A DNA stretch of 64,000 nt from Salinimicrobium tongyeongense (GTDB lineage: Bacteria; Bacteroidota; Bacteroidia; Flavobacteriales; Flavobacteriaceae), in assembly GCF_026109735.1 (NCBI RefSeq), contig NZ_CP069620.1, positions 124,001 through 188,000 of the forward strand, in the 5' to 3' direction. A program made the translations under genes and the position numbers. Within the stretch, counting starts at the first letter, position 1. Every line of letters begins with the position of its first letter. A model generated the notes under the pieces. It saw only the letters and a program-made list of their open reading frames with translations, was not told where the DNA came from and made no database searches. Below, piece by piece: positions 1 to 64,000 of the stretch.

Positions 1-1491
1 TGGTAATACCATATACTCTACATGATCGGTAGTTTTTATGTACTCTGTCCACAAATTTGCCTGGGCTCCTAATATATGCTTTCCTTCTTCTTCAGAAAGT
101 TCCTGGGGAACTGGGTTAAAAGAATACACTTTTTCAACAGGCACAAAGCCGCCTATGCCAAGAGGCTCATCTTCGTTTTTAGACTGGTAGTAATCGAAAT
201 AGAGATGATCGTTAGGTGTCATCACAACATCGTGACCCTGCCTGGCTGCCTCAATACCTCCCTTAGAACCTCTCCAGGACATAACGGTGGCATTAGGCGC
301 CAAACCACCTTCAAGAATTTCATCCCAACCTATGATTTGCCTTCCATTTTCATTAAGAAACTTTTCAATGCGGCTTATAAAATAGCTCTGCAACTCATGT
401 TCATCTTTTAAACCTTCCCTCTTAATAACCGCCTGTGCCTGCTCACTCTCTTCCCACTCTGTTTTAGGAGCTTCATCACCACCTATGTGAATGTACTCAC
501 TGGGAAACAAATCCATAACTTCGGTGAGTACATCCTCAAGGAACTTAAAAGTTTCTTCTTTAGGAGCAAAAATTGTGGGAAACACCCCCCATTTTGTTTC
601 TACTTCATAAGGTCCTGTATTGTTACCAAATTCAGGATAAGCAGCTAAAGCTGCTGTGGCATGTCCAGGCATTTCAATTTCAGGAATTACTGTAATGTGC
701 CGGGCTGCGGCGTAGGCAACCACTTCTTTTACTTCTTCCTGTGTGTAGAAACCTCCATACTCTTTTCCGTCATGTTCGTCCCAATTTTTTTCTACCATAG
801 TTCCTTTTCTTACTGAACCTATTTCTGTAAGTTTTGGATACTTTTTTATCTCAATTCGCCAGCCCTGATCTTCGGTAAGATGCCAATGAAAGCGGTTCAT
901 TTTATGCAGCGCAAGTAGATCTATATATTTTTTAATAAATTCTAATGGGAACATATGACGAGCTACATCAAGGTGCATCCCACGGTAAGAAAACCTGGGA
1001 GCATCTTCTATTTCTACAGCAGGTATTGTGAGATCTGTCACTTGTGCCACTTCTGCTTCTGCGGGCATTAACAATCGCAAAGATTGAATTCCGTAGAAAA
1101 CCCCTTGAGATGTTTTCCCTGAAATCTTTATTTGATCGTAAGTAACGCTTAGCTTATATCCTTCTTCTTCCTGTATTTCAGAATCTAATTTGAGAATAAT
1201 AACATGATCACCAGCCTTACCAGAAGTTACTGTTTCCAACTTAAATCCTGATGCCCCAGATAGTAATTGAGATAGAAAATTAGCTTCTGGAACTAGAGAA
1301 TCGGAAGCAACTATACGTGTATGCTCGTCAATTACAAATCTACCGGGAGCTGTATTCATTCTTACAGGTAATGGGATGACAGAATAATCTTTGGGAGTGT
1401 TTTCTACATCTTTATATTCGGTATAAGATTTTCCTGTTTCGCATGCACTAATCAGAATCGTAAGAAACAGGAATGGTAAAATTTTTTTCAT
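1..1491 (-). CDS. Beta-N-acetylhexosaminidase, GH20 (3' end outside window)
   Basis: Removes terminal beta-linked GlcNAc or GalNAc from glycan ends. The reading frame runs from an ATG at 1491 to the window edge without a stop, so about 497 residues are visible and the C-terminus is missing. A lipoprotein signal peptide (hydrophobic stretch ending ILISAC) is followed by an N-terminal GH20b-type domain and then the TIM barrel. The barrel has the RYRG-like entry (FSYRGMHLDVARH), the HWHLTEDQGWR segment and the catalytic Asp-Glu pair in HIGGDEAPKTEW. It lies 65 bp downstream of the sialidase and is probably co-transcribed with it, which suits removal of GlcNAc once sialic acid and galactose are gone. 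Family assignment is firm; the exact substrate is inferred from context. Confidence 0.93.
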   Translation of the reverse strand, partial: MKKILPFLFLTILISACETGKSYTEYKDVENTPKDYSVIPLPVRMNTAPGRFVIDEHTRIVASDSLVPEANFLSQLLSGASGFKLETVTSGKAGDHVIILKLDSEIQEEEGYKLSVTYDQIKISGKTSQGVFYGIQSLRLLMPAEAEVAQVTDLTIPAVEIEDAPRFSYRGMHLDVARHMFPLEFIKKYIDLLALHKMNRFHWHLTEDQGWRIEIKKYPKLTEIGSVRKGTMVEKNWDEHDGKEYGGFYTQEEVKEVVAYAAARHITVIPEIEMPGHATAALAAYPEFGNNTGPYEVETKWGVFPTIFAPKEETFKFLEDVLTEVMDLFPSEYIHIGGDEAPKTEWEESEQAQAVIKREGLKDEHELQSYFISRIEKFLNENGRQIIGWDEILEGGLAPNATVMSWRGSKGGIEAARQGHDVVMTPNDHLYFDYYQSKNEDEPLGIGGFVPVEKVYSFNPVPQELSEEEGKHILGAQANLWTEYIKTTDHVEYMVLP

Positions 1492-1556
1492 ATTTATCAA
1501 CTTTAAAAATTTTAAATTTAGGTTTACCAACACATTGGATTCTTTTATTAATTTAT

Positions 1557-2687
1557 TTATTTCTTTTTAATACTATCTTCACCATCAGTTAACCACTCCA
1601 AAGAAAAGCTCGTAAAGGCATTCTCTTTATAATCATCTTTTTCAAAAAATACTCCTATTTCACCATTTTCTAGAATTGTCAATGATGAATATGCAGCACC
1701 ACCAGCATATACGGTTTTACCTTCACTCCAGCTCTTACCTTCATCATAACTTATTCTCACCGTCAAATTCTTACGTGCCTCTGCATCGTTTGAGTTAGAA
1801 AACAGAAGACGGTTTTTATCATCTCCATCATTAACAGAAGTATATCTAAGAATACTGGCATTGTTCCCGGGGTCTACAAGAACTTTTTCGGTTTTTGTAT
1901 CCCAGGTCTTCCCTTTATTACTTGAAACATGAACATAACGATGGCCGTCCCCTGTATTGACGCGGGAATTTATCATATAATCTCCATTTCTTAGCTCAAT
2001 AACTTTAGATTCATCGGCAGGCTTCACAGGTGAATCAATTAAAAACCAGTTTTCACCATGGTCATCACTACCAAAGAGATACACCCCTTCCTTAAGCCTA
2101 ACCAATGTATGTAGTAACCTTCCATCCTGTGTTTGGATGCCTCGTCCAGAGGTTATGAATTTAAAATCATTATGCCATTCTTCTTTTGCTATATAAGAAG
2201 TGATATCGCGGGGTTTGGTCCAGGTTTCACCATTGTCTGCACTCTTAAGAACATGTAAATAATAGACATCCTTTTCATTCTCAAGATCCATATAATTGTA
2301 GAATAAGAACACCTCACCTGTTTCTTCATCTACAATCATGGAAGGATCTGAAGCTGATTTACCTTCCGGAAAATCTATTACCCTCTCTATTTCTCCCCAG
2401 GTTTTACCATTGTCGGTACTTCTGCGCTGTACTATATTGATATCTCCACTACCGCGCAAATCGGCACAGGAGGGCACCCGTTCGTCAATAGCAGCAATTA
2501 AATCCCCATTGGGAGCTGTAACAATTGAAGGAATGCGATAACAGGCTATTCCCGGGTCGTTTTCTGCATTAAAAAGATCATGAAACAACAGTTCTTTCTG
2601 ATTTTGTTTCAGCGATGTCTTGGGTGATTTTGATGAATTGCAGCCGCAAAAGGCAGCAAGAACAAAAATGAGTAGATTTTTTTTCAT
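1557..2687 (-). CDS. Exo-alpha-sialidase, GH33 lipoprotein
   Basis: Hydrolyses terminal sialic acid from glycoconjugates. The 376-residue protein begins with a lipoprotein signal (AAFCGC), so it is probably anchored in a membrane. The sialidase arginine motif appears as YRIPS near residue 50. At least four Asp-box repeats of the S-x-D-x-G-x-x-W type follow (STDNGKTW, SADNGETW, SSNKGKTW, SYDEGKSW), one per propeller blade. A YSSL segment near residue 333 followed by NGEIGVFFE carries the probable catalytic tyrosine and glutamate. It is the first gene of a minus-strand pair with GH20. No sialic acid lyase, kinase or transporter is visible, so it may only uncap the glycan. Confidence 0.93.
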   Translation of the reverse strand: MKKNLLIFVLAAFCGCNSSKSPKTSLKQNQKELLFHDLFNAENDPGIACYRIPSIVTAPNGDLIAAIDERVPSCADLRGSGDINIVQRRSTDNGKTWGEIERVIDFPEGKSASDPSMIVDEETGEVFLFYNYMDLENEKDVYYLHVLKSADNGETWTKPRDITSYIAKEEWHNDFKFITSGRGIQTQDGRLLHTLVRLKEGVYLFGSDDHGENWFLIDSPVKPADESKVIELRNGDYMINSRVNTGDGHRYVHVSSNKGKTWDTKTEKVLVDPGNNASILRYTSVNDGDDKNRLLFSNSNDAEARKNLTVRISYDEGKSWSEGKTVYAGGAAYSSLTILENGEIGVFFEKDDYKENAFTSFSLEWLTDGEDSIKKK

Positions 2688-2814
2688 TGTAGAAGATTAT
2701 ATGTAGGCTATGAATTCACAACAGTAAAATCTCAATTTAGCCTTAGGTAAAATTCACAAGCTCAAATATAACATTAAGATTAAAAATAAAGTTAATTTTT
2801 AAATAAATTCTTAT

Positions 2815-2899
2815 GTTTCCTTTTCATTTTAACTTTCGAATTCTACATGTGGAGAATTACTAATCTTTATAAAAGTTATTCAACAGAAGTATAAAATTC
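2815..2899 (+). repeat. 85-bp dispersed repeat, copy 1
   Basis: This segment and 12068-12152 have the same length and nearly the same first 28 and last 35 bases; the middle 15-20 bases differ. The shared start is GTTTCCTTTT and the shared end is CAACAGAAGTATAAAATTC. The two copies are in the same orientation and bracket the IS-susCD block. Read on the minus strand, the shared end encodes EFYTSVE in both copies, so the repeat may be the 3' end of a duplicated, decayed gene. It could equally be a shared leader. Confidence 0.7.
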
Positions 2900-3001
2900 A
2901 CCCTTCTGGCCAAAAGTAAGCTTTCGAACAACCTCATTTTGATCATCCCAGCACAATGGCATAGCCGATACATATTGAATACTTACACTGTAAGCACCAT
3001 T
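2876..3001 (-). pseudogene. Unrecognised coding remnant (about 41 codons)
   Basis: Read on the minus strand, this stretch is open for 41 codons between two stops. Its composition is protein-like, with segments such as QYVSAMPLCWDDQNEVV and KLTFGQKGEFYTSVE. A stop lies just upstream in frame and no full-length start exists. The last residues fall inside the 85-bp repeat. The family is not recognised. A chance open frame cannot be excluded in a stretch this short. Confidence 0.35.
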
Positions 3002-3754
3002 TTATAAAGGTTTTACGAAGAAACAACCCCTATACATATAAGTAATAAATTTCCATATAAAAGAAACTCATGATTAATTTAAAAAACATAGTTCTGTCAA
3101 ATTTAAAGTCATTGTCTTACCCAATATTTAAATCTACTTCCGCTTAGTTTTTCCAAATATATAGCAGCTACATCCAATTCTTTAATAAAAAAATTAAAAA
3201 AACTAAAAAAATTAATTTTATAATTTTTGAAATAACAATCAAAAACATATATTAGCAAAGGTAACGTAAATAAAATCAAAAGGTTTCATAAAAACTAAAT
3301 TTCATAATACGGTAATGGTGCATCTACTTTCAGAAAAGATTAATAAGAAAAGGTAGATTATTAGTAAAGCACCTATGATAGAAAAATCAAAAGGCAGACT
3401 GTACCAGTTCCTGAAATCTGGAAATAAAATAAACAAGATAAGGATAAATTTTTCATGAAGAGTTTATGAGAACAAATTCTCAAAGTGGCACTCGGGGGAA
3501 AACAATAATTAGCCTAACAGACATATTTTATGAATGACAGATTATAACTAAAAAATTGACTTGGGGGATAGAACCCTGTTCATATTAAATAACTGAAATC
3601 AATATAATACTTTATAGCTAGCTTTCAATAAAAAACAAGATTACAACTAGCCACAAAAAGTAGTAATGACCAGAATAAGTTTAAAACTGTTAATAATCTA
3701 ATCAAACCAAAATGAAAAATTTACTAGTGTTAATTTGAAATAGACACGATAAAA

Positions 3755-3767
3755 TCTGACAGTTAAG
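3755..3767 (+). repeat. IS left terminal inverted repeat
   Basis: TCTGACAGTTAAG, perfectly complementary to 5018-5030. A second, imperfect inverted copy (CTTAAAACTGTCAGA) lies at 3805-3819 just before the transposase ATG, so the left end alone can fold into a stem with a two-base bulge. Confidence 0.88.
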
Positions 3768-3819
3768 GATTATATTTAAAGAGTTGAAACAAAAAACATT
3801 AACCCTTAAAACTGTCAGA

Positions 3820-5010
3820 ATGAATACAGAAGCAAAGGTAATTAAATCTAAAGTAGGTTTATTACAGTTAGCAGAACAATTAGGAAACGTGTCCCAGGCT
3901 TGTAAACTCTTTGGTTATAGCAGGGATAGTTTTTACCGCTTTAAAGAACTTTATGACCAGGGAGGTGAGTTAGCACTACGAGAGCTCAATAGAAGAAGGC
4001 CAAATCTTAAGAATAGGATTGAAGAAGAAACAGAAAAAGCAGCAATCCAGATTGCTTTTGATTATCCTGCTTTTGGACAACTTCGCGCTTCCAATGAACT
4101 CAAAAAGAAAGGAATTTTTATCTCACCAGCAGGTGTTCGATGTGTATGGTTACGCAATGATCTGGAGACTTTTAAAAAAAGGCTGAAGTACTTAGAAGCC
4201 AGAATGGCCCAGGATGGACTGGTGTTGACTGATGCTCAACTAAATGCCTTGGAGAAAGCGAAAGAAGAAAAGAAAGCCCATGGAGAAATAGAAACCCACC
4301 ACCCCGGCTATCTTGGAGCTCAGGATACCTATTATGTAGGAACCATCAAAGGAGTTGGAAGAATCTATCAGCAAACATTCATTGACACGTATTGCAAAGT
4401 AGCCCATGCTAAACTTTATGATCGTAAAAATGCTCTTGTAGCTGCTGATATGCTAAATGATCGGGTGTTACCCTTCTACGAAGAGCAAGACCTGCGACTT
4501 TTAAGAATATTAAGCGATAGAGGCACAGAATTCTGTGGCCATAGAGAGCACCACGAATATCAACTTTACCTGGCTATCGAGGATATAGATCATACAAAGA
4601 CCAAGGCTAAAAGCCCGCAAACCAACGGAATCTGTGAACGCTTCCACAGGACGATTCAGGATGAGTTTTACGCCATTACCTTTAGGAAAAAGATCTACAC
4701 CTCCATAGAGGAGATACAAGCTGATCTGGATGATTGGTTAAACTACTATAACAATGAAAGAACCCACTCCGGAAAACATTGTTTTGGAAAAACTCCGATG
4801 CAAACTTTGCTCGACAGCAAACATTTGGCTGATGAAAAAATGCTGGATTTACAATCGGAAAAACTCGTACCTTTATTAAAGGCAGGTAAAGCGGAAACAG
4901 GCTCTGGTGGAGACCAACCTGTCAGGAATAACTTGCCTGACGACTGGAATGGTCAAGGGGCTCCAAACGAGCCCCTAAATCAGGTTTATTCCAAAAGTCA
5001 AAATGCCTAA
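3820..5010 (+). CDS. IS481-family DDE transposase
   Basis: Catalyses cut-and-paste or copy movement of the surrounding element. An N-terminal helix-turn-helix (GNVSQACKLFGYSRDSFYR) is followed by a linker and an rve/DDE integrase core. The core has a first Asp in QQTFIDTYCKVAHAKL, a second Asp in LSDRGTEF, and the Glu in SPQTNGICERFHR. The C-terminal YYNNERTHSGKHCFGKTP is typical of the family. A frame starting at TTG 3784 would add 12 residues, but ATG 3820 directly after the subterminal repeat is the better start. The length of about 396 residues is full size and nothing looks broken. Its stop (5008-5010) overlaps the ATG of susC by eight bases, which allows read-through transcription and possibly coupled translation of susC. 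Confidence 0.92.
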   Translation: MNTEAKVIKSKVGLLQLAEQLGNVSQACKLFGYSRDSFYRFKELYDQGGELALRELNRRRPNLKNRIEEETEKAAIQIAFDYPAFGQLRASNELKKKGIFISPAGVRCVWLRNDLETFKKRLKYLEARMAQDGLVLTDAQLNALEKAKEEKKAHGEIETHHPGYLGAQDTYYVGTIKGVGRIYQQTFIDTYCKVAHAKLYDRKNALVAADMLNDRVLPFYEEQDLRLLRILSDRGTEFCGHREHHEYQLYLAIEDIDHTKTKAKSPQTNGICERFHRTIQDEFYAITFRKKIYTSIEEIQADLDDWLNYYNNERTHSGKHCFGKTPMQTLLDSKHLADEKMLDLQSEKLVPLLKAGKAETGSGGDQPVRNNLPDDWNGQGAPNEPLNQVYSKSQNA

Positions 5011-8000
5011 AAAAACTCTTAACTGTCAGACGAGATCGGAGCTATTACAGTTAATTGGTCTCATGTTTTTTTCTACTGGTGGTCTGGCTCAGGAGGCCCC
5101 CATAACTATTACCGGAAAAGTAGTAGATGCAGAATCCAATATCCCAGTGCCGGGAGCTAATGTGTTTCTAAAAGGTACTACCAATGGAACAATGACAGAT
5201 TTCAACGGCGAGTTTTCTTTACTCGTGCCGAGTAAGAAATCCCTAATAGTAATTTCTTTTGTGGGGTTTAAAACCCAAGAAATAACTATCGGAGATCAGA
5301 CACATTTCGGCATTGTACTGAAAACAGATCAGGCGCAATTGGATGAAGTTGTTGTTATTGGGTACCAAACAGTTCGCCAAAAAGAATTAACCGGTGCAGT
5401 AAGCAGTATTAGCGGAAACGATCTTGAAGGAATTCCTGTAACCAATGTTGCTGATATAATTGCAACTCAATCCACCGGATTGCAAAATATCAACGTAAGT
5501 GGTGCTCCCGGTGCCAGAGGTGGATTAGTAATTCGGGGTAATACAAGTATTGGCGGCAATATTGATGCATATTCTGCTTTTAGTAATCCCTTATATGTAA
5601 TAGATGGGGTGCAGACTTCTCTGGAGGATCTTGCTGGATACAATGTTTCCAATACCGATTTCCTGGCTTCCTTAAACCCCAATGATATAGAAAGTATTGA
5701 CATCTTAAAAGATGCTTCCGCAGCAGCCATATATGGCTCCCGAGGAGCAAACGGTGTTATTATAATAACTACCAAAGGAGGGAGAGCTTTAGAAGAACCG
5801 GAATTTAATTTCTCCAGCAGTATTGGCTTCAGCCCCAAACCTGAGCTGGTTCCCATGCTTATAGGAACTGCGGAAAGACGCGCTAAAATGGATATGATAC
5901 ACACCTGGTGGAATCATGATTCTCAATTCACAAACGAGGTGCCAATCATGCTGACTGACAGTATAAATCCTGCTTTTAATAATAATGTGGATTACCAGGG
6001 TTTGTTTTACCAAACAGGTATAAGTCAAAGGTACAATCTTAGCGTAAGAGGCGGTGGTGAGAAGTCCAACTACCGAATTTCCCTGGGTTACAATAGTGAC
6101 GAAGGAGTCGTGAAAGGGACAGGCTTTGAAAGGTATACTTTGAATTCCAATATTAATGCAAAAATAGGCACTGTATTTACAAACCAGTTTAGGGCTAACG
6201 TATCATTTACGGATAACCAGACAGGTCAGGGTAATCCCTATCAGGGGAATTTTGACCTGAACTCTACTCTTCCGGTCAATCCCGCCTCCCTGAACTCCTC
6301 TTTATTTTACTTGTCTGATAAAAGAAGGGAATCTCTAACTGGAGAACTGGATGAGAAGTTGAATACAGACCAGGCTATCACAACTACCTTTTCCAATCTT
6401 GCACAACTGGATTTAATAGGTGGGGTAATTTTAAATTCACAATTGACTTTTCAATATGATTCCAACAAAAAGAATTTTTACGAACCTTCAACCATTCGAC
6501 CTCAGGGAGATGGCTTTGCCAGTTACGCCTTGTACACCAGGAAGAACCTTTCTTCAGACACTTATCTGAGTTTGTTTAATCTCATTGGAGATCATGAAAT
6601 CACAGCGATACTAGGGAACCGTTTGGATTATAACAGATATGAAGATATGGGACTGAGTGCCGTTGGTTTTGGGAGTGATGCCATTCAGGTAATCAACAAT
6701 CGATATACCACAGAGGAAATTAGTGGATATACAGATATAAGTGCCAATGCCTTGTTGTCTTATTATGGAAGATTCAGTTACAAATTTAAGAATAGATACA
6801 TATTTATGGCTAACCTTAGTGTTGATGGTTCCTCCCGTTTTGGGGAGGACGTACGATGGGCGAGGTTCCCGTCCTTTTCGGGAGCATGGATCTTCTCTGA
6901 TGAACCTTGGCTCAAGACACATGTTTCAGACTGGTTAGATTATGCCAAACTAAAATTCAGCTGGGGTATTAATGGAAAGCAATTCCCTGAAAACTATCTT
7001 CGATTTGGCTCCTATAATTTAGGTTACGGAGGAAACAATATGTGGGCTAACCAAATGGCTGTCTCCACTTATGCCGGCACTACCGGAGTTGTTCCGAATT
7101 ACGGGGCTATCGGAAATTCTTCCTTGTCATGGGAAGAATCCGAACAGTGGAATGCCGGGTTTGAAATAGATATGTTTGATCATAGGCTAAGTCTGACCTT
7201 CGATGCTTATCGCAAAGCAACTGATAAATTATTCTTTGACATTAATTTCCCTGCTTATTCGGGGTATGACGCTGCGAAGGCCAATGTTGCCGGAATCCTG
7301 AATTATGGGTGGGAATCTATGGTGAGGTACGAGCTTTTTCCACGTACCAGCGACTTCAGATTGGAATTGAGCGCAGGTTTAAGCCAAAATGAAAACTATA
7401 TCAGTAAGCTACCGAACGGGAACAGAGACTACACAGGTCCCGGTTACGGATATGTAGTTGGAAGACCTATTAACCTTTATTATATGTTCAGAAATAATTA
7501 CATAATTGATGATTTGGATCAATTACCGGTCAATCCGTACACAGGAGAACCCCTGACTGGGAAATCGGCCTGGGCACCTATCAGGCCAGGCTTTCCAATC
7601 TGGCAGGATATGAATGGGGATTTTATTTTGAACGAAGAACACGATCAAAAGCTGGTGCATGAATATTCTCCGGTACCTGATGTGTTAGGGTCTTTTAATA
7701 TCAGCCTTAAATATAAAGGTTGGTATTTGCAGGCTTACAGTCATTTTTCCTTTGGATCTGATATCAAAAACACTGTTTTGAACAGCTATATGGATCAATA
7801 TGATCGGGGAGGTACAGGATGGGCCACTACAGGTCTGGCTGATCTCAGTGAATACACTTTTTGGCAACAGCCTGGAGATGGAGCTGCAGGGGTTCAGTTT
7901 CCTGCGCTTTACCCTCAGGGAGGGGGGCTTGCTCCTTTCTACGCCTTTAGAGGAAACCAAACCCTCTGGATTGAAAGTGGAGATTACTGGAAAGTCACGA

Positions 8001-8215
8001 ATGCTTCAATTGGACATATTTTCGACCAGAATAGTATTATTAGCAATTTAGGTCTTTCACGATTACGTGCTTATGTTTCAGTACTTAATCCTTATCAATG
8101 GCAGCGATCCAAAACAGTAGTAGATGCCTCTATGGTAGATGCTTTAGGAAATGTATTAGGTAATGGATATCCTCAGGTAAGAACATATTCATTTGGAATT
8201 GATGCAAGATTTTAA
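5003..8215 (+). CDS. SusC-like TonB-dependent outer-membrane receptor with IS-derived N-terminus
   Basis: Outer-membrane transporter that imports oligosaccharides captured by its SusD partner. The 1070 residues show a carboxypeptidase-regulatory-like domain (about 34-115, ITITGKVVDAES to GEFSLLVP), the DEVVVIGY junction, a plug domain (SIDILKDASAAAIYGSRGANG is centred near residue 240), and a beta-barrel ending in an aromatic residue (GIDARF). The start is unusual. ATG 5003 lies in the IS end, and roughly the first ten residues are IS sequence, followed by a native hydrophobic stretch (LLQLIGLMFFSTGGLAQ). The hybrid still resembles a signal peptide, with lysines at positions 3-4 and a cleavage-like ALAQ-type site. 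Whether it exports efficiently is unknown. The rest of the gene is intact. It is followed 10 bp later by susD. Confidence 0.93.
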   Translation: MPKKTLNCQTRSELLQLIGLMFFSTGGLAQEAPITITGKVVDAESNIPVPGANVFLKGTTNGTMTDFNGEFSLLVPSKKSLIVISFVGFKTQEITIGDQTHFGIVLKTDQAQLDEVVVIGYQTVRQKELTGAVSSISGNDLEGIPVTNVADIIATQSTGLQNINVSGAPGARGGLVIRGNTSIGGNIDAYSAFSNPLYVIDGVQTSLEDLAGYNVSNTDFLASLNPNDIESIDILKDASAAAIYGSRGANGVIIITTKGGRALEEPEFNFSSSIGFSPKPELVPMLIGTAERRAKMDMIHTWWNHDSQFTNEVPIMLTDSINPAFNNNVDYQGLFYQTGISQRYNLSVRGGGEKSNYRISLGYNSDEGVVKGTGFERYTLNSNINAKIGTVFTNQFRANVSFTDNQTGQGNPYQGNFDLNSTLPVNPASLNSSLFYLSDKRRESLTGELDEKLNTDQAITTTFSNLAQLDLIGGVILNSQLTFQYDSNKKNFYEPSTIRPQGDGFASYALYTRKNLSSDTYLSLFNLIGDHEITAILGNRLDYNRYEDMGLSAVGFGSDAIQVINNRYTTEEISGYTDISANALLSYYGRFSYKFKNRYIFMANLSVDGSSRFGEDVRWARFPSFSGAWIFSDEPWLKTHVSDWLDYAKLKFSWGINGKQFPENYLRFGSYNLGYGGNNMWANQMAVSTYAGTTGVVPNYGAIGNSSLSWEESEQWNAGFEIDMFDHRLSLTFDAYRKATDKLFFDINFPAYSGYDAAKANVAGILNYGWESMVRYELFPRTSDFRLELSAGLSQNENYISKLPNGNRDYTGPGYGYVVGRPINLYYMFRNNYIIDDLDQLPVNPYTGEPLTGKSAWAPIRPGFPIWQDMNGDFILNEEHDQKLVHEYSPVPDVLGSFNISLKYKGWYLQAYSHFSFGSDIKNTVLNSYMDQYDRGGTGWATTGLADLSEYTFWQQPGDGAAGVQFPALYPQGGGLAPFYAFRGNQTLWIESGDYWKVTNASIGHIFDQNSIISNLGLSRLRAYVSVLNPYQWQRSKTVVDASMVDALGNVLGNGYPQVRTYSFGIDARF
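5018..5030 (+). repeat. IS right terminal inverted repeat
   Basis: CTTAACTGTCAGA, the exact reverse complement of the left terminal repeat at 3755-3767. It is translated in frame as part of the susC N-terminus. Confidence 0.88.
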
Positions 8216-8225
8216 AAATAAGAAA

Positions 8226-9770
8226 ATGAAAAAAATCAACAAAATCACAGCAATTAGCCTGTTCGCATTTCTCTTCAGTTTTTCAGGTTGTACAACAGAT
8301 ATATTGGATCAGGAACCGGTTAGTATTACCCATCCTGACGTTTTCTGGAATAGCCAGAGCAATGCTGAACAGGCTTTAGCAGGAGCCTATGGCTTATTTA
8401 AGAATACTATTACTTATCAGGCCAATTTTTTGTATTGGGGCGAATTTCCTGCCATGACTTTTATGAACAGCCGAAACTGGGTTACCGATTATATTGAAGG
8501 CAGTGGGAATTATGTAATGGCTTACAGGGATGAAAGCAGGAATTGGAAAAATTTCTATCGTGCAGCAAACTGGGCTTTTACCATCGAGGAGTATGTACAA
8601 GATATGCCGGAAGATTTATTTACTTCACCTGCTGAAAAAGAAAGAATAATCGGGGAGGCTGCCTTCATCAGGTCTATATCCTATTTCTGGATGGCACGGA
8701 TCTGGGGGGATGTGCCTATTGTAGAAGAATCCATAGAAAGTTCTGATCAACTTATAAGTCCAGACGGTTATATTACCAAAATACCGCGATCTGATGAACT
8801 GGAAGTATTAGATTTTGCCTTAAAAGCTGTTAATAAATCAATAGACCTGTTAGACTATTCCTCTCCTGGAGATCCAACTTGGGCCATCACAGCTAATAAA
8901 GCAAGTGCTGAGGCTTTGAAGGCTCATATTACTCTCTGGTATGCTAGCAGAGATAATGGAAATTCTGAGATGATTCAACAAAGCATTGATGCCGCTACTT
9001 CTGTTATCAATAACAGCAACGCGGAACTAATTGATTATATCGCAGAAGAGGAAGATGGATTCGAAAGTATGATTTTGGGACAGTCCAAGACAGGTCTTTT
9101 TGAAATAAATATTAGTGCCGCGATGAACGAATCTTTTAGAATGTCTACTTCTGATGCTACACATACAGGGCTCACCCTCAATTATCCTGTATTTCAAAAC
9201 TTGAATAACGGGGTGGCGCCTTTCATGGATCCAATCTTTTATGGAAATGAAATGATGTCCCAGAATCCTGATAGGGAGAATGATGTGCGGAAGGAGTTGT
9301 TCTTCTATGAATATGCAAATCCGGATGATTCCTTCTTAATGAAATACGCCATGTCTGAACAGGATCCAGATTCAGAAGATGTATATGCACAATTCTCCGA
9401 ATCAAATATTCTCCTGATGCGTTTAGCGGGAATCTACCTTCTTCGGGCAGAAGCCTATGCGAAACAAGGTAGTACCCAACTAGCTTTAGATGACCTAAAT
9501 CTGGTAAGGAGCAAGGCAGGCGTTCCTGCCTATACCGGCCCCACAGACGAATCCAGTCTGATTAAGGCAATTTTCGACGAACGTGCAATAGAATTTGTAG
9601 GGGAAGGACAGTCTGCTTATGACAGAATCCGAATGAATTATTATGAAGGAGTACCATGGATGAACCAGAGCAGGTTAGAAAAAGAAGGCTACTTCTGGCC
9701 TATACATCCTTCTATTATTTCAATAAACCCCTCAATTGTTCAGAATGAATTCTGGCAAGGAAAAGTATAA
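8226..9770 (+). CDS. SusD/RagB-family glycan-binding lipoprotein
   Basis: Surface lipoprotein that binds glycans over the SusC pore. ATG 8226 is preferred over the upstream in-frame ATG because it begins a standard lipoprotein signal (MKKINKIT, then FSFSGC). The ILDQEPVS start of the mature protein, the tetratricopeptide-like helices (GEAAFIRSISYFWMARIWGDVP) and the C-terminal RAEAYAKQGS / ALDDLNLVRSKAG / DERAIEFVGEG block are typical. The 514 residues are a normal length. It is spaced 10 bp from susC and must be read together with it. Confidence 0.95.
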   Translation: MKKINKITAISLFAFLFSFSGCTTDILDQEPVSITHPDVFWNSQSNAEQALAGAYGLFKNTITYQANFLYWGEFPAMTFMNSRNWVTDYIEGSGNYVMAYRDESRNWKNFYRAANWAFTIEEYVQDMPEDLFTSPAEKERIIGEAAFIRSISYFWMARIWGDVPIVEESIESSDQLISPDGYITKIPRSDELEVLDFALKAVNKSIDLLDYSSPGDPTWAITANKASAEALKAHITLWYASRDNGNSEMIQQSIDAATSVINNSNAELIDYIAEEEDGFESMILGQSKTGLFEINISAAMNESFRMSTSDATHTGLTLNYPVFQNLNNGVAPFMDPIFYGNEMMSQNPDRENDVRKELFFYEYANPDDSFLMKYAMSEQDPDSEDVYAQFSESNILLMRLAGIYLLRAEAYAKQGSTQLALDDLNLVRSKAGVPAYTGPTDESSLIKAIFDERAIEFVGEGQSAYDRIRMNYYEGVPWMNQSRLEKEGYFWPIHPSIISINPSIVQNEFWQGKV

Positions 9771-9802
9771 TAGTCATAAATAGAACAATAATAACTAAAG
9801 AT

Positions 9803-10441
9803 ATGAAACGAATTTTATTTTTAATATGCCTGGGTTTTGTCTTCTACTCTTGCGAAAAGGACAATTATTTAGTCGACGGAGGATTAAGCGATCCAAATTT
9901 AGGAGTCACAACTTTAGAGTTTTTTGAATCCCACCAGCAGTTAGACACCCTGGCTCTTTTGATAGCAAGAGCTGGCCTGCTAGAGGAGACGAATAGCGCA
10001 TCAACCTTTTTTGCTCCCAATAATCTTTCCATTAAAAATTATGTTCAGGAAATACTGACTGAGATGAGGAGGATAGATCCCCAGGCAGAATATACTGTCA
10101 ATGATATTCCTAAGGATACTCTTAAAAAATATATGGGAGGATATATAATTCCCCAGCAGATCAAGCGCGAAGTTCTGACAGAACAAGGGGAAATTTATAC
10201 CGCCATTAATGGTGAGGAAAGGAAAATTTCTCTGGAACCTGTGCAGGATTTTAATGGACCTCTGGAAACCCCTCCGGAATATGTTTTCTTCACCTATAAA
10301 GGAGGAGATACCTGGGATCCATGGAACCAGCTGGTGGATGACACCAAAATCAGGGTTAGAACCTCAGATCTTGTTTCTACCAATGGCATCATCCACGTAC
10401 TACAAGGAGGGCATGTACTTTTTAATTATGAAGAGAAATAA
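9803..10441 (+). CDS. Fasciclin (FAS1)-domain lipoprotein of the PUL
   Basis: The 212-residue protein has a lipoprotein signal (FVFYSC) and one FAS1 fold. The H1-like block reads DTLALLIARAGL and TFFAPNNLSI, and the H2-like block ends NGIIHVLQGGHVLF. FAS1 domains mediate adhesion or binding in many phyla. Here the position directly after susD is the place of surface glycan-binding proteins (SusE/SusF position). A role in binding the PUL glycan is inferred, not shown. It is co-directional and 32 bp after susD. Confidence 0.82.
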   Translation: MKRILFLICLGFVFYSCEKDNYLVDGGLSDPNLGVTTLEFFESHQQLDTLALLIARAGLLEETNSASTFFAPNNLSIKNYVQEILTEMRRIDPQAEYTVNDIPKDTLKKYMGGYIIPQQIKREVLTEQGEIYTAINGEERKISLEPVQDFNGPLETPPEYVFFTYKGGDTWDPWNQLVDDTKIRVRTSDLVSTNGIIHVLQGGHVLFNYEEK

Positions 10442-10477
10442 AAAACAAATAAAACCTTTTATTTAAATTTTAAAAAA

Positions 10478-11560
10478 ATGAAAAAAATTAGCAGCTTACT
10501 ACTGATGATCCTTGCCATAGGCTCCTGTTCTCCGCCAGAAGTAGGGTACCTGAGTAATGACATTCATGCAGTTCAGGATACTATTTTTGTTCCAAGGGGG
10601 GCTTTTATTACTTCCGCAGTTCCTGCTTCTGAAGGTACCACCTATCCTATTCACTGGGAAATTACGGGGGCTACCGATACCCAGGGAAATCCCACCGATG
10701 AATTGTTTCAGGAACATGCGATCCTAACCTGGACCTCGGCATTTAACCCGGAAACGGATACTACTTTAGCCTTGGCAGAGGAAAAGTTGGAGTTAAATGA
10801 GGAGCCTCCTATTCTAATTAATTCTGTGAGTGGAGAAATGGCATTCACCCAGGCTACAAAATTTGTGGAGAACGATATTTTTCACTTGAATGTGAGGGCT
10901 ACCAATATGAGGGGGAGTAAACAATTAGATGATTTTGTAGTAGTTAAACTGGAGGAATTCCAGCCCGTTGAATTTCCTGTGGAGATGAGATCTGCCATTC
11001 AATTCGGAAGGGGCGCGGGAATATTTGACATGGGATATATATCAAGAATTACCGGTCCTAACGACAATGGGATATCCAGTGTCCTGTATGGAACCCACCC
11101 GTATATTACCATTAAGAAGGTAAGTGAGGAACCTGCCCTGGGGGTTAAAGTGAAGATGATCATTGCAGATAGCCACGGCACTCCCTTGGATCCAGAGAAA
11201 GTAATTTTTTACCCAAGGGGAGCCTCATATGAGCAAAATTTTCATGATAATTCCACAGAAACCGTAACTGATGAAACCGGCACTATATTTTCTCTTCCCG
11301 CACCTCCTTTTCCACAATTTGGAAGAACATATTCAGGAATAAATACTTACCTAATGTACTATTTAACCACAGGTGATGCTTTTACTGTGGATAAAGAAGC
11401 ATTTGAAGCTGACAATGGACCAATGGACTGGTCGATTTATACTGACCCTGAAACAGAAGAAATAAGAAACCGGGCATATATTAGATGGGGTATAAAAATT
11501 AACGATTCCGGAACCTGGGAGATAAAAATGAAGATCCCATATACAACCATCAAGGAATAG
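10478..11560 (+). CDS. DUF5007-like lipoprotein, probable surface glycan-binding protein
   Basis: The 360 residues begin with a lipoprotein signal (LAIGSC) and are beta-rich with no catalytic motif that can be recognised. The pattern (YLSNDIHAVQDTIFVPRG, then YPIHWEITGATD) resembles the DUF5007 lipoproteins that follow susC-susD-fasciclin sets in Bacteroidota; this match is from memory and only moderately sure. It closes the susCD operon, with a strong hairpin at 11617 downstream. The likely role is extra glycan capture at the cell surface. Confidence 0.65.
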   Translation: MKKISSLLLMILAIGSCSPPEVGYLSNDIHAVQDTIFVPRGAFITSAVPASEGTTYPIHWEITGATDTQGNPTDELFQEHAILTWTSAFNPETDTTLALAEEKLELNEEPPILINSVSGEMAFTQATKFVENDIFHLNVRATNMRGSKQLDDFVVVKLEEFQPVEFPVEMRSAIQFGRGAGIFDMGYISRITGPNDNGISSVLYGTHPYITIKKVSEEPALGVKVKMIIADSHGTPLDPEKVIFYPRGASYEQNFHDNSTETVTDETGTIFSLPAPPFPQFGRTYSGINTYLMYYLTTGDAFTVDKEAFEADNGPMDWSIYTDPETEEIRNRAYIRWGIKINDSGTWEIKMKIPYTTIKE

Positions 11561-11616
11561 TTTTTTAAATTAGCCACCTTAATGACTGGGGAGTCATATT
11601 CAAAAACCAGAGAAAA

Positions 11617-11655
11617 TCAGCGGAAACTCTTTCAGGTTTCCGCTGACTTTCCTCT
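11617..11655 (+). terminator. Terminator of the susCD operon
   Basis: Perfect 11-bp stem, TCAGCGGAAAC (11617-11627) with GTTTCCGCTGA (11636-11646), 8-base loop, followed by a pyrimidine/T-rich run. Confidence 0.85.
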
Positions 11656-12067
11656 TTAAAATGAGTCTGATGAGATTAAGGAAGATAAGCTGTTCCTGGG
11701 ATTATAACTTGAATCGGAGTTCTATACGAAAAATCGCAAAAAATTAAAATATCCGGTTCTAAAACGAGATTGAGGTTTTGAAGATAGATTCATACTACAC
11801 CGTCAATGCGTCTATTGAGGGATAAATTAGTATTCAGGTAAATTCTGAAGATGACCACGGAATCTTTTTTCTGTTAAAGTTCTTATGATAAAGGATTCGG
11901 ACGATTTAACGGCGGATTAAAGAAGTAATTTCCAAAAATTTGGTAATAAAGATTCTTTAGAATAGAGTCTTAAAGATTCGAAAACCGATACTACATATAG
12001 ATATTATTGAAGGGAGAGCTGTAAGGTGATCACAAATTAGTTATTGTGTTTTTGTTTCTGAAGTTTT

Positions 12068-12152
12068 GTTTCCTTTTTATTTTAACTTTCGAATTGGTCG
12101 TATGAAGAAACTCATTATCTTTATAAAAGTTTTCAACAGAAGTATAAAATTC
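12068..12152 (+). repeat. 85-bp dispersed repeat, copy 2
   Basis: Partner of 2815-2899 in the same orientation, with near-identical ends and a divergent middle. It ends 65 bp before the sulfatase ATG. On the minus strand the shared end again reads EFYTSVE, here continuing NFYKDNEF instead of meeting a stop. Confidence 0.7.
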
Positions 12153-12216
12153 TTTTATCTAACAACAAGAACCTATATCTAATTTAACTACTACTTCAAT
12201 TACAATTCCTATTTAC

Positions 12217-13896
12217 ATGCCGACTATTAATTTCATTCTGACCATCTTCTGCACAGCACTCCTACTTTCCTGTCAGGATTCAGAAAAAAAAGTGACAAAT
12301 AACCAGAATCCCCAGCGCCCGAATATAATTTTTATGATGTCTGACGACCATGCTTATCAAGCAATTAGCGCTTATAATGATGAGTTAATCACCACCCCAA
12401 ATATCGACAGAATAGCTGATGAAGGCATACTTTTTACCAATGCTAGCGTGACCAATTCAATTTGCGCACCCTCACGAGCAGTAATCCTCACTGGAAAACA
12501 CAGCCACTTAAATGGAAAAATTGATAACCTTAGTGATTTTGACACTACAAATGTGACTTTCCCCCAGTTACTCCAGGAGGCAGGGTATCAAACAGCTATG
12601 TTTGGTAAACTCCACTTCGGAAATAATCCGAAAGGCTTTGATAAATTTATGATTCTTCCGGGACAGGGTGACTACTATAATCCAAAGTTCATTACTCAAA
12701 AAGGAGATACGGTAATTAATGGATATGTGACCGATATTATCACCGATCTTACCCTTAACTGGTTGGAAAAAGAAAGAGATAAAGGAAAACCCTTCTTATT
12801 AATGTACCTGCATAAAGCCCCCCATAGAGCCTGGTTGCCTGCAGAAAGACATTACAAAGAATTTACAAAGAAAACATTTCCACTTCCGGAAACCCTTTTT
12901 GACGATTATGTTCGAATTCATCCTAAAGACCTCAAGCCCGAATCAGCAGAACTGCGATCTGGCCATGGGAATCTGACGCCTCCTAAAAATGGTATTAGCA
13001 CAGCTGCAAAATCGGCAGAGATGAATATTCTCACTCATATGATCCTAACCAACGACAATAAATTAAAAGATAGTGTCGTCAAAAAATTAGGAATAGAAGA
13101 ACGTTATCTGGGTGACCCTACCAGAGGAATGAACGAACAACAAAAAGCTGCCTGGGATGCGGTTTACAATCCCATAAATGAAGAATTTACAGAAAAATAT
13201 CCTGGCATGGATTCCAAAGATTTAATGGAATGGAAATATCAACGTTATATGCAGGATTATCTGGGCACCATTGCTGCCGTAGATGAAAATGTGGGAAGGG
13301 TTTTAAATTATCTTGATGAAAACGACCTTACTGAAAATACGATTGTGGTATATACCTCAGATCAGGGTTTTTATCTGGGAGAGCATGGATGGTTTGATAA
13401 GCGCTTCATGTATGACGAATCTTTTAAGACCCCGCTACTTATAAGATGGCCAAATCAGATCAAAGAAGGCATCACTGAAGAAGAAATGGTTCAAAACCTG
13501 GATTTTGCCCAAACTTTTCTTGAAGCAGCCGGTGTTAAAGCACCAGATGAAATGCAGGGTAAGAGTTTAATTCCTCTCTTAAAAGGAGAGAATAAGGCAT
13601 GGGATAGAGAAGCGGTTTATTATCATTATTATGAATATCCTGCAGAACATGCCGTAAAACGACATTATGGCATTGCCACAAAAGATTATAAGCTCATTCA
13701 TTTCTACTATGATATAGATGAATGGGAACTTTATGATCGAAAAAATGATCCCAGGGAAATGCATAATGTGTTTTATGACCCCGATTATGCTGAAGTACGC
13801 CAGGAAATGGTGCAAAAATTAAAGGAAGTGCGGGAAAAGTATAAAGATTCTGAAGAGCTTGACAAACAGTTCATTAAAGTTTACGAAGAAAAATAA
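12217..13896 (+). CDS. S1-family sulfatase lipoprotein (possibly GlcNAc-6-sulfatase type)
   Basis: Hydrolyses sulfate esters on sugars. A lipoprotein signal (ALLLSC) leads into the alkaline-phosphatase-like fold, with the metal motif FMMSDDHAYQ near residue 40. The formylglycine signature is ICAPSRAVILTGK (C-x-P-S-R with LTG). GKLHFG, HKAPHRAW and YTSDQGFYLGEHGWFDK complete the active site. The cysteine needs conversion by a sulfatase-maturating enzyme, which is not in this window. The protein resembles arylsulfatase/GlcNAc-6-sulfatase relatives (S1_11-like), an assignment from general similarity only. At 559 residues it is full length and begins a plus-strand run with GH16 and GH20. Confidence 0.9.
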   Translation: MPTINFILTIFCTALLLSCQDSEKKVTNNQNPQRPNIIFMMSDDHAYQAISAYNDELITTPNIDRIADEGILFTNASVTNSICAPSRAVILTGKHSHLNGKIDNLSDFDTTNVTFPQLLQEAGYQTAMFGKLHFGNNPKGFDKFMILPGQGDYYNPKFITQKGDTVINGYVTDIITDLTLNWLEKERDKGKPFLLMYLHKAPHRAWLPAERHYKEFTKKTFPLPETLFDDYVRIHPKDLKPESAELRSGHGNLTPPKNGISTAAKSAEMNILTHMILTNDNKLKDSVVKKLGIEERYLGDPTRGMNEQQKAAWDAVYNPINEEFTEKYPGMDSKDLMEWKYQRYMQDYLGTIAAVDENVGRVLNYLDENDLTENTIVVYTSDQGFYLGEHGWFDKRFMYDESFKTPLLIRWPNQIKEGITEEEMVQNLDFAQTFLEAAGVKAPDEMQGKSLIPLLKGENKAWDREAVYYHYYEYPAEHAVKRHYGIATKDYKLIHFYYDIDEWELYDRKNDPREMHNVFYDPDYAEVRQEMVQKLKEVREKYKDSEELDKQFIKVYEEK

Positions 13897-13964
13897 AAGA
13901 GAGTCATTAACTGGGAAGAAATTAGGGAGGCTAATAACAAATAATTATTACATCAGGAAATGCA

Positions 13965-14759
13965 ATGAGAATATTTACCACCCTTTTTTGTTTGTTCCTA
14001 ATATACGGTTGTGGTGTAAGAAATATCAGGAAAAACTCACAAGATTCCTGGAACCTTGTATGGCAGGATAATTTTGAATACAATGGGAAGCCCGATGACA
14101 AAAAATGGTCTCACTCCCCAAAAGGAGGCGCCGATTGGGCCCGGTATTGTACCGACAGTGATTCTACCCGTTTTGTGAAAAATGGAAATTTACATCTTCG
14201 GGGTATTTTAAATACCAATCCTGCCGACACTTTAAAATACAGTACTGGCTGTATTAGCACCAAAAATAAATTTTCTTTTAATCACGGGAGAATTGAAGTG
14301 AGGGCAAAACTGGATAAAGGCAAAGGCTCGTGGCCGGCTATTTGGATGATGCCTCAAGATTCAAAATACGGTGGCTGGCCCCACAGTGGAGAAATAGATA
14401 TTATGGAACATCTAAACAGAGACACCATTGTTTATCAAACTCTGCACAGCAATTATATCGATATTCAGGAAAAGCGGGAAGATCCATTATATTTTACCAC
14501 CGTTCCTTTTAAAATAGGGGAATATAACAACTATGGAGTGGAATGGTATCCAGACCGTCTTGATTTCTTTGTCAATGGAAAACACACATTCTCTTACCCC
14601 AAAATTCAGGATGCCGATGCCAGGCAGTGGCCGTTTGATCAGGAATTTTTTATACTTCTCAATCAGGCCCTGGGAGGTAGTTGGGTAGGTAAAATTGCAG
14701 ATGAAGATTTACCGGTAGAAATGCTTGTAGATTGGGTAAGAGTGTACCAAAAAAATTAA
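13965..14759 (+). CDS. GH16 endo-acting glycoside hydrolase, candidate endo-beta-galactosidase (keratanase/O-glycanase type)
   Basis: Endo-hydrolase that cuts inside beta-linked chains. The 264 residues start with a lipoprotein signal (FLIYGC). The GH16 catalytic motif is GEIDIMEH (two Glu and the helper Asp). The preceding GRIEVRAKL and WPAIWMMP and the C-terminal PVEMLVDWVRVYQ are standard. Instead of the laminarinase HYGG region it has YQTLHSNYIDIQ, and the end reads LGGSWVGKIADEDLPVEM. This is like the GH16 enzymes that open poly-N-acetyllactosamine on mucin O-glycans. The neighbours (sulfatase, GH20, GH33, GH29, GH2) favour that substrate over laminarin. GH16 membership is firm; substrate is inference. 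Confidence 0.88.
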   Translation: MRIFTTLFCLFLIYGCGVRNIRKNSQDSWNLVWQDNFEYNGKPDDKKWSHSPKGGADWARYCTDSDSTRFVKNGNLHLRGILNTNPADTLKYSTGCISTKNKFSFNHGRIEVRAKLDKGKGSWPAIWMMPQDSKYGGWPHSGEIDIMEHLNRDTIVYQTLHSNYIDIQEKREDPLYFTTVPFKIGEYNNYGVEWYPDRLDFFVNGKHTFSYPKIQDADARQWPFDQEFFILLNQALGGSWVGKIADEDLPVEMLVDWVRVYQKN

Positions 14760-14863
14760 TTCTCCGGTTCCTGCCATAAATCAATCTCTATTTAATTTCT
14801 AAACGCCATAAATTGCAAAGGAGTCAATTTCTTATCATTTTAAATCTATCCAATTCCACCTTG

Positions 14864-17563
14864 ATGAAAACAAAAGTCCGGTTTTTCTTCGCCCGATTCA
14901 CTTTACTTGCGGGTCTCTTTCTTATATCACAAAGCTCAATTGCACAGGAGCCGGTTTTAATCCCAACTCCTCAGGAAGTAAGTTTTAATCCCGCGCAGGA
15001 TTTTGCTTTGCAACCAGGACGGAAAATCTGGATCAATACATCAAGCACAAACAATTTTGCTGTGGAACAGCTGCAAAATGCCTGGTTAGAAAAAACTACC
15101 TCAAAGTTATCTAAGGTAAAAACTGCCAAAAAAGCTGATATTATCCTGTATGCTGCAGAGGATAAATCGCTTTCAGTTCCCAAAAAGCTTTTGCCTTCTT
15201 CTGAAATCCTTCAGAAAATAGGCAAGCAGGGCTACTGGCTTAAAATAGATGATAAGATTCGCATTGTTGCCAACACCTCCCGGGGCCTCTTCTACGGCGT
15301 CCAAACTTTGAAACAGCTGCTCAAAACATCAGGGGAAAATGCCATTTCTGAAACCGAAATCACAGACTGGCCTGCGCTGGAATACCGCGGATGGATGGAC
15401 GATATAAGCCGCGGCCCCATTCCTACTTTAGATTACGTAAAATATGTGATCAAAACGCTTTCGGAATATAAATTGAATTTTATCAACCTGTATACGGAAC
15501 ACACCCTTGAAAATGAGAAATTCCCGGATATAGCACCTCCGGGTGCCTTTACTCCTGCAGAAATTACGGAATTGGAGGAGTTTGCAGCAAAATATCATGT
15601 GGCGGTAATAGGAAATCAACAGGCATTCGGTCATATGGAAGAGATCCTTAAGATCCCGTTTTACGATGAAATTGCCGACAACAAGTGGAACCTCAATCCC
15701 GCCAGTCCGGCAACCTATGATTTTCTTAAAACCTATCTTGGAGATGCTGCCAAGGCATATAAACATCCATTCTTTAATATTGGAGCCGATGAAACTGATG
15801 GTTTGGGTTCGGGAAAAGCAAAGGGATTGGTAGATTCTTTAGGTATGGAAGCCGTGTATGCCATCCACATCAACAAACTGGATAAGATTCTAAAAGATGC
15901 AGGAAAACGTACCATGATGTGGGGGGATATTGCCGTAAATCATAAAGAAATTATTGATCAGCTTCCAAAAGATCTTATCATTCTATCCTGGGGCTATGAT
16001 CCACGGGATAATTTTGACGAAGCTATTCTCCCATTTAAAGCATCGGGATTTGATTTTATGGTAGCTCCGGGCGTGCGAAGCTGGAGTGAGATTTATCCAA
16101 ATTTAGACGTAGCTGTTAAGAACATAGCTAATTATGTACGGGACGGGCAGGAACATGGTGCTATGGGCATGATCAACACCGCCTGGGATGATGACGGAGA
16201 AACCCTTTTTAATGCCAACTGGCACGGAATGATTTGGGGAGCAGAGATGTCATGGCACCCCATACTGAATCAGGAAGAGGAACAGGCAGAACAGGAAAGA
16301 CAAAGCAGACTTCAAATTTTTAATAAGGGCATAGATCGCATTTTCTTTGGCTTACAGGACGAAGTAAGCGTTATGGAAAGCCTTAATAAGTTTGCCGAAC
16401 TAAGAAAAATTCCCGTTTTTTCTGGGATGACCAATGCCTCTACCTGGAGTAGTATTTACGATTTCTACCCTGGGGAAGAAACCAGTAAGGTAGCTGCTGC
16501 AAATATTGAAATGTTGAACCAATCCGAAAAATTGCAACTGGAGTTGCAGGAAAAACTGAAATATGTAAACTCCAATCAGGCAGCATTAAAGGTGGCAATT
16601 TTGGCAGCACAACGGGCCGCATATACTGCTAAAAAAAACCTGTTCACTTTAGAAGTGCAAAAGGTTTACAACAATCCTGAAGCCAATCCCGGTTCTTTAT
16701 TAGAGACCAGAGATGCATTGTTAAAAGAACTTCATCAGTTAAAGATCGATTATGTACGGGTTTGGCAATTGGAAAACCGGGCCTACTGGCTGGAGGAAAA
16801 TCTTAAAAAATATGATGCCCAGGCCAAAGATCTACTGGACCTGAAGTCCCACATTTTTATTGAAGCCGGGGAAGCTGTTAAACCCGGCGAAATGCAGATC
16901 AAATTAAAAAGCCTGTTTCCTCAAACCCGGATATACTACAGCCTGGATGGCAGTGAACCCACCAAAAAATCTTTACTTTACAGGGGTAATCTGGCTATAA
17001 ATTCTAATACTCTCGTACAGGCCCGCGGCTACTCTAATGGACAAGCCGGCGAAATCTCTTCCAGATTTTTCAATGTCCATAAAGCATTGGGCGCTACACC
17101 TGTCATAAAGGGAAATTACAGCACAGCGAATCCTGCCTATGCTGCCGGCGGACCCCGGGGCTTGACCGATGGTCTCAAGGGTTCAGAAGACTTCGCTGAT
17201 GGTCGCTGGCAGGGTTATGCAGGGCAGGACGTAGAAGTTGTGCTGGATTTAAAAAAGAAAACAGAGGTCAACGAAATTTCTGCCGATTTCTTTCAGCGGG
17301 CAATTTCATGGATCATGCTGCCGAAAAATGTGGAATTTTACGCATCTTCAGATGGAAAAAACTACCAACAAGTGGCTGTATCCGGTAATCCTGTCGATGA
17401 CAAAGATCAGGGGCTTATTATTCAGGAATTTTCTTCGGGACCTTTAAACTTAAATACGAGATACCTAAAGCTGAAAATTAACTCTCAGGGCATGTTACCC
17501 GAATGGCATACCGGAGCGGGTAAACCGGGCTTTATTTTTATAGATGAAATTGTGGTGAAGTAG
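14864..17563 (+). CDS. Large multidomain beta-N-acetylhexosaminidase, GH20
   Basis: Exo-hexosaminidase, about 899 residues from ATG 14864. That start is chosen because it begins a clean signal peptide ending SSIAQ; an upstream in-frame ATG at 14813 adds an unlikely leader. Domains in order: GH20b-like N-domain (about 28-165), GH20 barrel with the catalytic Asp-Glu in NIGADETDGLG and the tryptophan-rich WGYDPRDNF, a helical segment (about 480-650), a chitobiase-C-like domain (YYSLDGSEPTKKSLLYRG), and a C-terminal F5/8 (discoidin) domain. The cleavage site lacks a lipobox cysteine, so it is probably periplasmic or secreted. It follows GH16 by about 100 bp. Confidence 0.92.
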   Translation: MKTKVRFFFARFTLLAGLFLISQSSIAQEPVLIPTPQEVSFNPAQDFALQPGRKIWINTSSTNNFAVEQLQNAWLEKTTSKLSKVKTAKKADIILYAAEDKSLSVPKKLLPSSEILQKIGKQGYWLKIDDKIRIVANTSRGLFYGVQTLKQLLKTSGENAISETEITDWPALEYRGWMDDISRGPIPTLDYVKYVIKTLSEYKLNFINLYTEHTLENEKFPDIAPPGAFTPAEITELEEFAAKYHVAVIGNQQAFGHMEEILKIPFYDEIADNKWNLNPASPATYDFLKTYLGDAAKAYKHPFFNIGADETDGLGSGKAKGLVDSLGMEAVYAIHINKLDKILKDAGKRTMMWGDIAVNHKEIIDQLPKDLIILSWGYDPRDNFDEAILPFKASGFDFMVAPGVRSWSEIYPNLDVAVKNIANYVRDGQEHGAMGMINTAWDDDGETLFNANWHGMIWGAEMSWHPILNQEEEQAEQERQSRLQIFNKGIDRIFFGLQDEVSVMESLNKFAELRKIPVFSGMTNASTWSSIYDFYPGEETSKVAAANIEMLNQSEKLQLELQEKLKYVNSNQAALKVAILAAQRAAYTAKKNLFTLEVQKVYNNPEANPGSLLETRDALLKELHQLKIDYVRVWQLENRAYWLEENLKKYDAQAKDLLDLKSHIFIEAGEAVKPGEMQIKLKSLFPQTRIYYSLDGSEPTKKSLLYRGNLAINSNTLVQARGYSNGQAGEISSRFFNVHKALGATPVIKGNYSTANPAYAAGGPRGLTDGLKGSEDFADGRWQGYAGQDVEVVLDLKKKTEVNEISADFFQRAISWIMLPKNVEFYASSDGKNYQQVAVSGNPVDDKDQGLIIQEFSSGPLNLNTRYLKLKINSQGMLPEWHTGAGKPGFIFIDEIVVK

Positions 17564-17732
17564 TCAGTCAAGAAATACTTCCGAAGTAAGTCTGCTCAAT
17601 ATGAAGTACAGGCTAAACTACAGCAGAAGAACATCACAAGAAAATCCTTTAAAAAGAGCTCGGGATTAGGTAAATAAGAGACAAGCTGGAGATGTAGCAT
17701 ACCTGAATAAAAATTTTAATTAATGTTGATCG

Positions 17733-18365
17733 ATGAAGAAATTTATTAAAGAAGCATGCGTAGGTAACCTTGAAGAAGCAATAAGAGCAGAAGCCCAAGG
17801 TGCTGATCGCATTGAACTCTGCACAGATCTTCATCTGGACGGCCTAACTCCTTCCGAAGAACTAATCAAAACAGCAAAAGAGCAGCTTAATATTCCGATA
17901 AGAGTGATGATTAGGCCGCGGAGTGGAGATTTTCTCTATACTCCTGAAGAATTGAAAGAGATAAAAGCTTCAATAGAATTTTGTAAAAGTACAGGTGTAG
18001 AAGCCGTTGTTTTTGGAATATTGAATTCTAAAAATGAACTTGATATTGAAAAGATTGAACAACTGACTCAATTCTCCGCACCTCTAAAAGTGGTAGTTCA
18101 TAAGGCTATTGATTTCACAAATGATCCTCTGGAAAATTTAGAAAAACTCCTTAAGATAAAAGGCATAAGCAGTGTGTTGACATCGGGAGGAGCAGAAACC
18201 GCTGAAGAAGGTAAGGAGCTTCTTAAGAAAATGCTGGAGCTGTGCGGTAATGGCGTAGAAATAGTACCGGCTGGTAAAATATCATGTGATAACCTGGAAG
18301 AATTACATGAATATCTTGGCGCCCGCGCCTATCATGGAAAACGCATTGTAGGTGACCTGCATTAG
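17733..18365 (+). CDS. cutC: CutC-family protein
   Basis: A TIM-barrel protein of the CutC family, historically called a copper-homeostasis protein; its biochemical role is unsettled. Visible family features are the N-terminal EACVGNLEEAIRAEAQGADR, RIELCTDLHLDGLTPS, VMIRPRSGDFLYT, VFGILNS, HKAIDF and LTSGG. At 210 residues it is a little shorter than common members of about 240, mainly at the C-terminus. It has no signal peptide and is thus cytoplasmic. It lies between GH20 and the fucosidase/galactosidase pair, which suggests a role tied to the imported sugars rather than to copper; this is inference. Confidence 0.85.
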   Translation: MKKFIKEACVGNLEEAIRAEAQGADRIELCTDLHLDGLTPSEELIKTAKEQLNIPIRVMIRPRSGDFLYTPEELKEIKASIEFCKSTGVEAVVFGILNSKNELDIEKIEQLTQFSAPLKVVVHKAIDFTNDPLENLEKLLKIKGISSVLTSGGAETAEEGKELLKKMLELCGNGVEIVPAGKISCDNLEELHEYLGARAYHGKRIVGDLH

Positions 18366-18378
18366 AACTGTAGCCTGT

Positions 18379-18429
18379 AAAAAACAAAATCACTGACTGA
18401 AAAACTTCATGACAGCGATTTTGTTTTTT
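18379..18429. terminator. Bidirectional terminator between cutC and the GH29 gene
   Basis: A-rich left arm AAAAAACAAAATC (18379-18391) pairs with GATTTTGTTTTTT (18417-18429). The convergent genes on both sides (cutC ends 18365, the fucosidase ends 18497) fit a two-way terminator. Confidence 0.75.
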
Positions 18430-18496
18430 AATTTAATCCGACATTCTAGTACCGGGAGTGCCTACAAAAGTAGTTAATTATGGAACGGCTAACGGT

Positions 18497-20719
18497 TCAG
18501 TAAAAATCAATCTCTGCCGCCGAAGCCGAATTTCCCTGCCCTGCAATAGTTATTGCTTCTATTCGAACATATCGGGTTTGATAACTGCGTTTTAACTGAT
18601 GGACCCGCGGAGTAGGATCATTAATTAGATTGCCAAAATTAAAGACGTCTATCAATTTCCAGTTCTTTCCATCCTCGCTGATCTTAATAATTCCGCTTTC
18701 TATAAGGTCTGTTTTTTCTGAAGTCTCGGGAGTGTATCCAAAGGCCGAGATCTCTACTTCTGCTCCCAGATCAATTTCCAGATAATGAGGCTTTCCTTTA
18801 GATCCCGAAACCCAGTAAGTATCGGGGTCTGCATCAATAGCCAGTTCAGGAAGATTTTCCTCCCTGGAACTGTCGGCAATAATCTTCCAGTCATTTTTAA
18901 GTAACCCGAAGGTTTTAGAGGATTCGGCACCCTTAACACCATTTTTTACAGCCACTGCCTTTAATGTTCCTTGATTCAGCATAAAAGGTGCCTCGTATTT
19001 CTTTTTTAAATCCTTACCTTCTATCCAATATTCGATTTCGATCTCCTCATCAAAGTTTTGCGGGAGCGGATCTCTTTTCCAGGTGAATTCATCCTTTTTA
19101 GGTTCCAGTGTCACCAGTCCGTCAGTATTCCTGGTCATTTCGATTTGAGGCGGTCTTTCAGCATAATAATGAGCCGAAATCTTAGCGACTGCGGGAGTAG
19201 CACGTGACCGGGTAATTAATAGTCTGAATTCTTTTGCAGTAACCTCAGGAAATCTTAAAATGCGATTAAAACCTACGTTGGTGCCTTTAGAAATGACTTC
19301 CCAGGTGCCATCCACAAAAGCTTCCAGTTGGTGAGCTTCAATTCTTTCTCCATGACTTGCGACCGCTTCCTGGATTTTGAGACGGTTAATCGTAATGGGT
19401 TTTTGTGCGGTAATTGTTATCGCCTTCGGCTCCTCTTCCAAAAGCACAAAAGTCTGGAGTTTTTCATCTTTTAAAATTTCAGGTAGATCTGTAGCTGCAA
19501 AGTGATCGTTTCCGTAGGTTTTTTTAATCCGCTCCCCCACTTCTTTTAATACAGAGACATCCTCTTCAGAAAACCTACCTTTGCGGTTGGGAGGAATATT
19601 CAGCAGAAAAATTGCATTACCACCTACGGCCCTTTCATAGATATCAAAAACATCATCGGCATTTCTCACTTTTTGGGACTCCTCATCCCGATAGAACCAG
19701 CCTTCCCGAATGGAGGTATTTACTTCTGCGGGTTGATAATGTAAATACCCGGCCTCATATAATTTTTCCCTTTGCCCAATACTATCTCCCGTAATATCAC
19801 CAAAAATGTTCATGGTATCGGGATTTCCCTCATAGGGAATCACATTCCATTCGGTATTGCGGGTGGCTCCAGATTCATTTCCTGCCCAGCGAATATCTTC
19901 TTTCCCAAAAATAACTGCCTGCGGAGCCAAAGTTCTTATCAATTCTTTCCAGGCTGTGTAGTTATAAGTTTGACCGCCTTTTCTCTTGGGATGCGCGCCA
20001 TCAAACCATACCTCGTGAACCGGACCATATTCGGTGAGCAACTCGAATAACTGGTTTAAAAAATACTCGTTGTAGTCATCCACCTCAAATTCGAAAGTTG
20101 TTTTATTTTTAAAAGGCCTCCCGGGAACTTTCCGCGGAATCGTTCTCTTGGTGGCATTGCTCAAATTCCCGTATAAGCCCTCTGGATTTTCTATTTGATA
20201 GAGATCGGCCGGGGAAAGATAAACTCCCAGTTTTAACCCATACTTTTTACAGGACTCGGAAAGTTCTTTCATAATATCCCCTTTTCCCGCCTTAAAAGGA
20301 GAAGACATTATTCCGTGATCTGTGTACCTGCTTTGCCACAGCACAAAGCCGTCATGATGCTTGGCGGTAAGAATCACTTTTGTCATTCCGGCTTCTTTCA
20401 TGGCCTTACACCATTGATCTGTATCCAGGTTTTGAAGTTCGAATACCTGCGGATCTTCTTTTCCTGTCCCCCACTCCATTTTTGTGAAGGTATTGGGGCC
20501 TAAATGAACAAAGGCAATAAAACCGTCTTTTAAAGCTTGCAGTTGATTATCACCAGGTACTATGTGGGCGGCCTTTAAAATGATTTCTTCTTTTGAGTCT
20601 TCAGGTTCAATTTTAACAGTATTGGCTACCGGCATCTGCAGGCCTTCCTGCGCCTGGAGAGAAAGTGCGGGTACAATAAAAAGGTTTAAAAAAAGAGAGA
20701 TTTTAAAAAAGGTATTCAT
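18497..20719 (-). CDS. Alpha-L-fucosidase, GH29, with F5/8 domain
   Basis: Removes terminal alpha-L-fucose. The 740-residue protein has a signal peptide ending SLQAQ. The GH29 barrel shows GMTKVILTAKHHDGF, SPADLYQIENP, and the nucleophile Asp in VHEVWFDGAHP. After the barrel come a beta-sandwich, a chitobiase-C-like segment (about residues 505-590) and a C-terminal F5/8 discoidin domain ending AAEIDFY. The gene is second in a minus-strand pair, 10 bp after the GH2 gene. In this PUL it would uncap fucosylated galactose or GlcNAc. Linkage preference cannot be read from sequence. Confidence 0.93.
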   Translation of the reverse strand: MNTFFKISLFLNLFIVPALSLQAQEGLQMPVANTVKIEPEDSKEEIILKAAHIVPGDNQLQALKDGFIAFVHLGPNTFTKMEWGTGKEDPQVFELQNLDTDQWCKAMKEAGMTKVILTAKHHDGFVLWQSRYTDHGIMSSPFKAGKGDIMKELSESCKKYGLKLGVYLSPADLYQIENPEGLYGNLSNATKRTIPRKVPGRPFKNKTTFEFEVDDYNEYFLNQLFELLTEYGPVHEVWFDGAHPKRKGGQTYNYTAWKELIRTLAPQAVIFGKEDIRWAGNESGATRNTEWNVIPYEGNPDTMNIFGDITGDSIGQREKLYEAGYLHYQPAEVNTSIREGWFYRDEESQKVRNADDVFDIYERAVGGNAIFLLNIPPNRKGRFSEEDVSVLKEVGERIKKTYGNDHFAATDLPEILKDEKLQTFVLLEEEPKAITITAQKPITINRLKIQEAVASHGERIEAHQLEAFVDGTWEVISKGTNVGFNRILRFPEVTAKEFRLLITRSRATPAVAKISAHYYAERPPQIEMTRNTDGLVTLEPKKDEFTWKRDPLPQNFDEEIEIEYWIEGKDLKKKYEAPFMLNQGTLKAVAVKNGVKGAESSKTFGLLKNDWKIIADSSREENLPELAIDADPDTYWVSGSKGKPHYLEIDLGAEVEISAFGYTPETSEKTDLIESGIIKISEDGKNWKLIDVFNFGNLINDPTPRVHQLKRSYQTRYVRIEAITIAGQGNSASAAEIDFY

Positions 20720-20729
20720 GAATCAGGGG

Positions 20730-23102
20730 CTATTGGAGATTAATATTGCTTCGGGATATTCCCGGAGCCGTAGCTTCAATGCTTACAGGAGCTTTTAATT
20801 CTTTTGTTCTTAAAAGGATCGTGGCAATTCCTGCTTCAGCTTTTACGGGGTTTTCGCCAATGAGTTCGGCATTTTCTCCGGAAGAGATTTTAAAGGTCAC
20901 CGGTAAAGTGGCATTGTGAACCAGGGTTCCGTTTTCATCCAGGAGTTTTGCGTAGATAAAAACCACATCTGAAGTTTCCCTGGCAATCTCCTTTCCTGAA
21001 ATATCTGCTGAAAGTGCCATTTTTGACACCTCTCCCGGCGTGCGCACCACATGGCTGGCAACTTCTTTCCCGTCAATAAATCCAACTGATTTTATTTCCC
21101 CCGGAACATATTCAGGAATTGAAAATGTAAAAGGCGGGTACCACAGTTCATCCGAAAATTCAGTGCGAACCGGCTTCTTTTTTTCGATCAAATTTCCGTT
21201 TAGGTAAAGCTCCACTTCTTCGGTATTGCTGTACACGGTAACATCTGTAGTGGAACCGGGCTGCCAGTAGTTCGCTATGTAAACCATAGGTTCTGAAAAA
21301 TTTCCCTGATATGGCGGCTTCTGACTCTTATAAAAATAGTAACTGAACTTCGGAATCCTGAAAATATCTGAAATCCCTGAAGCTTCAAGGTCATTGGCAT
21401 ATCCGCGGTTATAATCGAACATCAACCAGTTTGACATTCCAATGGTCTGTTCGCCCTTCAGGTTGGAATTTGTGGCTTCCTGAAAATTCAATGCCTGCTG
21501 CAAAAGCCTTTTTTCACCGGCAGATCTTAATTGCCTGCTGGTTCGCTCCTCTTCCTTCAGGTCGCCAAATGCCTTCTGGTTAAATCCGGCATTTTGCGCA
21601 TAATATTCCCAGTCACCATATTCAGCTATTAAAACAGGTCGGTTGGGTTTGTTATAGTCATTCCAATAAGTAGGAGGCTGCGCATGTTGCCGTGCAGGAA
21701 TAAAAAGCTCGTAAGCCGGGTGGTCTATCCAGCCAGCGCTAAATGTATTTTCGTAAGGCAGTTCGGCTTTTAAAACCTGATTGGCTTTCAGCATAAAAGC
21801 TTCGGTCATCCCCGATTCATTGAGGGAATTCTCCCAAAAAACCACACTTGGATGATTGCGGTCACGGCGTGCCATATCTTTAATATCCTGCAGCGCATTT
21901 TCAACAAATTCCCCTTCTTCATAAAACTGCCAGCCGGGAATGGCGTTCATTACCAGCAAGCCCAGCTCATCACAGGCCTTTAAAAAGGCAGTGGAATGTG
22001 GATAATGTGAAAGCCGCACAAAATTAAAACCTGCCTGTTTAATTTTATAGGCATCGCGGTAATTGGCTTCATTTGAAATGGCATAGCCCACATAAGGATA
22101 TTCCTGGTGGCGGTTGGTACCATTGATGAACAATTCCTGGCCGTTGAGATAAAATGCATTTCCGGTGAGTTCAATTTTCCTTATTCCGGTGGTGATGCTT
22201 TGTCGGTCTATAACCTTTTCATCTTCAAGCACTTCAATTTCAAGCTCGTACAAATTAGGCTGGGACGGGCTCCACAGCTCCGGATTTTCTACGGAAACTT
22301 CAGCGGTAAAATGTCCATCTCCGCCGGAAACCAGTTTTTTCTGAGGTGTCAAAAATGTCATTTTTTCGCCTTCTTCCGAAGTTAAAGTGGCACGAATCCT
22401 CAGCTCTTTTTCAGCTTCAGCATCATTGACAACATGCACTTTTACAAATCCGGAAGCTTTTTCAGCAGAAATACTGTCGAAATGCACTAAAATTCCGCCG
22501 CCATTTACCTCTTTTGCATGAACCGGATCTGAAATATGTACCGGATTGGTCTTTATGAGCTGCACGTTGCGGTAAATACCCCCATAAAGGTTAAAATCGA
22601 GGTCGGCAAGCGGTTTTCCGGGTGGGATGGTGGCGTCATCAAGATTTATTACCTCAACTTTAATGCTATTTTGAGCATTATTCTTCAAAAAAGGCGTTAC
22701 GTCGACAGTAAAAGGCAAATATCCGCCTTTGTGCGTCTTTACCAGAGAGTCGTTGATGCTCACGTGCGCCTCCTGCATAACGCCTTCAAAATGGAAAAAC
22801 CACTTTTCATTTTTGGCCTTTTCAACGGGAAATTCTTTGATGTAAACCGATTTTCCCTGCCACTGGTTGTTTACCAGCAAAGGTTCGATCTTTACAGAAT
22901 GTGGCAAAAAAACATCTTCTACGGTTCTTTCTGTTAATGCCGATGGATCTTCACGGTAAAACTGCCAGTTGTTGTTGAAGTTGATGACCTGGCGGGGAAG
23001 CTTCTGCTGTGCCCCCACTTTTTTGGAAGGAGGTAGGGACTCGCAACCAAAAAAAGTAAGGGATAAACAGACTAAAATGATAGTTTTTAACTGTTGTTTC
23101 AT
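20730..23102 (-). CDS. GH2 beta-galactosidase-like lipoprotein
   Basis: Exo-hydrolase of the GH2 family, most likely a beta-galactosidase. ATG 23102 is chosen over an ATG ten codons upstream because it begins a lipoprotein signal (LSLTFFGC). The sugar-binding domain, the Ig-like domain and the TIM barrel (FINGTNRHQEYPYVGYAI) follow in order. The acid/base Glu is in WENSLNES and the nucleophile Glu in VLIAEYGDWEYY. C-terminal Ig-like/DUF4982-type domains complete about 790 residues. The pairing with galK-galT across the regulator gene fits galactose release. It leads the operon with the GH29 gene. Confidence 0.88.
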   Translation of the reverse strand: MKQQLKTIILVCLSLTFFGCESLPPSKKVGAQQKLPRQVINFNNNWQFYREDPSALTERTVEDVFLPHSVKIEPLLVNNQWQGKSVYIKEFPVEKAKNEKWFFHFEGVMQEAHVSINDSLVKTHKGGYLPFTVDVTPFLKNNAQNSIKVEVINLDDATIPPGKPLADLDFNLYGGIYRNVQLIKTNPVHISDPVHAKEVNGGGILVHFDSISAEKASGFVKVHVVNDAEAEKELRIRATLTSEEGEKMTFLTPQKKLVSGGDGHFTAEVSVENPELWSPSQPNLYELEIEVLEDEKVIDRQSITTGIRKIELTGNAFYLNGQELFINGTNRHQEYPYVGYAISNEANYRDAYKIKQAGFNFVRLSHYPHSTAFLKACDELGLLVMNAIPGWQFYEEGEFVENALQDIKDMARRDRNHPSVVFWENSLNESGMTEAFMLKANQVLKAELPYENTFSAGWIDHPAYELFIPARQHAQPPTYWNDYNKPNRPVLIAEYGDWEYYAQNAGFNQKAFGDLKEEERTSRQLRSAGEKRLLQQALNFQEATNSNLKGEQTIGMSNWLMFDYNRGYANDLEASGISDIFRIPKFSYYFYKSQKPPYQGNFSEPMVYIANYWQPGSTTDVTVYSNTEEVELYLNGNLIEKKKPVRTEFSDELWYPPFTFSIPEYVPGEIKSVGFIDGKEVASHVVRTPGEVSKMALSADISGKEIARETSDVVFIYAKLLDENGTLVHNATLPVTFKISSGENAELIGENPVKAEAGIATILLRTKELKAPVSIEATAPGISRSNINLQ

Positions 23103-23184
23103 ACAGCAGTTTATAAATGTAAATATTACCATTATTTCTGAAACTAAAAAGACTTTTTAGAAAAATTTTCTTCTGAAGAATTTC

Positions 23185-23910
23185 CTATAGCACGCCGAAG
23201 TCGCTTCCGCCTTTTAGGAGGTCGCTGTAGCGTTTATGGTCAAATTTGTAGAGAAATGCACCGCGTTTTGAGGAAGATTTATCTTTTTCGTCAAGTTTTA
23301 CGAGCACATTATGGGAGAAAACTTTTTTGCGGAAATTTCGCGTATCGAGTTCCCGCTGAAATATCGCCTCATACACGCTTTGAAGTTGCGGGATTGTAAA
23401 TTTTTCGGGTAGTAATTCAATGCCCAAAGGCTGGTACCTGGCCTTGAATTTGAGTTTTTCGAGAGCATCATTGACCATTTGCTCATGATCGAGTACCAGC
23501 GCAGGCAGATCTTTCACATCATGCCACACCGCGCCATGCTGCTCTACCAGCTTCTTGTCGTACTCATTAAGCCTGATGAGCGCATATTGCCCCACCGAAA
23601 TGCACCTGAAGCCGGGATCTCTGTCTACAGCGCCATACACCTTAAGCTCTTCCATGTAAACGTCTTTAAGTCCGGTGATCTCTTCAAGCACCCGTTCGGC
23701 CGCAGCCGAAACATCTTCGTCAAGCTTTACAAAACTGCCTATAAGCGACCACTGCCCTTCCAGGGGAGAAACCCTTCTTTTGAAAAGTAAAAGTTTTAGA
23801 CTTCCGGCATCAAACCCAAAGATAATACAGTCTGTAGCCACGAGCATCTTCTCACCCTGCTCATAGAATTTCCTGGTAACAGCCGGCAGGCCCTCTTTTT
23901 CTTCGTACAT
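23185..23910 (-). CDS. NUDIX-winged-helix transcriptional regulator (NrtR/AraR-like), probable galactose regulator
   Basis: Sugar- or nucleotide-responsive regulator. The N-terminal half is a NUDIX fold (VATDCIIFGFD, LLLFKRRVSP, GQWSLIGSFVKLDEDVSAAAERVLEEITGL). Its NUDIX box has degenerate catalytic residues (no full REUXEE), typical of family members that bind rather than hydrolyse. The C-terminal half is a winged helix (FTIPQLQSVYEAIFQRELDTR, then the wing FSHNVLV). Family members regulate NAD or arabinose genes in other bacteria. Divergence from galK-galT suggests galactose control. ATG 23910 (MYEEKEG) is preferred; the longest frame would start at 23979 inside the galK promoter. Confidence 0.85.
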   Translation of the reverse strand: MYEEKEGLPAVTRKFYEQGEKMLVATDCIIFGFDAGSLKLLLFKRRVSPLEGQWSLIGSFVKLDEDVSAAAERVLEEITGLKDVYMEELKVYGAVDRDPGFRCISVGQYALIRLNEYDKKLVEQHGAVWHDVKDLPALVLDHEQMVNDALEKLKFKARYQPLGIELLPEKFTIPQLQSVYEAIFQRELDTRNFRKKVFSHNVLVKLDEKDKSSSKRGAFLYKFDHKRYSDLLKGGSDFGVL

Positions 23911-23964
23911 TAATGTGATATTACTTACTACAAAAAAACCATTTTTTTCTGGATTAAAAAATGA

Positions 23965-23991
23965 TTGTACGATATACATTTATTAACTTTG
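23965..23991 (+). promoter_or_regulatory. Candidate galK promoter with overlapping dyad
   Basis: TAACTTTG (23984-23991) matches the Bacteroidota -7 element TAnnTTTG, with TTG at 23965-23967 and a 16-base spacer, one base short of the usual range. Inside the spacer lies a dyad TGTA-N5-TACA (23966-23978). A second dyad, ACATTAATGT, overlaps the regulator start codon. Both are candidate operators for the divergent NUDIX-type regulator; neither is tested. Confidence 0.5.
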
Positions 23992-24012
23992 AGGAAATCA
24001 AATTCAGCATTG

Positions 24013-25173
24013 ATGAAAAACATCACGGAAGAAAACGTACCGGAAACTTTCAGGAATTTTCAAAAAGACTTCACGGTGTATGCCCCGGGCAGGATCAACC
24101 TTATTGGGGAACATACAGATTACAACAACGGGTTTGTACTGCCCACAGCAATAGATAAGACCATCAAGTTGCATTTTAGGGCCAACAACACGCCTTACAC
24201 CTGCAGCGTTTACAGCAAGACCTATCATAAATCTTTCAGCTTTGATCTTCGGAAGATCTCCAGGAGCGATGTAGACTGGGAGAATTACATTTTAGGAGTG
24301 GTCAACGAGATCCAGAAGCTGGGGGAATATCCCGAAGGTTTTGACTGTATCATTGAAAGCGACCTGCCCGTGGGTGCCGGCATAAGCTCTTCGGCTGCCC
24401 TGGAGTGCGGGACTGCTTTTGGCCTCAACGAACTTTTTCACCTTGACCTTTCCCGGCAGGCCATAGCCGAACTTTCCAGGAATGCCGAACACAACTACGT
24501 GGGCACTAAATGCGGGATCATGGATCAATATGCCTCTATTCTCAGCAAAGAAGGGCACCTCATTTTACTCGACTGCCGCAACCTGGAAGCCACATACATT
24601 CCGGCCGATCTTGAAGGTTACAAGCTGCTGCTCTTAAACACCGGTGTTTCACACAGCCTGGCCTCGAGCGAGTACAATACCCGTAGAAAGGAATGTGAAG
24701 AAGCAGTAAAACTTATAAGTGTGGCTTACCCAGAAGTTAAATCCCTGAGAGATGTTAACCTGGAACGCCTATACGAAGTTAAAGACAGCCTTCCCGAACA
24801 GCTTTACAGGCGGGCGCATTATGTGGTATCAGAAAATGACCGCGTGCTTAAAGCCGTAGAAGCCATAAAACAGAAAGACCTGGAGCAGTTTGGCCTGCTC
24901 ATGTATGATTCTCACAAAGGATTGCGCGACGAATACCAGGTGAGCTGTAAGGAACTCGATTTTCTGGTAGAGCTCACCACAGAGTATTCGCCGGTAAAAG
25001 GTGCCCGGATGATGGGCGGCGGCTTTGGTGGCTGTACCATCAATTTGATCGAAGAGAACGCCCTAGATGAGTTTATAAAAATTGCTTCGGAAGCCTATCA
25101 AAAGGAATTTGGTATTACTCCTGAAGCTATAGTCGTTTCCCCGGAACAGGGAACTTACCTGAAAAAAAATTAA
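24013..25173 (+). CDS. galK: Galactokinase
   Basis: Phosphorylates galactose to galactose-1-phosphate with ATP, first committed step of the Leloir pathway. The GHMP kinase signatures are all present: the galactokinase signature in [18 protein letters not shown], the ATP loop [14 protein letters not shown], the catalytic region [14 protein letters not shown] and [16 protein letters not shown] 24013 gives the usual 386 residues; a longer frame from 23965 would run across the promoter. galT follows 5 bp later. The enzyme would use galactose released by the GH2 enzyme and the GH16/GH20 cascade. Confidence 0.97.
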
Positions 25174-25178
25174 TATCC

Positions 25179-26219
25179 ATGTCTGAAGATTTCAACACCC
25201 ATCCTCACAAAAGATTCAATATTTTAACCGGAGAATGGATCCTGGTGTCGCCCCACCGCACAAAGAGGCCCTGGCAGGGCCGACTTGAAAAAGTGGCCGA
25301 AGAAAAAAGGCCTTCTTATGACGCCGACTGCTTTTTATGCCCGGGAAACAAAAGGGCCAGCGGAGACACCAATCCCAATTATACCAACCCTTACACTTTC
25401 AGAAATGATTTTTCGGCACTGCTGCCCGAGGGTCCAAAAGAAGAATTTGAAGACGGCCTGCTCAAAGCCAGTGCCGAAACAGGGATTTGCCGGGTAGTTT
25501 GTTTTTCACCCGATCATTCCCTTACCCTGCCGGTGATGAATACCAGTGATATTGTGAAGGTAATACGGAAATGGAAAGAAGAATATGCCAGTCTTGGTAG
25601 CCGCGAAGACATCAATCACGTGATGATCTTTGAAAATAAGGGCGATATGATGGGTTGCAGTAATCCGCACCCGCACGGGCAAATTTGGGCGCAGCTGTCA
25701 GTTCCGGTTGAAGTTCAGAAAAAGACCGAACATCAGAAAAAGTACTGGGAACGCAATAAGAGAAGCCTCTTGGGAGATTACCTTGAGCAGGAACTAAAAT
25801 CAGAAGAAAGAATTGTGCTCAAAAATGAGCATTTTGTTGCCCTGGTGCCTTATTGGGCCATCTGGCCTTACGAAACCATGATCATCCCGCGGCGGCAAAT
25901 GCAACATATTGGTCAGCTTTCTTCGGAAGAGGAAAATGCTTATGCCGGGATCCTGAAGCAGCTCACTATAAAATACGACAACCTGTTTCAAACCTCTTTC
26001 CCCTACTCTTCCGGAATTCATCAGCAACCAACCAATGGTCAGGATTTTCCCGAATGGCATTTTCACATGTCTTTTTATCCCCCGCTGTTAAGATCAAAGA
26101 CGGTGAAAAAATTCATGGTGGGTTATGAAATGTTTGCCGGCCCACAAAGGGACATCACGGCAGAACAGGCCGCAGCAACCCTTCGGGAACTCCCGGCCCA
26201 GCATTACACGCAGGAATAA
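25179..26219 (+). CDS. galT: Galactose-1-phosphate uridylyltransferase
   Basis: Transfers UMP from UDP-glucose to galactose-1-phosphate, second Leloir step. The HIT-type active site is [11 protein letters not shown], with the nucleophilic His in the H-P-H motif. The first zinc-binding cysteines are in CFLCPGNKR, and the C-terminal [22 protein letters not shown] is typical. At 346 residues it is full length. galE is not in the window. It ends the galK-galT operon; a dispersed near-palindrome starts 7 bp after its stop and a strong hairpin follows at 26296. Confidence 0.96.
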
Positions 26220-26225
26220 GGTGCC

Positions 26226-26240
26226 AAAAATGCCATTTTT
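26226..26240. repeat. Dispersed near-palindrome AAAAATGSCATTTTT (first of at least 12)
   Basis: AAAAATGCCATTTTT seven bases after galT. Further intergenic copies, some with one or two changes, lie at 27001-27015, 29777-29790, 33389-33403, 33536-33549, 36695-36709, 38849-38862, 40238-40252, 41859-41873 (degenerate), 45824-45838, 60458-60472 and 63338-63352. They occur between co-directional, convergent and divergent genes. Intergenic regions of the PUL have none. Confidence 0.85.
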
Positions 26241-26295
26241 TGAAAGTCTCTCCAGCTCCATTCCTCTAATTTCTGAAGTTTTATAAAAAAATTCG

Positions 26296-26321
26296 AGGCT
26301 GCCTGAAAAGGCAGCCTTTTT
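26296..26321 (+). terminator. Terminator of galK-galT
   Basis: AGGCTGCC (26296-26303), TGAAAA loop (with one extra base), GGCAGCCT (26310-26317), then T-run: a standard intrinsic terminator. Confidence 0.88.
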
Positions 26322-26379
26322 CATTTAGTCCTCATACTACTGCTTTTTTTGTTAGTTTTATAAAACTAATTATACCAAT

Positions 26380-26898
26380 ATGAGCAAATATCGCATTGAA
26401 ATCAAATGGGCGGTCATCTTTTCTATCGCTATGATCCTCTGGATGCTGGGAGAAAAACTCTTTGGCCTGCACGACGAATACATAGCCGAACATTCCTTTT
26501 ACACCAGCTTTTTTGCCATAGTGGCCATTGGTATCTACATGCTCGCCCTCTACGACAAAAGGAAAAATTACTACAGGGGTTTTATGAACTGGCAGGAAGG
26601 CTTTAAATCGGGCGCCATTTTAACCCTTGGCATAGTAATCCTCTCCCCTTTTGTGCAACTTCTGATAAGCGGACTTATCACGCCCGATTACTTCAGCAAT
26701 ATCACCGAATATTCTGTAGAAACCGGAGAAATGACCCGTAAAGAAGCCGAGGCCTACTTCAACCCTCGAAACTACATCATTCAAAGCATGGTTTGGGCGG
26801 CAATTACCGGTTTGATCACGGCAGCCATCGCAGCACTCATCCTTCGGCGCAAAGTTCCCAATCCGCATCAGGTTAAGGGAACCACCCCATACAGATAA
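26380..26898 (+). CDS. DUF4199 membrane protein
   Basis: A 172-residue integral membrane protein with four hydrophobic segments, near residues 10-27, 42-58, 75-96 and 133-152, and a short loop with charged residues (YSVETGEMTRKEAEAYF). The arrangement and the NYYRGFMNWQEGFKSG segment match the DUF4199 proteins common in Bacteroidota. The function is unknown. It stands alone between two copies of the dispersed near-palindrome. Confidence 0.8.
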   Translation: MSKYRIEIKWAVIFSIAMILWMLGEKLFGLHDEYIAEHSFYTSFFAIVAIGIYMLALYDKRKNYYRGFMNWQEGFKSGAILTLGIVILSPFVQLLISGLITPDYFSNITEYSVETGEMTRKEAEAYFNPRNYIIQSMVWAAITGLITAAIAALILRRKVPNPHQVKGTTPYR

Positions 26899-27000
26899 GA
26901 GGGTTTTCTATGCAGCAGGCTTTCTTCCGAAGAAAAAATTACGACCGATTTAATTAAACTCCTCCAGTTTTTCCTCTAAAATTTTCTTCGGAAGGTTCTC

Positions 27001-27015
27001 AAAAATGCCATTTTT
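27001..27015. repeat. Dispersed near-palindrome copy
   Basis: AAAAATGCCATTTTT with flanking GGTTCT / AGAATCC arms that pair with one bulge. Confidence 0.8.
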
Positions 27016-27095
27016 AGAATCCTTTTTAACAGGACATTGGCAGGAAAAAATACAGCTGCTGCTTAACTTCATGGAACCAACTTAAAAAGTAGCCA

Positions 27096-27626
27096 ATGGA
27101 AATTGAAGACAACGAGAAAAAGATCAAAGTGGCCGAAGACCAGGGCAGGGCGTATTCTGCAGCGCTGGATTATATGAAGGAGATGGACAACCACGCCGAA
27201 AAAGAGGCCGGTGACTACATTATCAGCCTTGCTTCGGAAGAAGCCGAGGGCACCTACCAGCTGCAGGACGGAACATTAAAATGGAATACCCCAAAAGAAG
27301 GCTTTAATACCCACCTTGAAATTGTGGTGCGCGACAAACAGGACAAGCGGTTCATTCCCGGATTAAAGATTAGCGGAAAAGTGCTTGACACCAACGGAAA
27401 TCAAATTATTGAAACCGATTTTCCCCTTTTGTGGCACCCGTTCCTGTTGCACTACGGGGCATTTTTCAGGATTCCGAAGGAAGGAAAATACAGGGTTCAG
27501 CTTGAAATCCCCGCCCCCGAATTCCACAGGCATGATGAAATCAAAGGGAAACGTTATGAAAAAGATGTACGGGTAGAGATCGAGATAGCAATGGAAACGG
27601 GAAGGGAACCCCATGGCCCCGAATAA
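27096..27626 (+). CDS. P19/Tp34-like iron-transport family protein, without signal peptide
   Basis: The 176 residues resemble the P19/Tp34 periplasmic iron-binding fold (Ig-like). A central LLWHPFLLHYGAFFRIPKEGKY resembles the family's HYG metal-site segment, and EFHRHDEIKGKRY supplies more histidines. Unlike classical members it begins with a charged, soluble N-terminus (MEIEDNEKK) and no export signal, so it may be cytoplasmic. The next gene, 18 bp on, is a VIT1/CCC1 iron or manganese transporter, which supports a metal role. The family call is moderate. Confidence 0.55.
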   Translation: MEIEDNEKKIKVAEDQGRAYSAALDYMKEMDNHAEKEAGDYIISLASEEAEGTYQLQDGTLKWNTPKEGFNTHLEIVVRDKQDKRFIPGLKISGKVLDTNGNQIIETDFPLLWHPFLLHYGAFFRIPKEGKYRVQLEIPAPEFHRHDEIKGKRYEKDVRVEIEIAMETGREPHGPE

Positions 27627-27644
27627 TTTCTAGACCTAGTCTCC

Positions 27645-28376
27645 ATGCAGGAAAAGCAGCTCCATTCGCGTCAAAAAATCCTCTTTTTCAATAAAGATTA
27701 CATTTCAGAATTCGTCTACGGTGGCATAGATGGAGCCATTACCACCTTTGCCGTTGTGGCAGGGGCCGAGGGAGCCGGCCTGGGAATTCAGGTTGTAGTG
27801 ATCTTAGGACTGGCCAATCTCATTGCCGACGGCTTTTCCATGAGCGTGGGCAATTTCTTTTCAACCAAGGCCGAAAGAGACAGCTTTGAACGACACAGGC
27901 AGGTGGAGTACTGGGAAGTGGAAAACCTTCACGATAAGGAAGTACAGGAAATTAGGGAGATATATGCTGCAAAAGGCTTTAAAGGAGAGCTGCTAGAGCA
28001 GGTTGTGGAGGTTATCACTTCCAATAAAGAAGTGTGGGTAGATACCATGATGAAAGAAGAACTGGAAATGGTGAAAAGCGATAAGACTGCTTATAGCACT
28101 GCCGGCATGACCTTTTTCAGCTTTGTGACTGTAGGGTCTGTACCGCTGCTTTCATACTTCTTTGCAGGCACAGGGCCTGCCAACACCCAGGAGCTTTTTC
28201 TCTACTCCTGTATCCTTACAGGCGTAGCCCTTGCCATAGTGGGCAGTTTAAAAAGTATTGTGACCGAAAAGAACCTCTTTTTTGGCATTTTAGAAACCCT
28301 CTTTCTTGGAGGTATTGCCGCATTTCTTGCTTATTTTGTAGGGGATGTGCTGGAGAAAATGTTCGTAAACCTGTAA
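27645..28376 (+). CDS. VIT1/CCC1-family iron/manganese transporter
   Basis: Membrane carrier that exports or stores Fe(II) or Mn(II). The first helix carries [22 protein letters not shown], the family signature, followed by [21 protein letters not shown] cytoplasmic helical domain rich in Glu (about 80-150, with EEL and MMKEELEM for metal binding) is followed by three C-terminal membrane segments. The 243 residues are a normal length. It is probably co-transcribed with the P19-like gene. Confidence 0.9.
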
Positions 28377-28515
28377 CAATTTCTAGGCCTGTAAATTTCT
28401 TAACAAGCTATTTCTTATTCTTAAATTTTACTGAATATTCTATTAAAAATCAGTGATTTAACAATTGATTGGCAGATCATAATCCGTTTCTGTAGTTATC
28501 TTCGAACATATAAAA

Positions 28516-29022
28516 TTGATGACTATGGAAAATCGTTACTCTAAATTTAAGAAGTTGAACTGGCTGCTTACAGAGAGTTTTGAAGCAGAGCGTATTTATT
28601 ACAACGCAAGCGAGGATGTACAGCAAGTGGAGTTGAAGCGATTTTTCAACCACGAGACTGTAAACAGAAATCGCTTTAGTTACGAAATCTCAGAGCAACT
28701 GGTACAGGTCGGCATTGAACCTGCCAGGGACTGGGTGCAAAAAGGAAATCTAGATCGCGACTGGCGGGAAGAGAGAAAAGCCCTGGTCAAGGCCAGGCCT
28801 TTAAAGCTGCTGAAAAAATGCAGAAAAAAGGATCAGGAAAACCTGGAACTTTATTCGGAATTGCTGGAACAAAAAGCATTGCCCAAAGAAATTCTCAAAC
28901 TCCTAAAAAAGCAAAAAGAAACTATTGAAAATGCTGTTCAGAAATGCCTTAAATATGAATCTGGCGAAGAAGCCTTAGACCCTTCCAACCAGCCACGGGT
29001 TCGCAAGCTGAAGGCAGTATAA
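28516..29022 (+). CDS. PA2169/DUF2383-like four-helix-bundle protein
   Basis: A 168-residue all-helical protein. The spacing of ESFEAERIYYNASEDV, LKRFFNHETVNRNRF and the later QENLELYSELLEQKALP helices resembles the ferritin-like PA2169 (DUF2383) proteins. The role of the family is unknown; some members appear in stress responses. It is a single gene. A second in-frame ATG (MENRYSKF) three codons in is an equally good start. Confidence 0.6.
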   Translation: MMTMENRYSKFKKLNWLLTESFEAERIYYNASEDVQQVELKRFFNHETVNRNRFSYEISEQLVQVGIEPARDWVQKGNLDRDWREERKALVKARPLKLLKKCRKKDQENLELYSELLEQKALPKEILKLLKKQKETIENAVQKCLKYESGEEALDPSNQPRVRKLKAV

Positions 29023-29160
29023 CACAGATTTTCAACTCGTAATTTAAAGGCTGTAGTAAAACTTTTAGAAGCGTCACTTTGATCTTATTTCTGAAGACCA
29101 GGTTATGATTTTCAGAAATAATTCCAAACGAATTTAAAGGTTTTGCTCAGCCTTAATTTT

Positions 29161-29189
29161 TTGTGATCAATTGCATTTAGCTATCTTTA
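29161..29189 (+). promoter_or_regulatory. Candidate promoter of the DUF2911 gene
   Basis: TTG (29161-29163), 18-base spacer, TATCTTTA (29182-29189), one base from the consensus TAnnTTTG. The start codon follows only 5 bases later, implying a nearly leaderless mRNA. Confidence 0.5.
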
Positions 29190-29193
29190 ATTC

Positions 29194-29778
29194 ATGCGAA
29201 GTACGATTAAAAAGGGTGTCCTGGGACTTTTTATTGTTCTTGGGGTGGTAATGCTCACCTACATAATTTACAAGAATAACACTAAGTCTTTTAGTCCAGA
29301 AGATACGGTAGAGTTTAGCAGCGGCGATTTACAGCTCGAGGTTTTTTACAACCGGCCTTACAAGAAGGGCAGGGAAATCTTTGGAGGACTGGTGCCTTAT
29401 AATGAAGTCTGGCGAACAGGGGCAAACGAAGCTACTACCTTTACCACCACAAAAGATGTACTCATAGATGGCTCCCCGCTGCGGGCTGGCACCTACACGT
29501 TATGGACGATCCCGAGCAGAGATTCCTGGAAAGTAATTTTTAATTCTGAAATGTATCCCTGGGGCATCACTGCAGATAAGGTTCCTTCCCGAATTCCTGA
29601 GTATGACGTGCTTACCATTGAAGTTCCGGTGCGAAGGCTCAAAACTACTGTAGAACAATTCAGCATTATTTTTGAAGAAGAACGGGAATTCATCAATCTC
29701 AATCTGGCGTGGGATAAAACCCTCATCCGAATTCCCATAAGAGACCCGGAAACCCTGGAAAGGATAAAAGGCTTCTAA
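29194..29778 (+). CDS. DUF2911 protein, membrane-anchored
   Basis: A 194-residue protein with one N-terminal membrane segment (LGLFIVLGVVMLTYIIY) and a beta-rich outer domain. The NRPYKKGREIFGGLVPYNEVWRTG segment, split here as NRPYKKGREIFGG and YNEVWRTGANEAT, is the DUF2911 hallmark, followed by LRAGTYTLWTIP and WGITAD. Function is unknown. The stop codon lies inside one copy of the dispersed near-palindrome (29777-29790). Confidence 0.88.
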   Translation: MRSTIKKGVLGLFIVLGVVMLTYIIYKNNTKSFSPEDTVEFSSGDLQLEVFYNRPYKKGREIFGGLVPYNEVWRTGANEATTFTTTKDVLIDGSPLRAGTYTLWTIPSRDSWKVIFNSEMYPWGITADKVPSRIPEYDVLTIEVPVRRLKTTVEQFSIIFEEEREFINLNLAWDKTLIRIPIRDPETLERIKGF

Positions 29779-29841
29779 AATGACATTTTTGGAGGCCTGT
29801 ACCCGGCCTTAAGTTAACCTCTTTAATGTCCGCCAGATATA

Positions 29842-29983
29842 TGCCGTACCTAAAGGCACGGATCAATTTCCCTTTTGTTCTTCTACCTATATATTGTCCC
29901 TAACGGGACAGGAAACATTTCAAGATCCCGGAGGGATCGAATATGGGTAAAAAAATAAAGATGTTACTGTGCCGTAGGTACAG
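29842..29983. repeat. Multi-hairpin intergenic element
   Basis: A chain of short perfect or near-perfect dyads: GCCGTACCTAAAGGCACGG (29843-29861), TGTCCC-taac-GGGACA (29895-29910), GATCCC-gga-GGGATC (29924-29938) and GTGCCGTAGGTACAG (29969-29983). The outermost two are partly complementary (CCTA..GGCAC with GTGCCGTAGG). Similar chains are a recurring intergenic feature of Bacteroidota genomes, as far as I recall. It separates DUF2911 from the convergent M23 gene. Confidence 0.65.
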
Positions 29984-30049
29984 GAGATGCTGAGGAATTT
30001 CTAAAAATACAAGAAATGCTATTCCAGTTTATCCTCTTCCTGACACCAG

Positions 30050-30751
30050 TTAACTTATCTTCAGCAGCAAATCTGGATCGGGGCAGTTGTTGAGGAAAAA
30101 CTGCAAATCTTTTTTACTGGCAACCCCGGGATAATCTCCAGATTTTTCCTGCATATCAAGTATGAGCTGAAAATGGAGGTGGGCTGCGTAATTCCCATTT
30201 TCAGAAGTATTCCCCACAGCGGCTATTGCCTCCCCCCGTCTCACTTTTTGACCTACCGCCAATCCTTCTAAAGAGCTTTTTTGAAGGTGACCATAAAGAC
30301 TGTAAAAGACCTCTCCTTCAGTTTCGTGTTCAAGAATAATGGTGGGACCGTAATCTCCAAAATTATCGTTGTTTTGAAAGCTGTGTATTTTCCCATCGAG
30401 CACTGCCAGCACCCTCGTTCCTGCCTGCACCCAAATATCTACTCCAATATGCCTGTTCCTTATTAACTCCTCATCTTCAGCCGAAGAGAACAAACCGCTT
30501 CGTTTATAGAGGGCCCGGTGCTCGTTATAGCCGCCCCAGGCTACTTTCCCGCCTTTCTTCCGAAGAAATTCATTTAGAAAATCCTGTAAAGCCTCCGGGG
30601 TGTCTAATTGCGCCTGCGACAATTCAGGATTATGCACAGAAAGATCAATGTGCTGGTAATCTTCCGAAGAAAAACCGGCATCAATTACAGGGGTGAAGCC
30701 TGTAGTGAGACCGGGTAAAAAATGAGGTTTAGGCATGGTATTTTTTGCCAA
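30050..30751 (-). CDS. M23-family metallopeptidase domain protein
   Basis: The 233 residues carry a LytM/M23 domain with the zinc ligands in NRHIGVDIW (H-x-x-x-D) and NYAAHLHFQL (H-x-H), so it should be an active peptidoglycan endopeptidase or a close relative. No signal peptide is evident (MAKNTMPKPHF), which is odd for an enzyme of the cell wall. The N-terminal 100 residues (GFTPVIDAGF, WGGYNEHRALYKRSGLF) form a region of unknown fold. It lies 8 bp after the DUF4097 gene on the same strand. Confidence 0.85.
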   Translation of the reverse strand: MAKNTMPKPHFLPGLTTGFTPVIDAGFSSEDYQHIDLSVHNPELSQAQLDTPEALQDFLNEFLRKKGGKVAWGGYNEHRALYKRSGLFSSAEDEELIRNRHIGVDIWVQAGTRVLAVLDGKIHSFQNNDNFGDYGPTIILEHETEGEVFYSLYGHLQKSSLEGLAVGQKVRRGEAIAAVGNTSENGNYAAHLHFQLILDMQEKSGDYPGVASKKDLQFFLNNCPDPDLLLKIS

Positions 30752-30758
30752 AAATAAA

Positions 30759-32159
30759 TTACTTCAAGGCAACATCGCTAAATTTTGCATAGATATTTAT
30801 TGCCGCCCCTGCATTTTGACTGCCATTATAGCCCTTCAGCTTTTGATTGTCGTAAGAGTTACTCGATGTAAGTTTTAGGCCTTTTGGATATTTTACTGCG
30901 CTGTTAGTGCCGTTATAGGTAAAATTGAAGGCAGACTCGGGCAGATCGAGGATAAGGTCTGAATTCTCCAAAGTAATGTCCAGACTTTTAAACCCGGGGG
31001 CAACCTTATCAATCTTTAATTCCCCAAAGGTGCCTGAAAGTATACCTGTCTCGCCCAGTTCTTTGAGATATACGCTACTGGAATTTGAATCGAGCTTAAG
31101 GCTCTGGGCTTTTTCAATTTTAAGATCCTGCACATAGGCCGCATTGAGTACTCCGTATTTCCAGTTCTTTATAAGCACGGGAGTATAGGCTACCCTGAAG
31201 TTGGTGTTTTTCCCTGCTATTTCTGCAGCATTGAACCTGGAATGCGAAACTTCTCCTCTCAGGTTATTTGTTGTTCCGGAAAGACTTACTTCCCCATGAC
31301 GAACCTTCAGCTTAAGCTGTCCCGACTTCGGCATTTTCACTTTCAAAACCTTTTTTGCCGAATTATGATCCCTGAGCACAATGACGTTAGACCCCGATTT
31401 TTCTTTCTGGCTTCGGGCTTCTTTCTCTATATTGGCTGCCCAGGCTTCCATTTCCTTGCCAAAACTTTCGCCCCACTTTTCCATATCTCTTTCAAAGCTC
31501 TTTCCCCAGGCTTCCATCTCTTTCTCAAAATCTTTGCTCCAGGCCTGCATTTTCATTTCGTGTTTTTTCCAGAGTACAGAATCTTTCTCCATTTTCTGCG
31601 CCCATTCTTCCATGGCTTTTTCAAAGTCTTTCCCAAAGTTCTTTTCCATCTGCTTTTCGAACTTCTCCATGTATTTTTCGCCATCTTTTTGATACTGCTC
31701 GTAATCAAAATCTATCTTTCCCACACTCGCATAAAATTCTGGCGGAAGCGGCGGATGTGCCATGAGATTCTCCAGCATGGGCCCCATCATTTCGGTAAGC
31801 GGGGCAATCATCTCGGGCAATTTTGCAAGAGGTGCCTGCATGGCAGCCATATTAAAATCGCCGGGGCCGCCGGGAGCAGCTTCAGAATGTATCTTCACTT
31901 CCGAAGCCGATGCATCAACATCAAAGCGCCAGCTTTCAAGGTTCTTATCCTGCTTTTCACTGCCGCCTTCAACAAAGGCAGAGACCTGCACTTCATTTTT
32001 GTCCCAATACTCAACATCAATCTGTGTGTGGCGCGCATTAATATTAAGCGTTACATCTTTATTGGTCTTAAAAGTTTTATTGAATTTACTCGTTTGCGCC
32101 AGGCCAGTGGTGGCACAGAGCAGCGCAATTATTGCCGTTTTAAGCTTTATGGTTTTCAT
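30759..32159 (-). CDS. DUF4097-like exported protein with amphipathic tandem repeat
   Basis: A 466-residue exported protein (signal ending TTGLAQ). Residues 30-75 and 280-460 are beta-helical and match DUF4097-type putative adhesins (LNINARHTQIDVEYWDKNEV; LDSNSSSVYLKELGE). Between them a helical block of about 130 residues is built of 11-14-residue units around Glu-Met-Glu-Ala-Trp (KEMEAWGKSFERDMEKW and similar). The gene is third in the sigma/anti-sigma operon and overlaps the anti-sigma gene by 20 bp. It may be the target or partner of the sigma system at the envelope; this is inference. Confidence 0.7.
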   Translation of the reverse strand: MKTIKLKTAIIALLCATTGLAQTSKFNKTFKTNKDVTLNINARHTQIDVEYWDKNEVQVSAFVEGGSEKQDKNLESWRFDVDASASEVKIHSEAAPGGPGDFNMAAMQAPLAKLPEMIAPLTEMMGPMLENLMAHPPLPPEFYASVGKIDFDYEQYQKDGEKYMEKFEKQMEKNFGKDFEKAMEEWAQKMEKDSVLWKKHEMKMQAWSKDFEKEMEAWGKSFERDMEKWGESFGKEMEAWAANIEKEARSQKEKSGSNVIVLRDHNSAKKVLKVKMPKSGQLKLKVRHGEVSLSGTTNNLRGEVSHSRFNAAEIAGKNTNFRVAYTPVLIKNWKYGVLNAAYVQDLKIEKAQSLKLDSNSSSVYLKELGETGILSGTFGELKIDKVAPGFKSLDITLENSDLILDLPESAFNFTYNGTNSAVKYPKGLKLTSSNSYDNQKLKGYNGSQNAGAAINIYAKFSDVALK

Positions 32160-32760
32160 TTTTCTGCATTTTTGATTGATTGATATCTTTAATTTTGTTC
32201 TTCAGTTTATACAACAGCTCAAGCCTAAGCTGCAGGTTAGAGATCAAAGCCTCGACACTGCTTTCGGTAAGGCCGGTTTCACTGATTTCGGCATTTAATT
32301 TTTTGTATTCCTGGTCAAGTCCTGCCAGTTGCTTCATAAAAGAATCTACCAGGGCTTTATTGGAATCATTGACTTCCAGCTTTGCCAGCTCAATATTGAG
32401 GCTCGCCAGGTAAAAGTTTTCGATCTTCCTGAACTCGGGAGACTCATCACTAAGCTGATATTCTTTGGTCACCGAAATTTCCTCTTCTTTTTCCTGTTCT
32501 ATAACTTCGGGTGCATTGGTAATCTCATTCCCGCTAAAAGTTTCGTGCTTGTTAAGGAAGAAAAAACCTATCCCCAGGGCAACCACCAGCACGGCCGCTA
32601 TTTTGAGAAAGTAAAAACTCCTGTTTGGAGATGAACTTTCCTTTTTCTCCTGCGGAAACTGGGCTTCCAGTCTCGCTTCAAATCTATTGAGATGTCCTTT
32701 TGGGGGTTTAGAAAGCAACGATTTGTCTTCCTGCAACATCTTTCTAATATCCTGTGCCAT
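32140..32760 (-). CDS. Membrane-bound anti-sigma factor candidate
   Basis: The 206-residue protein has a short cytoplasmic N-terminus (MAQDIRKMLQEDKSLLS, then HLNRFEARLEAQF), a single membrane helix (LKIAAVLVVALGIGFFFL, about residues 50-67) and a helical outer domain of about 130 residues. It overlaps the sigma gene upstream by 17 bp and the DUF4097 gene downstream by 20 bp. This architecture and order are standard for anti-sigma factors of ECF sigma factors in Bacteroidota. No zinc-binding His-x3-Cys-x2-Cys motif is present. Confidence 0.75.
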   Translation of the reverse strand: MAQDIRKMLQEDKSLLSKPPKGHLNRFEARLEAQFPQEKKESSSPNRSFYFLKIAAVLVVALGIGFFFLNKHETFSGNEITNAPEVIEQEKEEEISVTKEYQLSDESPEFRKIENFYLASLNIELAKLEVNDSNKALVDSFMKQLAGLDQEYKKLNAEISETGLTESSVEALISNLQLRLELLYKLKNKIKDINQSKMQKNENHKA

Positions 32761-33358
32761 ATCTTTTTTCTTTTAATTCGTCCTGTAATTTCTTTTTTCC
32801 ACGGTGAACAAGGGTTCTGGAAGCCACCTGGGAAATGTCGAGTATTTCTGCTATTTCCTGATGATCATAACCTTCAAGCAGGTACAACATCAACGGATAC
32901 CTGTACTTTTCGGGCAGTTGCTGCATGCTCGCTTTCACCTCATCAATCCCCACATGATCGTCAACATTCCAGTTCTCCTCCTCTTCTACCGTCCCCAACA
33001 CCTGTTCATTAATTGCTACCATTTCCAATTTTCGGGCTTTTAATTTATCGAGACATTTATTGATCACGATACGTTTAAGCCAGGCTCCAAATGACACGTC
33101 GCCGGTGAATTGCGCCAGTTTCTGAAAAGCTTTGATAAAAGCCTCCTGCATGGCATCTTCAGCTTCAAACGGGTCATTTATAAACCTCAGGGCCACATAG
33201 TACATGCCGTCGCAATACTTGTTGTAAAGCTTGAGCTGGGCCCTGCGGTCATTCTGTTTGCAAGCCTCTATTAATTGATGTTGTATCAAAATAACTTCAG
33301 TTTGGTTGGGTTTCACTTTAAAGACGACAGGAATTATGTCGCGTTGCAAAATTTCCAC
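32744..33358 (-). CDS. ECF RNA polymerase sigma factor
   Basis: Directs RNA polymerase to a small regulon. Region 2 covers ACKQNDRRAQLKLYNKYCDG to EDAMQEAFIKAFQKL, including FGAWLKRIVINKCLD. Region 4 covers QLPEKYRYPLMLYLLEGYDH and QEIAEILDISQVASRTLVHR. At 204 residues it is normal for group ECF. The start could also be a few codons later (ILIQHQLIEAC region), since the first 20 residues are not conserved in the family. It is the first gene of an operon with anti-sigma and DUF4097. Confidence 0.93.
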   Translation of the reverse strand: MEILQRDIIPVVFKVKPNQTEVILIQHQLIEACKQNDRRAQLKLYNKYCDGMYYVALRFINDPFEAEDAMQEAFIKAFQKLAQFTGDVSFGAWLKRIVINKCLDKLKARKLEMVAINEQVLGTVEEEENWNVDDHVGIDEVKASMQQLPEKYRYPLMLYLLEGYDHQEIAEILDISQVASRTLVHRGKKKLQDELKEKRYGTGY

Positions 33359-33672
33359 TAAAAGTAGATTTTTTTCTGAATACCTTCGAAAAATGGCATT
33401 TATGAGAGGAAATTCTGCGGAAGTGGTGCGGGTTTAACGGGCAATCTGCTCAGTTCTGAAAGAACTTTTTACGACTGAAAAATCTCTTCCTCATTAGAAA
33501 AACTGTCGATCGCCCGGGTTTGATAAGAGGTGCCTAAAATGGCATTTTTGGGAGGAAATTCTGCGGAAGGACTACGGGTTGCGGCTTGGGGTTTTAGTTA
33601 TGAGTTGCGGGGTGCGTAGTCTCTCATATTTACCAATCTTCTAATTTCCCACTCTTCATCTACTTCGTACTT
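33359..33672. other. Intergenic region with a duplicated near-palindrome unit
   Basis: 314 bp between the sigma gene promoter side and the end of kmo. It contains two direct copies of a 34-35-bp unit (33389-33423 and 33536-33569), each made of the near-palindrome core followed by GAGGAAATTCTGCGGAAG or a close form. The last 70 bp are low-complexity CTTC/ACTT-rich sequence. No gene was seen. Confidence 0.7.
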
Positions 33673-35019
33673 CTAACTTCCACTTAGCAACTTCAGGATC
33701 TCCTGCTCTACTTCAGGGGAATTCCATTTTTCTTCAATTTCTGGAAGTTGCATTACCTTATCCATTATCGCAGCTTGTTTGTCGCCCAGTTCAAGGGCTT
33801 CAGCATAGGGCGCTTCAGAAAAAGTTACGCGTGAATAGACGGGAACCCAGGCTTCAGGATGTTTTTCAGCAAAATGCTTTTCGATCTTCTTCCGAAGAAG
33901 AAATTTTTGATCGGCTGTTTTGCTACTCATTTCCATGAAATTGCGGTAACTGAGTTCAGCAATAGCATCGGCATTGGGTTTTCTAAGGGCCTGGTAGTGT
34001 GCGAATATCTGCTCCCAGTCGTCTCCAAACTCGTTTTCTAACCTACTTAATTCTGATATATCTTCAAAACCGGCGTTCATGCCCTGCCCGTAAAAAGGCA
34101 CAATGGCGTGGGCGGCATCGCCAACCAGCGCAATCTTGTCAAAATACGTCCACGGATAACATTTTACGGTCACCAGCGCACTGGTGGGGTTTTTGAAAAA
34201 ATCGCTGGTAAGGTTGGAAATTTCATCTTTGATATCGGGAAAGAATTCACTGAAAAAGTTTTCGGCTTTTACTTCGGAAGAAAGGGTCTCAAAAGAATGT
34301 TCGCCCTCAAAAGGCAGGAACAGTGTGCAGGTGAAACTGCCGTCGAGGTTGGGCATGGCAATTAACATGAACCTGCCCCGAGGCCAGATATGAAAGGAAT
34401 TTTTGTCGAGCTTATGGGAACCATCGGCGTTTGCGGCAATACGCAGCTCCTTGTAACCCACATTTACGAAATGTTGGGAATAGTTGAACCTGCTTTGGCG
34501 CTGCATTTTATGGCGCACGCGGGAGAAAGCACCATCGGCCCCAAAAATGAGATCGAAATCGTACTCCTGCCAGTTTCCTTTTTCAGATTCCCCGGTATAA
34601 AGTTTTGCTTCGGCAAGGTCTACATCCCATACTTTTTCCTCAAATCTGAATTCGGCTCCCGCAGCTTCAGCAAGATCGATCATTTTCCGATTTAATACGC
34701 CGCGGGAAATGGAATAAATGGCTTCCTCTTCCTGCCCGTACTTTTGAAAATAAACCGGACTGTCATTTACATGCATTGCCCTCTGATACAGCGGAATTGC
34801 AAGTTCGCGCACCTCCTCCTCGATACCGGCCTCCCGCAGGGCTTTCCAGCCGCGGTTAGACATGGCAAGGTTGATAGAGCGTCCAGAAAATTCTACTTTT
34901 CGAACATCGGGCCGCCTGTCAAAAACGGTGATTTTATGTCCTCTTTGTCTAAGATGTAGGGCAAGTAAGGAGCCTACCAGCCCGGTACCCACTATGGCGA
35001 TGTTCTTTGAGTGCTGCAT
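33673..35019 (-). CDS. kmo: Kynurenine 3-monooxygenase
   Basis: FAD- and NADPH-dependent hydroxylation of kynurenine to 3-hydroxykynurenine, in tryptophan breakdown or NAD synthesis. The FAD dinucleotide loop IVGTGLVGSLLALHLRQRG opens the protein. The signature FSGRSINLAMSNRGWKAL, IFGADGAFSRVR and the GD motif GDAAHAIVPFYGQGMNAG are specific to this enzyme. The 448 residues are usual for bacterial KMO; the mammalian C-terminal membrane anchor is absent. No other kynurenine-pathway gene is adjacent. Confidence 0.93.
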   Translation of the reverse strand: MQHSKNIAIVGTGLVGSLLALHLRQRGHKITVFDRRPDVRKVEFSGRSINLAMSNRGWKALREAGIEEEVRELAIPLYQRAMHVNDSPVYFQKYGQEEEAIYSISRGVLNRKMIDLAEAAGAEFRFEEKVWDVDLAEAKLYTGESEKGNWQEYDFDLIFGADGAFSRVRHKMQRQSRFNYSQHFVNVGYKELRIAANADGSHKLDKNSFHIWPRGRFMLIAMPNLDGSFTCTLFLPFEGEHSFETLSSEVKAENFFSEFFPDIKDEISNLTSDFFKNPTSALVTVKCYPWTYFDKIALVGDAAHAIVPFYGQGMNAGFEDISELSRLENEFGDDWEQIFAHYQALRKPNADAIAELSYRNFMEMSSKTADQKFLLRKKIEKHFAEKHPEAWVPVYSRVTFSEAPYAEALELGDKQAAIMDKVMQLPEIEEKWNSPEVEQEILKLLSGS

Positions 35020-35439
35020 GTCACCTGCGAAAATACTATTTTTTACAGTACCAGGGATCGGGATTTAAGCCTGGAGATAAATCTGGTTATTCCATTCACA
35101 GGATTTAAGAAAAGCCTTTGGCCTTTTTGCCCCTGCTATGAGCTTCAAGAAATTTTAGCCTTTTCCATCCAAAAAGTGAATTGGTTAGTTGAAAAAAGTC
35201 CCGGCTCCTGCTTTTGCAGGGAAGTGAGCTTGATGCTTTCCCCTTGAAAAACTGTAATTAAAACCTGAATTGCCACAGCACGACTCCCGTTAAACCTCCG
35301 TTAAAGTAGGATTTGCAGATTAAAAGCTTTTGTACATTTATTAAAAAATCTATGGAAATCAATTTATTACCGCAGATTTTTAGGTGAATAACCATTAATA
35401 ACTAACCAGCTACCAGCGGGTAGCACAAATCAAACAATT
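35020..35439. other. Intergenic region, no gene seen
   Basis: 420 bp between the divergently placed kmo start and the small membrane protein. It has no open frame with recognisable content and no clear promoter match. An imperfect hairpin of the type CCGGCTCCTGCTTTTGCAGGGA lies at about 35204-35222. Confidence 0.5.
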
Positions 35440-35595
35440 ATGAGAGATTTAGTCTGGCTTATTATCGTTTTACTAATTATTGGATGGTTAATAGGCTATT
35501 TCGCCTTCCCCGATCTTGGAAGTATTATCCATATTTTGATCGTGATCGCTGTGATCCTGGTCATATACAAACTGCTCACAGGAAGAAGCCTTTAA
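35440..35595 (+). CDS. lmo0937-type small membrane protein
   Basis: A 51-residue protein made of two hydrophobic helices (LVWLIIVLLIIGWLIGYF and IIHILIVIAVILVIYKLL) joined by AFPDLGS, ending GRSL. This matches the lmo0937 family of tiny membrane proteins that are often stress-induced. The start is ATG 35440, preceded by an A-rich leader and no Shine-Dalgarno, as usual here. Confidence 0.85.
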   Translation: MRDLVWLIIVLLIIGWLIGYFAFPDLGSIIHILIVIAVILVIYKLLTGRSL

Positions 35596-35840
35596 ATACC
35601 AGAGGTAAAAATCCAGAGGCCGCCCCGGTAAATATTGAGAAGAATACTGCATTAACTATTTTAGATGGTTAATAAATTTTCTTGTCTTTATTTGAGGCGG
35701 TCTCTCCGTTTTTGGGAGTAAGATTTTAGATGTATGAAATTTGTCATAATAGACGATGAATATTACTGGCTGTTGGCAGATAGTAGTCTTCTCTATATTA
35801 AGCAGCAGGAAATAGCTCCATTACTATACACAACAATATT

Positions 35841-35873
35841 TTATATACAATTAAAATTTATATACAATTAAAA
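35841..35873 (+). repeat. Tandem repeat of TTATATACAATTAAAA before the dehydrogenase gene
   Basis: Two copies (35841-35856 and 35858-35873) of a 16-base unit separated by one T, ending one base before the ATG at 35875. It would occupy the whole 5' leader and may affect translation start. Confidence 0.8.
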
Positions 35874-35874
35874 A

Positions 35875-36630
35875 ATGTGGAACTTAAAAGGACAAACAGC
35901 CGTAATTACCGGAGGCTCAAAAGGAATTGGCAGGGCAACTGTTGAGGAATTTCTGAAGCTGGGGGCAGAAGTGCTCTTCACCGCCAGAAATGCAGATGAT
36001 ATCCTGAAGGCCGAAGATGAACTTACCGCACAGGGACATGTTGTAAAAGGAATAGTTGCCGATGTCACCCAGGCTGCCGACCGACAAAAGATCGTTACCT
36101 GGACAACGAATAACTGGAAGGCAGTGACTATTCTCGTAAACAATGCCGGGATCAATATCAGAAAAAAAGCTACTGATATTTCTGAAGAAGAACACCAGCA
36201 GGTAATTGAGACCAACCTGATAGCCCCCTTCCTCCTGGCGCGCGAGTTACACCCGCAACTGGTAAAATCGAAGAACGCAAAGATCATTAATGTATCTTCG
36301 GCAGCCGCAACTCAGGATGTTGGCACGGGTACGCCTTACGCTATGGCCAAAGCCGGGCTTTTACAGCAAACCCGCAGCCTCGCAGTAGAATGGGCAAGGG
36401 ATCATATTCGGGTTAATGCTGTTTCTCCCTGGTACACCCGCACCCCACTGACTGATTCTGTATTACAGGGAGAGCGGAAAGAGATGATCTTGCGCCGCAC
36501 TCCGCTCCACCGCATTGCAGAACCAGAAGAAATAGCATCAGTCATTGCTTTTTTGGCTATGGACAAATCTTCTTTTATCACCGGACAAAATATTATTGCT
36601 GATGGTGGAATGAGTGTGAAAGCACTTTAA
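35875..36630 (+). CDS. Short-chain dehydrogenase/reductase
   Basis: NAD(P)-dependent oxidoreductase of unknown substrate. The nucleotide loop TGGSKGIG, the NNAGIN motif, the catalytic Ser in NVSSAAAT and the YAMAKAG active site (Tyr-x3-Lys) are all intact. The 251-residue length and the PWYTRTPLTDSVL region resemble tropinone-reductase-like enzymes. It stands alone, ending at the bidirectional hairpin shared with lpd. Confidence 0.9.
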   Translation: MWNLKGQTAVITGGSKGIGRATVEEFLKLGAEVLFTARNADDILKAEDELTAQGHVVKGIVADVTQAADRQKIVTWTTNNWKAVTILVNNAGINIRKKATDISEEEHQQVIETNLIAPFLLARELHPQLVKSKNAKIINVSSAAATQDVGTGTPYAMAKAGLLQQTRSLAVEWARDHIRVNAVSPWYTRTPLTDSVLQGERKEMILRRTPLHRIAEPEEIASVIAFLAMDKSSFITGQNIIADGGMSVKAL

Positions 36631-36683
36631 AGTTAAATATGCGAAATTCGAAGTAAAGAAACGAAGCTACAGCATATCAAAAA

Positions 36684-36720
36684 AATAATCTCCCAAAAAT
36701 GGCATTTTTGAGAGATTATT
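36684..36720. terminator. Bidirectional terminator built around a near-palindrome copy
   Basis: AATAATCTC (36684-36692) pairs perfectly with GAGATTATT (36712-36720), enclosing the core AAAAATGGCATTTTT. It separates the convergent dehydrogenase and lpd genes. Confidence 0.8.
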
Positions 36721-36742
36721 TTGAATGTATTTTAAGCTGGAT

Positions 36743-38149
36743 CTAAGAGTGGATTGGCCTGTTATCGGTAGCTGCAAGGGCAGCTTCCTTAACGGCTTCA
36801 GCATAAGTTGGGTGGGCGTGGCTCATCCTTGAAATATCTTCGGCCGAAGCACGGAATTCCATTGCAGTTACGGCTTCAGCAATAAGATCGGCTACACGGG
36901 CACCTATCATGTGCACGCCAAGCACCTCATCTGTAGCTTCATCGGAGAGTATCTTTACCATTCCGTCAATATCTCCACTGGCCCTTGATCTTCCCAGGGC
37001 ACGCATAGGGAATTTTCCTTCCTTATATTTAACTCCTTCTTCTTTTAGCTGCTCTTCGGTCTTCCCAACGGCGGCAACTTCAGGCCAAGTATAAACCACA
37101 CCCGGAATTAAGTTGTAATCTATGTGCGGCTTTTGTCCGGCGATAACTTCAGCAACAAGAGTTCCCTCTTCCGAAGCTTTGTGCGCCAGCATTGGGCCTT
37201 TGATCACATCTCCGATTGCGTAAATATTTTTTGCTGAAGTCTGCAACTGGGCATTCACCTCTACCCTTCCGCGCTCGTCAATCTTCACCCCCGCAGCTTC
37301 TGCATTAAGGCCTTCAGTATAAGGTTTACGACCTACAGAAACCAGGCAGTAATCTCCTTTAAATTCTACTTCTTTATCTTTTTTGTCTTTGGCTTTTACC
37401 ACCACCTCGTCGCCGTTGCGCTCTACAGAATTTACCTGGTGCGAAACGTAGAATTTCATTCCCTGCTTCTTAAGGCTTCGGGTCAATTCTTTGGCAAGTG
37501 CTGCATCCATGGTAGGAATAATACTGTCCATATACTCCACCACAGAGACTTTTGCGCCCAACCTCATATATACCTGCCCGAGTTCCAGGCCTATCACTCC
37601 ACCGCCAATCACAATAAGGTGATCGGGGATTTCTTTGAGCTCAAGAGCTTCAGTCGAGGTGATGATCCTCTCCTTATCGAGCTTAATGAACGGCAGGTTT
37701 GCGGGTTTTGACCCCGTTGCAATAATGCTGTTCTTTGCTTCAATAGTTTGGGTATCGCCCTCAGATTTTTTGATGTTGATATGCGTTTCATCCTTAAATG
37801 AACCCACACCTTCAAACACATCGATGTTGTTCTTGTTCATCAGAAACTTAATTCCGTCTACAGTCTGGCTCACCACAGAACGTTTTCTCTCGATCATTTT
37901 TTCGAGGTTCACTTTCACCTCGCCCGGAATTTCAATGCCGTGCTCTTCAAAATGCTTCACGGCATCATCGTAGTGGTGCGAAGAATCGAGTAGCGCCTTG
38001 CTGGGAATACACCCCACATTAAGACAGGTACCACCAAGACTGGAATATTTTTCTATAAGTGCGGTTTTCATCCCCAGTTGTGCACAGCGAATTGCAGCAA
38101 CATATCCTCCGGGGCCTGAACCTATAACAGCAACATCATATTTGCTCAT
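36743..38149 (-). CDS. lpdA: Dihydrolipoyl dehydrogenase (E3)
   Basis: FAD enzyme that reoxidises dihydrolipoamide in pyruvate and 2-oxoglutarate dehydrogenase complexes, making NADH. The redox disulfide is in GGTCLNVGCIPSKALL. The FAD loop VIGSGPGGYVAAIR, the NAD loop IGGGVIGLELG and the C-terminal His-x4-Glu (HAHPTYAEAVKEAAL) are present. At 468 residues it is full length. The other complex subunits are elsewhere. Confidence 0.97.
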   Translation of the reverse strand: MSKYDVAVIGSGPGGYVAAIRCAQLGMKTALIEKYSSLGGTCLNVGCIPSKALLDSSHHYDDAVKHFEEHGIEIPGEVKVNLEKMIERKRSVVSQTVDGIKFLMNKNNIDVFEGVGSFKDETHINIKKSEGDTQTIEAKNSIIATGSKPANLPFIKLDKERIITSTEALELKEIPDHLIVIGGGVIGLELGQVYMRLGAKVSVVEYMDSIIPTMDAALAKELTRSLKKQGMKFYVSHQVNSVERNGDEVVVKAKDKKDKEVEFKGDYCLVSVGRKPYTEGLNAEAAGVKIDERGRVEVNAQLQTSAKNIYAIGDVIKGPMLAHKASEEGTLVAEVIAGQKPHIDYNLIPGVVYTWPEVAAVGKTEEQLKEEGVKYKEGKFPMRALGRSRASGDIDGMVKILSDEATDEVLGVHMIGARVADLIAEAVTAMEFRASAEDISRMSHAHPTYAEAVKEAALAATDNRPIHS

Positions 38150-38227
38150 AAGTAAGTTTTTTGTTGAGTTTTTACAAGAATAACAAAAGTACGACTATTA
38201 ATGACAAATGAAAAGGCTGGTTTTTTT

Positions 38228-38338
38228 GAGATGTGAGATGTGAGATATGAGATATTAGATATTAAATAAGGAAAATTTGGCTCCTGAACCTTGAACTTTG
38301 AACATTAAACATTGAACTTTAAACATTGAACCTCAAAC
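38228..38338. repeat. Low-complexity tandem repeats between lpd and the Lrp gene
   Basis: First GAGATGTGAGATGTGAGATA and decayed units (38228-38263), then a run of TGAAC-TTTGAACATTAAACAT units, each about 7-8 bases (38285-38338). Such heptad-like TTGAAC repeats have no known role. Confidence 0.8.
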
Positions 38339-38791
38339 ACTTAACTCGGTGGTGTTCTTTACCGGGCTAATCACAAAGGTACTTTGGGTGCTGCCAATGT
38401 GTTGCAGTGTAGTGAGCTTGTTAAGCATAAACTCGCGGTAGGCATCCATATCCCTCACCATGACCTTGAGAATATAATCATACTCGCCGCTCACGTGAAA
38501 AACTTCAAGCACTTCAGAAAGTTCTTTCACCTCCCTTTCAAAACCGGTAATGTTCGCCTTGGTATGCTGTACCAGCTTGATTTGGCAAAAAGCGGTAAAA
38601 GCACGATCAACTTTATCTGGCCTCACAAGGGCAACATACTTTGAAATTACCCCGGCGCGCTCGAGTTTTCGAATACGTTCATACACAGCCGTTACTGAAA
38701 GACCCAGTTTACCGGCCAGTTCTTTATTGGTTTTTTTGGAATTTTCCTGCAGCAGGGCCAGCAGTTTTTTATCGGTATTGTCGGTGATCAT
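38333..38791 (-). CDS. Lrp/AsnC-family transcriptional regulator
   Basis: Amino-acid-responsive regulator. The start ATG 38791 (MITDNTDKKLLALLQ) is chosen over much longer upstream frames because it gives the standard 152-residue protein. The helix-turn-helix is NKELAGKLGLSVTAVYERIRK. The C-terminal RAM ligand domain (FHVSGEYDYILKVMVRDMDA) is complete. It is divergent from the methionine-gamma-lyase-like gene, which it probably controls. A copy of the dispersed near-palindrome lies between the two starts (38849-38862). Confidence 0.93.
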   Translation of the reverse strand: MITDNTDKKLLALLQENSKKTNKELAGKLGLSVTAVYERIRKLERAGVISKYVALVRPDKVDRAFTAFCQIKLVQHTKANITGFEREVKELSEVLEVFHVSGEYDYILKVMVRDMDAYREFMLNKLTTLQHIGSTQSTFVISPVKNTTELSV

Positions 38792-38950
38792 TCCGTAATT
38801 TTTTCCTGAAAAAGTGAACTTCAGCAAATATATTAGAAATAATATCTGAAAATGCCATTTTTGACAGATAAATATTCTATATATGAGGACTATCATTGAT
38901 TTTATTTCCAAAACTTCTTTCCTTTGAAAGGAATTAAAAATCATTAAGTC

Positions 38951-40153
38951 ATGAAATTCAAACCGGCAGATAAGATACAGGACCTGCAATATTTCGGGGA
39001 ATTTGGAGGGGTAAACCCCAGCATTTCCGATTCTTCTACTTACACCTTCCTTTCAGCAAAAACCATGTTTGACACCTTTGAAGGCAACGCCGAAGGTTGT
39101 TATCTTTATTCACGGCACTCCTCCCCTTCCAACCTTTATTTAGGCGAAGCCCTTGCGGCTATGGAAGGCACCGAGGCTGCAAATGTGGCAGCTAGTGGCA
39201 TGGGCGCCATCACCCCGGTTTTACTTCAACTGTGCCAGGCAGGAGACTACATTATTTCAAGCCGCACCATTTATGGCGGAACTTATGCCTTTCTCAAGAA
39301 TTTCGCACCCCGCCTTAACATCAACACTTCCTTTGTTGACATAACCGATCTTGAAAAGGTAGAAGCCGCAATTAATGAGAACACAAAAGTCATTTACTGC
39401 GAAGCCGTGAGCAACCCGTTACTGGAGGTGGCCGACCTAAAAGGACTTTCAGAAATAGCAAAAAAACACGGCCTTAAATTCGTGGTAGACAATACTTTTT
39501 CGCCACTGGCCATCTCCCCTGCAACCATGGGTGCCGATGTGGTGATTCACAGCCTCACCAAGTTCATTAACGGCTCCAGCGACACGGTTGGCGGCGTGGT
39601 TTGCGGAACCCAGGAATTCATCAACGAACTGCGAAGCGTGAACGATGGCGCCAGCATGCTGCTGGGCCCAACCATGGATTCTATGCGGGCTGCTTCTATT
39701 TTAAAGAACCTGCGCACCCTGCACATCAGGATGAAGCAACATAGCCATAACGCCCTTTTTCTTGCTGAAAAATTTGAGCAGGACGGTCTTAGAACTGTCT
39801 ATCCCGGCCTAAAAAGCCATCCGGGACATGAAATGTACAAAAGCATGATGAACGAGGAGTATGGTTTTGGCGGGATGCTGGTGGTAGATGCCGGTTCCCT
39901 TGACAAAGCCAATGCGCTTATGGAAATGATGCAGGAAAAAAACCTGGGTTACCTTGCAGTAAGCCTCGGGTTCTACAAAACCCTCTTTAGTGCGCCCGGA
40001 ACTTCAACTTCTTCGGAAATTCCTGAAGAAGAACAAAAAGAAATGGGACTATCAGACGGAATTATCCGATTTTCTATTGGTCTGGACAATGACATTGAGC
40101 GCACCTACCAGATGATGCGCAAATGCATGGAAAAGATTGGCATCCTGAAATAA
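38951..40153 (+). CDS. PLP-dependent Cys/Met metabolism enzyme, methionine-gamma-lyase-like
   Basis: Trans-sulfuration-family PLP enzyme. The PLP lysine is in VIHSLTKFINGSSD, the phosphate loop in ASGMGAITPVLL, and YSRHSSPSNLYLGEALAAME matches the family. Substrate cannot be fixed: methionine gamma-lyase is most likely because of the divergent Lrp gene, but cystathionine lyase or O-acetylhomoserine sulfhydrylase cannot be excluded. At 400 residues it is full length. The end is followed by the large hairpin at 40230. Confidence 0.85.
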   Translation: MKFKPADKIQDLQYFGEFGGVNPSISDSSTYTFLSAKTMFDTFEGNAEGCYLYSRHSSPSNLYLGEALAAMEGTEAANVAASGMGAITPVLLQLCQAGDYIISSRTIYGGTYAFLKNFAPRLNINTSFVDITDLEKVEAAINENTKVIYCEAVSNPLLEVADLKGLSEIAKKHGLKFVVDNTFSPLAISPATMGADVVIHSLTKFINGSSDTVGGVVCGTQEFINELRSVNDGASMLLGPTMDSMRAASILKNLRTLHIRMKQHSHNALFLAEKFEQDGLRTVYPGLKSHPGHEMYKSMMNEEYGFGGMLVVDAGSLDKANALMEMMQEKNLGYLAVSLGFYKTLFSAPGTSTSSEIPEEEQKEMGLSDGIIRFSIGLDNDIERTYQMMRKCMEKIGILK

Positions 40154-40229
40154 ACCTTCGGAAAGAGCAGAAAAAAATAAATTTCAGCATACTTCCGAAG
40201 TAAATATTTTCAAAAAGAGCTTCCATAAC

Positions 40230-40260
40230 AGGCTTCCAAAAATGCCATTTTTGGAAGCCT
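40230..40260. terminator. 31-bp palindrome containing a near-palindrome copy
   Basis: AGGCTTCC (40230-40237) and GGAAGCCT (40253-40260) pair perfectly around AAAAATGCCATTTTT, so the whole 31 bases form an almost uninterrupted hairpin after the lyase gene. Confidence 0.8.
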
Positions 40261-40275
40261 ATATTTTATCAACAA

Positions 40276-40309
40276 TTGCCCACAAAGCGAGATTGAATCT
40301 TTATATTTG
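40276..40309 (+). promoter_or_regulatory. Candidate promoter of deoC-deoD
   Basis: TTG (40276-40278), 23-base spacer, TATATTTG (40302-40309), an exact TAnnTTTG match. Transcription would start about 95 bases before deoC, giving an unusually long leader. Confidence 0.6.
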
Positions 40310-40318
40310 TGAGGTTTT

Positions 40319-40384
40319 GCCGGTGAGACAGGTTGCTCCCGGCGGTGACCCAAATCATATGTAAGACCGTATAATAGTCACATT
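40319..40384 (+). promoter_or_regulatory. Structured deoC leader candidate
   Basis: Two nested dyads follow the promoter: GCCGG...CCGGC (about 40319-40343), then GTGAC...GTCAC (40345-40382) enclosing ATATG / CGTAT. Most leaders in this window are short, so this looks like a regulated 5' untranslated region. No known riboswitch class was recognised. Confidence 0.35.
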
Positions 40385-40404
40385 TTTGTATTAAATAAAT
40401 ATTC

Positions 40405-41058
40405 ATGATTGAAATCAACAAGTACATAGATCACACCATCCTTAAAGCAACTGCTACCAAAGAAGATGTTGTTGCGCTGTGTAAAGAAGCTAAAGAGTAC
40501 AGTTTTTTCTCGGTTTGCGTGAACAGCAGTTTTGTGCCCCTTGCAAAAAAGGAACTTGAAGGAACTGATGTAAAAGTTTGTACCGTGGTAGGTTTTCCCT
40601 TAGGGGCCATGTCTACCGAAGCTAAAGTCTTCGAGACCCAACAAGCTCTAAAAGATGGCGCTGAAGAGGTCGATATGGTGATCAACATTGGGGAACTGAA
40701 ATCGAAGAACTTCAAGAAAGTTGAAGAAGAAATTGCTGAAATTAAAAAGGCCACAGGCGATATGGTTCTTAAGGTGATCATTGAAACCTGTTACCTCACC
40801 CCACAGGAAATAGTTTTGGCCAGCGAAATTGCGGTTAAAGCAAAAGCCGATTTTGTAAAAACCTCTACCGGATTTGGCAATGACGGTGCCCGGCTCGAGA
40901 ATATAGAACTAATGAGGAATGCTGTAGACGGGAAAGCAAAATTAAAGGCTTCGGGCGGAATTAAGAATCTTGACACCGCATTGTCTTTCATTGAAGCAGG
41001 TGTTGATAGAATAGGAACTTCTTCGGGAGTATCAATTGTAAAGGAATTAAAAAAATGA
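40405..41058 (+). CDS. deoC: Deoxyribose-phosphate aldolase
   Basis: Splits 2-deoxyribose-5-phosphate into glyceraldehyde-3-phosphate and acetaldehyde, for nucleoside salvage. The motif order is typical: [43 protein letters not shown], the Schiff-base lysine in [14 protein letters not shown], and [13 protein letters not shown]. At 217 residues it is full length. Its stop overlaps the deoD start by four bases (ATGA), so translation is probably coupled. Confidence 0.97.
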
Positions 41059-41753
41059 GCATACACATTGGCGCCAACAAAGGCGATATAGCAGAAACAG
41101 TACTATTACCGGGAGATCCCTTAAGAGCAAAATGGATCGCAGAAACTTATCTAGAAGATGCAAAATGTTACAACCAGGTACGCAACATGTTTGGGTACAC
41201 GGGAACCTATAAAGGCCGAAGAATTTCGGTACAGGGCACCGGGATGGGGGTACCTTCAATATCGATCTACGCTCACGAACTCATCAATGAGTTTGGCGTA
41301 AAAAACCTCATTAGGGTAGGCAGCGCCGGATCTTATCAAAAAAGTGTGAAGCTTCGCGATATCGTTATTGCGATGGCGGCTTCATCTACTTCAGGAATAA
41401 ACCAGTACAGGTTCCAGGGAGCCGATTTTGCACCTACGGCAAGTTTCAGCCTTTTTCAGCAGGCAATTGAAAAGGCTAAAGAGAAGAAGATCGAGGTAAA
41501 GGCAGGAAACGTGCTTACCAGCGATGAATTCTATGCCGATGAATTTGAATCTTATCAAATGTGGTCAAATTTTGGGGTGCTTTGTGTAGAGATGGAATCC
41601 TCAGGCCTGTATACCATCGCCGCTAAACACGGTGTAAATGCCCTTTCCCTGCTCACAATTTCTGACTCTCTGGTGACTAAGGAAAAAACCACTACCGAAG
41701 AGCGCGAAAGCACTTTTAAAGGTATGGTGGAGATCGCCCTCGAATTAGGATAG
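41055..41753 (+). CDS. deoD: Purine-nucleoside phosphorylase
   Basis: Phosphorolysis of purine (deoxy)nucleosides to base and (deoxy)ribose-1-phosphate. The hexameric family signatures [21 protein letters not shown] (split as [11 protein letters not shown] and [12 protein letters not shown]), [13 protein letters not shown] and the substrate-binding [16 protein letters not shown] are visible, with the catalytic Asp in TISDSLV. The 232 residues fit. It forms an operon with deoC. Confidence 0.96.
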
Positions 41754-41774
41754 GTTTTCTCAATATTTGAACAG

Positions 41775-41811
41775 AAGCGGAAATTTCAGCATGAAGTTTC
41801 CGCTTTTTTAT
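41775..41811 (+). terminator. Terminator after deoD
   Basis: AAGCGGAAA (41775-41783) pairs with TTTCCGCTT (41797-41805), followed by a T-run. Confidence 0.88.
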
Positions 41812-41954
41812 TTCTACCTAAGAATGTTTAGAAGTTGTACAAAATAGTTTTTTCTGTTCAAAAAGGCATTTTGAAAGTCAAGTATTGAAGTCTCACCTTT
41901 TGACTTTTATCGAAAAATCGTAACATTACGCATTCAAAATTTTACACCCCTTAA

Positions 41955-43436
41955 ATGGAAGACGAAAAATTCATTAAAGACACAAAAGTTCTTGAAAATC
42001 GTGAGTTGAATATCTGGGAAGCTTTATTTCCGGTTTTTGCCCTGGTAGGAATGCTGGCGTATAATGTTTTTGTATACGGAGACGATTCCCTGGGCGGGTC
42101 AAACCAGTTCATCCTTCTCCTGGGAGCTGCCGTTGCAGCTATAGTGGGGATGTTCAACAAAGTCTCTTTTGACACTATGATCGAAGAGGTGGCCAACAAT
42201 ATTAAATCTACTACGGGCGCAATTCTTATCCTGCTCATGGTAGGGTCTCTCGCCGGCACCTGGCTCATTAGTGGAATTATCCCCACCATGATCTATTACG
42301 GGTTGCAGATTCTCAATCCCACAATATTTTTGGCGGCAACAGTAGTCATTTGTTCGGTGATCTCGGTAGCCACGGGAAGTAGCTGGACTACTTCGGCAAC
42401 AGTGGGAATAGCACTGATAGGAATTGCCGAAGCCCTGGGGATTTCGGTAGGAATGACGGCCGGTGCCATTCTTTCGGGAGCATATTTTGGGGATAAGATG
42501 TCACCTCTTAGTGACACTACCAACCTGGCTCCTGCCATGGCCGGAACAGATTTGTTCACGCACATAAGGTATATGACCCTTACCACGGTGCCCACCATTG
42601 TGGTCACCCTTATTGTTTTCACCATTCTGGGCTTTAGCGTAGAACCTTCGGGTACCGCAGATACCAGTGCGATCCTGGCATCTATAGACAGTGCATTTAA
42701 TATTAGCCCCTGGCTTTTTGCCGTACCGGTGCTGGTGATCGTTCTTATTGTTATGAAGACCTCTCCGCTTATCGCTTTACTGTTAGGAACTTTACTGGGC
42801 GCTGCCGCCGCGGTGATCTTTCAGCCCGAAGTGGTAACCGCAGTATCAGGCTATGAGACCCTCTCTTTTGAAGCTGCATACGTTGGCTTAATGAATGCCA
42901 TCACCATTGACACTGAAATCATTACCGATAATGCACAGCTCAACGACCTGTTCTCTTCGGGAGGAATGTATGGAATGCTGGGAACCATCTGGCTTATCAT
43001 CTGCGCCATGGTCTTTGGTGGGATCATGGACGCCATTGGCGCTCTTGCAACTATAAGTAAAGCCCTGCTTAACCTGTTCCACACCACTTTTGGCCTTTTT
43101 GCCAGTACCGTCTTTAGCTGTATTACCCTTAACGCCACAGCATCTGACCAGTATTTGGCTATTGTAGTACCCGGAAAAATGTTTGCCAAGGCTTACCGCG
43201 ACAAAGGCCTGGCTCCCGAAAATTTAAGCCGCTCGTTAGAAGACTCGGGTACGGTCACTTCGGTACTTATTCCATGGAATACCTGTGGTGCCTACCACAG
43301 TGGGGTTCTTGGCGTGCCGGTAGCTTCTTATTTCGTCTATGCGATCTTTAACTACCTAAGCCCGTTCATGACCTTGTTTTATGCAGCTTTCAATATTAAA
43401 ATAAGAGAGCTGGCTGGCAATGCAGCAGCTCAATAA
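41955..43436 (+). CDS. nhaC: Na+/H+ antiporter NhaC family
   Basis: Exchanges sodium for protons across the inner membrane. The 493 residues form about twelve hydrophobic segments. The conserved blocks GTWLISGIIPTMIYYGLQ, SVATGSSWTTSATVGIAL and GAYFGDKMSPLSDTTNLAP are specific to NhaC-type antiporters, and a late NTCGAYHSGVLGV segment completes the transport core. It is a single gene with a downstream terminator at 43503. Confidence 0.94.
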   Translation: MEDEKFIKDTKVLENRELNIWEALFPVFALVGMLAYNVFVYGDDSLGGSNQFILLLGAAVAAIVGMFNKVSFDTMIEEVANNIKSTTGAILILLMVGSLAGTWLISGIIPTMIYYGLQILNPTIFLAATVVICSVISVATGSSWTTSATVGIALIGIAEALGISVGMTAGAILSGAYFGDKMSPLSDTTNLAPAMAGTDLFTHIRYMTLTTVPTIVVTLIVFTILGFSVEPSGTADTSAILASIDSAFNISPWLFAVPVLVIVLIVMKTSPLIALLLGTLLGAAAAVIFQPEVVTAVSGYETLSFEAAYVGLMNAITIDTEIITDNAQLNDLFSSGGMYGMLGTIWLIICAMVFGGIMDAIGALATISKALLNLFHTTFGLFASTVFSCITLNATASDQYLAIVVPGKMFAKAYRDKGLAPENLSRSLEDSGTVTSVLIPWNTCGAYHSGVLGVPVASYFVYAIFNYLSPFMTLFYAAFNIKIRELAGNAAAQ

Positions 43437-43502
43437 CAATAGGTTATACCGAAAGAATAATAGCATTAGAAAAACCTATAACAAAATAAAAAATAAAGAT
43501 TT

Positions 43503-43530
43503 GCGGCCTTAGTAGGGCCGCTCTTTGTTT
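43503..43530 (+). terminator. Terminator after nhaC
   Basis: GCGGCC (43503-43508) pairs with GGCCGC (43516-43521), followed by TCTTTGTTTTT. Confidence 0.8.
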
Positions 43531-43531
43531 T

Positions 43532-43539
43532 TATCTTTG
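43532..43539 (+). promoter_or_regulatory. -7 element of the peroxiredoxin operon
   Basis: TATCTTTG, exact TAnnTTTG match, 38 bases before the start codon. No well-spaced TTG was found upstream, so the -33 part is uncertain. Confidence 0.5.
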
Positions 43540-43576
43540 CACCCGAATTAAATCAATAATAAAAACTAAAAATACT

Positions 43577-44215
43577 ATGGCATTAGTAGGAAAAAAATTT
43601 CCAAACTTAGAAGTAAACGCTATGAACGACTTAGGTGATACTTTTAAGATCAACGTATTCGAAGAAGCAAAGAAAAACGGTAAAAAAGTTTTGCTTTTCT
43701 GGTACCCAAAAGATTTCACCTTTGTTTGCCCTACAGAGCTACACGCATTTCAGGAAGCCCTGGCCGACTTTGAAAAAAGAAATGTAATGGTCATTGGAGC
43801 TTCATGTGACACTCCCGAAGTTCACTTTGCATGGTTAAACACTCCAAAAGATGACGGAGGTATTGAAGGTGTTACTTATCCTATCCTTGCCGATTCAAAC
43901 AGGAACCTTGCTAACCAGCTGGGCATTCTTGACATAACAAACGAGAGCTATAACGAAGAAACAGGTATCTACACTGTAGAAGGCGACAACGTAACCTATC
44001 GTGCTACTTACCTAATCGACGAAGAAGGAACAGTATTCCACGAAGGTATCAACCACATGCCACTTGGTAGAAACGTAAAAGAATTCATCCGTTTGATTGA
44101 TGCTTACACTCACGTACAGGAAAAAGGTGAGGTTTGTCCTGCAAACTGGGAAGAAGGAAAAGATGCCATGAATGCAAACCGTGAAGGAGTTGCATCTTAC
44201 CTAAGCTCTAACTAA
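43577..44215 (+). CDS. 2-Cys peroxiredoxin (AhpC/TSA)
   Basis: Reduces hydrogen peroxide and organic hydroperoxides. The peroxidatic cysteine is in DFTFVCPTELHAFQ and the resolving cysteine in GEVCPANWEEG, so it is a typical two-cysteine enzyme. At 212 residues it is full length. A thioredoxin-like gene follows 13 bp later, its probable reductant. The promoter at 43532 drives the group. Confidence 0.95.
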   Translation: MALVGKKFPNLEVNAMNDLGDTFKINVFEEAKKNGKKVLLFWYPKDFTFVCPTELHAFQEALADFEKRNVMVIGASCDTPEVHFAWLNTPKDDGGIEGVTYPILADSNRNLANQLGILDITNESYNEETGIYTVEGDNVTYRATYLIDEEGTVFHEGINHMPLGRNVKEFIRLIDAYTHVQEKGEVCPANWEEGKDAMNANREGVASYLSSN

Positions 44216-44228
44216 AAAACGCATTACA

Positions 44229-44540
44229 ATGAGAGAATTGACTGAAGATAATTTGGCGGAAGTAGTTGCCGAAAATGACACTGTAGTTGTACAGTACATG
44301 GCCGGATGGTGCGGTAACTGCAGGGTGATGAAGCCCAAGTTCAAAAAACTTGCTGCCGAAAATGAAAACGCGACTTTTCTCCTGGTTGATGCCGAAAAAA
44401 ATCCTGAATCCAGGAAAATGGCCAAAGTAGACAATCTGCCCACTTTTGCCACTTTTAAAAACGGGGCATTTGTAAACCAGGTGCAAACCAACAAATTTGA
44501 ACTTTTAAAAGACCTAGTTAATGAAGTTACCAGTAATTAG
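44229..44540 (+). CDS. Thioredoxin-like protein with WCGNC active site
   Basis: A small thiol-disulfide oxidoreductase (103 residues). The active site is MAGWCGNCRVMKPKF: the usual Gly-Pro pair is Gly-Asn, which usually shifts the redox potential. The cis-proline is in VDNLPTFATFKNG. It probably reduces the upstream peroxiredoxin. It overlaps the next small gene by 20 bp. Confidence 0.9.
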   Translation: MRELTEDNLAEVVAENDTVVVQYMAGWCGNCRVMKPKFKKLAAENENATFLLVDAEKNPESRKMAKVDNLPTFATFKNGAFVNQVQTNKFELLKDLVNEVTSN

Positions 44541-44769
44541 ACACCTGCAAAAGAACAACGAAAAAGAAAAACTTGAAAACACACTTGAAGTTTTGGAATC
44601 ATTCTGCGACCACAGGTCGGTAAGTGAAGCCGAAATGGACGTGGTGGGCGAGTTGATCAGCAACATTTGCGGTGCTCTTGAAGTTCAAAACATGATCGAT
44701 GAAGGTATGCCCGAAAGAGATGCGGCAAACAACTTCATGCAAAAAGTGTTGAGTTCTATAGATAAATAG
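44521..44769 (+). CDS. Small conserved protein (DUF6952-like) of the peroxiredoxin operon
   Basis: An 82-residue, acidic, all-helical protein without cysteine redox pair: ENTLEVLESFCDHRSVSE and DVVGELISNICGALEVQ are the main helices. I believe it matches the DUF6952 proteins found after peroxiredoxin/thioredoxin genes in flavobacteria, but the name is from memory. It overlaps the thioredoxin gene by 20 bp and ends at a strong terminator. Role unknown. Confidence 0.65.
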   Translation: MKLPVIRHLQKNNEKEKLENTLEVLESFCDHRSVSEAEMDVVGELISNICGALEVQNMIDEGMPERDAANNFMQKVLSSIDK

Positions 44770-44790
44770 ACCGGTACTATACCAGTAAAT

Positions 44791-44825
44791 AAAGGCTGCC
44801 TCGTGTTTTTGAGGCAGCCTTTTTG
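44791..44825 (+). terminator. Terminator of the peroxiredoxin operon
   Basis: 12-bp perfect stem AAAGGCTGCCTC (44791-44802) with GAGGCAGCCTTT (44811-44822), followed by T-run. Confidence 0.92.
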
Positions 44826-44897
44826 TTTTATGACAATTTTAGTAAAATACCATCCCTAAAATTTTAATTTTAGTAGCTCAACCCAAGAAACCTCGAT

Positions 44898-45398
44898 ATG
44901 TCACAAATAACGCACAAAGGAAAACCTATTACTACCTATGGCCACCTTCCCGAAAAGGGGGAAAGAGCTCCACATTTTGAACTTTTAAAATCTGATTTGA
45001 GCGTGGCTACCCTTCAGGATTTTAAAGGAAAACGCGTGATCATGAACATATTTCCCAGCATAGACACCAATGTTTGCGCTACTTCGGTAAATAATTTTAG
45101 TCAACGCGCTGCCGATCTTAACAATGTGGTGGTTTTGAATATTTCTCGCGACCTGCCTTTTGCCCAGGAAAGATTTAGTTCGGCTAATGACATTTCTAAC
45201 GGAATAAACCTTTCAGACTTCAGGGAACGCAACTTCGGAAAAGATTACGGCCTCGAGATCATAGACGGCCCTATGGAAGGATTGTTGTCCCGCGTGGTTA
45301 TTGTGCTCGATGAGAACGGAAAGATCCTGCATACCGAACAGGTAGATAAAATTGAAGATGAGCCTAACTATCTTGAAGCTCTTAAACCTTTATTGTAA
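44898..45398 (+). CDS. tpx: Thiol peroxidase with a single cysteine
   Basis: Atypical peroxiredoxin (Tpx). Family features: the opening ITHKGKPITTYGHLPEKGE, the peroxidatic cysteine in PSIDTNVCATSV, and ISRDLPFAQERFS. In classical Tpx the last motif ends RFC, where that Cys resolves the disulfide. Here it is Ser and no other cysteine exists in the 166 residues. The enzyme should therefore work as a one-Cys peroxidase with an external thiol. Its stop overlaps the dgkA start (TAATG). Confidence 0.93.
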   Translation: MSQITHKGKPITTYGHLPEKGERAPHFELLKSDLSVATLQDFKGKRVIMNIFPSIDTNVCATSVNNFSQRAADLNNVVVLNISRDLPFAQERFSSANDISNGINLSDFRERNFGKDYGLEIIDGPMEGLLSRVVIVLDENGKILHTEQVDKIEDEPNYLEALKPLL

Positions 45399-45766
45399 TG
45401 TATAATTTCATCACCGGCCGAATTAAGGGAGGTGGTTATGCAATGAAGGGTGCGTGGCTGCTACTTCGCCATGAACCCAGCATCCAGGTGCAGTTTGTTA
45501 TCGCCGTGATCATGACCATTGCCGGTTTTTTCTTTGAAATTACCTCTACCGAATGGATCATGCAGATCTTTGCCATTGGGCTGGTAATGGCTACCGAAGG
45601 TGTAAACACCGCCATCGAAAATATAGCCGACTTTGTGCATGCAGATTATCATGTGAAAATTGGGCGCATTAAAGATGTTGCCGCAGGCGCAGTCTTCTTT
45701 GCAGCCGTAGCAGCCGTGATTATTGGGCTCATTATTTATATTCCCTATATCTTCTATACCGTTTGA
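45398..45766 (+). CDS. dgkA: Diacylglycerol kinase family protein
   Basis: Small integral membrane lipid (or undecaprenol) kinase. Three hydrophobic helices surround the conserved MATEGVNTAIENIADFV, the kinase signature (E-x-x-N-T-A-I-E). An N-terminal amphipathic segment (RIKGGGYAMKGAWLLLRHEP) is typical. The 122 residues are normal. It overlaps tpx by one base and is probably translated with it. Confidence 0.92.
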   Translation: MYNFITGRIKGGGYAMKGAWLLLRHEPSIQVQFVIAVIMTIAGFFFEITSTEWIMQIFAIGLVMATEGVNTAIENIADFVHADYHVKIGRIKDVAAGAVFFAAVAAVIIGLIIYIPYIFYTV

Positions 45767-45823
45767 AACTTCCCGGCTTATAAAATCTCAAAAAACAGCT
45801 TTTTGCCGGGCTCCATCCCTTCC

Positions 45824-45838
45824 AAAAATGCCATTTTT
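45824..45838. repeat. Dispersed near-palindrome copy
   Basis: AAAAATGCCATTTTT between dgkA and ftsK. Confidence 0.8.
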
Positions 45839-45954
45839 GAGAAACTTTTTTCCGGTGCCTGCTTTAAAGCAGGGCTTATCCCTACTTCCTGCCCATAACG
45901 AAACTTCTTTGAAATAGATTTCACCTTTTCTTTATATTAGCTGGCACTAATTTG

Positions 45955-45962
45955 TATTTTTG
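45955..45962 (+). promoter_or_regulatory. -7 element of the ftsK operon
   Basis: TATTTTTG fits TAnnTTTG and sits 23 bases before ATG 45985, which argues against the in-frame ATG at 45952. No well-spaced TTG was seen. Confidence 0.45.
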
Positions 45963-45984
45963 CGCCCAAACCTTCAGTTCCACC

Positions 45985-48366
45985 ATGGCTAAAAGAAAAG
46001 CTGTCAAAAAATCTTCTTCAAAATCCTCTTTTTCGAAGTCCTCGTTAAGGCTTTCCCCTAAGGGAAAGGTGCTGTTGGGAAGCTTTTTGATTTTTTTCGG
46101 GCTGGCGCTGTTAATCGCCTTTACCTCCTTTCTTTTTAACTGGCAGGTAGATCAAAGTACGCTCTCCCAGCTTGACAACCGCGAGTTGGAAACAAAAAAC
46201 CTCCTCAGCAAGTTTGGAGCCGCCATAAGCAACTTCTTTATCTATGAAGGCTTTGGGATTGCAGCCTTTGCCTTTGCTTTTCTCACCATTACCACCGGGA
46301 TCTACTATTTTATGAGCCTTAACAAAAAAGCTTTGTTCCGGTTCTGGTTCTGGGGGCTTCTGGTGATGATCTGGGTTTCGGTTTTCCTCGGTTTTTTTGC
46401 TGAATCGAACGCCCTGCTTGGCGGTACCGTGGGTTATGAAATGAACGATTACCTTCAGGATTACCTCGGCTTTACAGGTACAGTGCTGCTCCTGTCATTT
46501 TTGTTTGTGGTATACCTGGTCATCAGGCTGAAAGTAACTCCCGAGAAATTAATTTCAGCTTTCCGAAGAACAAAAAAGAATATTTCTGAAGATTTCCAGG
46601 CCTCTTCTTCTGTTTCTGAAGAATTTGGTTCAAAAGCAACTTCAGAAGAAATTAAACCGGCACCCCAACCTAAACAGGAGGCAGAGCCAAAGCCCGTTGC
46701 ACCTGAAGTTGAAAAACCAACACCTCCAGCCCCCACTCCCGAAAAGGTCGTGATACGTTCAGAAGAAAACCCCGATGATGTGGCGATGGAAGTGGAAACA
46801 GCGCATGAAGAAGAAGAGCTTGACGATAATTTGAGCCGCAAACTTGTAGAAGATTACGGCGAATTCGACCCAACCCTTGAACTAAAGAATTACCAGTTCC
46901 CCACCATTGAACTTCTTAAAGACCACAATGCCAATGGCGGCGGAATCACCATTAACCAGGAAGAACTCGAGGAAAACAAGAACCGGATTGTAGATACCCT
47001 CAAAAATTACAAAATAGACATTGCCCAAATAAAGGCAACAGTAGGCCCAACAGTTACTTTGTACGAGATCATTCCCGAAGCAGGAATCAGGATTTCGAAG
47101 ATCAAGAGCCTTGAAGATGATATTGCGCTTTCGCTTTCGGCCCTGGGGATAAGGATCATTGCTCCTATTCCTGGCAAGGGGACTATTGGTATCGAGGTGC
47201 CAAACAAGAATTCTACCATGGTATCCATGAGAAGTGTAATAGCCTCTCCCCGCTTTCAGAATGCCGAAATGGAACTACCCATGGCTTTGGGAAAGACCAT
47301 CTCCAATGAGACCTTTGTGGTTGACCTGGCAAAAATGCCTCACCTGCTTATGGCAGGAGCTACAGGCCAGGGAAAGTCGGTTGGCCTTAATGCGATTCTT
47401 ACTTCGCTGCTTTACAGCAAGCATCCTGCAGAGGTGAAATTTATTCTGGTAGATCCAAAAAAGGTAGAATTAACGCTCTTTAACAAAATAGAGAGGCACT
47501 ACCTTGCCAAGCTCCCCGACACCGATGAAGCGATCATTACCGACAACACCAAGGTGATCAACACCCTAAACTCGCTTTGTATTGAAATGGACAACCGCTA
47601 TGAGCTGCTAAAGGATGCCATGGTAAGGAACATCAAGGAATACAACGCCAAGTTCAAAGCCCGGAAGCTCAACCCCGAGAACGGGCACAAGTTTTTACCC
47701 TACATTGTACTGGTGGTAGATGAATTTGCCGACCTCATCATGACCGCCGGGAAGGAAGTTGAAGCTCCCATAGCCAGGCTGGCCCAGCTGGCACGGGCAA
47801 TTGGCATTCATTTGATCATTGCCACCCAGCGGCCTTCGGTAAACGTAATAACCGGGATCATCAAGGCGAACTTCCCGGCGCGTATTGCCTTCAGGGTAAC
47901 TTCAAAGATAGATTCGCGTACTATTCTCGACAGCCAGGGTGCCGACCAGCTTATTGGAAAAGGGGACATGCTGTTCACCCAGGGCAACACCCTGCTCAGG
48001 CTACAATGCGCCTTTGTAGATACTCCCGAAGTAGATAAAATAACCGAATTCATTGGTTCCCAAAAAGCCTATGCCGATGCTTACCACCTACCCGAATACA
48101 GCGGAGAGGAAAGTGGCACATCTCTTGATATTGATGTTGGCGACCGGGACAACCTCTTCCGCGAAGCTGCCGAAGTCATTGTAATTGCACAACAGGGATC
48201 GGCATCTTTACTCCAGAGAAAACTTAAACTGGGGTACAACCGCGCAGGTAGGATCATTGATCAACTGGAGGCAGCCGGAGTCGTGGGACCCTTTGAGGGC
48301 AGCAAGGCACGACAAGTACTGGTGCAGGATATTGAAGGCCTGAACCAACTGTTGAATGGAGAATAG
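45985..48366 (+). CDS. ftsK: DNA translocase FtsK/SpoIIIE
   Basis: Septal ATP-driven motor that clears the terminus region during division. From ATG 45985 there are about 793 residues. Four membrane helices occupy residues 25-175, a Pro/Glu-rich linker 200-275, then the alpha and beta motor domains. Walker A is GATGQGKSVGLNAI (about residue 459), Walker B VLVVDEFADLI (about residue 577), followed by the RPSVNVITGIIKANFPARIA block. The C-terminal gamma winged helix (VIAQQGSASLLQRKLKLGYN) should read KOPS-like sites. The start is preferred over 45952 because the -7 element at 45955 would leave the latter untranscribed. lolA follows. Confidence 0.96.
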   Translation: MAKRKAVKKSSSKSSFSKSSLRLSPKGKVLLGSFLIFFGLALLIAFTSFLFNWQVDQSTLSQLDNRELETKNLLSKFGAAISNFFIYEGFGIAAFAFAFLTITTGIYYFMSLNKKALFRFWFWGLLVMIWVSVFLGFFAESNALLGGTVGYEMNDYLQDYLGFTGTVLLLSFLFVVYLVIRLKVTPEKLISAFRRTKKNISEDFQASSSVSEEFGSKATSEEIKPAPQPKQEAEPKPVAPEVEKPTPPAPTPEKVVIRSEENPDDVAMEVETAHEEEELDDNLSRKLVEDYGEFDPTLELKNYQFPTIELLKDHNANGGGITINQEELEENKNRIVDTLKNYKIDIAQIKATVGPTVTLYEIIPEAGIRISKIKSLEDDIALSLSALGIRIIAPIPGKGTIGIEVPNKNSTMVSMRSVIASPRFQNAEMELPMALGKTISNETFVVDLAKMPHLLMAGATGQGKSVGLNAILTSLLYSKHPAEVKFILVDPKKVELTLFNKIERHYLAKLPDTDEAIITDNTKVINTLNSLCIEMDNRYELLKDAMVRNIKEYNAKFKARKLNPENGHKFLPYIVLVVDEFADLIMTAGKEVEAPIARLAQLARAIGIHLIIATQRPSVNVITGIIKANFPARIAFRVTSKIDSRTILDSQGADQLIGKGDMLFTQGNTLLRLQCAFVDTPEVDKITEFIGSQKAYADAYHLPEYSGEESGTSLDIDVGDRDNLFREAAEVIVIAQQGSASLLQRKLKLGYNRAGRIIDQLEAAGVVGPFEGSKARQVLVQDIEGLNQLLNGE

Positions 48367-48383
48367 TATAAGCATATAAAAAA

Positions 48384-49028
48384 ATGAAAAAATTAGTTTT
48401 AGTAGTAGCGGCAATGATGACTTTTTTGGCTGGTAATGCCCAGTCGTCTAAAGAAGCCAAACAATTGCTCAATGAGGTTTCCTCGAAAGTGGAAGCTTAT
48501 GACAACATTGTTATCGAGTTCAAATATGGCCTTGAGAACACTGCCGAAAATGTAAAACACGAAACCCGCGGCGATGTTAGCCTTGAAGGTGAGAAATACC
48601 TGCTAAACATTATGGGTACCACCCGCCTCTTTGACGGTTCAAAACTGTACACCATAATCCCCGAAGATGAAGAGATCAACATTTCTTCTCATAATCCGGA
48701 AGACGATCAGGATATTAGTCCGTCTAAAATGCTGACTTTCTACAACGACGGCTATAAAACCGAAATGGGGCCGGTACAGGATCTTAAAGGGCGTAAAATT
48801 CAGTATGTAAAGCTTACCCCCATAGACTCCAACGCAGAGATCAGGGAAATTCACCTTGGAATTGACAAGCAGACAAAGCATATCTACAATATGATCCAAA
48901 CCCAGGATAACGGTACAAAGATCACAATCACGGTGAACAGCTTTAAGACCAATCAACCCCTGCCCCAGTCACTGTTCCAGTTTAAGGAAAGCAGGTATAA
49001 AGATTACTATATTAACAGGTTAGACTAA
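48384..49028 (+). CDS. lolA: LolA-like outer-membrane lipoprotein carrier
   Basis: Periplasmic shuttle for lipoproteins. Signal peptide ends FLAGNAQ. The mature protein is an open beta-barrel type, with LNEVSSKVEAYDNIVIEFKY at the start and LEGEKYLLNIMGTTRLFDGSKLYTI (in pieces EKYLLNIMG and RLFDGSKLYT) in the middle. This pattern matches LolA-family proteins of Bacteroidota (214 residues). It sits 18 bp after ftsK and 5 bp before the lptF-like gene; the order ftsK-lolA-lptF is often seen. Confidence 0.85.
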   Translation: MKKLVLVVAAMMTFLAGNAQSSKEAKQLLNEVSSKVEAYDNIVIEFKYGLENTAENVKHETRGDVSLEGEKYLLNIMGTTRLFDGSKLYTIIPEDEEINISSHNPEDDQDISPSKMLTFYNDGYKTEMGPVQDLKGRKIQYVKLTPIDSNAEIREIHLGIDKQTKHIYNMIQTQDNGTKITITVNSFKTNQPLPQSLFQFKESRYKDYYINRLD

Positions 49029-49032
49029 GTAA

Positions 49033-50484
49033 TTGAAAATACTAGACAGGTACATACTTACCAGTTACTTAAAAACTTTCTTTTCGGTTTTTGTAATACT
49101 CATGTTCATTTTTGTATTACAAACCATCTGGCTGTACATTGGGGAGCTGGCAGGGAAAGATCTCGATGCAGAGATCATCTTCAAATTCCTACTTTATTTT
49201 AGTCCCAAGCTTGTACCGCTGGTACTGCCGCTTACCATTTTGCTCACTTCCATCATGACCTTTGGGAGTTTTGCCGAAAATTATGAATTCGCCGCCATGA
49301 AGTCGGCAGGAATTTCGTTACAACGCGCCATGCGGCCGCTTACATTTTTCATCTTGCTGGTGAGTGTCACCGCATTTTTCTTTTCCAACAACGTTATTCC
49401 CGCAGCCGAGTACAAGTCGATTAACCTGAGAAGGAACATCGCACAGCTAAAACCCGCAATGGCTATTTCTGAAGGTGTTTTTAACGACCTGGGCCAGATC
49501 AATATCAAAGTGGAAGAAAAAACAGGGGAACGCGGGCAATACCTTAACGATGTAATTATTCATAAAAAGAACGAGCGACGCCCCGGAAACTACACCGTAA
49601 TTAAAGCTACGGAAGGGGAACTGGTAGGAAGCACCGGCTCAAATGTTTTAAGTTTGATCCTGAAGGATGGGAACTATTACGATGAGATCATTCCCGATTC
49701 TCCCCGAGACCGTACCAAAAAACCTTTCGCAAAAAGCTATTTTGAAGAGTACGTGATCAACATGGATCTTTCAGGTTTTAACGACATAGATCTTGACGAG
49801 GAGAGCTACAGCAACTCCCACGATATGCTCAAGATATCAGAATTAAACCGCACCATAGATTCCTTTTCTACTTCTTACAATGAAGAGCTGGCGGCTTTTT
49901 CACGAAACATGTACAGCCGCACGGGAGTTGAGAACTTAAAAAGAGAGACCACTGCCACAGAAGATACGGTCATTGCACCCGAAACAGGTATTTTGCCGCT
50001 GTATGAAACCCATGAAGCTTCACAAATCGTGAATCTGGCGCTGGGCAACGTGAACGGTGCCCTGGTCACTGTTACCGGCAAGCGCACAGAACTTGTTCAG
50101 GCTTCAAAACGCCTCAATAAATTTGAGATTGCCCTGCATGAAAAATACGTACTTGGTATTGCCTGTATCATTCTTTTCTTTGTTGGTGCTCCCCTGGGGG
50201 CTATTATCAGAAAAGGAGGAATGGGTTTACCCATGGTTATAGCCATACTCCTGTTCCTCTCTTATCACTTTATTGGGATCTTTGCCAAGAACAGTGCCGA
50301 GGAAGGACAAATAAGCCCATTTTTGGGAACTTGGCTTTCTACCCTTATCATGCTCCCCCTAGGTATATTTCTCACCTATAGAGCAACTACAGATCAGGGA
50401 TTATTCAGCTTTAGCATTCTCTTTGAGCCTATTAAGAAGCTGCTTAAAAAAGCGCACATCATGGGTCGTTCCGAAAAGGATTAA
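49033..50484 (+). CDS. lptF: LptF/LptG-family permease
   Basis: Inner-membrane permease of the Lpt lipopolysaccharide exporter. The start is TTG 49033, just five bases after lolA, with MKILDRYILTSYLKTFF typical of the family; no ATG fits. Membrane segments lie near residues 13-35, 58-80, 100-120 and three at 375-455, with the long periplasmic beta-jellyroll between them. The LVPLVLPLTILLTSIMTFGSFAEN segment (LPLTILLTSIMTFGSF) is the family motif. The loop is longer than in E. coli proteins, as usual in Bacteroidota. Confidence 0.9.
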   Translation: MKILDRYILTSYLKTFFSVFVILMFIFVLQTIWLYIGELAGKDLDAEIIFKFLLYFSPKLVPLVLPLTILLTSIMTFGSFAENYEFAAMKSAGISLQRAMRPLTFFILLVSVTAFFFSNNVIPAAEYKSINLRRNIAQLKPAMAISEGVFNDLGQINIKVEEKTGERGQYLNDVIIHKKNERRPGNYTVIKATEGELVGSTGSNVLSLILKDGNYYDEIIPDSPRDRTKKPFAKSYFEEYVINMDLSGFNDIDLDEESYSNSHDMLKISELNRTIDSFSTSYNEELAAFSRNMYSRTGVENLKRETTATEDTVIAPETGILPLYETHEASQIVNLALGNVNGALVTVTGKRTELVQASKRLNKFEIALHEKYVLGIACIILFFVGAPLGAIIRKGGMGLPMVIAILLFLSYHFIGIFAKNSAEEGQISPFLGTWLSTLIMLPLGIFLTYRATTDQGLFSFSILFEPIKKLLKKAHIMGRSEKD

Positions 50485-50514
50485 TATCTTTGCGGGCGAT
50501 AATACTCCACAGTT

Positions 50515-51651
50515 ATGACCAAGGAAAACTCCTTCCAGTTACACAGTATAAAAGAAGCTATTGATGATATTAGAGCCGGTAAGGTGATCATTGTTGTTGA
50601 TGATGAAGATCGGGAAAATGAAGGGGATTTTCTGGCTGCAGCTTCCAGAGTGACTCCCCAAATGATCAACTTCATGGCCACTCACGGCCGCGGTCTCATT
50701 TGCGCTCCCATTACCGAAAAACGCTGTAAAGAGCTACAGCTTGAAATGATGGTTGGCAACAGTACAGACCCTATGGAAACCGCTTTTACCATTTCTGTAG
50801 ATCTTAAAGGAAAGGGAGTGACCACTGGCATATCAGCTTCAGACAGGGCAGAGACAATAAAAGCCCTTATTGACCCCGAGACCAGACCTTTTGACCTTAG
50901 CCGTCCCGGACATATTTTTCCGCTTAAAGCAAAAGAAGGAGGCGTGTTAAGGCGTACAGGCCACACCGAAGCCGCCATAGATTTTGCAAGGCTCGCAGGT
51001 TTTCCTCCCGCAGGGGTAATTGTGGAGATCATGAATGAAGACGGCTCTATGGCCCGCCTTCCGCAGCTCCTTGAAGTTGCCAAAAAATTTGATCTGAAGG
51101 TGGTTTCCATTGAAGATTTGGTGGCCTACAGAATGCAGCACGATTCCCTAATTATCAAAAAAGAGGATTTTGACATTAATACCCGCTTCGGAATTTTCAG
51201 GCTGAGAGCTTATCAGCAAACCACCAATAAGCAGGTTCACATCGCCCTTACCAAAGGGGCATGGAAATCATCAGATCCGGTACTGGTGCGCATGAATTCA
51301 ACGCTGGTCAATAATGACATTTTAGGCACCCTAACCAACAACGCCGATAAAAAGCTTGACTACATGTTCAAGGCTATCAATGAAGAAGGTAAAGGCGCTA
51401 TTGTGTTTATTAATCAAGAAAGCCAGTCCCTCAATTTGCTAAAAAGACTTGGGGAGTTAAAAGATCTTCAGAAAAAAGAGGAAATGAAAGCACCGCCACT
51501 GGTAATGGATTCAAAAGACTTTGGAATTGGAGCCCAGATCCTTCACGATCTGGAAATTCACAAACTCAGACTCTTATCAAATACACGACAAACCAAACGC
51601 GTGGGAATGATAGGTTACGGCCTCGAGATTATTGAATACGTGAACTACTAA
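50515..51651 (+). CDS. ribB: 3,4-dihydroxy-2-butanone-4-phosphate synthase with degenerate GTP cyclohydrolase II domain
   Basis: Converts ribulose-5-phosphate to dihydroxybutanone phosphate for riboflavin. The N-terminal 205 residues are intact: VDDEDRENEGDF, THGRGLICAP, STDPMETAFTISVD, RTGHTEAAIDFARL. The C-terminal 170 residues keep a GTP cyclohydrolase II fold but not its active site: the zinc loop with three Cys (HSECLTGD / RCDC in the active enzyme) reads MNSTLVNND / LTNNADKK, and the RQEGR motif is NQESQ. The second activity must be supplied by another gene. The 3' end overlaps the convergent nitroreductase by four bases. Confidence 0.92.
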   Translation: MTKENSFQLHSIKEAIDDIRAGKVIIVVDDEDRENEGDFLAAASRVTPQMINFMATHGRGLICAPITEKRCKELQLEMMVGNSTDPMETAFTISVDLKGKGVTTGISASDRAETIKALIDPETRPFDLSRPGHIFPLKAKEGGVLRRTGHTEAAIDFARLAGFPPAGVIVEIMNEDGSMARLPQLLEVAKKFDLKVVSIEDLVAYRMQHDSLIIKKEDFDINTRFGIFRLRAYQQTTNKQVHIALTKGAWKSSDPVLVRMNSTLVNNDILGTLTNNADKKLDYMFKAINEEGKGAIVFINQESQSLNLLKRLGELKDLQKKEEMKAPPLVMDSKDFGIGAQILHDLEIHKLRLLSNTRQTKRVGMIGYGLEIIEYVNY

Positions 51652-52277
51652 AGCTCAATGATAGTTTCTTCAAGCGGCCTTCTCACCTTTTTCAGGGAAG
51701 CAAAAAAATCATCGTCTGCCCGGTAACCTACCGGCAGTACAAGTACAGCCTCAAGCCCATATTTTTCAAGTTCCAGGATCCTGTCGTATTCATTTGGCTG
51801 GAATCCTTCCATGGGGCAGGAATCGATTTTTTCAGCTGCACAAACAGTAAGCAGAGTTCCAAGAACAAGGTATGCCTGGTGTGTCGCCCATATCTTCACT
51901 TCATCTACAGGTTTTTGTTCAAAATCTCCTATCAGAGATTCTTTGAAGGGATGAAGGATTTCGTCTGGCGTTTCTCTAATATCTTGTACGGTCTTAAAAT
52001 AATTTTCTATAAAAGCCTTGTTCACGCTGCGCTCAATACATATCACCAGCACATGAGAAGCTGTGTTCACCTGCTTTTGATGATAAGAGGCTTTCATCAG
52101 CTTTTCCTGAATCTCCTTATTCTGAACCACCATTAATTTAAGGGGCTGTAAACCGTAAGAAGTAGCAGTAAGGTTAAAAGCCCTTTTTAAGACCTCTACC
52201 TTTTCTGAAGGAAGTAATTTTTCAGGATCAAATTTTTTTGCTGCATACCGCCATTTCAGCGCATCTATACTTTCCAT
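51648..52277 (-). CDS. Nitroreductase-family NAD(P)H oxidoreductase
   Basis: FMN enzyme that reduces quinones, nitro compounds or similar substrates. MESIDALKWRYAAKKFDP is the family start. The FMN-binding blocks LTATSYGLQPLKLMVVQ and DSCPMEGFQPNEYD, and GYRADDDFFASLKKVRRP at the end, match NfsB-like proteins. ATG 52277 is chosen over the longer frame (52322) because the promoter -7 element lies at 52292-52299. Confidence 0.93.
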   Translation of the reverse strand: MESIDALKWRYAAKKFDPEKLLPSEKVEVLKRAFNLTATSYGLQPLKLMVVQNKEIQEKLMKASYHQKQVNTASHVLVICIERSVNKAFIENYFKTVQDIRETPDEILHPFKESLIGDFEQKPVDEVKIWATHQAYLVLGTLLTVCAAEKIDSCPMEGFQPNEYDRILELEKYGLEAVLVLPVGYRADDDFFASLKKVRRPLEETIIEL

Positions 52278-52291
52278 ATCAAAAGTTTTCA

Positions 52292-52322
52292 CAAAGATAC
52301 GCCCCACAAACAGAGGCTGCAA
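52292..52322 (-). promoter_or_regulatory. Promoter of the nitroreductase gene
   Basis: On the minus strand TTG (52322-52320), 20-base spacer, TATCTTTG (52299-52292), an exact consensus match. The start codon follows about 14 bases later. Confidence 0.72.
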
Positions 52323-52360
52323 ATGAAGAATTTCCGCTAAGAAAAAAGAAAGGATTAGTG

Positions 52361-52480
52361 TTAGTCGCGCTTGCGCTCCCGCTTATCGCGGTACAAATGA
52401 TAGACTTTACGGATCAAAAAAACACTCACTCCTAAAACTACCAGGATTTCCAATCCTAAAATCAAATAAAATAATGCCAT
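52361..52480 (-). CDS. Small single-pass membrane protein (39 residues)
   Basis: An open frame from ATG 52480 to TAA, too short for most gene finders: one hydrophobic helix (FYLILGLEILVVLGVSVFLI) followed by a basic tail (YRDKRERKRD). This is the pattern of tiny inner-membrane proteins with the tail in the cytoplasm. The third codon positions look selected rather than random. It lies 38 bp from the nitroreductase promoter, same strand. No family recognised. Confidence 0.6.
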   Translation of the reverse strand: MALFYLILGLEILVVLGVSVFLIRKVYHLYRDKRERKRD

Positions 52481-52710
52481 AGAGCAAGGTTTTGCGGAGT
52501 CTTTTTGAATCCAAATCCCAAAAGTAACCTAAAGCACTGTTAAAGATTACCGTTATTAGCACAACATATGCAATTTATAACACAACTTTGGGGAGACTAT
52601 TTTGAAAAATAAAATAAATTTAAGATAAATGTTTCACTCCTTTCTAAAAGTAAGAGCCTTAAATACAGCTATAAAAATAGGAGGAAAGAAAATTAAAATA
52701 TTTTCAAAAC

Positions 52711-53778
52711 ATGGAAATTTTTGTAAAAGCTCTTCCTGTTGAAGAGATCATTGAAAGCTTATCAAAACAATTCAAGACCCCGGTAAAAAAGGATGCCGGA
52801 GAACTAACCATAGATCTGCCCGAAAAACTAGGGCAGGGATTCATTCGAGGCACCAGCTTTGATTCGGGTCTGGGGATCATAGAGTACAATGTCACCTTTT
52901 TTAAGGATATGGAGATCCACTTTACCATTAATCAAACTCATCCCTTAAAGTTTATTTTCTGTTCTGAAGGCCGTGTAAATCACGCTTTTGAAGAAAATGA
53001 AGATGTTCATACCATCAACACCTATCAAAACGTGATTGTTTCCAGCAGCGGGTACAACGGCCATGTGCTCTATTTTAAAGCAAATGAGACCTCGCACGTT
53101 TTTAGCCTGGAGATCATAAGGGCAGAATTCAACAAAAGAAAGAATTTTGGATATAAGGATATTGATCCAAGACTGGAGCAGTTGTTCAAAGACGACGTGG
53201 CCCGTGAACTGTTCTATTACCAGGGAAATTACAGCATACAAGCCGCCGATATCGTTGAAGCCATTGCAAAAAAAGAACACACTGGCTTTTTGCGATTCAT
53301 CTTTCTTGAAGGTAAAGCTTATGAAATGCTCACCAAACAAATAAGCCAGTACATAGACGATCAACAGAACGGCAGCAAATCTACGCTGCTGCGAAGAAGT
53401 GATGTAGAAAAGGTAAAAAGGGCCATAGATATCATAAACCAGGATCTCAACAAGAACTACTCTGTAGATGAACTGGCCAAGGAAGTTGGCACCAATGTCA
53501 ACAAACTTCAGGAAGGCTTTAAATACATGTTCAACCTTACGGTGAACAAGTATGTACAGCAGGTAAAACTTGAAGCTGCCAAAGAAATGCTTAGCGAATC
53601 AGATCATAATATTTCACAGATCGTGGGCCAGATTGGCCTTAACAACCGTAGCTACTTTTCCAAGATCTTTAAAGAAAAGTACGGGGTAAGCCCCAAATAT
53701 TTCCTGAACAACAAGTTCAACGAAAGTGAAGACAGTGATGAAAACGAGGAGGAATATGAAAATATGGGGAAGAACTAA
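52711..53778 (+). CDS. AraC-family transcriptional regulator
   Basis: The 355 residues have an N-terminal domain of unknown ligand (about 1-240) and a C-terminal double helix-turn-helix (NYSVDELAKEVGTNVNKLQE, then ISQIVGQIGLNNRSYFSKIF and KEKYGVSPKYF). The tail is very acidic (EDSDENEEEYEN). This is the size of cytoplasmic AraC regulators that sense small molecules. The 3' end overlaps the convergent ligD by four bases. Its target is unknown. Confidence 0.9.
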   Translation: MEIFVKALPVEEIIESLSKQFKTPVKKDAGELTIDLPEKLGQGFIRGTSFDSGLGIIEYNVTFFKDMEIHFTINQTHPLKFIFCSEGRVNHAFEENEDVHTINTYQNVIVSSSGYNGHVLYFKANETSHVFSLEIIRAEFNKRKNFGYKDIDPRLEQLFKDDVARELFYYQGNYSIQAADIVEAIAKKEHTGFLRFIFLEGKAYEMLTKQISQYIDDQQNGSKSTLLRRSDVEKVKRAIDIINQDLNKNYSVDELAKEVGTNVNKLQEGFKYMFNLTVNKYVQQVKLEAAKEMLSESDHNISQIVGQIGLNNRSYFSKIFKEKYGVSPKYFLNNKFNESEDSDENEEEYENMGKN

Positions 53779-56198
53779 CCTGAAAGCGCTTCAATAGCTT
53801 TCTCAATGTCAATTCCCTTTCCCAACACGGGTTTAAAGAGATCTGGCTTCTCTTCAATCCTGGCCGGCATGGTCTTAATCGTAAAGTCTCTCATGTCAAG
53901 TCCGGCTTGCACTTCATGCCATTCAAGCGGGGCCGAAACCGTTGCGCCGGGTTTTGGCCGGGCACAATAAGGGGCGGCAAGGGTCTGCCCCTTTCGGTTT
54001 TGAAGAAAATCCAGGTAAATTTTGCCTTTCCTTTTTTTCACATTCCGCTCCATCGAAGTGAGATCGGGGAGTTTTTCCTGAATAAAATAACACAGGATCT
54101 TAGTAAAATCGCGGGCTTCATCATAAGTGTATTTCGCGCCCAGCGGAATGTAAATATGGATCCCACTAGAACCTGAAGTCTTGGGGTAACTCGCTATTTT
54201 AGCTTTGTCCAGCACTTCTTTTGCAGCCTGGGCAACTTCTATCACCTCTTCAAAAGTGTTCTTTTCTGAAGGGTCTATGTCAATCACGGTAAAATCGGGA
54301 TGAAGCAGGTTCTGAACCCTCGAATTCCACGGATTGATTTCTATACATCCCAGGTTCGCCATGTAGATAAGACTGGCTTCATTCTGGCACATAATATATT
54401 CCAGTTCGCGATTGTTGTGCTTAGAAAATACCTTGGTCGATTCCAGCCAATGCGGAAAGATACCCGCCGTATCTTTTTGGTAGAACCCTTCTTCGAGTAT
54501 GCCGTTGGGGTGCCGGTGCAAATTCTGTGGCCTGTCCCTCAAAAAGGGCAAAATTGCCTCACTTATTTTCAGGTAATATTCAATGAGGTCGTATTTTCTG
54601 AGGCCCGATTTTGGCCAGTACACCTTGTCGAGGTTGCTTATAGGCACTGCAATTCCTCCAATTTCCAGCGTGTTTTCTTCTTTTTTTGCCACAGGTTTGT
54701 GCCTGGGCACCTTTGCCGTTTTCTCTTTGGTAACTTCCTGCGGAAGTTTATCCATCCGCAGGCCTTTAAACGAAGGGTGCCTCATGTGTCCGCTCCGTGT
54801 CCATTCAGAAAAATTGATTTCGCAGATCAATTCCGGGATAAGCCAGGTGGGCGTGCGTCCTTTTAAGGAAGGCTTCTTTTTAAAAGGCATGGCTTCAGTC
54901 ACCACATCCTGAAATTTGTCGAAAAGTTCCTTTTTATCATCTTCACTAAAGCCCGTTCCGCAGTTCCCAATATAAACAAGCTCCTCATCGCGGTGCATCC
55001 CCAAAATCAAAGAACCAAACGCCCCTCCTTTATCCGATTGTGTATACCCGCAAATCAATGCCTCCTGGCTTTCAAAGGCTTTTATCTTCAGCCACTTATC
55101 ACTTCTCGAAGCGGGAATGTACTGCGAATCGGCTTTTTTGGCGATCACACCTTCCATGCCCATTTCCACAGCCTGCTCAAAAAAGGCTTTTCCCATGCTC
55201 TCTACATGGTCGCAGTAATATACCTGCGGAATGTCTTCTACCACCTCCGGAATTAGGCTTTTCCTTTCTAAAAGTGGCAGGTGCATAATGTTGTGGCCGT
55301 TTAGGTGCAACAGGTCAAACACATAATACCTCAATTCTCCCGAAGGTGCCTTCTGGTAATTCTGAAGCTTTTGAAAAACCGGTTTTCCGCTCTTGTCAAG
55401 GGCCACGATCTCCCCGTCGAGCACCACATCATGCGGAATATTCTTAAGCTGTTCGTAAATTTCCTTGAATTTGGCTTTGAACGAGATCCCGTTCCTGGAG
55501 TACAGGTCTACTTTGCCTTTTTGGATACTGGCCAAAGCCCGGTAACCATCCCACTTTAATTCAAAAATCCAGTTGGCTTTATTGAAGATCTCCTTTGCCC
55601 TGGTGGCAAGCATGGGTTTGATCAGTTTATTGACCTCAAGATGTTTTACTTTTTCCCGGCCGGCGTGTTCGCTCAGGTTTTCGGCATCATAACTCAGGTC
55701 TGTAGAAAAATCATCAGCCTTCTTGATAAGCAGCCACTGATTGTCTTTTTCCCCGCCTCTGCGGGTATGCACAAGGGCAAAAGTCCCCTTTACTTTGGTG
55801 CCAAAAAAGGTAATTTTAAGATCGCCTTTTTTCAGCATTTTAAGAAGGTCTCTTTCTCCTTCGCCACCTGCAGCCTCGTAAGTGCCTTCATCCCAAATGC
55901 TCATCTCCCCTGCCCCATAATTTCCTTTGGGAATGGTGCCCTTAAAACTGAGGTATTTTATGGGGTGGTCTTCGGTCATGATCGCCAGCCGCTTATCATC
56001 AGGGTTCATAGACGGCCCTTTGGGTACGGCCCAGCTCTTTAAAACACCTTCCATTTCAAGGCGCAAGTCGTAATGCAGGCGGGTTGCCCGGTGCCGCTGA
56101 ATTACAAATCGCAGTTTTCCCTTGTGCTTTTCATAGGCAGCATCGGGTTCGGGGGTTTTCTGAAAATCCCTTTTCTTGATGTACTCGTCGAGTGCCAT
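53775..56198 (-). CDS. ligD: DNA ligase D (end-joining ligase/polymerase/phosphoesterase)
   Basis: Repairs double-strand breaks with Ku by end processing and ligation. Domain order on 807 residues: 3'-phosphoesterase (about 15-175, FVIQRHRATRLHYDLRLEME), ATP-dependent ligase (about 200-500, with the AMP-accepting Lys in FELKWDGYRAL and DGEIVALDKSG), then primase-polymerase (about 520-800, DLIEYYLKISEAILPFL; FTVIDIDPSEKN). This is the Pseudomonas-type order. It ends 1 bp before the Ku gene frame (Ku stop 56199), so the two form one operon with ku first. Confidence 0.96.
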   Translation of the reverse strand: MALDEYIKKRDFQKTPEPDAAYEKHKGKLRFVIQRHRATRLHYDLRLEMEGVLKSWAVPKGPSMNPDDKRLAIMTEDHPIKYLSFKGTIPKGNYGAGEMSIWDEGTYEAAGGEGERDLLKMLKKGDLKITFFGTKVKGTFALVHTRRGGEKDNQWLLIKKADDFSTDLSYDAENLSEHAGREKVKHLEVNKLIKPMLATRAKEIFNKANWIFELKWDGYRALASIQKGKVDLYSRNGISFKAKFKEIYEQLKNIPHDVVLDGEIVALDKSGKPVFQKLQNYQKAPSGELRYYVFDLLHLNGHNIMHLPLLERKSLIPEVVEDIPQVYYCDHVESMGKAFFEQAVEMGMEGVIAKKADSQYIPASRSDKWLKIKAFESQEALICGYTQSDKGGAFGSLILGMHRDEELVYIGNCGTGFSEDDKKELFDKFQDVVTEAMPFKKKPSLKGRTPTWLIPELICEINFSEWTRSGHMRHPSFKGLRMDKLPQEVTKEKTAKVPRHKPVAKKEENTLEIGGIAVPISNLDKVYWPKSGLRKYDLIEYYLKISEAILPFLRDRPQNLHRHPNGILEEGFYQKDTAGIFPHWLESTKVFSKHNNRELEYIMCQNEASLIYMANLGCIEINPWNSRVQNLLHPDFTVIDIDPSEKNTFEEVIEVAQAAKEVLDKAKIASYPKTSGSSGIHIYIPLGAKYTYDEARDFTKILCYFIQEKLPDLTSMERNVKKRKGKIYLDFLQNRKGQTLAAPYCARPKPGATVSAPLEWHEVQAGLDMRDFTIKTMPARIEEKPDLFKPVLGKGIDIEKAIEALSG

Positions 56199-56978
56199 TT
56201 AGGAAGCTTTACTTTTTTTCTTCTTCTTATCAAGACTGGCCTTTAACTGCGCCATAAGATCGGTCGCCGGGGTGGCTTTTGATTCAAATTTTTCAACTTT
56301 CGCTTTCTTGCCTCCGGTTTTGGCCTTGATAATTTTAAGAAGCTGATCGTTGTAAACATCTTTATATTTCTCGAAATCGAATTCTTCAGTGTATTGTTCA
56401 ATTAGAGATTTGGCCATATCGATCTCCTTTTTTGAAACTTTGGTATCTGGAAGTTTGAGCTCGGTGGGGTCACGTATTTCATCAGCAAACCTAATCACGT
56501 GCAGCACAAGGGCATCTTTGTACACGCCCACCAGGCTAAGGTTTTCTTTGGCGCGCATCACAAAAGTGGCCACCCCAAGTTTCCCGGTTTCCTTTAGTGC
56601 AGCCTTCAGCAGGTTATAAGATTTCTCACCGTCTTTTTGTGGCTCCAGGAAGTACGGCTTTTTGAACAGCACATCGGCCACATCCTGTTCTTCAATAAAC
56701 TCTTCAATATCTATGGTGCGCGATTTCTTCATATTGGCCTTGTCAAAATCTTCTTTTTCAAGCACTATGTAAGAATCGTCCTGCCGGTACCCTTTCACAA
56801 TATCTTTCCAGGCCACTTCTTCCCCTGTCACTTCGTTCACTCTCTTGTACCGGATTCGGGCATGGTCATTTTTGTCGAGCATATCAAGGTCCAGCTTTCT
56901 TTCTTCGCTGCCCGAATACATTTTAATAGGAATAGTGACCAGGCCAAAACTTATTGAGCCGTTCCAAATTGACCTCAT
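56199..56978 (-). CDS. ku: Ku protein for non-homologous end joining
   Basis: Ring-shaped protein that binds DNA ends and recruits LigD. The core shows MRSIWNGSISFGLVTIPIKMYSG in pieces (SISFGLVTIPIKMYSG), VAWKDIVKGYR, EEFIEEQDV-type bridge residues, and the Ku core end LKIIKAKTGGKKA. The lysine-rich C-terminal tail (LDKKKKKSKAS) resembles that of bacterial Ku proteins that contact DNA. 259 residues is a normal length. It heads an operon with ligD and is divergent from a dehydrogenase operon. Confidence 0.95.
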   Translation of the reverse strand: MRSIWNGSISFGLVTIPIKMYSGSEERKLDLDMLDKNDHARIRYKRVNEVTGEEVAWKDIVKGYRQDDSYIVLEKEDFDKANMKKSRTIDIEEFIEEQDVADVLFKKPYFLEPQKDGEKSYNLLKAALKETGKLGVATFVMRAKENLSLVGVYKDALVLHVIRFADEIRDPTELKLPDTKVSKKEIDMAKSLIEQYTEEFDFEKYKDVYNDQLLKIIKAKTGGKKAKVEKFESKATPATDLMAQLKASLDKKKKKSKAS

Positions 56979-57211
56979 ATTTGAAGAGTTTTTATATTAT
57001 TTACTACAAGATACCCGATTTTCTTTTCATTCCCGAAGGATTAGCATTGTCTTAACGGGCACCAGCCTCAATTTCCTGCAAGGCGTTAAGATTTGAGAAA
57101 AAAACAGCTAAAGCTTTCTTAATCATTTTGTTGCAGGATCAAAAAGAAACTAACTTAGAAATTCACGATTTCAAATCATTGTAAAAGGCCATAAAACCAA
57201 AAAAAATTGAG

Positions 57212-58069
57212 ATGAACAGACTGGAAAAAAAAGTAGCGATTGTAACAGGCGGGGCCACGGGAATTGGCGAAGCCATTTCTAAGAAATTTGCAGCCGAAGG
57301 AGCCCAGGTATTTTTAGTAGGAATGCCGCAAGACCCGGTAAAGGACGTCATTAGCGACATCAAAAAATCTAAAGGGAAGGCCATTGGCTACTCTGCCGAT
57401 ATTTCTGCGGAAGAGAATGCCAAAGATGCCATAGAAACCGCCGTAAAACACTTTGGCCGTCTCGACATCCTCATCAATAACGCAGGGGTTTATCCCGAAG
57501 TAAACACCATAGACGAGTTTTCTCCTGCAGCTTTTGACAATCTCCTGAAAAACAACCTGAGAACGGCATTTTTGATGACCAAATATGCCATTCCACATCT
57601 TAAAAAAACGAAGGGCTGTATAGTTTCAGCAGGTTCGGAAGCAGGTAAGATCGGCATCCCAAACATCACGCCTTACGGCGGCACCAAAGGCTTTATGCAC
57701 GCCTTTATGAAAGGAGTCGCTGCCGAGCAGGCAAAGAACGGGATCAGGGCAAACTGTGTTGCTCCCGGCCCAATCGATACCGCATGGACGCACAAAGAAA
57801 CCAGTGAGATCACCAAAAAGATAGAAAAACAAATGATGAGCGCCACGCCTCTTGGCCGCCGTGGCACACCCGAAGAAATTGCCAATGTATACCTCTTCCT
57901 GGCATCAGATGAAGCTTCTTATGTTACCGGTGCCGTGTTCTCTGCCGATGGCGGAATCACCATTGGGAAAGGCCCGGTGGGCGATGAAGTCCCCTCCAAA
58001 CTAAAAAAAGAACCAAAAGGAAATCTTAAACTAAAGCACCAAATGGACGGTGCCACAAACATGCGATAA
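57212..58069 (+). CDS. Short-chain dehydrogenase/reductase
   Basis: NAD(P)-dependent oxidoreductase, 285 residues. Cofactor loop TGGATGIG, NNAGVY, catalytic Ser in VSAGSEAG and active-site PYGGTKGF (Tyr-x3-Lys). The C-terminal extension (LKKEPKGNLKLKHQMDG) is longer than in typical members. The substrate is unknown. It begins a three-gene plus-strand group opposite to ku-ligD, with a 233-bp divergent promoter region between them. Confidence 0.9.
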   Translation: MNRLEKKVAIVTGGATGIGEAISKKFAAEGAQVFLVGMPQDPVKDVISDIKKSKGKAIGYSADISAEENAKDAIETAVKHFGRLDILINNAGVYPEVNTIDEFSPAAFDNLLKNNLRTAFLMTKYAIPHLKKTKGCIVSAGSEAGKIGIPNITPYGGTKGFMHAFMKGVAAEQAKNGIRANCVAPGPIDTAWTHKETSEITKKIEKQMMSATPLGRRGTPEEIANVYLFLASDEASYVTGAVFSADGGITIGKGPVGDEVPSKLKKEPKGNLKLKHQMDGATNMR

Positions 58070-58072
58070 ATT

Positions 58073-58732
58073 ATGGCTTTAAAAGCACTATTTTTAAACT
58101 GTACCCTTAAAAAATCTCCTGAAACTTCCAATACTTCTGCCTTTATCAAACAGGCTGAAAAAATCTTTGCCGATCTTGAGGTGGAGACCGAAGAAATCCG
58201 GGTAGTAGATCACCATGTAAAATTCGGAAATACTTCCGACGAAGGGGAGGGCGATGAGTGGCCGCAAATTCTTAAGAAAGTAAAGGAAAGTGACATAATG
58301 ATCATTGCCACCCCCATATGGCGGGGCGATCGCAGTGCCGTGGCAAAACTTGTAGCCGAAAGGTTTGACGGCATCTGGAGCGAAGCCGATGAAGAAACTG
58401 GCCAGTACCCTAGCTTTAACAAAGTGGGCGGCGTAATGGTAGACGGAAATGAAGATGGGGCCAAAAAGGCCATTTCCAGCATCTGTTTTGACCTTTCCGA
58501 ACACGGCTTCACCATTCCGGTAAATGCCTTTAGCTACTACGTGGGTAAGGCGGGGCCGGGCCCTGCTTATATCGAGGCCAATGGCGACAGGCATTTTTTT
58601 ACCAACCGCAATCTGTATCACATGGTTCACAACCTGGTGCACGTGGCAAAAGTGCTAAAGGAAAAGCCTTACCAAACCAACGTGAACGAATTAAAGAAAC
58701 AGGCCGAAAAAATAAGCGACACCGAAGAATAA
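58073..58732 (+). CDS. Flavodoxin/NADPH-dependent FMN reductase family protein
   Basis: The 219 residues have a flavodoxin-like fold: ALFLNCTLKKSPETSNT forms the FMN phosphate loop, ATPIWRGDRSAVAKLV the second loop, and GKAGPGPAYIE a third. It starts 3 bp after the upstream dehydrogenase, so the two are probably expressed together and may share a redox task. Substrate unknown. Confidence 0.82.
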   Translation: MALKALFLNCTLKKSPETSNTSAFIKQAEKIFADLEVETEEIRVVDHHVKFGNTSDEGEGDEWPQILKKVKESDIMIIATPIWRGDRSAVAKLVAERFDGIWSEADEETGQYPSFNKVGGVMVDGNEDGAKKAISSICFDLSEHGFTIPVNAFSYYVGKAGPGPAYIEANGDRHFFTNRNLYHMVHNLVHVAKVLKEKPYQTNVNELKKQAEKISDTEE

Positions 58733-58766
58733 ATAGCAAAAAACCAACCTTTAAAACCAACCAAAT

Positions 58767-59123
58767 ATGTTAAGCTGGCTAATACATATCATTATTGACG
58801 CCGCTGTGCTCCTGTTCGCAGCAAAAATGTTTCCCAAAGTAGAACTCAAAGGCTGGAAAACAGCCATAGTGGTTGCCCTGCTCATTGGGGTTCTCAGCTT
58901 CTTTTTAAGCTGGATCCTCACCGCCGTGCTCAATATTGCCACTTTAGGGATCTTTTACTTCCTCGGTTTGGGCTTCATCACCAGGATCATCGCCTATGCA
59001 ATCATCATAGAACTGGCCGATAAACTGAGTACCGGCTTCAAAACCCACGGTTTTATGCCGTCCCTGTGGCTGGCAATCATCATCGCCGTGGTGGGCTCAA
59101 TTGTAGACTGGATAATTCTTTAA
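58767..59123 (+). CDS. Phage-holin-4/YvlD-like membrane protein
   Basis: A 118-residue protein with four hydrophobic helices (segments near 3-22, 30-50, 54-80, 96-117), and the polar sequence LADKLSTGFKTHGF between the last two. It matches the pfam04020 type of small membrane proteins (YvlD), not true phage holins. It ends the group after the flavodoxin gene. Confidence 0.75.
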   Translation: MLSWLIHIIIDAAVLLFAAKMFPKVELKGWKTAIVVALLIGVLSFFLSWILTAVLNIATLGIFYFLGLGFITRIIAYAIIIELADKLSTGFKTHGFMPSLWLAIIIAVVGSIVDWIIL

Positions 59124-59147
59124 AATTTCTGCGGAATTTTTAAACTG

Positions 59148-59255
59148 AAATGAGGTTGTCTTAAAGCACTACATCTTTCGGAAATTTTTTCAGAACTCAA
59201 AAGCCTGAAATCATTTCAAAGCGACTGAAGTAGCACTTTTAAAACAACCTCATTT
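59148..59255. repeat. Long inverted repeat between convergent genes
   Basis: AAATGAGGTTGT (59148-59159) pairs with ACAACCTCATTT (59244-59255) with 84 bases between; the inner part (TTAAA, CTAC/GTAG) pairs further with gaps. It lies between the YvlD-like and old yellow enzyme genes and may serve as a two-way terminator. Confidence 0.7.
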
Positions 59256-59256
59256 T

Positions 59257-60342
59257 CTATTTTTGCCTTTTCGCCCGCAAATATTGATTGGGCCAGTCTG
59301 TTTCAGCATTCAATGCGGCAGCGGCTTCCAGCGGGAAATAGGGGTTCCTCAGCAGTTCCCTGCCCAGCAGGATAAGGTCGGCCTGTTCCTGCTGCAGCAC
59401 TTCTTCGGCTTCCTGTGTCGTGGTGATCAATCCTACAGCAGCCGACATGATGCCCGATTCTTTCTTTATTTTTTCTGAAAATGGCACCTGGTACTTCTTC
59501 GCCACCGGAATGTTCACCCCCGGCACAAGTCCGCCCGAAGAACAGTCGATCAAATCTACACCTTCTTTCTTAAGGAGCTTTGCCAGTGCAACCGATTCTT
59601 GCTCATTCCAGCCGCCCTCAGCCCAATCGGTCGCCGAAATCCTCACGAACAGCGGGAGATCATCGGGCCAGTTTTCTTTCACGGAACGCGTAACTTCCAG
59701 CAAGAGTCTTATCCTGTTTTCAAAAGATCCGCCGTAATCGTCTGTTCTCTGGTTGCTTAACGGAGACAGGAACTGGTGCAACAAATATCCATGGGCGGCA
59801 TGGATCTCCAGCACCTTAAAACCTGCCAAAAATGCCCTTTTTGAAGCCTCTCTAAAATCGGAGATCACTTTCCCGATTCCCTCGGGATCCAATGCTTCAG
59901 GCTCCGGATTATCATCATAAAAAGGAATTGCCGAAGGAGCTACCGGCTGCCATCCTCTTTCCTCTGGAGAGAGGTACCTGCCACCCTGCCAGGGGCTGCT
60001 GGTAGAGGCTTTTCTTCCGGCATGTGCCAGCTGAATGCCGGGAATACTTCCCTGGGATTCCAAAAATGCCGTTATTTCTTTCAGTTTTTCTACGTGTTCA
60101 TCTTTCCATATCCCCAGGTCATCGGGGGTGATGCGGGCTTCGGGAGATACCGCGGTAGCTTCAGAAATAACTAGTCCGGCTCCACCTGTAGCGCGGGTTC
60201 CCAGGTGAACCAGGTGCCAGTTATTGGCAAAACCCTCTTCACTGCTGTACATACACATGGGAGAGACCCCAATGCGGTTCTTAAATTCTATAGATTTTAT
60301 TTTGAGTGGCTCAAAGAGCCGGGGAGATATTTTGTTGCTCAT
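59257..60342 (-). CDS. NADH:flavin oxidoreductase, old yellow enzyme (YqjM type)
   Basis: FMN enzyme that reduces activated C=C bonds, with NADPH. MSNKISPRLFEPLKIKSIEF opens the barrel in typical fashion; ATG 60342 is chosen and a longer frame (60426) rejected as it has no family match. Key blocks: NRIGVSPMCMYSSEEG (with the regulatory Cys of the thermophilic-like subclass), QLAHAGRKAS, EIHAAHGYLLHQFLSPLSN, and LLGRELLRNPYFP. 361 residues is a normal length. A near-palindrome copy (60458) lies between it and xseA. Confidence 0.92.
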   Translation of the reverse strand: MSNKISPRLFEPLKIKSIEFKNRIGVSPMCMYSSEEGFANNWHLVHLGTRATGGAGLVISEATAVSPEARITPDDLGIWKDEHVEKLKEITAFLESQGSIPGIQLAHAGRKASTSSPWQGGRYLSPEERGWQPVAPSAIPFYDDNPEPEALDPEGIGKVISDFREASKRAFLAGFKVLEIHAAHGYLLHQFLSPLSNQRTDDYGGSFENRIRLLLEVTRSVKENWPDDLPLFVRISATDWAEGGWNEQESVALAKLLKKEGVDLIDCSSGGLVPGVNIPVAKKYQVPFSEKIKKESGIMSAAVGLITTTQEAEEVLQQEQADLILLGRELLRNPYFPLEAAAALNAETDWPNQYLRAKRQK

Positions 60343-60457
60343 AAAAAGTAGATTTTCCTTCAAAAGTAACAAAAGCAGCAGCGCTGGCTTCACCGGGCTT
60401 ATAAGAAAATAAGATTTGTAAATCATTCAAATTGATGCTGCTCAAAGAAAAGCTTTC

Positions 60458-60472
60458 AAAAATGCCATTTTT
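60458..60472. repeat. Dispersed near-palindrome copy in a divergent promoter region
   Basis: AAAAATGCCATTTTT between the old yellow enzyme and xseA starts, so it cannot be only a terminator. Confidence 0.8.
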
Positions 60473-60529
60473 GAGACAATAGTTTTCAAGAAAGAATTAT
60501 TACAATATCTTAGCTGGGAAGATCAAGCT

Positions 60530-61780
60530 ATGCCTGCCAAACAAGTTTTTCCACTCTCCAAGCTTACCCAAGCTATTGAAAATGTGATCAACAGCTATTG
60601 CAGCAGGGTGGTTTGGGTAAAAGCGGAAATCGTAAAGCTCAACCATTACCCCCACACGGGCCACTGCTATCCCGATCTTGTGGAAAAAAAGAACGGAAAG
60701 ATCATCGCCGAACTACGCGGAAACATCTGGAAATCGAATTTTGAGCAGATCAACCAAAAATTCAGAAATGTCTTAAATGAAGACCTGCGCGATGACATGA
60801 GCGTGGTAGTGCAGGCCAGCGTCACCTACCATTCGGTTTACGGCCTGGCACTTAACATTCAGGATATTGACCCCGAATACACCCTGGGCGAACTGGCAAA
60901 ACAACGCGCCGAGGCTATAAAAAAACTCATCGCCGAAGATCTTTTTGATGCCAACAAACAGCAACTTTTACCTCAACTCCCCAAAACTATTGGCATTATT
61001 TCGGTGAGCAGCAGCAAAGGCTATCAGGATTTTATCAATGTGATTGAGAACAACCCGTGGGGTTACCGGTTTCAGTATAAACTTTTTCCTGCCATTTTAC
61101 AGGGGGAAAGAGCTGTGGGAACGATCACTGCCCAGCTCAAAAAGATAAAACAGCACAAAAAACTCTTTGATGCCGTTGCCATAATTCGCGGTGGCGGTGG
61201 CGATATAGGCCTAAGCTGTTATGACAATTACCAGCTGGCAAAAGAGATTGCCCGGTTTCCCCTTCCCGTTTTGACCGGCATAGGGCATTCCACGAACGAG
61301 ACCGTTAGTGAGCTTGTGAGCTACAAAAGCTTTATTACCCCCACTAAAATAGCCGAATTCCTACTTCAGGAATTCCATAATTTTTCACAGCCTCTAAAAG
61401 AAAATATCCAGAAAATAACGGCCGAAGCAAACCTGCTTTTTGAGAGGCAGGAAACACGGCTCTCAAACCTGTCGAGTTCTTTCGGATTCCTGGCCGGCAG
61501 GAGCCTAGACCGTGAGAAAAACAAGCTTTCATCTTTCAGGCAAACAATGGCTTTAGAAGGCAAAGTGGTCTTAAAGTATGAAGCTGCCAATTTAAAGAAC
61601 ATCGCTACTTCAGTAGAACTGCTGTCACCAAAGAACATCCTGAAGCGGGGTTTCAGCATTACCCGAAAAAACGGCAAAATCGTTACCAGCTCGGCTACCG
61701 TGGCCCCCGGAGACCTGGTAGAAACCGAATTTTTCCACGGAAAAGCTTCCGCAGAAATCAAAAATACCGAAAGTACATAA
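60530..61780 (+). CDS. xseA: Exodeoxyribonuclease VII large subunit
   Basis: Catalytic subunit of the single-strand nuclease ExoVII. An OB-fold (VWVKAEIVKLNHYPHTGHCYP, split VWVKAEIVKL and YPHTGHCYPDL) opens the protein, followed by the nuclease core with ISVSSSKGYQDFINVI, VAIIRGGGGDIGLSCYDNY and VLTGIGHSTNETVSELVS. A coiled-coil region (about 285-365) precedes the C-terminal LSPKNILKRGFSIT. At 416 residues it is full length and its stop overlaps the xseB start by one base. Confidence 0.96.
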   Translation: MPAKQVFPLSKLTQAIENVINSYCSRVVWVKAEIVKLNHYPHTGHCYPDLVEKKNGKIIAELRGNIWKSNFEQINQKFRNVLNEDLRDDMSVVVQASVTYHSVYGLALNIQDIDPEYTLGELAKQRAEAIKKLIAEDLFDANKQQLLPQLPKTIGIISVSSSKGYQDFINVIENNPWGYRFQYKLFPAILQGERAVGTITAQLKKIKQHKKLFDAVAIIRGGGGDIGLSCYDNYQLAKEIARFPLPVLTGIGHSTNETVSELVSYKSFITPTKIAEFLLQEFHNFSQPLKENIQKITAEANLLFERQETRLSNLSSSFGFLAGRSLDREKNKLSSFRQTMALEGKVVLKYEAANLKNIATSVELLSPKNILKRGFSITRKNGKIVTSSATVAPGDLVETEFFHGKASAEIKNTEST

Positions 61781-61980
61781 TGGGAACAAAAATCACATAC
61801 ACCGAAGCTTTTTCTGAATTACAGGAGATTGTAAGGGAGATGGAAAATGCCGAAATTGGCATAGACGAGCTCGATGCGAAGGTGAAACGCGCCTCTGCCC
61901 TGCTCAAAATTTGCAGGGAAAAACTCTATAAAACCGAACAGAACGTGCTGGAGACCCTGAAATCCCTCGACCCGGAGTAA
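61780..61980 (+). CDS. xseB: Exodeoxyribonuclease VII small subunit
   Basis: The 66-residue helical subunit that assembles around XseA. The motif YTEAFSELQEIVREMENAEI is typical, followed by IDELDAKVKRASALLKICR. It overlaps xseA by one base (TAATG), so translation is coupled. Confidence 0.95.
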   Translation: MGTKITYTEAFSELQEIVREMENAEIGIDELDAKVKRASALLKICREKLYKTEQNVLETLKSLDPE

Positions 61981-62188
61981 GTAAATTAAGTTCAGAATTA
62001 AGCGGTTAAACACATTGAAGAGAAGCCAGGGCCGTGAATTTCCTTATTGTTCCCCCCAAACAATCTGGGTTTAATTTATTATTTGTAATTTGTCAATTGC
62101 TTTAGGAATTTAAAAACATATACCTATCAAACTCAATTCTCCTCTGGATTTATCTGGTGACGTTGCTGCCATAAATCAAATTTCGGTT

Positions 62189-63316
62189 GTGCCGCAACTG
62201 CTGGAAGTTGTTTGCCGTACCACAAAAATGGGGTTTGCCGCCATTGCCCGGGTCACAGATCACCGCTGGGTAACCTGCGCCACGCACGACCTTATCTCGT
62301 TTGGGTTAAAACCCGGCGACGAACTGGATGTGGAGACCACAATTTGCCATGAAGTGCATCAAGGCCGGGAGGCTGTGGTTATCAACAACGTTGCTAAAGA
62401 TGCCGGGTATTGCGACCATCACACGCCAAAAATGTACGGTTTCCAGAGCTATATTTCGGTGCCGCTCTACAGGAAAAATGGGGAATTCTTTGGTACACTT
62501 TGCGCCATAGACCCGAAACCCAAAGAGATTGACACCCCCGAGATCGCCACGATGTTCCGGCTTTATGCCGAACTGATCTCCTTTCACCTCGATGCCGTAG
62601 AAAAAATTAAGATCAGCGAAGACAGCTTAAAGGAAGAAAAGAAAATTGCCCGGCTTCGCGATCAATTCATCGCCATTTTAGGGCATGACCTCAAAAACCC
62701 CATTGCTACGATGCGCATGAGTGCAGACATTCTGCTCAAAATGTCTAAAGAAGATTTTACCCTTCGCAATGCCGCCCTTATAAAATCTACCTCTTACAGG
62801 ATGCAGGCACTTATTGAGAATATACTCGATTTTGCCCGCGGCCAAATGGGAGAAGGCATTATTCTCGAAAAAGAAAGGCACAACAAAAGCCTGGAAGAGA
62901 TGATAAAACAGGTGATAAAAGAAATAAGGGTAATTTCTCCCGAGAGGAAAATAACTTTTAACAGTAAGCTTGAACATGAGGTGAACTGTGACAAGAACCG
63001 GATTGGGCAACTGCTGTCAAACCTGCTTGGAAATGCCCATGAACACGGAAGTTCTGAAACGCAGATCAAGGTGGAGGCCAAAACTAACAGCGATTACTTC
63101 GAGTTGAGAGTGGTAAATTCGGGGGAGAAAATTCCCGATGAAGACCTCACCCATCTCTTTCAGCCTTTTTACAGCGAGAGTGGAAGTTCTAACAAGAAAG
63201 GCCTGGGGTTGGGACTTTTTATTGCTTCGGAAATTGCAAAAGCACATCAGGGCGAGCTAAAAGTAACTTCCAGCGATAGGGAAACTGCTTTTGTGCTACA
63301 AATTCCGCGCGAATAA
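62189..63316 (+). CDS. GAF-domain sensor histidine kinase; true start uncertain
   Basis: Two-component sensor. A GAF domain (about 1-150, with MGFAAIARVTDHRWVTC, FQSYISVPLYR and GTLCAIDPKPKE) is followed by the dimerisation helix with the phospho-His in ILGHDLKNPIATMRM, the N box LLSNLLGNAHEHGS and the G box KGLGLGLFIASEIAKAHQG. The annotated start is GTG 62189. The family usually begins some 20 residues earlier, and the frame is open from 62114 with family-like residues (SPLDLSGDVAAINQI), but no ATG, GTG or TTG lies there; ATA 62120 is the first candidate. No response regulator is adjacent. A PQQ-type dehydrogenase follows on the same strand. Confidence 0.88.
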   Translation: MPQLLEVVCRTTKMGFAAIARVTDHRWVTCATHDLISFGLKPGDELDVETTICHEVHQGREAVVINNVAKDAGYCDHHTPKMYGFQSYISVPLYRKNGEFFGTLCAIDPKPKEIDTPEIATMFRLYAELISFHLDAVEKIKISEDSLKEEKKIARLRDQFIAILGHDLKNPIATMRMSADILLKMSKEDFTLRNAALIKSTSYRMQALIENILDFARGQMGEGIILEKERHNKSLEEMIKQVIKEIRVISPERKITFNSKLEHEVNCDKNRIGQLLSNLLGNAHEHGSSETQIKVEAKTNSDYFELRVVNSGEKIPDEDLTHLFQPFYSESGSSNKKGLGLGLFIASEIAKAHQGELKVTSSDRETAFVLQIPRE

Positions 63317-63337
63317 CTTCCGAAGAAAAAAAGGCCG

Positions 63338-63352
63338 AAAAATACCATTTTT
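63338..63352. repeat. Dispersed near-palindrome copy
   Basis: AAAAATACCATTTTT, one base from the core, 21 bases after the kinase stop. Confidence 0.75.
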
Positions 63353-63544
63353 GAAAGATAATATTTCGAAACCGGCAGTCATTGTTGTATTTGGCAAACC
63401 CTCTTATTCCACCCTTTTTTTTTACCTGGCTCACCTGCAGGATCATAAAATATTATAAAGCTTCAACCCGCTGTGTTAAGTCTTTATTAATCAGCTTGTA
63501 AGCAGGCGCAAGTCTTTCTATCTTAGGTAAGTAAAACCTTTGTT

Positions 63545-64000
63545 ATGAAAAGAAATACACGATCACAGGCTGTTGCACTCCCACTATCGGGGCAACAAAA
63601 AATTCTGGTTTCATTTTTAAGCCTTTTACTCTTCAGTCTTGCAGCTTTAGCCCAAAAATCTACTGTAAGGACCAATGCAGGCGATGTGAAGGTGCGCAAA
63701 ATAGTAGAAAACCTTGATCATCCCTGGGGAATGGCATTTTTGCCAGACGGCAGGCTGCTGGTTACTGAAAGAGCAGGAACAGTACGCATCCTTAAAGACA
63801 GTACCCTTTCAGAACCACTAACGGGCACCCCTGAAGTTTTTGCACAGGGACAGGGCGGGATGCTCGATGTAGCCCTGCATCCAGATTTTGACGAAAATCA
63901 ATACATCTATCTGTCTTTTTCTGAACCCGGCGACAATGGAACTGCTTCTACCGCGCTGGGTAGAGGAAAACTTGAAGGGAATTCCATTCAGGATTTTAAA
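63545..64000 (+). CDS. PQQ-dependent sugar dehydrogenase-like protein (5' part)
   Basis: Periplasmic soluble aldose sugar dehydrogenase-like beta-propeller. The frame begins at ATG 63545 and runs off the window; 152 codons are visible. A signal peptide (LLFSLAALAQ) follows a slightly long N-region. The motifs LDHPWGMAFLPDGRLLVTER and the GQGGMLDVALHPDF segment are typical of the GSDH/PQQ family, including the catalytic-type His region. The rest of the gene is missing, so cofactor residues cannot be checked. Confidence 0.9.
   Translation, partial: MKRNTRSQAVALPLSGQQKILVSFLSLLLFSLAALAQKSTVRTNAGDVKVRKIVENLDHPWGMAFLPDGRLLVTERAGTVRILKDSTLSEPLTGTPEVFAQGQGGMLDVALHPDFDENQYIYLSFSEPGDNGTASTALGRGKLEGNSIQDFK

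Follow-up and report, generated by a model that had tools for sequence, protein, structure and literature searches.

A contiguous gene island in Salinimicrobium tongyeongense with predicted activities against sulfated mucin-type O-glycans

Systems for the breakdown of sulfated mucin-type chains are already known, best from gut bacteria, and the data presented here give good support for a system of this type in a non-gut flavobacterial lineage related to marine genera. The GH16 clade represented in S. tongyeongense is linked with sulfatase, fucosidase and hexosaminidases, a trait in common with the O-glycanases that gut Bacteroides and Akkermansia possess (PMC7419316). The mucin O-glycan PULs of Bacteroides thetaiotaomicron, as far as outlined in the relevant part of PMC10154612, combine S1_11 sulfatases, SusC/D pairs and glycoside hydrolases, as does the locus analyzed here; unlike these PULs, it is one contiguous island with aga and galK-galT genes attached, it resides in a lineage from outside the gut, and its regulators are of the AgaR and Nudix/NrtR types. 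Sialidase, fucosidases and sulfatases have been read as mucus or mucin use in Flaviramulus ichthyoenteri (PMC4324048) and in benthic metagenomes (PMC10811738), in excerpts that give genome- or community-wide lists, unlike the single mapped locus with an O-glycanase-type GH16 described here. No earlier description of the locus was found among the titles and abstract beginnings listed, in a literature of partial coverage.

The window, i.e. the whole 64,000-nucleotide stretch analyzed, starts at position 124001 of the source genome (G000). The initial annotation had placed a PUL at positions 1 to 26219, and all families that it named (GH33, GH29, S1, GH16, two GH20, GH2, SusC/D and galK-galT) are present according to Pfam, motifs and PDB matches. 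The gene content thus stands; the start at position 1 does not, since the locus extends ~28 kb upstream of the window, to about G000 95.7 kb. An IS481 element, a Nudix/NrtR regulator and a CutC gene were added to the first gene list. The features in window coordinates are as follows.

1..1533, minus strand: GH20_a β-hexosaminidase, cut by the window edge (full gene G000 123830-125533, 567 aa); Pfam GH20 404 bits for the cut part, 427 bits in full; lipobox-like start
1557..2687, minus strand: predicted GH33 exo-α-sialidase; BNR_2; best PDB match the exo-α-sialidase 7lbu (165 bits); five Asp-boxes by a simple motif pattern; lipobox-like start
3735..5049, plus strand: IS481-family element of 1315 bp, transposase ORF 3784-5010; NF033577 268 bits, cut-off 224
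5003..8215, plus strand: SusC-type TonB-dependent receptor; TIGR04056 701 bits
8193..9770, plus strand: SusD-type glycan-binding lipoprotein; PF07980, PF14322; lipobox
9803..10441, plus strand: fasciclin-domain protein; PF02469
10478..11560, plus strand: lipobox protein without Pfam or NCBIfam match in profile searches, possibly a surface glycan-binding protein, judging by its position
12217..13896, plus strand: S1 sulfatase of S1_11 type, predicted GlcNAc-6-sulfatase; PDB 5g2v, 7p24; CAPSR motif; lipobox-like start
13965..14759, plus strand: GH16, predicted endo-β-1,4-galactosidase (O-glycanase); 6t2r first by sequence and fold; tree
14813..17563, plus strand: GH20_b with Fn3-associated and F5/8C domains; Pfam GH20b 84 bits, GH20 catalytic part 55 bits
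17733..18365, plus strand: CutC-family protein; PF03932
18497..20719, minus strand: GH29 fucosidase with F5/8C domain; PF01120; best PDB match 4zrx, then the α-1,3/4-fucosidase 3ues
20730..23132, minus strand: predicted GH2 β-galactosidase; Pfam; best PDB match the β-galactosidase 5ldr (191 bits)
20772..21269, no strand: right copy of a 499-bp direct repeat, 91.8% identical to the left copy at G000 95224-95721
23185..23979, minus strand: Nudix/NrtR-type winged-helix regulator; PF21906
23965..25173, plus strand: galactokinase galK; Pfam
25179..26219, plus strand: galactose-1-phosphate uridylyltransferase galT; Pfam

The island, whose gene content, family placement, linkage and borders are results of the sequence analysis, spans ~49 kb (G000 95.7-144.7 kb; 39% G+C), is flanked by the two copies of the direct repeat and has its right half in the window. 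The upstream part holds a second SusC/D pair, a second sulfatase (S1-PA14), a third GH20, GH123, GH109, GH27, another GH2 and an aga (GalNAc) operon. On its right the island adjoins a GH2-NrtR-galK-galT block, a neighborhood also found in the congeners G010 and G011. The GH2 gene and galK-galT, which had been included in the original path, are therefore present as resident genes of the genus, outside the acquired set. No ECF sigma or hybrid two-component genes were found among the ORFs scanned, the regulators being those named above.

SusC/D proteins are encoded in a single locus with a sialidase, fucosidase, hexosaminidase, galactosidase, sulfatase and predicted endo-O-glycanase, and the island and resident block together probably constitute a PUL for sialylated, fucosylated and sulfated mucin-type O-glycans with poly-N-acetyllactosamine arms, with activities, order of steps and substrate predicted from the genes. 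GH33, helped by a SASA-type esterase, would remove sialic acid, and GH29 would remove α-1,3/4-linked fucose. GH16 would cut Gal-β-1,4-GlcNAc internally, and the two SusC/D pairs would import the pieces. The S1_11 enzyme may take the 6-sulfate off terminal GlcNAc and the S1-PA14 enzyme another sulfate, with the GH20s and GH2s acting in alternation and GH109, GH27 and GH123 releasing α-GalNAc, α-Gal and β-GalNAc, respectively. Galactose would enter the galK-galT route, and GalNAc an aga route whose five steps each have one candidate gene (PfkB kinase, Amidohydro_2 as predicted deacetylase, AgaS, PfkB tagatose-6-P kinase and class II aldolase). The sulfated poly-N-acetyllactosamine substrate first proposed is supported as a prediction, and of the two options given for it, the upstream GalNAc enzymes (GH109, GH123 and the aga operon) favor mucin-type O-glycans over keratan sulfate.

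The GH16 enzyme carries the catalytic motif ExDxxE (E143-D145-E148), the same as in the gut O-glycanases (PMC7419316, in the part cited). Its best PDB match is 6t2r from the O-glycanase set (232 bits, vs 180 for the glucanase 7wwc and 149 for the laminarinase 3iln), which also ranked first in Foldseek with the predicted model, and which is probably BACCAC_03717, by exclusion; the remaining O-glycanase structures come after laminarinases in both comparisons. In a tree of 116 rows, rooted on 5wut and including four PDB laminarinases/glucanases, the enzyme shares a group with 6t2r (88 tips, 0.906), joined next by 6t2s (89 tips, 0.962), with the four laminarinases/glucanases outside; the test first named, clustering with laminarinases or agarases, thus did not count against the reading. 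The known mucosal O-glycanases form a branch of this tree that does not include the enzyme. Its clade (12 tips, 0.949; Salegentibacter, Gramella, Pontibacter, Rufibacter, Carboxylicivirga and a Chitinophagaceae MAG) is separate from, and sister to, the clade that unites 6t2r with mostly host-associated Bacteroidales; its specificity could therefore differ. Another group in the tree comprises soil and marine genera.

The S1_11 sulfatase has its FGly motif CxPSR at position 83 (as CAPSR) and is closest to the GlcNAc-6-sulfatase 5g2v (530 bits) and the mucin-desulfating sulfatase 7p24 (519 bits), entries that we take to belong to subfamily S1_11, with the L-Gal-6-sulfatase 7lha at 330 bits; placement in a non-GlcNAc subfamily was not seen. 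An N-acetyl pocket is the feature by which enzymes for GlcNAc differ from those for L-Gal. The FGly motif is shared with 5g2v and 7p24, and the distinguishing feature here is the direct linkage to GH16, found in 8 of 10 loci of the close clade (L057-L066) vs 2 of 70 other loci (Fisher p about 7e-8, with related loci treated as independent). The genome has two PF00884 sulfatases, both of them in the island. The second, S1-PA14, matches 9s8a with 483 bits vs 88-93 bits for structures named S1_15, and the literature search on the identity of 9s8a/9s8x/9s03 gave nothing useful. Matches to it at 46% identity or more occur in 4 of 11 genomes, and only 37-38% matches are found in Salegentibacter holothuriorum and S. 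maritimus, both with the S1_11-GH16 set, which it does not always accompany. A simple motif pattern shows the DE pair in each GH20, of which GH20_b is the weakest call: its catalytic part exceeds the Pfam cut-off of 22.3 bits, and PDB 6q63 scores 139 bits, but the best-matching stretch is the C-terminal half. GlcNAc catabolism is, as originally stated, absent from the window; elsewhere, the genome encodes a fusion of NagB with a deacetylase-like domain. The only candidate to turn up for a NanA-type lyase was one DHDPS-family protein.

The aga genes were compared with the annotation scheme for the GalNAc pathway in the cited part of PMC5583593. In agreement with this scheme, AgaR scores over its cut-off (263.2 vs 260), and AgaS-family, PfkB and class II aldolase genes lie side by side. 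In contrast to it, the AgaS-family protein (383 bits, cut-off 529), which adjoins other aga-type genes, and the PfkB kinases (below all kinase cut-offs) score under their thresholds, and an Amidohydro_2 protein stands in the place of AgaA/NagA. The class II aldolase passes only the broad TIGR00167 cut-off. No AgaA/NagA-type deacetylase in the genome scored over the cut-off (best 35 bits vs 225.65), a strict threshold passed by 7 of 14 control genomes. The Amidohydro_2 gene sits in the operon at the place expected for the deacetylase, and its relatives at 61% identity or more adjoin aga genes in 9/9 cases, compared with 0/21 of the more distant loci fetched. No PDB entry matched its sequence meaningfully, and fold comparison led no closer than distant ACMSD-like amidohydrolases (TM about 0.55) and so gives no pointer to the substrate. 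The protein is a candidate non-orthologous GalNAc-6-P deacetylase.

The suggested search for genomes with the same gene set was productive, and the order S1_11-[GH20]-GH16-[GH2]-GH20_b is kept in 4/4 genomes, from three Salegentibacter species and Gramella sp. AN32, with identities of 80-82% for S1_11, 69-73% for GH16 and 66-67% for GH20_b. RpoB is 93.2-94.0% identical to these four and 97.0-98.4% to the congeners G002, G007 and G011; G001, at 92.9%, was counted as the same genus. The gene sets most similar to this one include those of Salegentibacter echinorum and S. holothuriorum. The congener G003 has much of the island, chiefly most of the left part, at another genome place, without both sulfatases, GH16, GH29 and the right SusC/D pair, and no S1 sulfatases were found in this genome. 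A gain of the PA14 sulfatase relative to G003 was considered and dropped: the order GH109-S1_PA14-GH2 is common to S. echinorum (L137) and Gramella sp. AN32 (L138), and loss in G003 is therefore the simpler reading. For the right module, on the S1_11-GH16 side, gain and loss relative to G003 are both possible.

Keratan sulfate proper, as in fish or shark cartilage or cornea, with GH16 as a keratanase, is improbable as the substrate, although all nine GH16 O-glycanases tested cut it (PMC7419316, in the part cited) and the S1_11 enzyme fits 6S-GlcNAc. Its repeats are without GalNAc, whereas the island encodes GH109, GH123 and an aga operon; a 6S-Gal sulfatase (S1_15) would be required, and the PA14 sulfatase is far less similar to that group than to 9s8a; and GH33 and GH29 would be less needed. 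We regard another animal glycan, such as a glycosphingolipid, a complex N-glycan or an echinoderm sulfated glycan, as less probable again. GH123 and GH27, both in the island, suit glycolipid glycans, and species named after echinoderms are among those with the closest sets, but no GH85/GH18 endoglycosidase, GH92 mannosidase or uronic-acid lyase was found among the ORFs scanned in 95-150 kb, and it is species names that suggest an echinoderm origin. An algal substrate, either laminarin or a sulfated galactan such as porphyran with L-Gal-6-sulfate, is very unlikely. In its favor, 6t2r is the only O-glycanase structure to outrank the laminarinases for this GH16, the other three types (6t2n, 6t2o/p and 6t2s; 89-98 bits, fold ranks 23 to 33) falling below many of them; the best GH16 matches in the ten congeners G002-G011 are at most 39% identical, and those placed in the tree (G007, G008, G010 and G011) fall among laminarinases; and many aquatic S1_11 enzymes may take L-galactose, i.e. 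act as L-Gal-6-sulfatases, according to part of a review (PMC10154612). Against it, GH16 goes with O-glycanases by tree and best fold match, the S1_11 enzyme scores 200 bits better with GlcNAc-6-sulfatase than with 7lha, and GH33, GH109, GH123 and aga would have no role on algal galactan.

A separate question is whether the sulfated branch still works in this strain. The IS481 element separates GH33 from susC and has inserted into the part of susC that encodes the signal peptide, with the 6-bp target duplication GTTAAT on both sides, and the branch may therefore be impaired. The genome has five copies, two of them in the island (G000 106696-108010 and 127735-129049; chance about 0.002, a post hoc figure). 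Each has its own 6-bp duplication, indicating separate insertions, and a composite transposon formed by the two was rejected, as they share no outer target duplication. That the IS cut susC from its own promoter and start, leaving a decaying, non-working branch, is compatible with the preferred mucin O-glycan reading of the original role, so that the two overlap in probability, and it would be in line with the position of the element, the number of copies in the island and the lack of the whole branch in G003. We nevertheless consider it rather unlikely: the first codons of susC now derive from the IS end (5049), which supplies an in-frame ATG, the frame is open for 1070 aa, the remaining genes of the branch are open, and the left SusC/D pair has open frames with all its Pfam domains.

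The mucin O-glycan reading can be extended, tentatively and at somewhat less than an even chance, to an island that by itself suffices for the use of sulfated animal mucus in non-gut settings. Its O-glycanase would then represent an environmental clade that is the sister group of the gut enzymes, its Amidohydro_2 protein would be a new, non-orthologous GalNAc-6-phosphate deacetylase that completes GalNAc catabolism, and the sulfated branch would behave as a module, absent whole in G003 and interrupted by an IS here. If true, the degradation of sulfated mucin-type chains, so far documented chiefly in gut symbionts, has a mapped and patchily held gene set in a lineage of flavobacteria with marine isolates among its relatives, and the range of the O-glycanase clade is widened beyond mucosal organisms. 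The locus would be a test case for the recycling of animal mucus in the sea, work of a kind suggested in the cited part of PMC10811738, with a natural with/without-sulfatase pair of congeners, and the candidate deacetylase would fill a gap in GalNAc catabolism.

Every family named in the initial annotation was found in the window where it had been placed, and simple catalytic motifs were present in the window genes wherever a pattern was tried. The genome (G000) is a single contig of 3.51 Mb, on which the window occupies G000:C1:124001-188000. A PF00884 search of it returned two S1 sulfatases, one inside the window and the other about 3.6 kb upstream; the locus is therefore cut by the window edge. 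From left to right it reads:

Upstream, minus strand: aga genes, namely AgaR, Amidohydro_2 protein (PF04909; L004 7727-8719 = G000 96727-97719, minus strand), class II aldolase, two PfkB kinases, AgaS-family SIS protein
Next rightward: SusC/D pair; IS481 copy
Upstream, plus strand: GH20; DUF3472/DUF5077; GH27; GH123
Upstream, minus strand: GH2 (LacZ type), S1 sulfatase with PA14, GH109, SASA esterase, GH20, GH33, the run ending with the window's first GH20 and GH33
Window, thereafter: IS481, SusC/D, fasciclin, unknown lipobox protein, S1_11 sulfatase, GH16, GH20 (GH20_b), CutC, GH29, GH2-regulator-galK-galT block
Window 27096-28376: VIT1 and iron-transport-like gene, after galT

The CutC-family gene (window 17733-18365) lies between GH20_b and GH29, and a relative (68%) also occurs near GH16 in Gramella sp. 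AN32 (L059 19036-19605). To the right of galT, ten ORFs scanned in window 26380-64000 were mostly housekeeping (FtsK, LptF/G, LigD, Exonuclease VII, antiporter, histidine kinase), one being without a family and none glycan-related. The left neighbour (L005; L004 1-3209) is a starch/alpha-glucan PUL with GH13, GH31, GH65, SusE, amylase and, by similarity, SusC.

The best solved structure for the GH16 was 6t2r (232 bits), followed by the glucanase 7wwc (180) and the laminarinase 3iln (149). PMC7419316 gives 6T2N to 6T2S as its O-glycanase structures, and by exclusion 6t2r would be BACCAC_03717. The others scored 98 (6t2n), 91 (6t2o), 90 (6t2s) and 89 bits (6t2p), below many laminarinases. An AlphaFold model (mean pLDDT 91.5) likewise found 6t2r as its first fold match (E 2.6e-30, 47% identity) and then 7wwc (9e-24), with 6t2o, 6t2s and 6t2n at ranks 23, 28 and 33. 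A genome scan with a GH16 alignment supplied the best 80 of 522 relatives, among which the nearest came from Salegentibacter echinorum (73%), S. maritimus (72%) and S. holothuriorum (71%), followed by Gramella sp. AN32 (69%), three Pontibacter (61-65%) and Rufibacter (61%). In a FastTree phylogeny of 116 rows rooted on 5wut (four rows dropped, two genes entered twice, 6t2n and 6t2o left out), the window GH16 and 6t2r shared an 88-tip clade (0.906), which 6t2s joined at 89 tips (0.962); the four included PDB laminarinases/glucanases and 23 laminarinase-like sequences of relatives fell outside. Within the 88 tips are the window's own 12-tip clade (0.949); the 6t2r group (0.963), made up largely of host-associated Bacteroidales along with Capnocytophaga; a less well supported group from soil and marine genera (0.571 at the node); and a few basal rows. 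Whereas the branch of the seven enzymes in PMC7419316 comprises, according to that paper, mucosal organisms only, the wider clade found here is not restricted to them. A second O-glycanase-type GH16 was seen at L046 (G042; 9904-13147), less than 2 kb from an Amidohydro_2 relative (41%).

The window sulfatase (12217-13896) scored best against 5g2v (530 bits), 7p24 (519) and 9s03 (502), versus 330 for the L-Gal-6-sulfatase 7lha, and on these sequence scores it is assigned to S1_11 as a predicted GlcNAc-6-sulfatase. Aquatic S1_11 members often act on L-galactose, according to the review PMC10154612. A S1_11 protein (at least 44% identity) lay inside the fetched flanks of 10 of the 80 GH16 loci; because some contigs are short, loci without it make this count a lower bound. 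The linkage held at eight of the ten loci nearest by GH16 (L057-L066; L063 lacks S1_11 and L065 is a short contig) versus 2 of the other 70 (L102, L128), with a Fisher value of 6.6e-8 for loci that are not independent. The order S1_11-[GH20]-GH16-[GH2]-GH20_b was conserved in all four Salegentibacter/Gramella AN32 loci, and none of the seven fetched laminarinase-type loci (L050-L056, of which L050 and L051 are short contigs) showed S1_11, GH20 or GH29. Within the genus, S1_11 at 70% or more occurs in two of 12 genomes (G000 and its congener G001), with a 53-56% relative in five others and none in five; window-type GH16 is likewise in two (G000; G001 at 64%).

The upstream PA14 sulfatase matched 9s8a (483 bits) and 9s8x (428) before scores fell to 148. 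It was found at 46% or more in 4 of 11 genomes searched behind GH16 loci (S. echinorum 67%, Gramella AN32 65%, Pontibacter sp. 172403-2 55%, Arenibacter nanhaiticus 46%), while S. holothuriorum and S. maritimus have matches of just 37-38%; the two sulfatases thus need not travel together. The congener G003 has SusC/D, GH20, DUF3472, GH27, GH123, GH2 and GH109 at 92-96%, SASA, GH20, GH33 and GH20_b at 74-86% and GH2-NrtR-galK-galT at 89-95%. Its locus has only a remnant of AgaS and is without the PA14 sulfatase, IS, right SusC/D, S1_11, GH16, CutC and GH29. No S1 sulfatase was found in the G003 genome (about 100 contigs, 3% contamination), nor in G005. Since S. echinorum and Gramella AN32 both retain the order GH109-S1_PA14-GH2, G003 most likely lost its PA14 sulfatase. 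The joint absence there of two sulfatases, GH16, GH29 and one SusC/D, a single case, supports one common function. The G003 block sits elsewhere, with a different left flank and no match to the G000 neighbours right of galT.

Galactose is predicted to be taken by galK-galT. Provided that the Amidohydro_2 protein acts as deacetylase, the aga operon, whose genes also stand in a row in G001, has a candidate for every step leading from GalNAc to triose phosphates, one gene per step. The scores of AgaS and the kinases fall under their profile cut-offs, and no NagA/AgaA above cut-off was found in the genome. The Amidohydro_2 protein is a candidate non-orthologous GalNAc-6-P deacetylase. Residues H9, H11, K97, H140, H203 and D262, invariant in an alignment of 13, are presumably metal or catalytic ligands. 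Some match occurred in 140 of 397 family genomes, nine of them (its own included) at 61% or more; aga genes adjoin all nine (aldolase plus PfkB in eight, agaR in three) and GH109 adjoins six. Of 21 more distant fetched loci, none adjoins aga genes within the roughly 1.5 kb covered to either side. GlcNAc-6-P can, from sequence, be handled by a putative fusion:

G000:C1 1725815-1726477: 652-aa frame joining a NagB-type deaminase to an HPDDD deacetylase-like domain at the C-terminus

We take this HPDDD-motif domain to be PIG-L; the fusion would explain the lack of NagA. Just one DHDPS-family protein was found in the genome, and hence no separate NanA.

The island was compared in six congeners (G005-G008, G010, G011; G002, G004 and G009 left out). 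Five of them have (GH2-)NrtR-galK-galT next to the starch-PUL amylase and a protein of 863 aa, with GH2 retained in G010 and G011 and a remnant in G008; the sixth, G007, keeps the amylase, with galT reduced to a fragment there. Between the amylase side and the galK-galT block, G000 has the segment 95.74-144.73 kb, at 39.2% G+C against 43.7% and 44.0% on its two sides. A 185-aa C-terminal GH2 fragment lies left of it (G000 95182-95739) and the full GH2 on the right (window 20730-23132); a 499-bp direct repeat, 91.8% identical, copies the GH2 3' end. Fragment and repeat are probably a trace of island integration. The 1315-bp IS481 has five copies, listed as 100% identical over the matched part and each flanked by its own perfect 6-bp target duplication:

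Window 3735-5049: IS481
G000 106696-108010: IS481
G000 1276488-1277802: IS481
G000 2918136-2919449: IS481
G000 3360617-3361942: IS481

Two of the five are inside the 49-kb island. The right-hand susC carries one of them in its signal-peptide region; its ORF stays open because the IS481 end provides an ATG in frame, which overlaps the stop codon of the transposase.

Gene families and context, from which we infer the mechanism of the locus, support its initial reading as a PUL for sulfated poly-N-acetyllactosamine (keratan sulfate or mucin O-glycan). The locus belongs to an already known kind of system, and the evidence supports mucin-type O-glycan ahead of keratan sulfate as its substrate.
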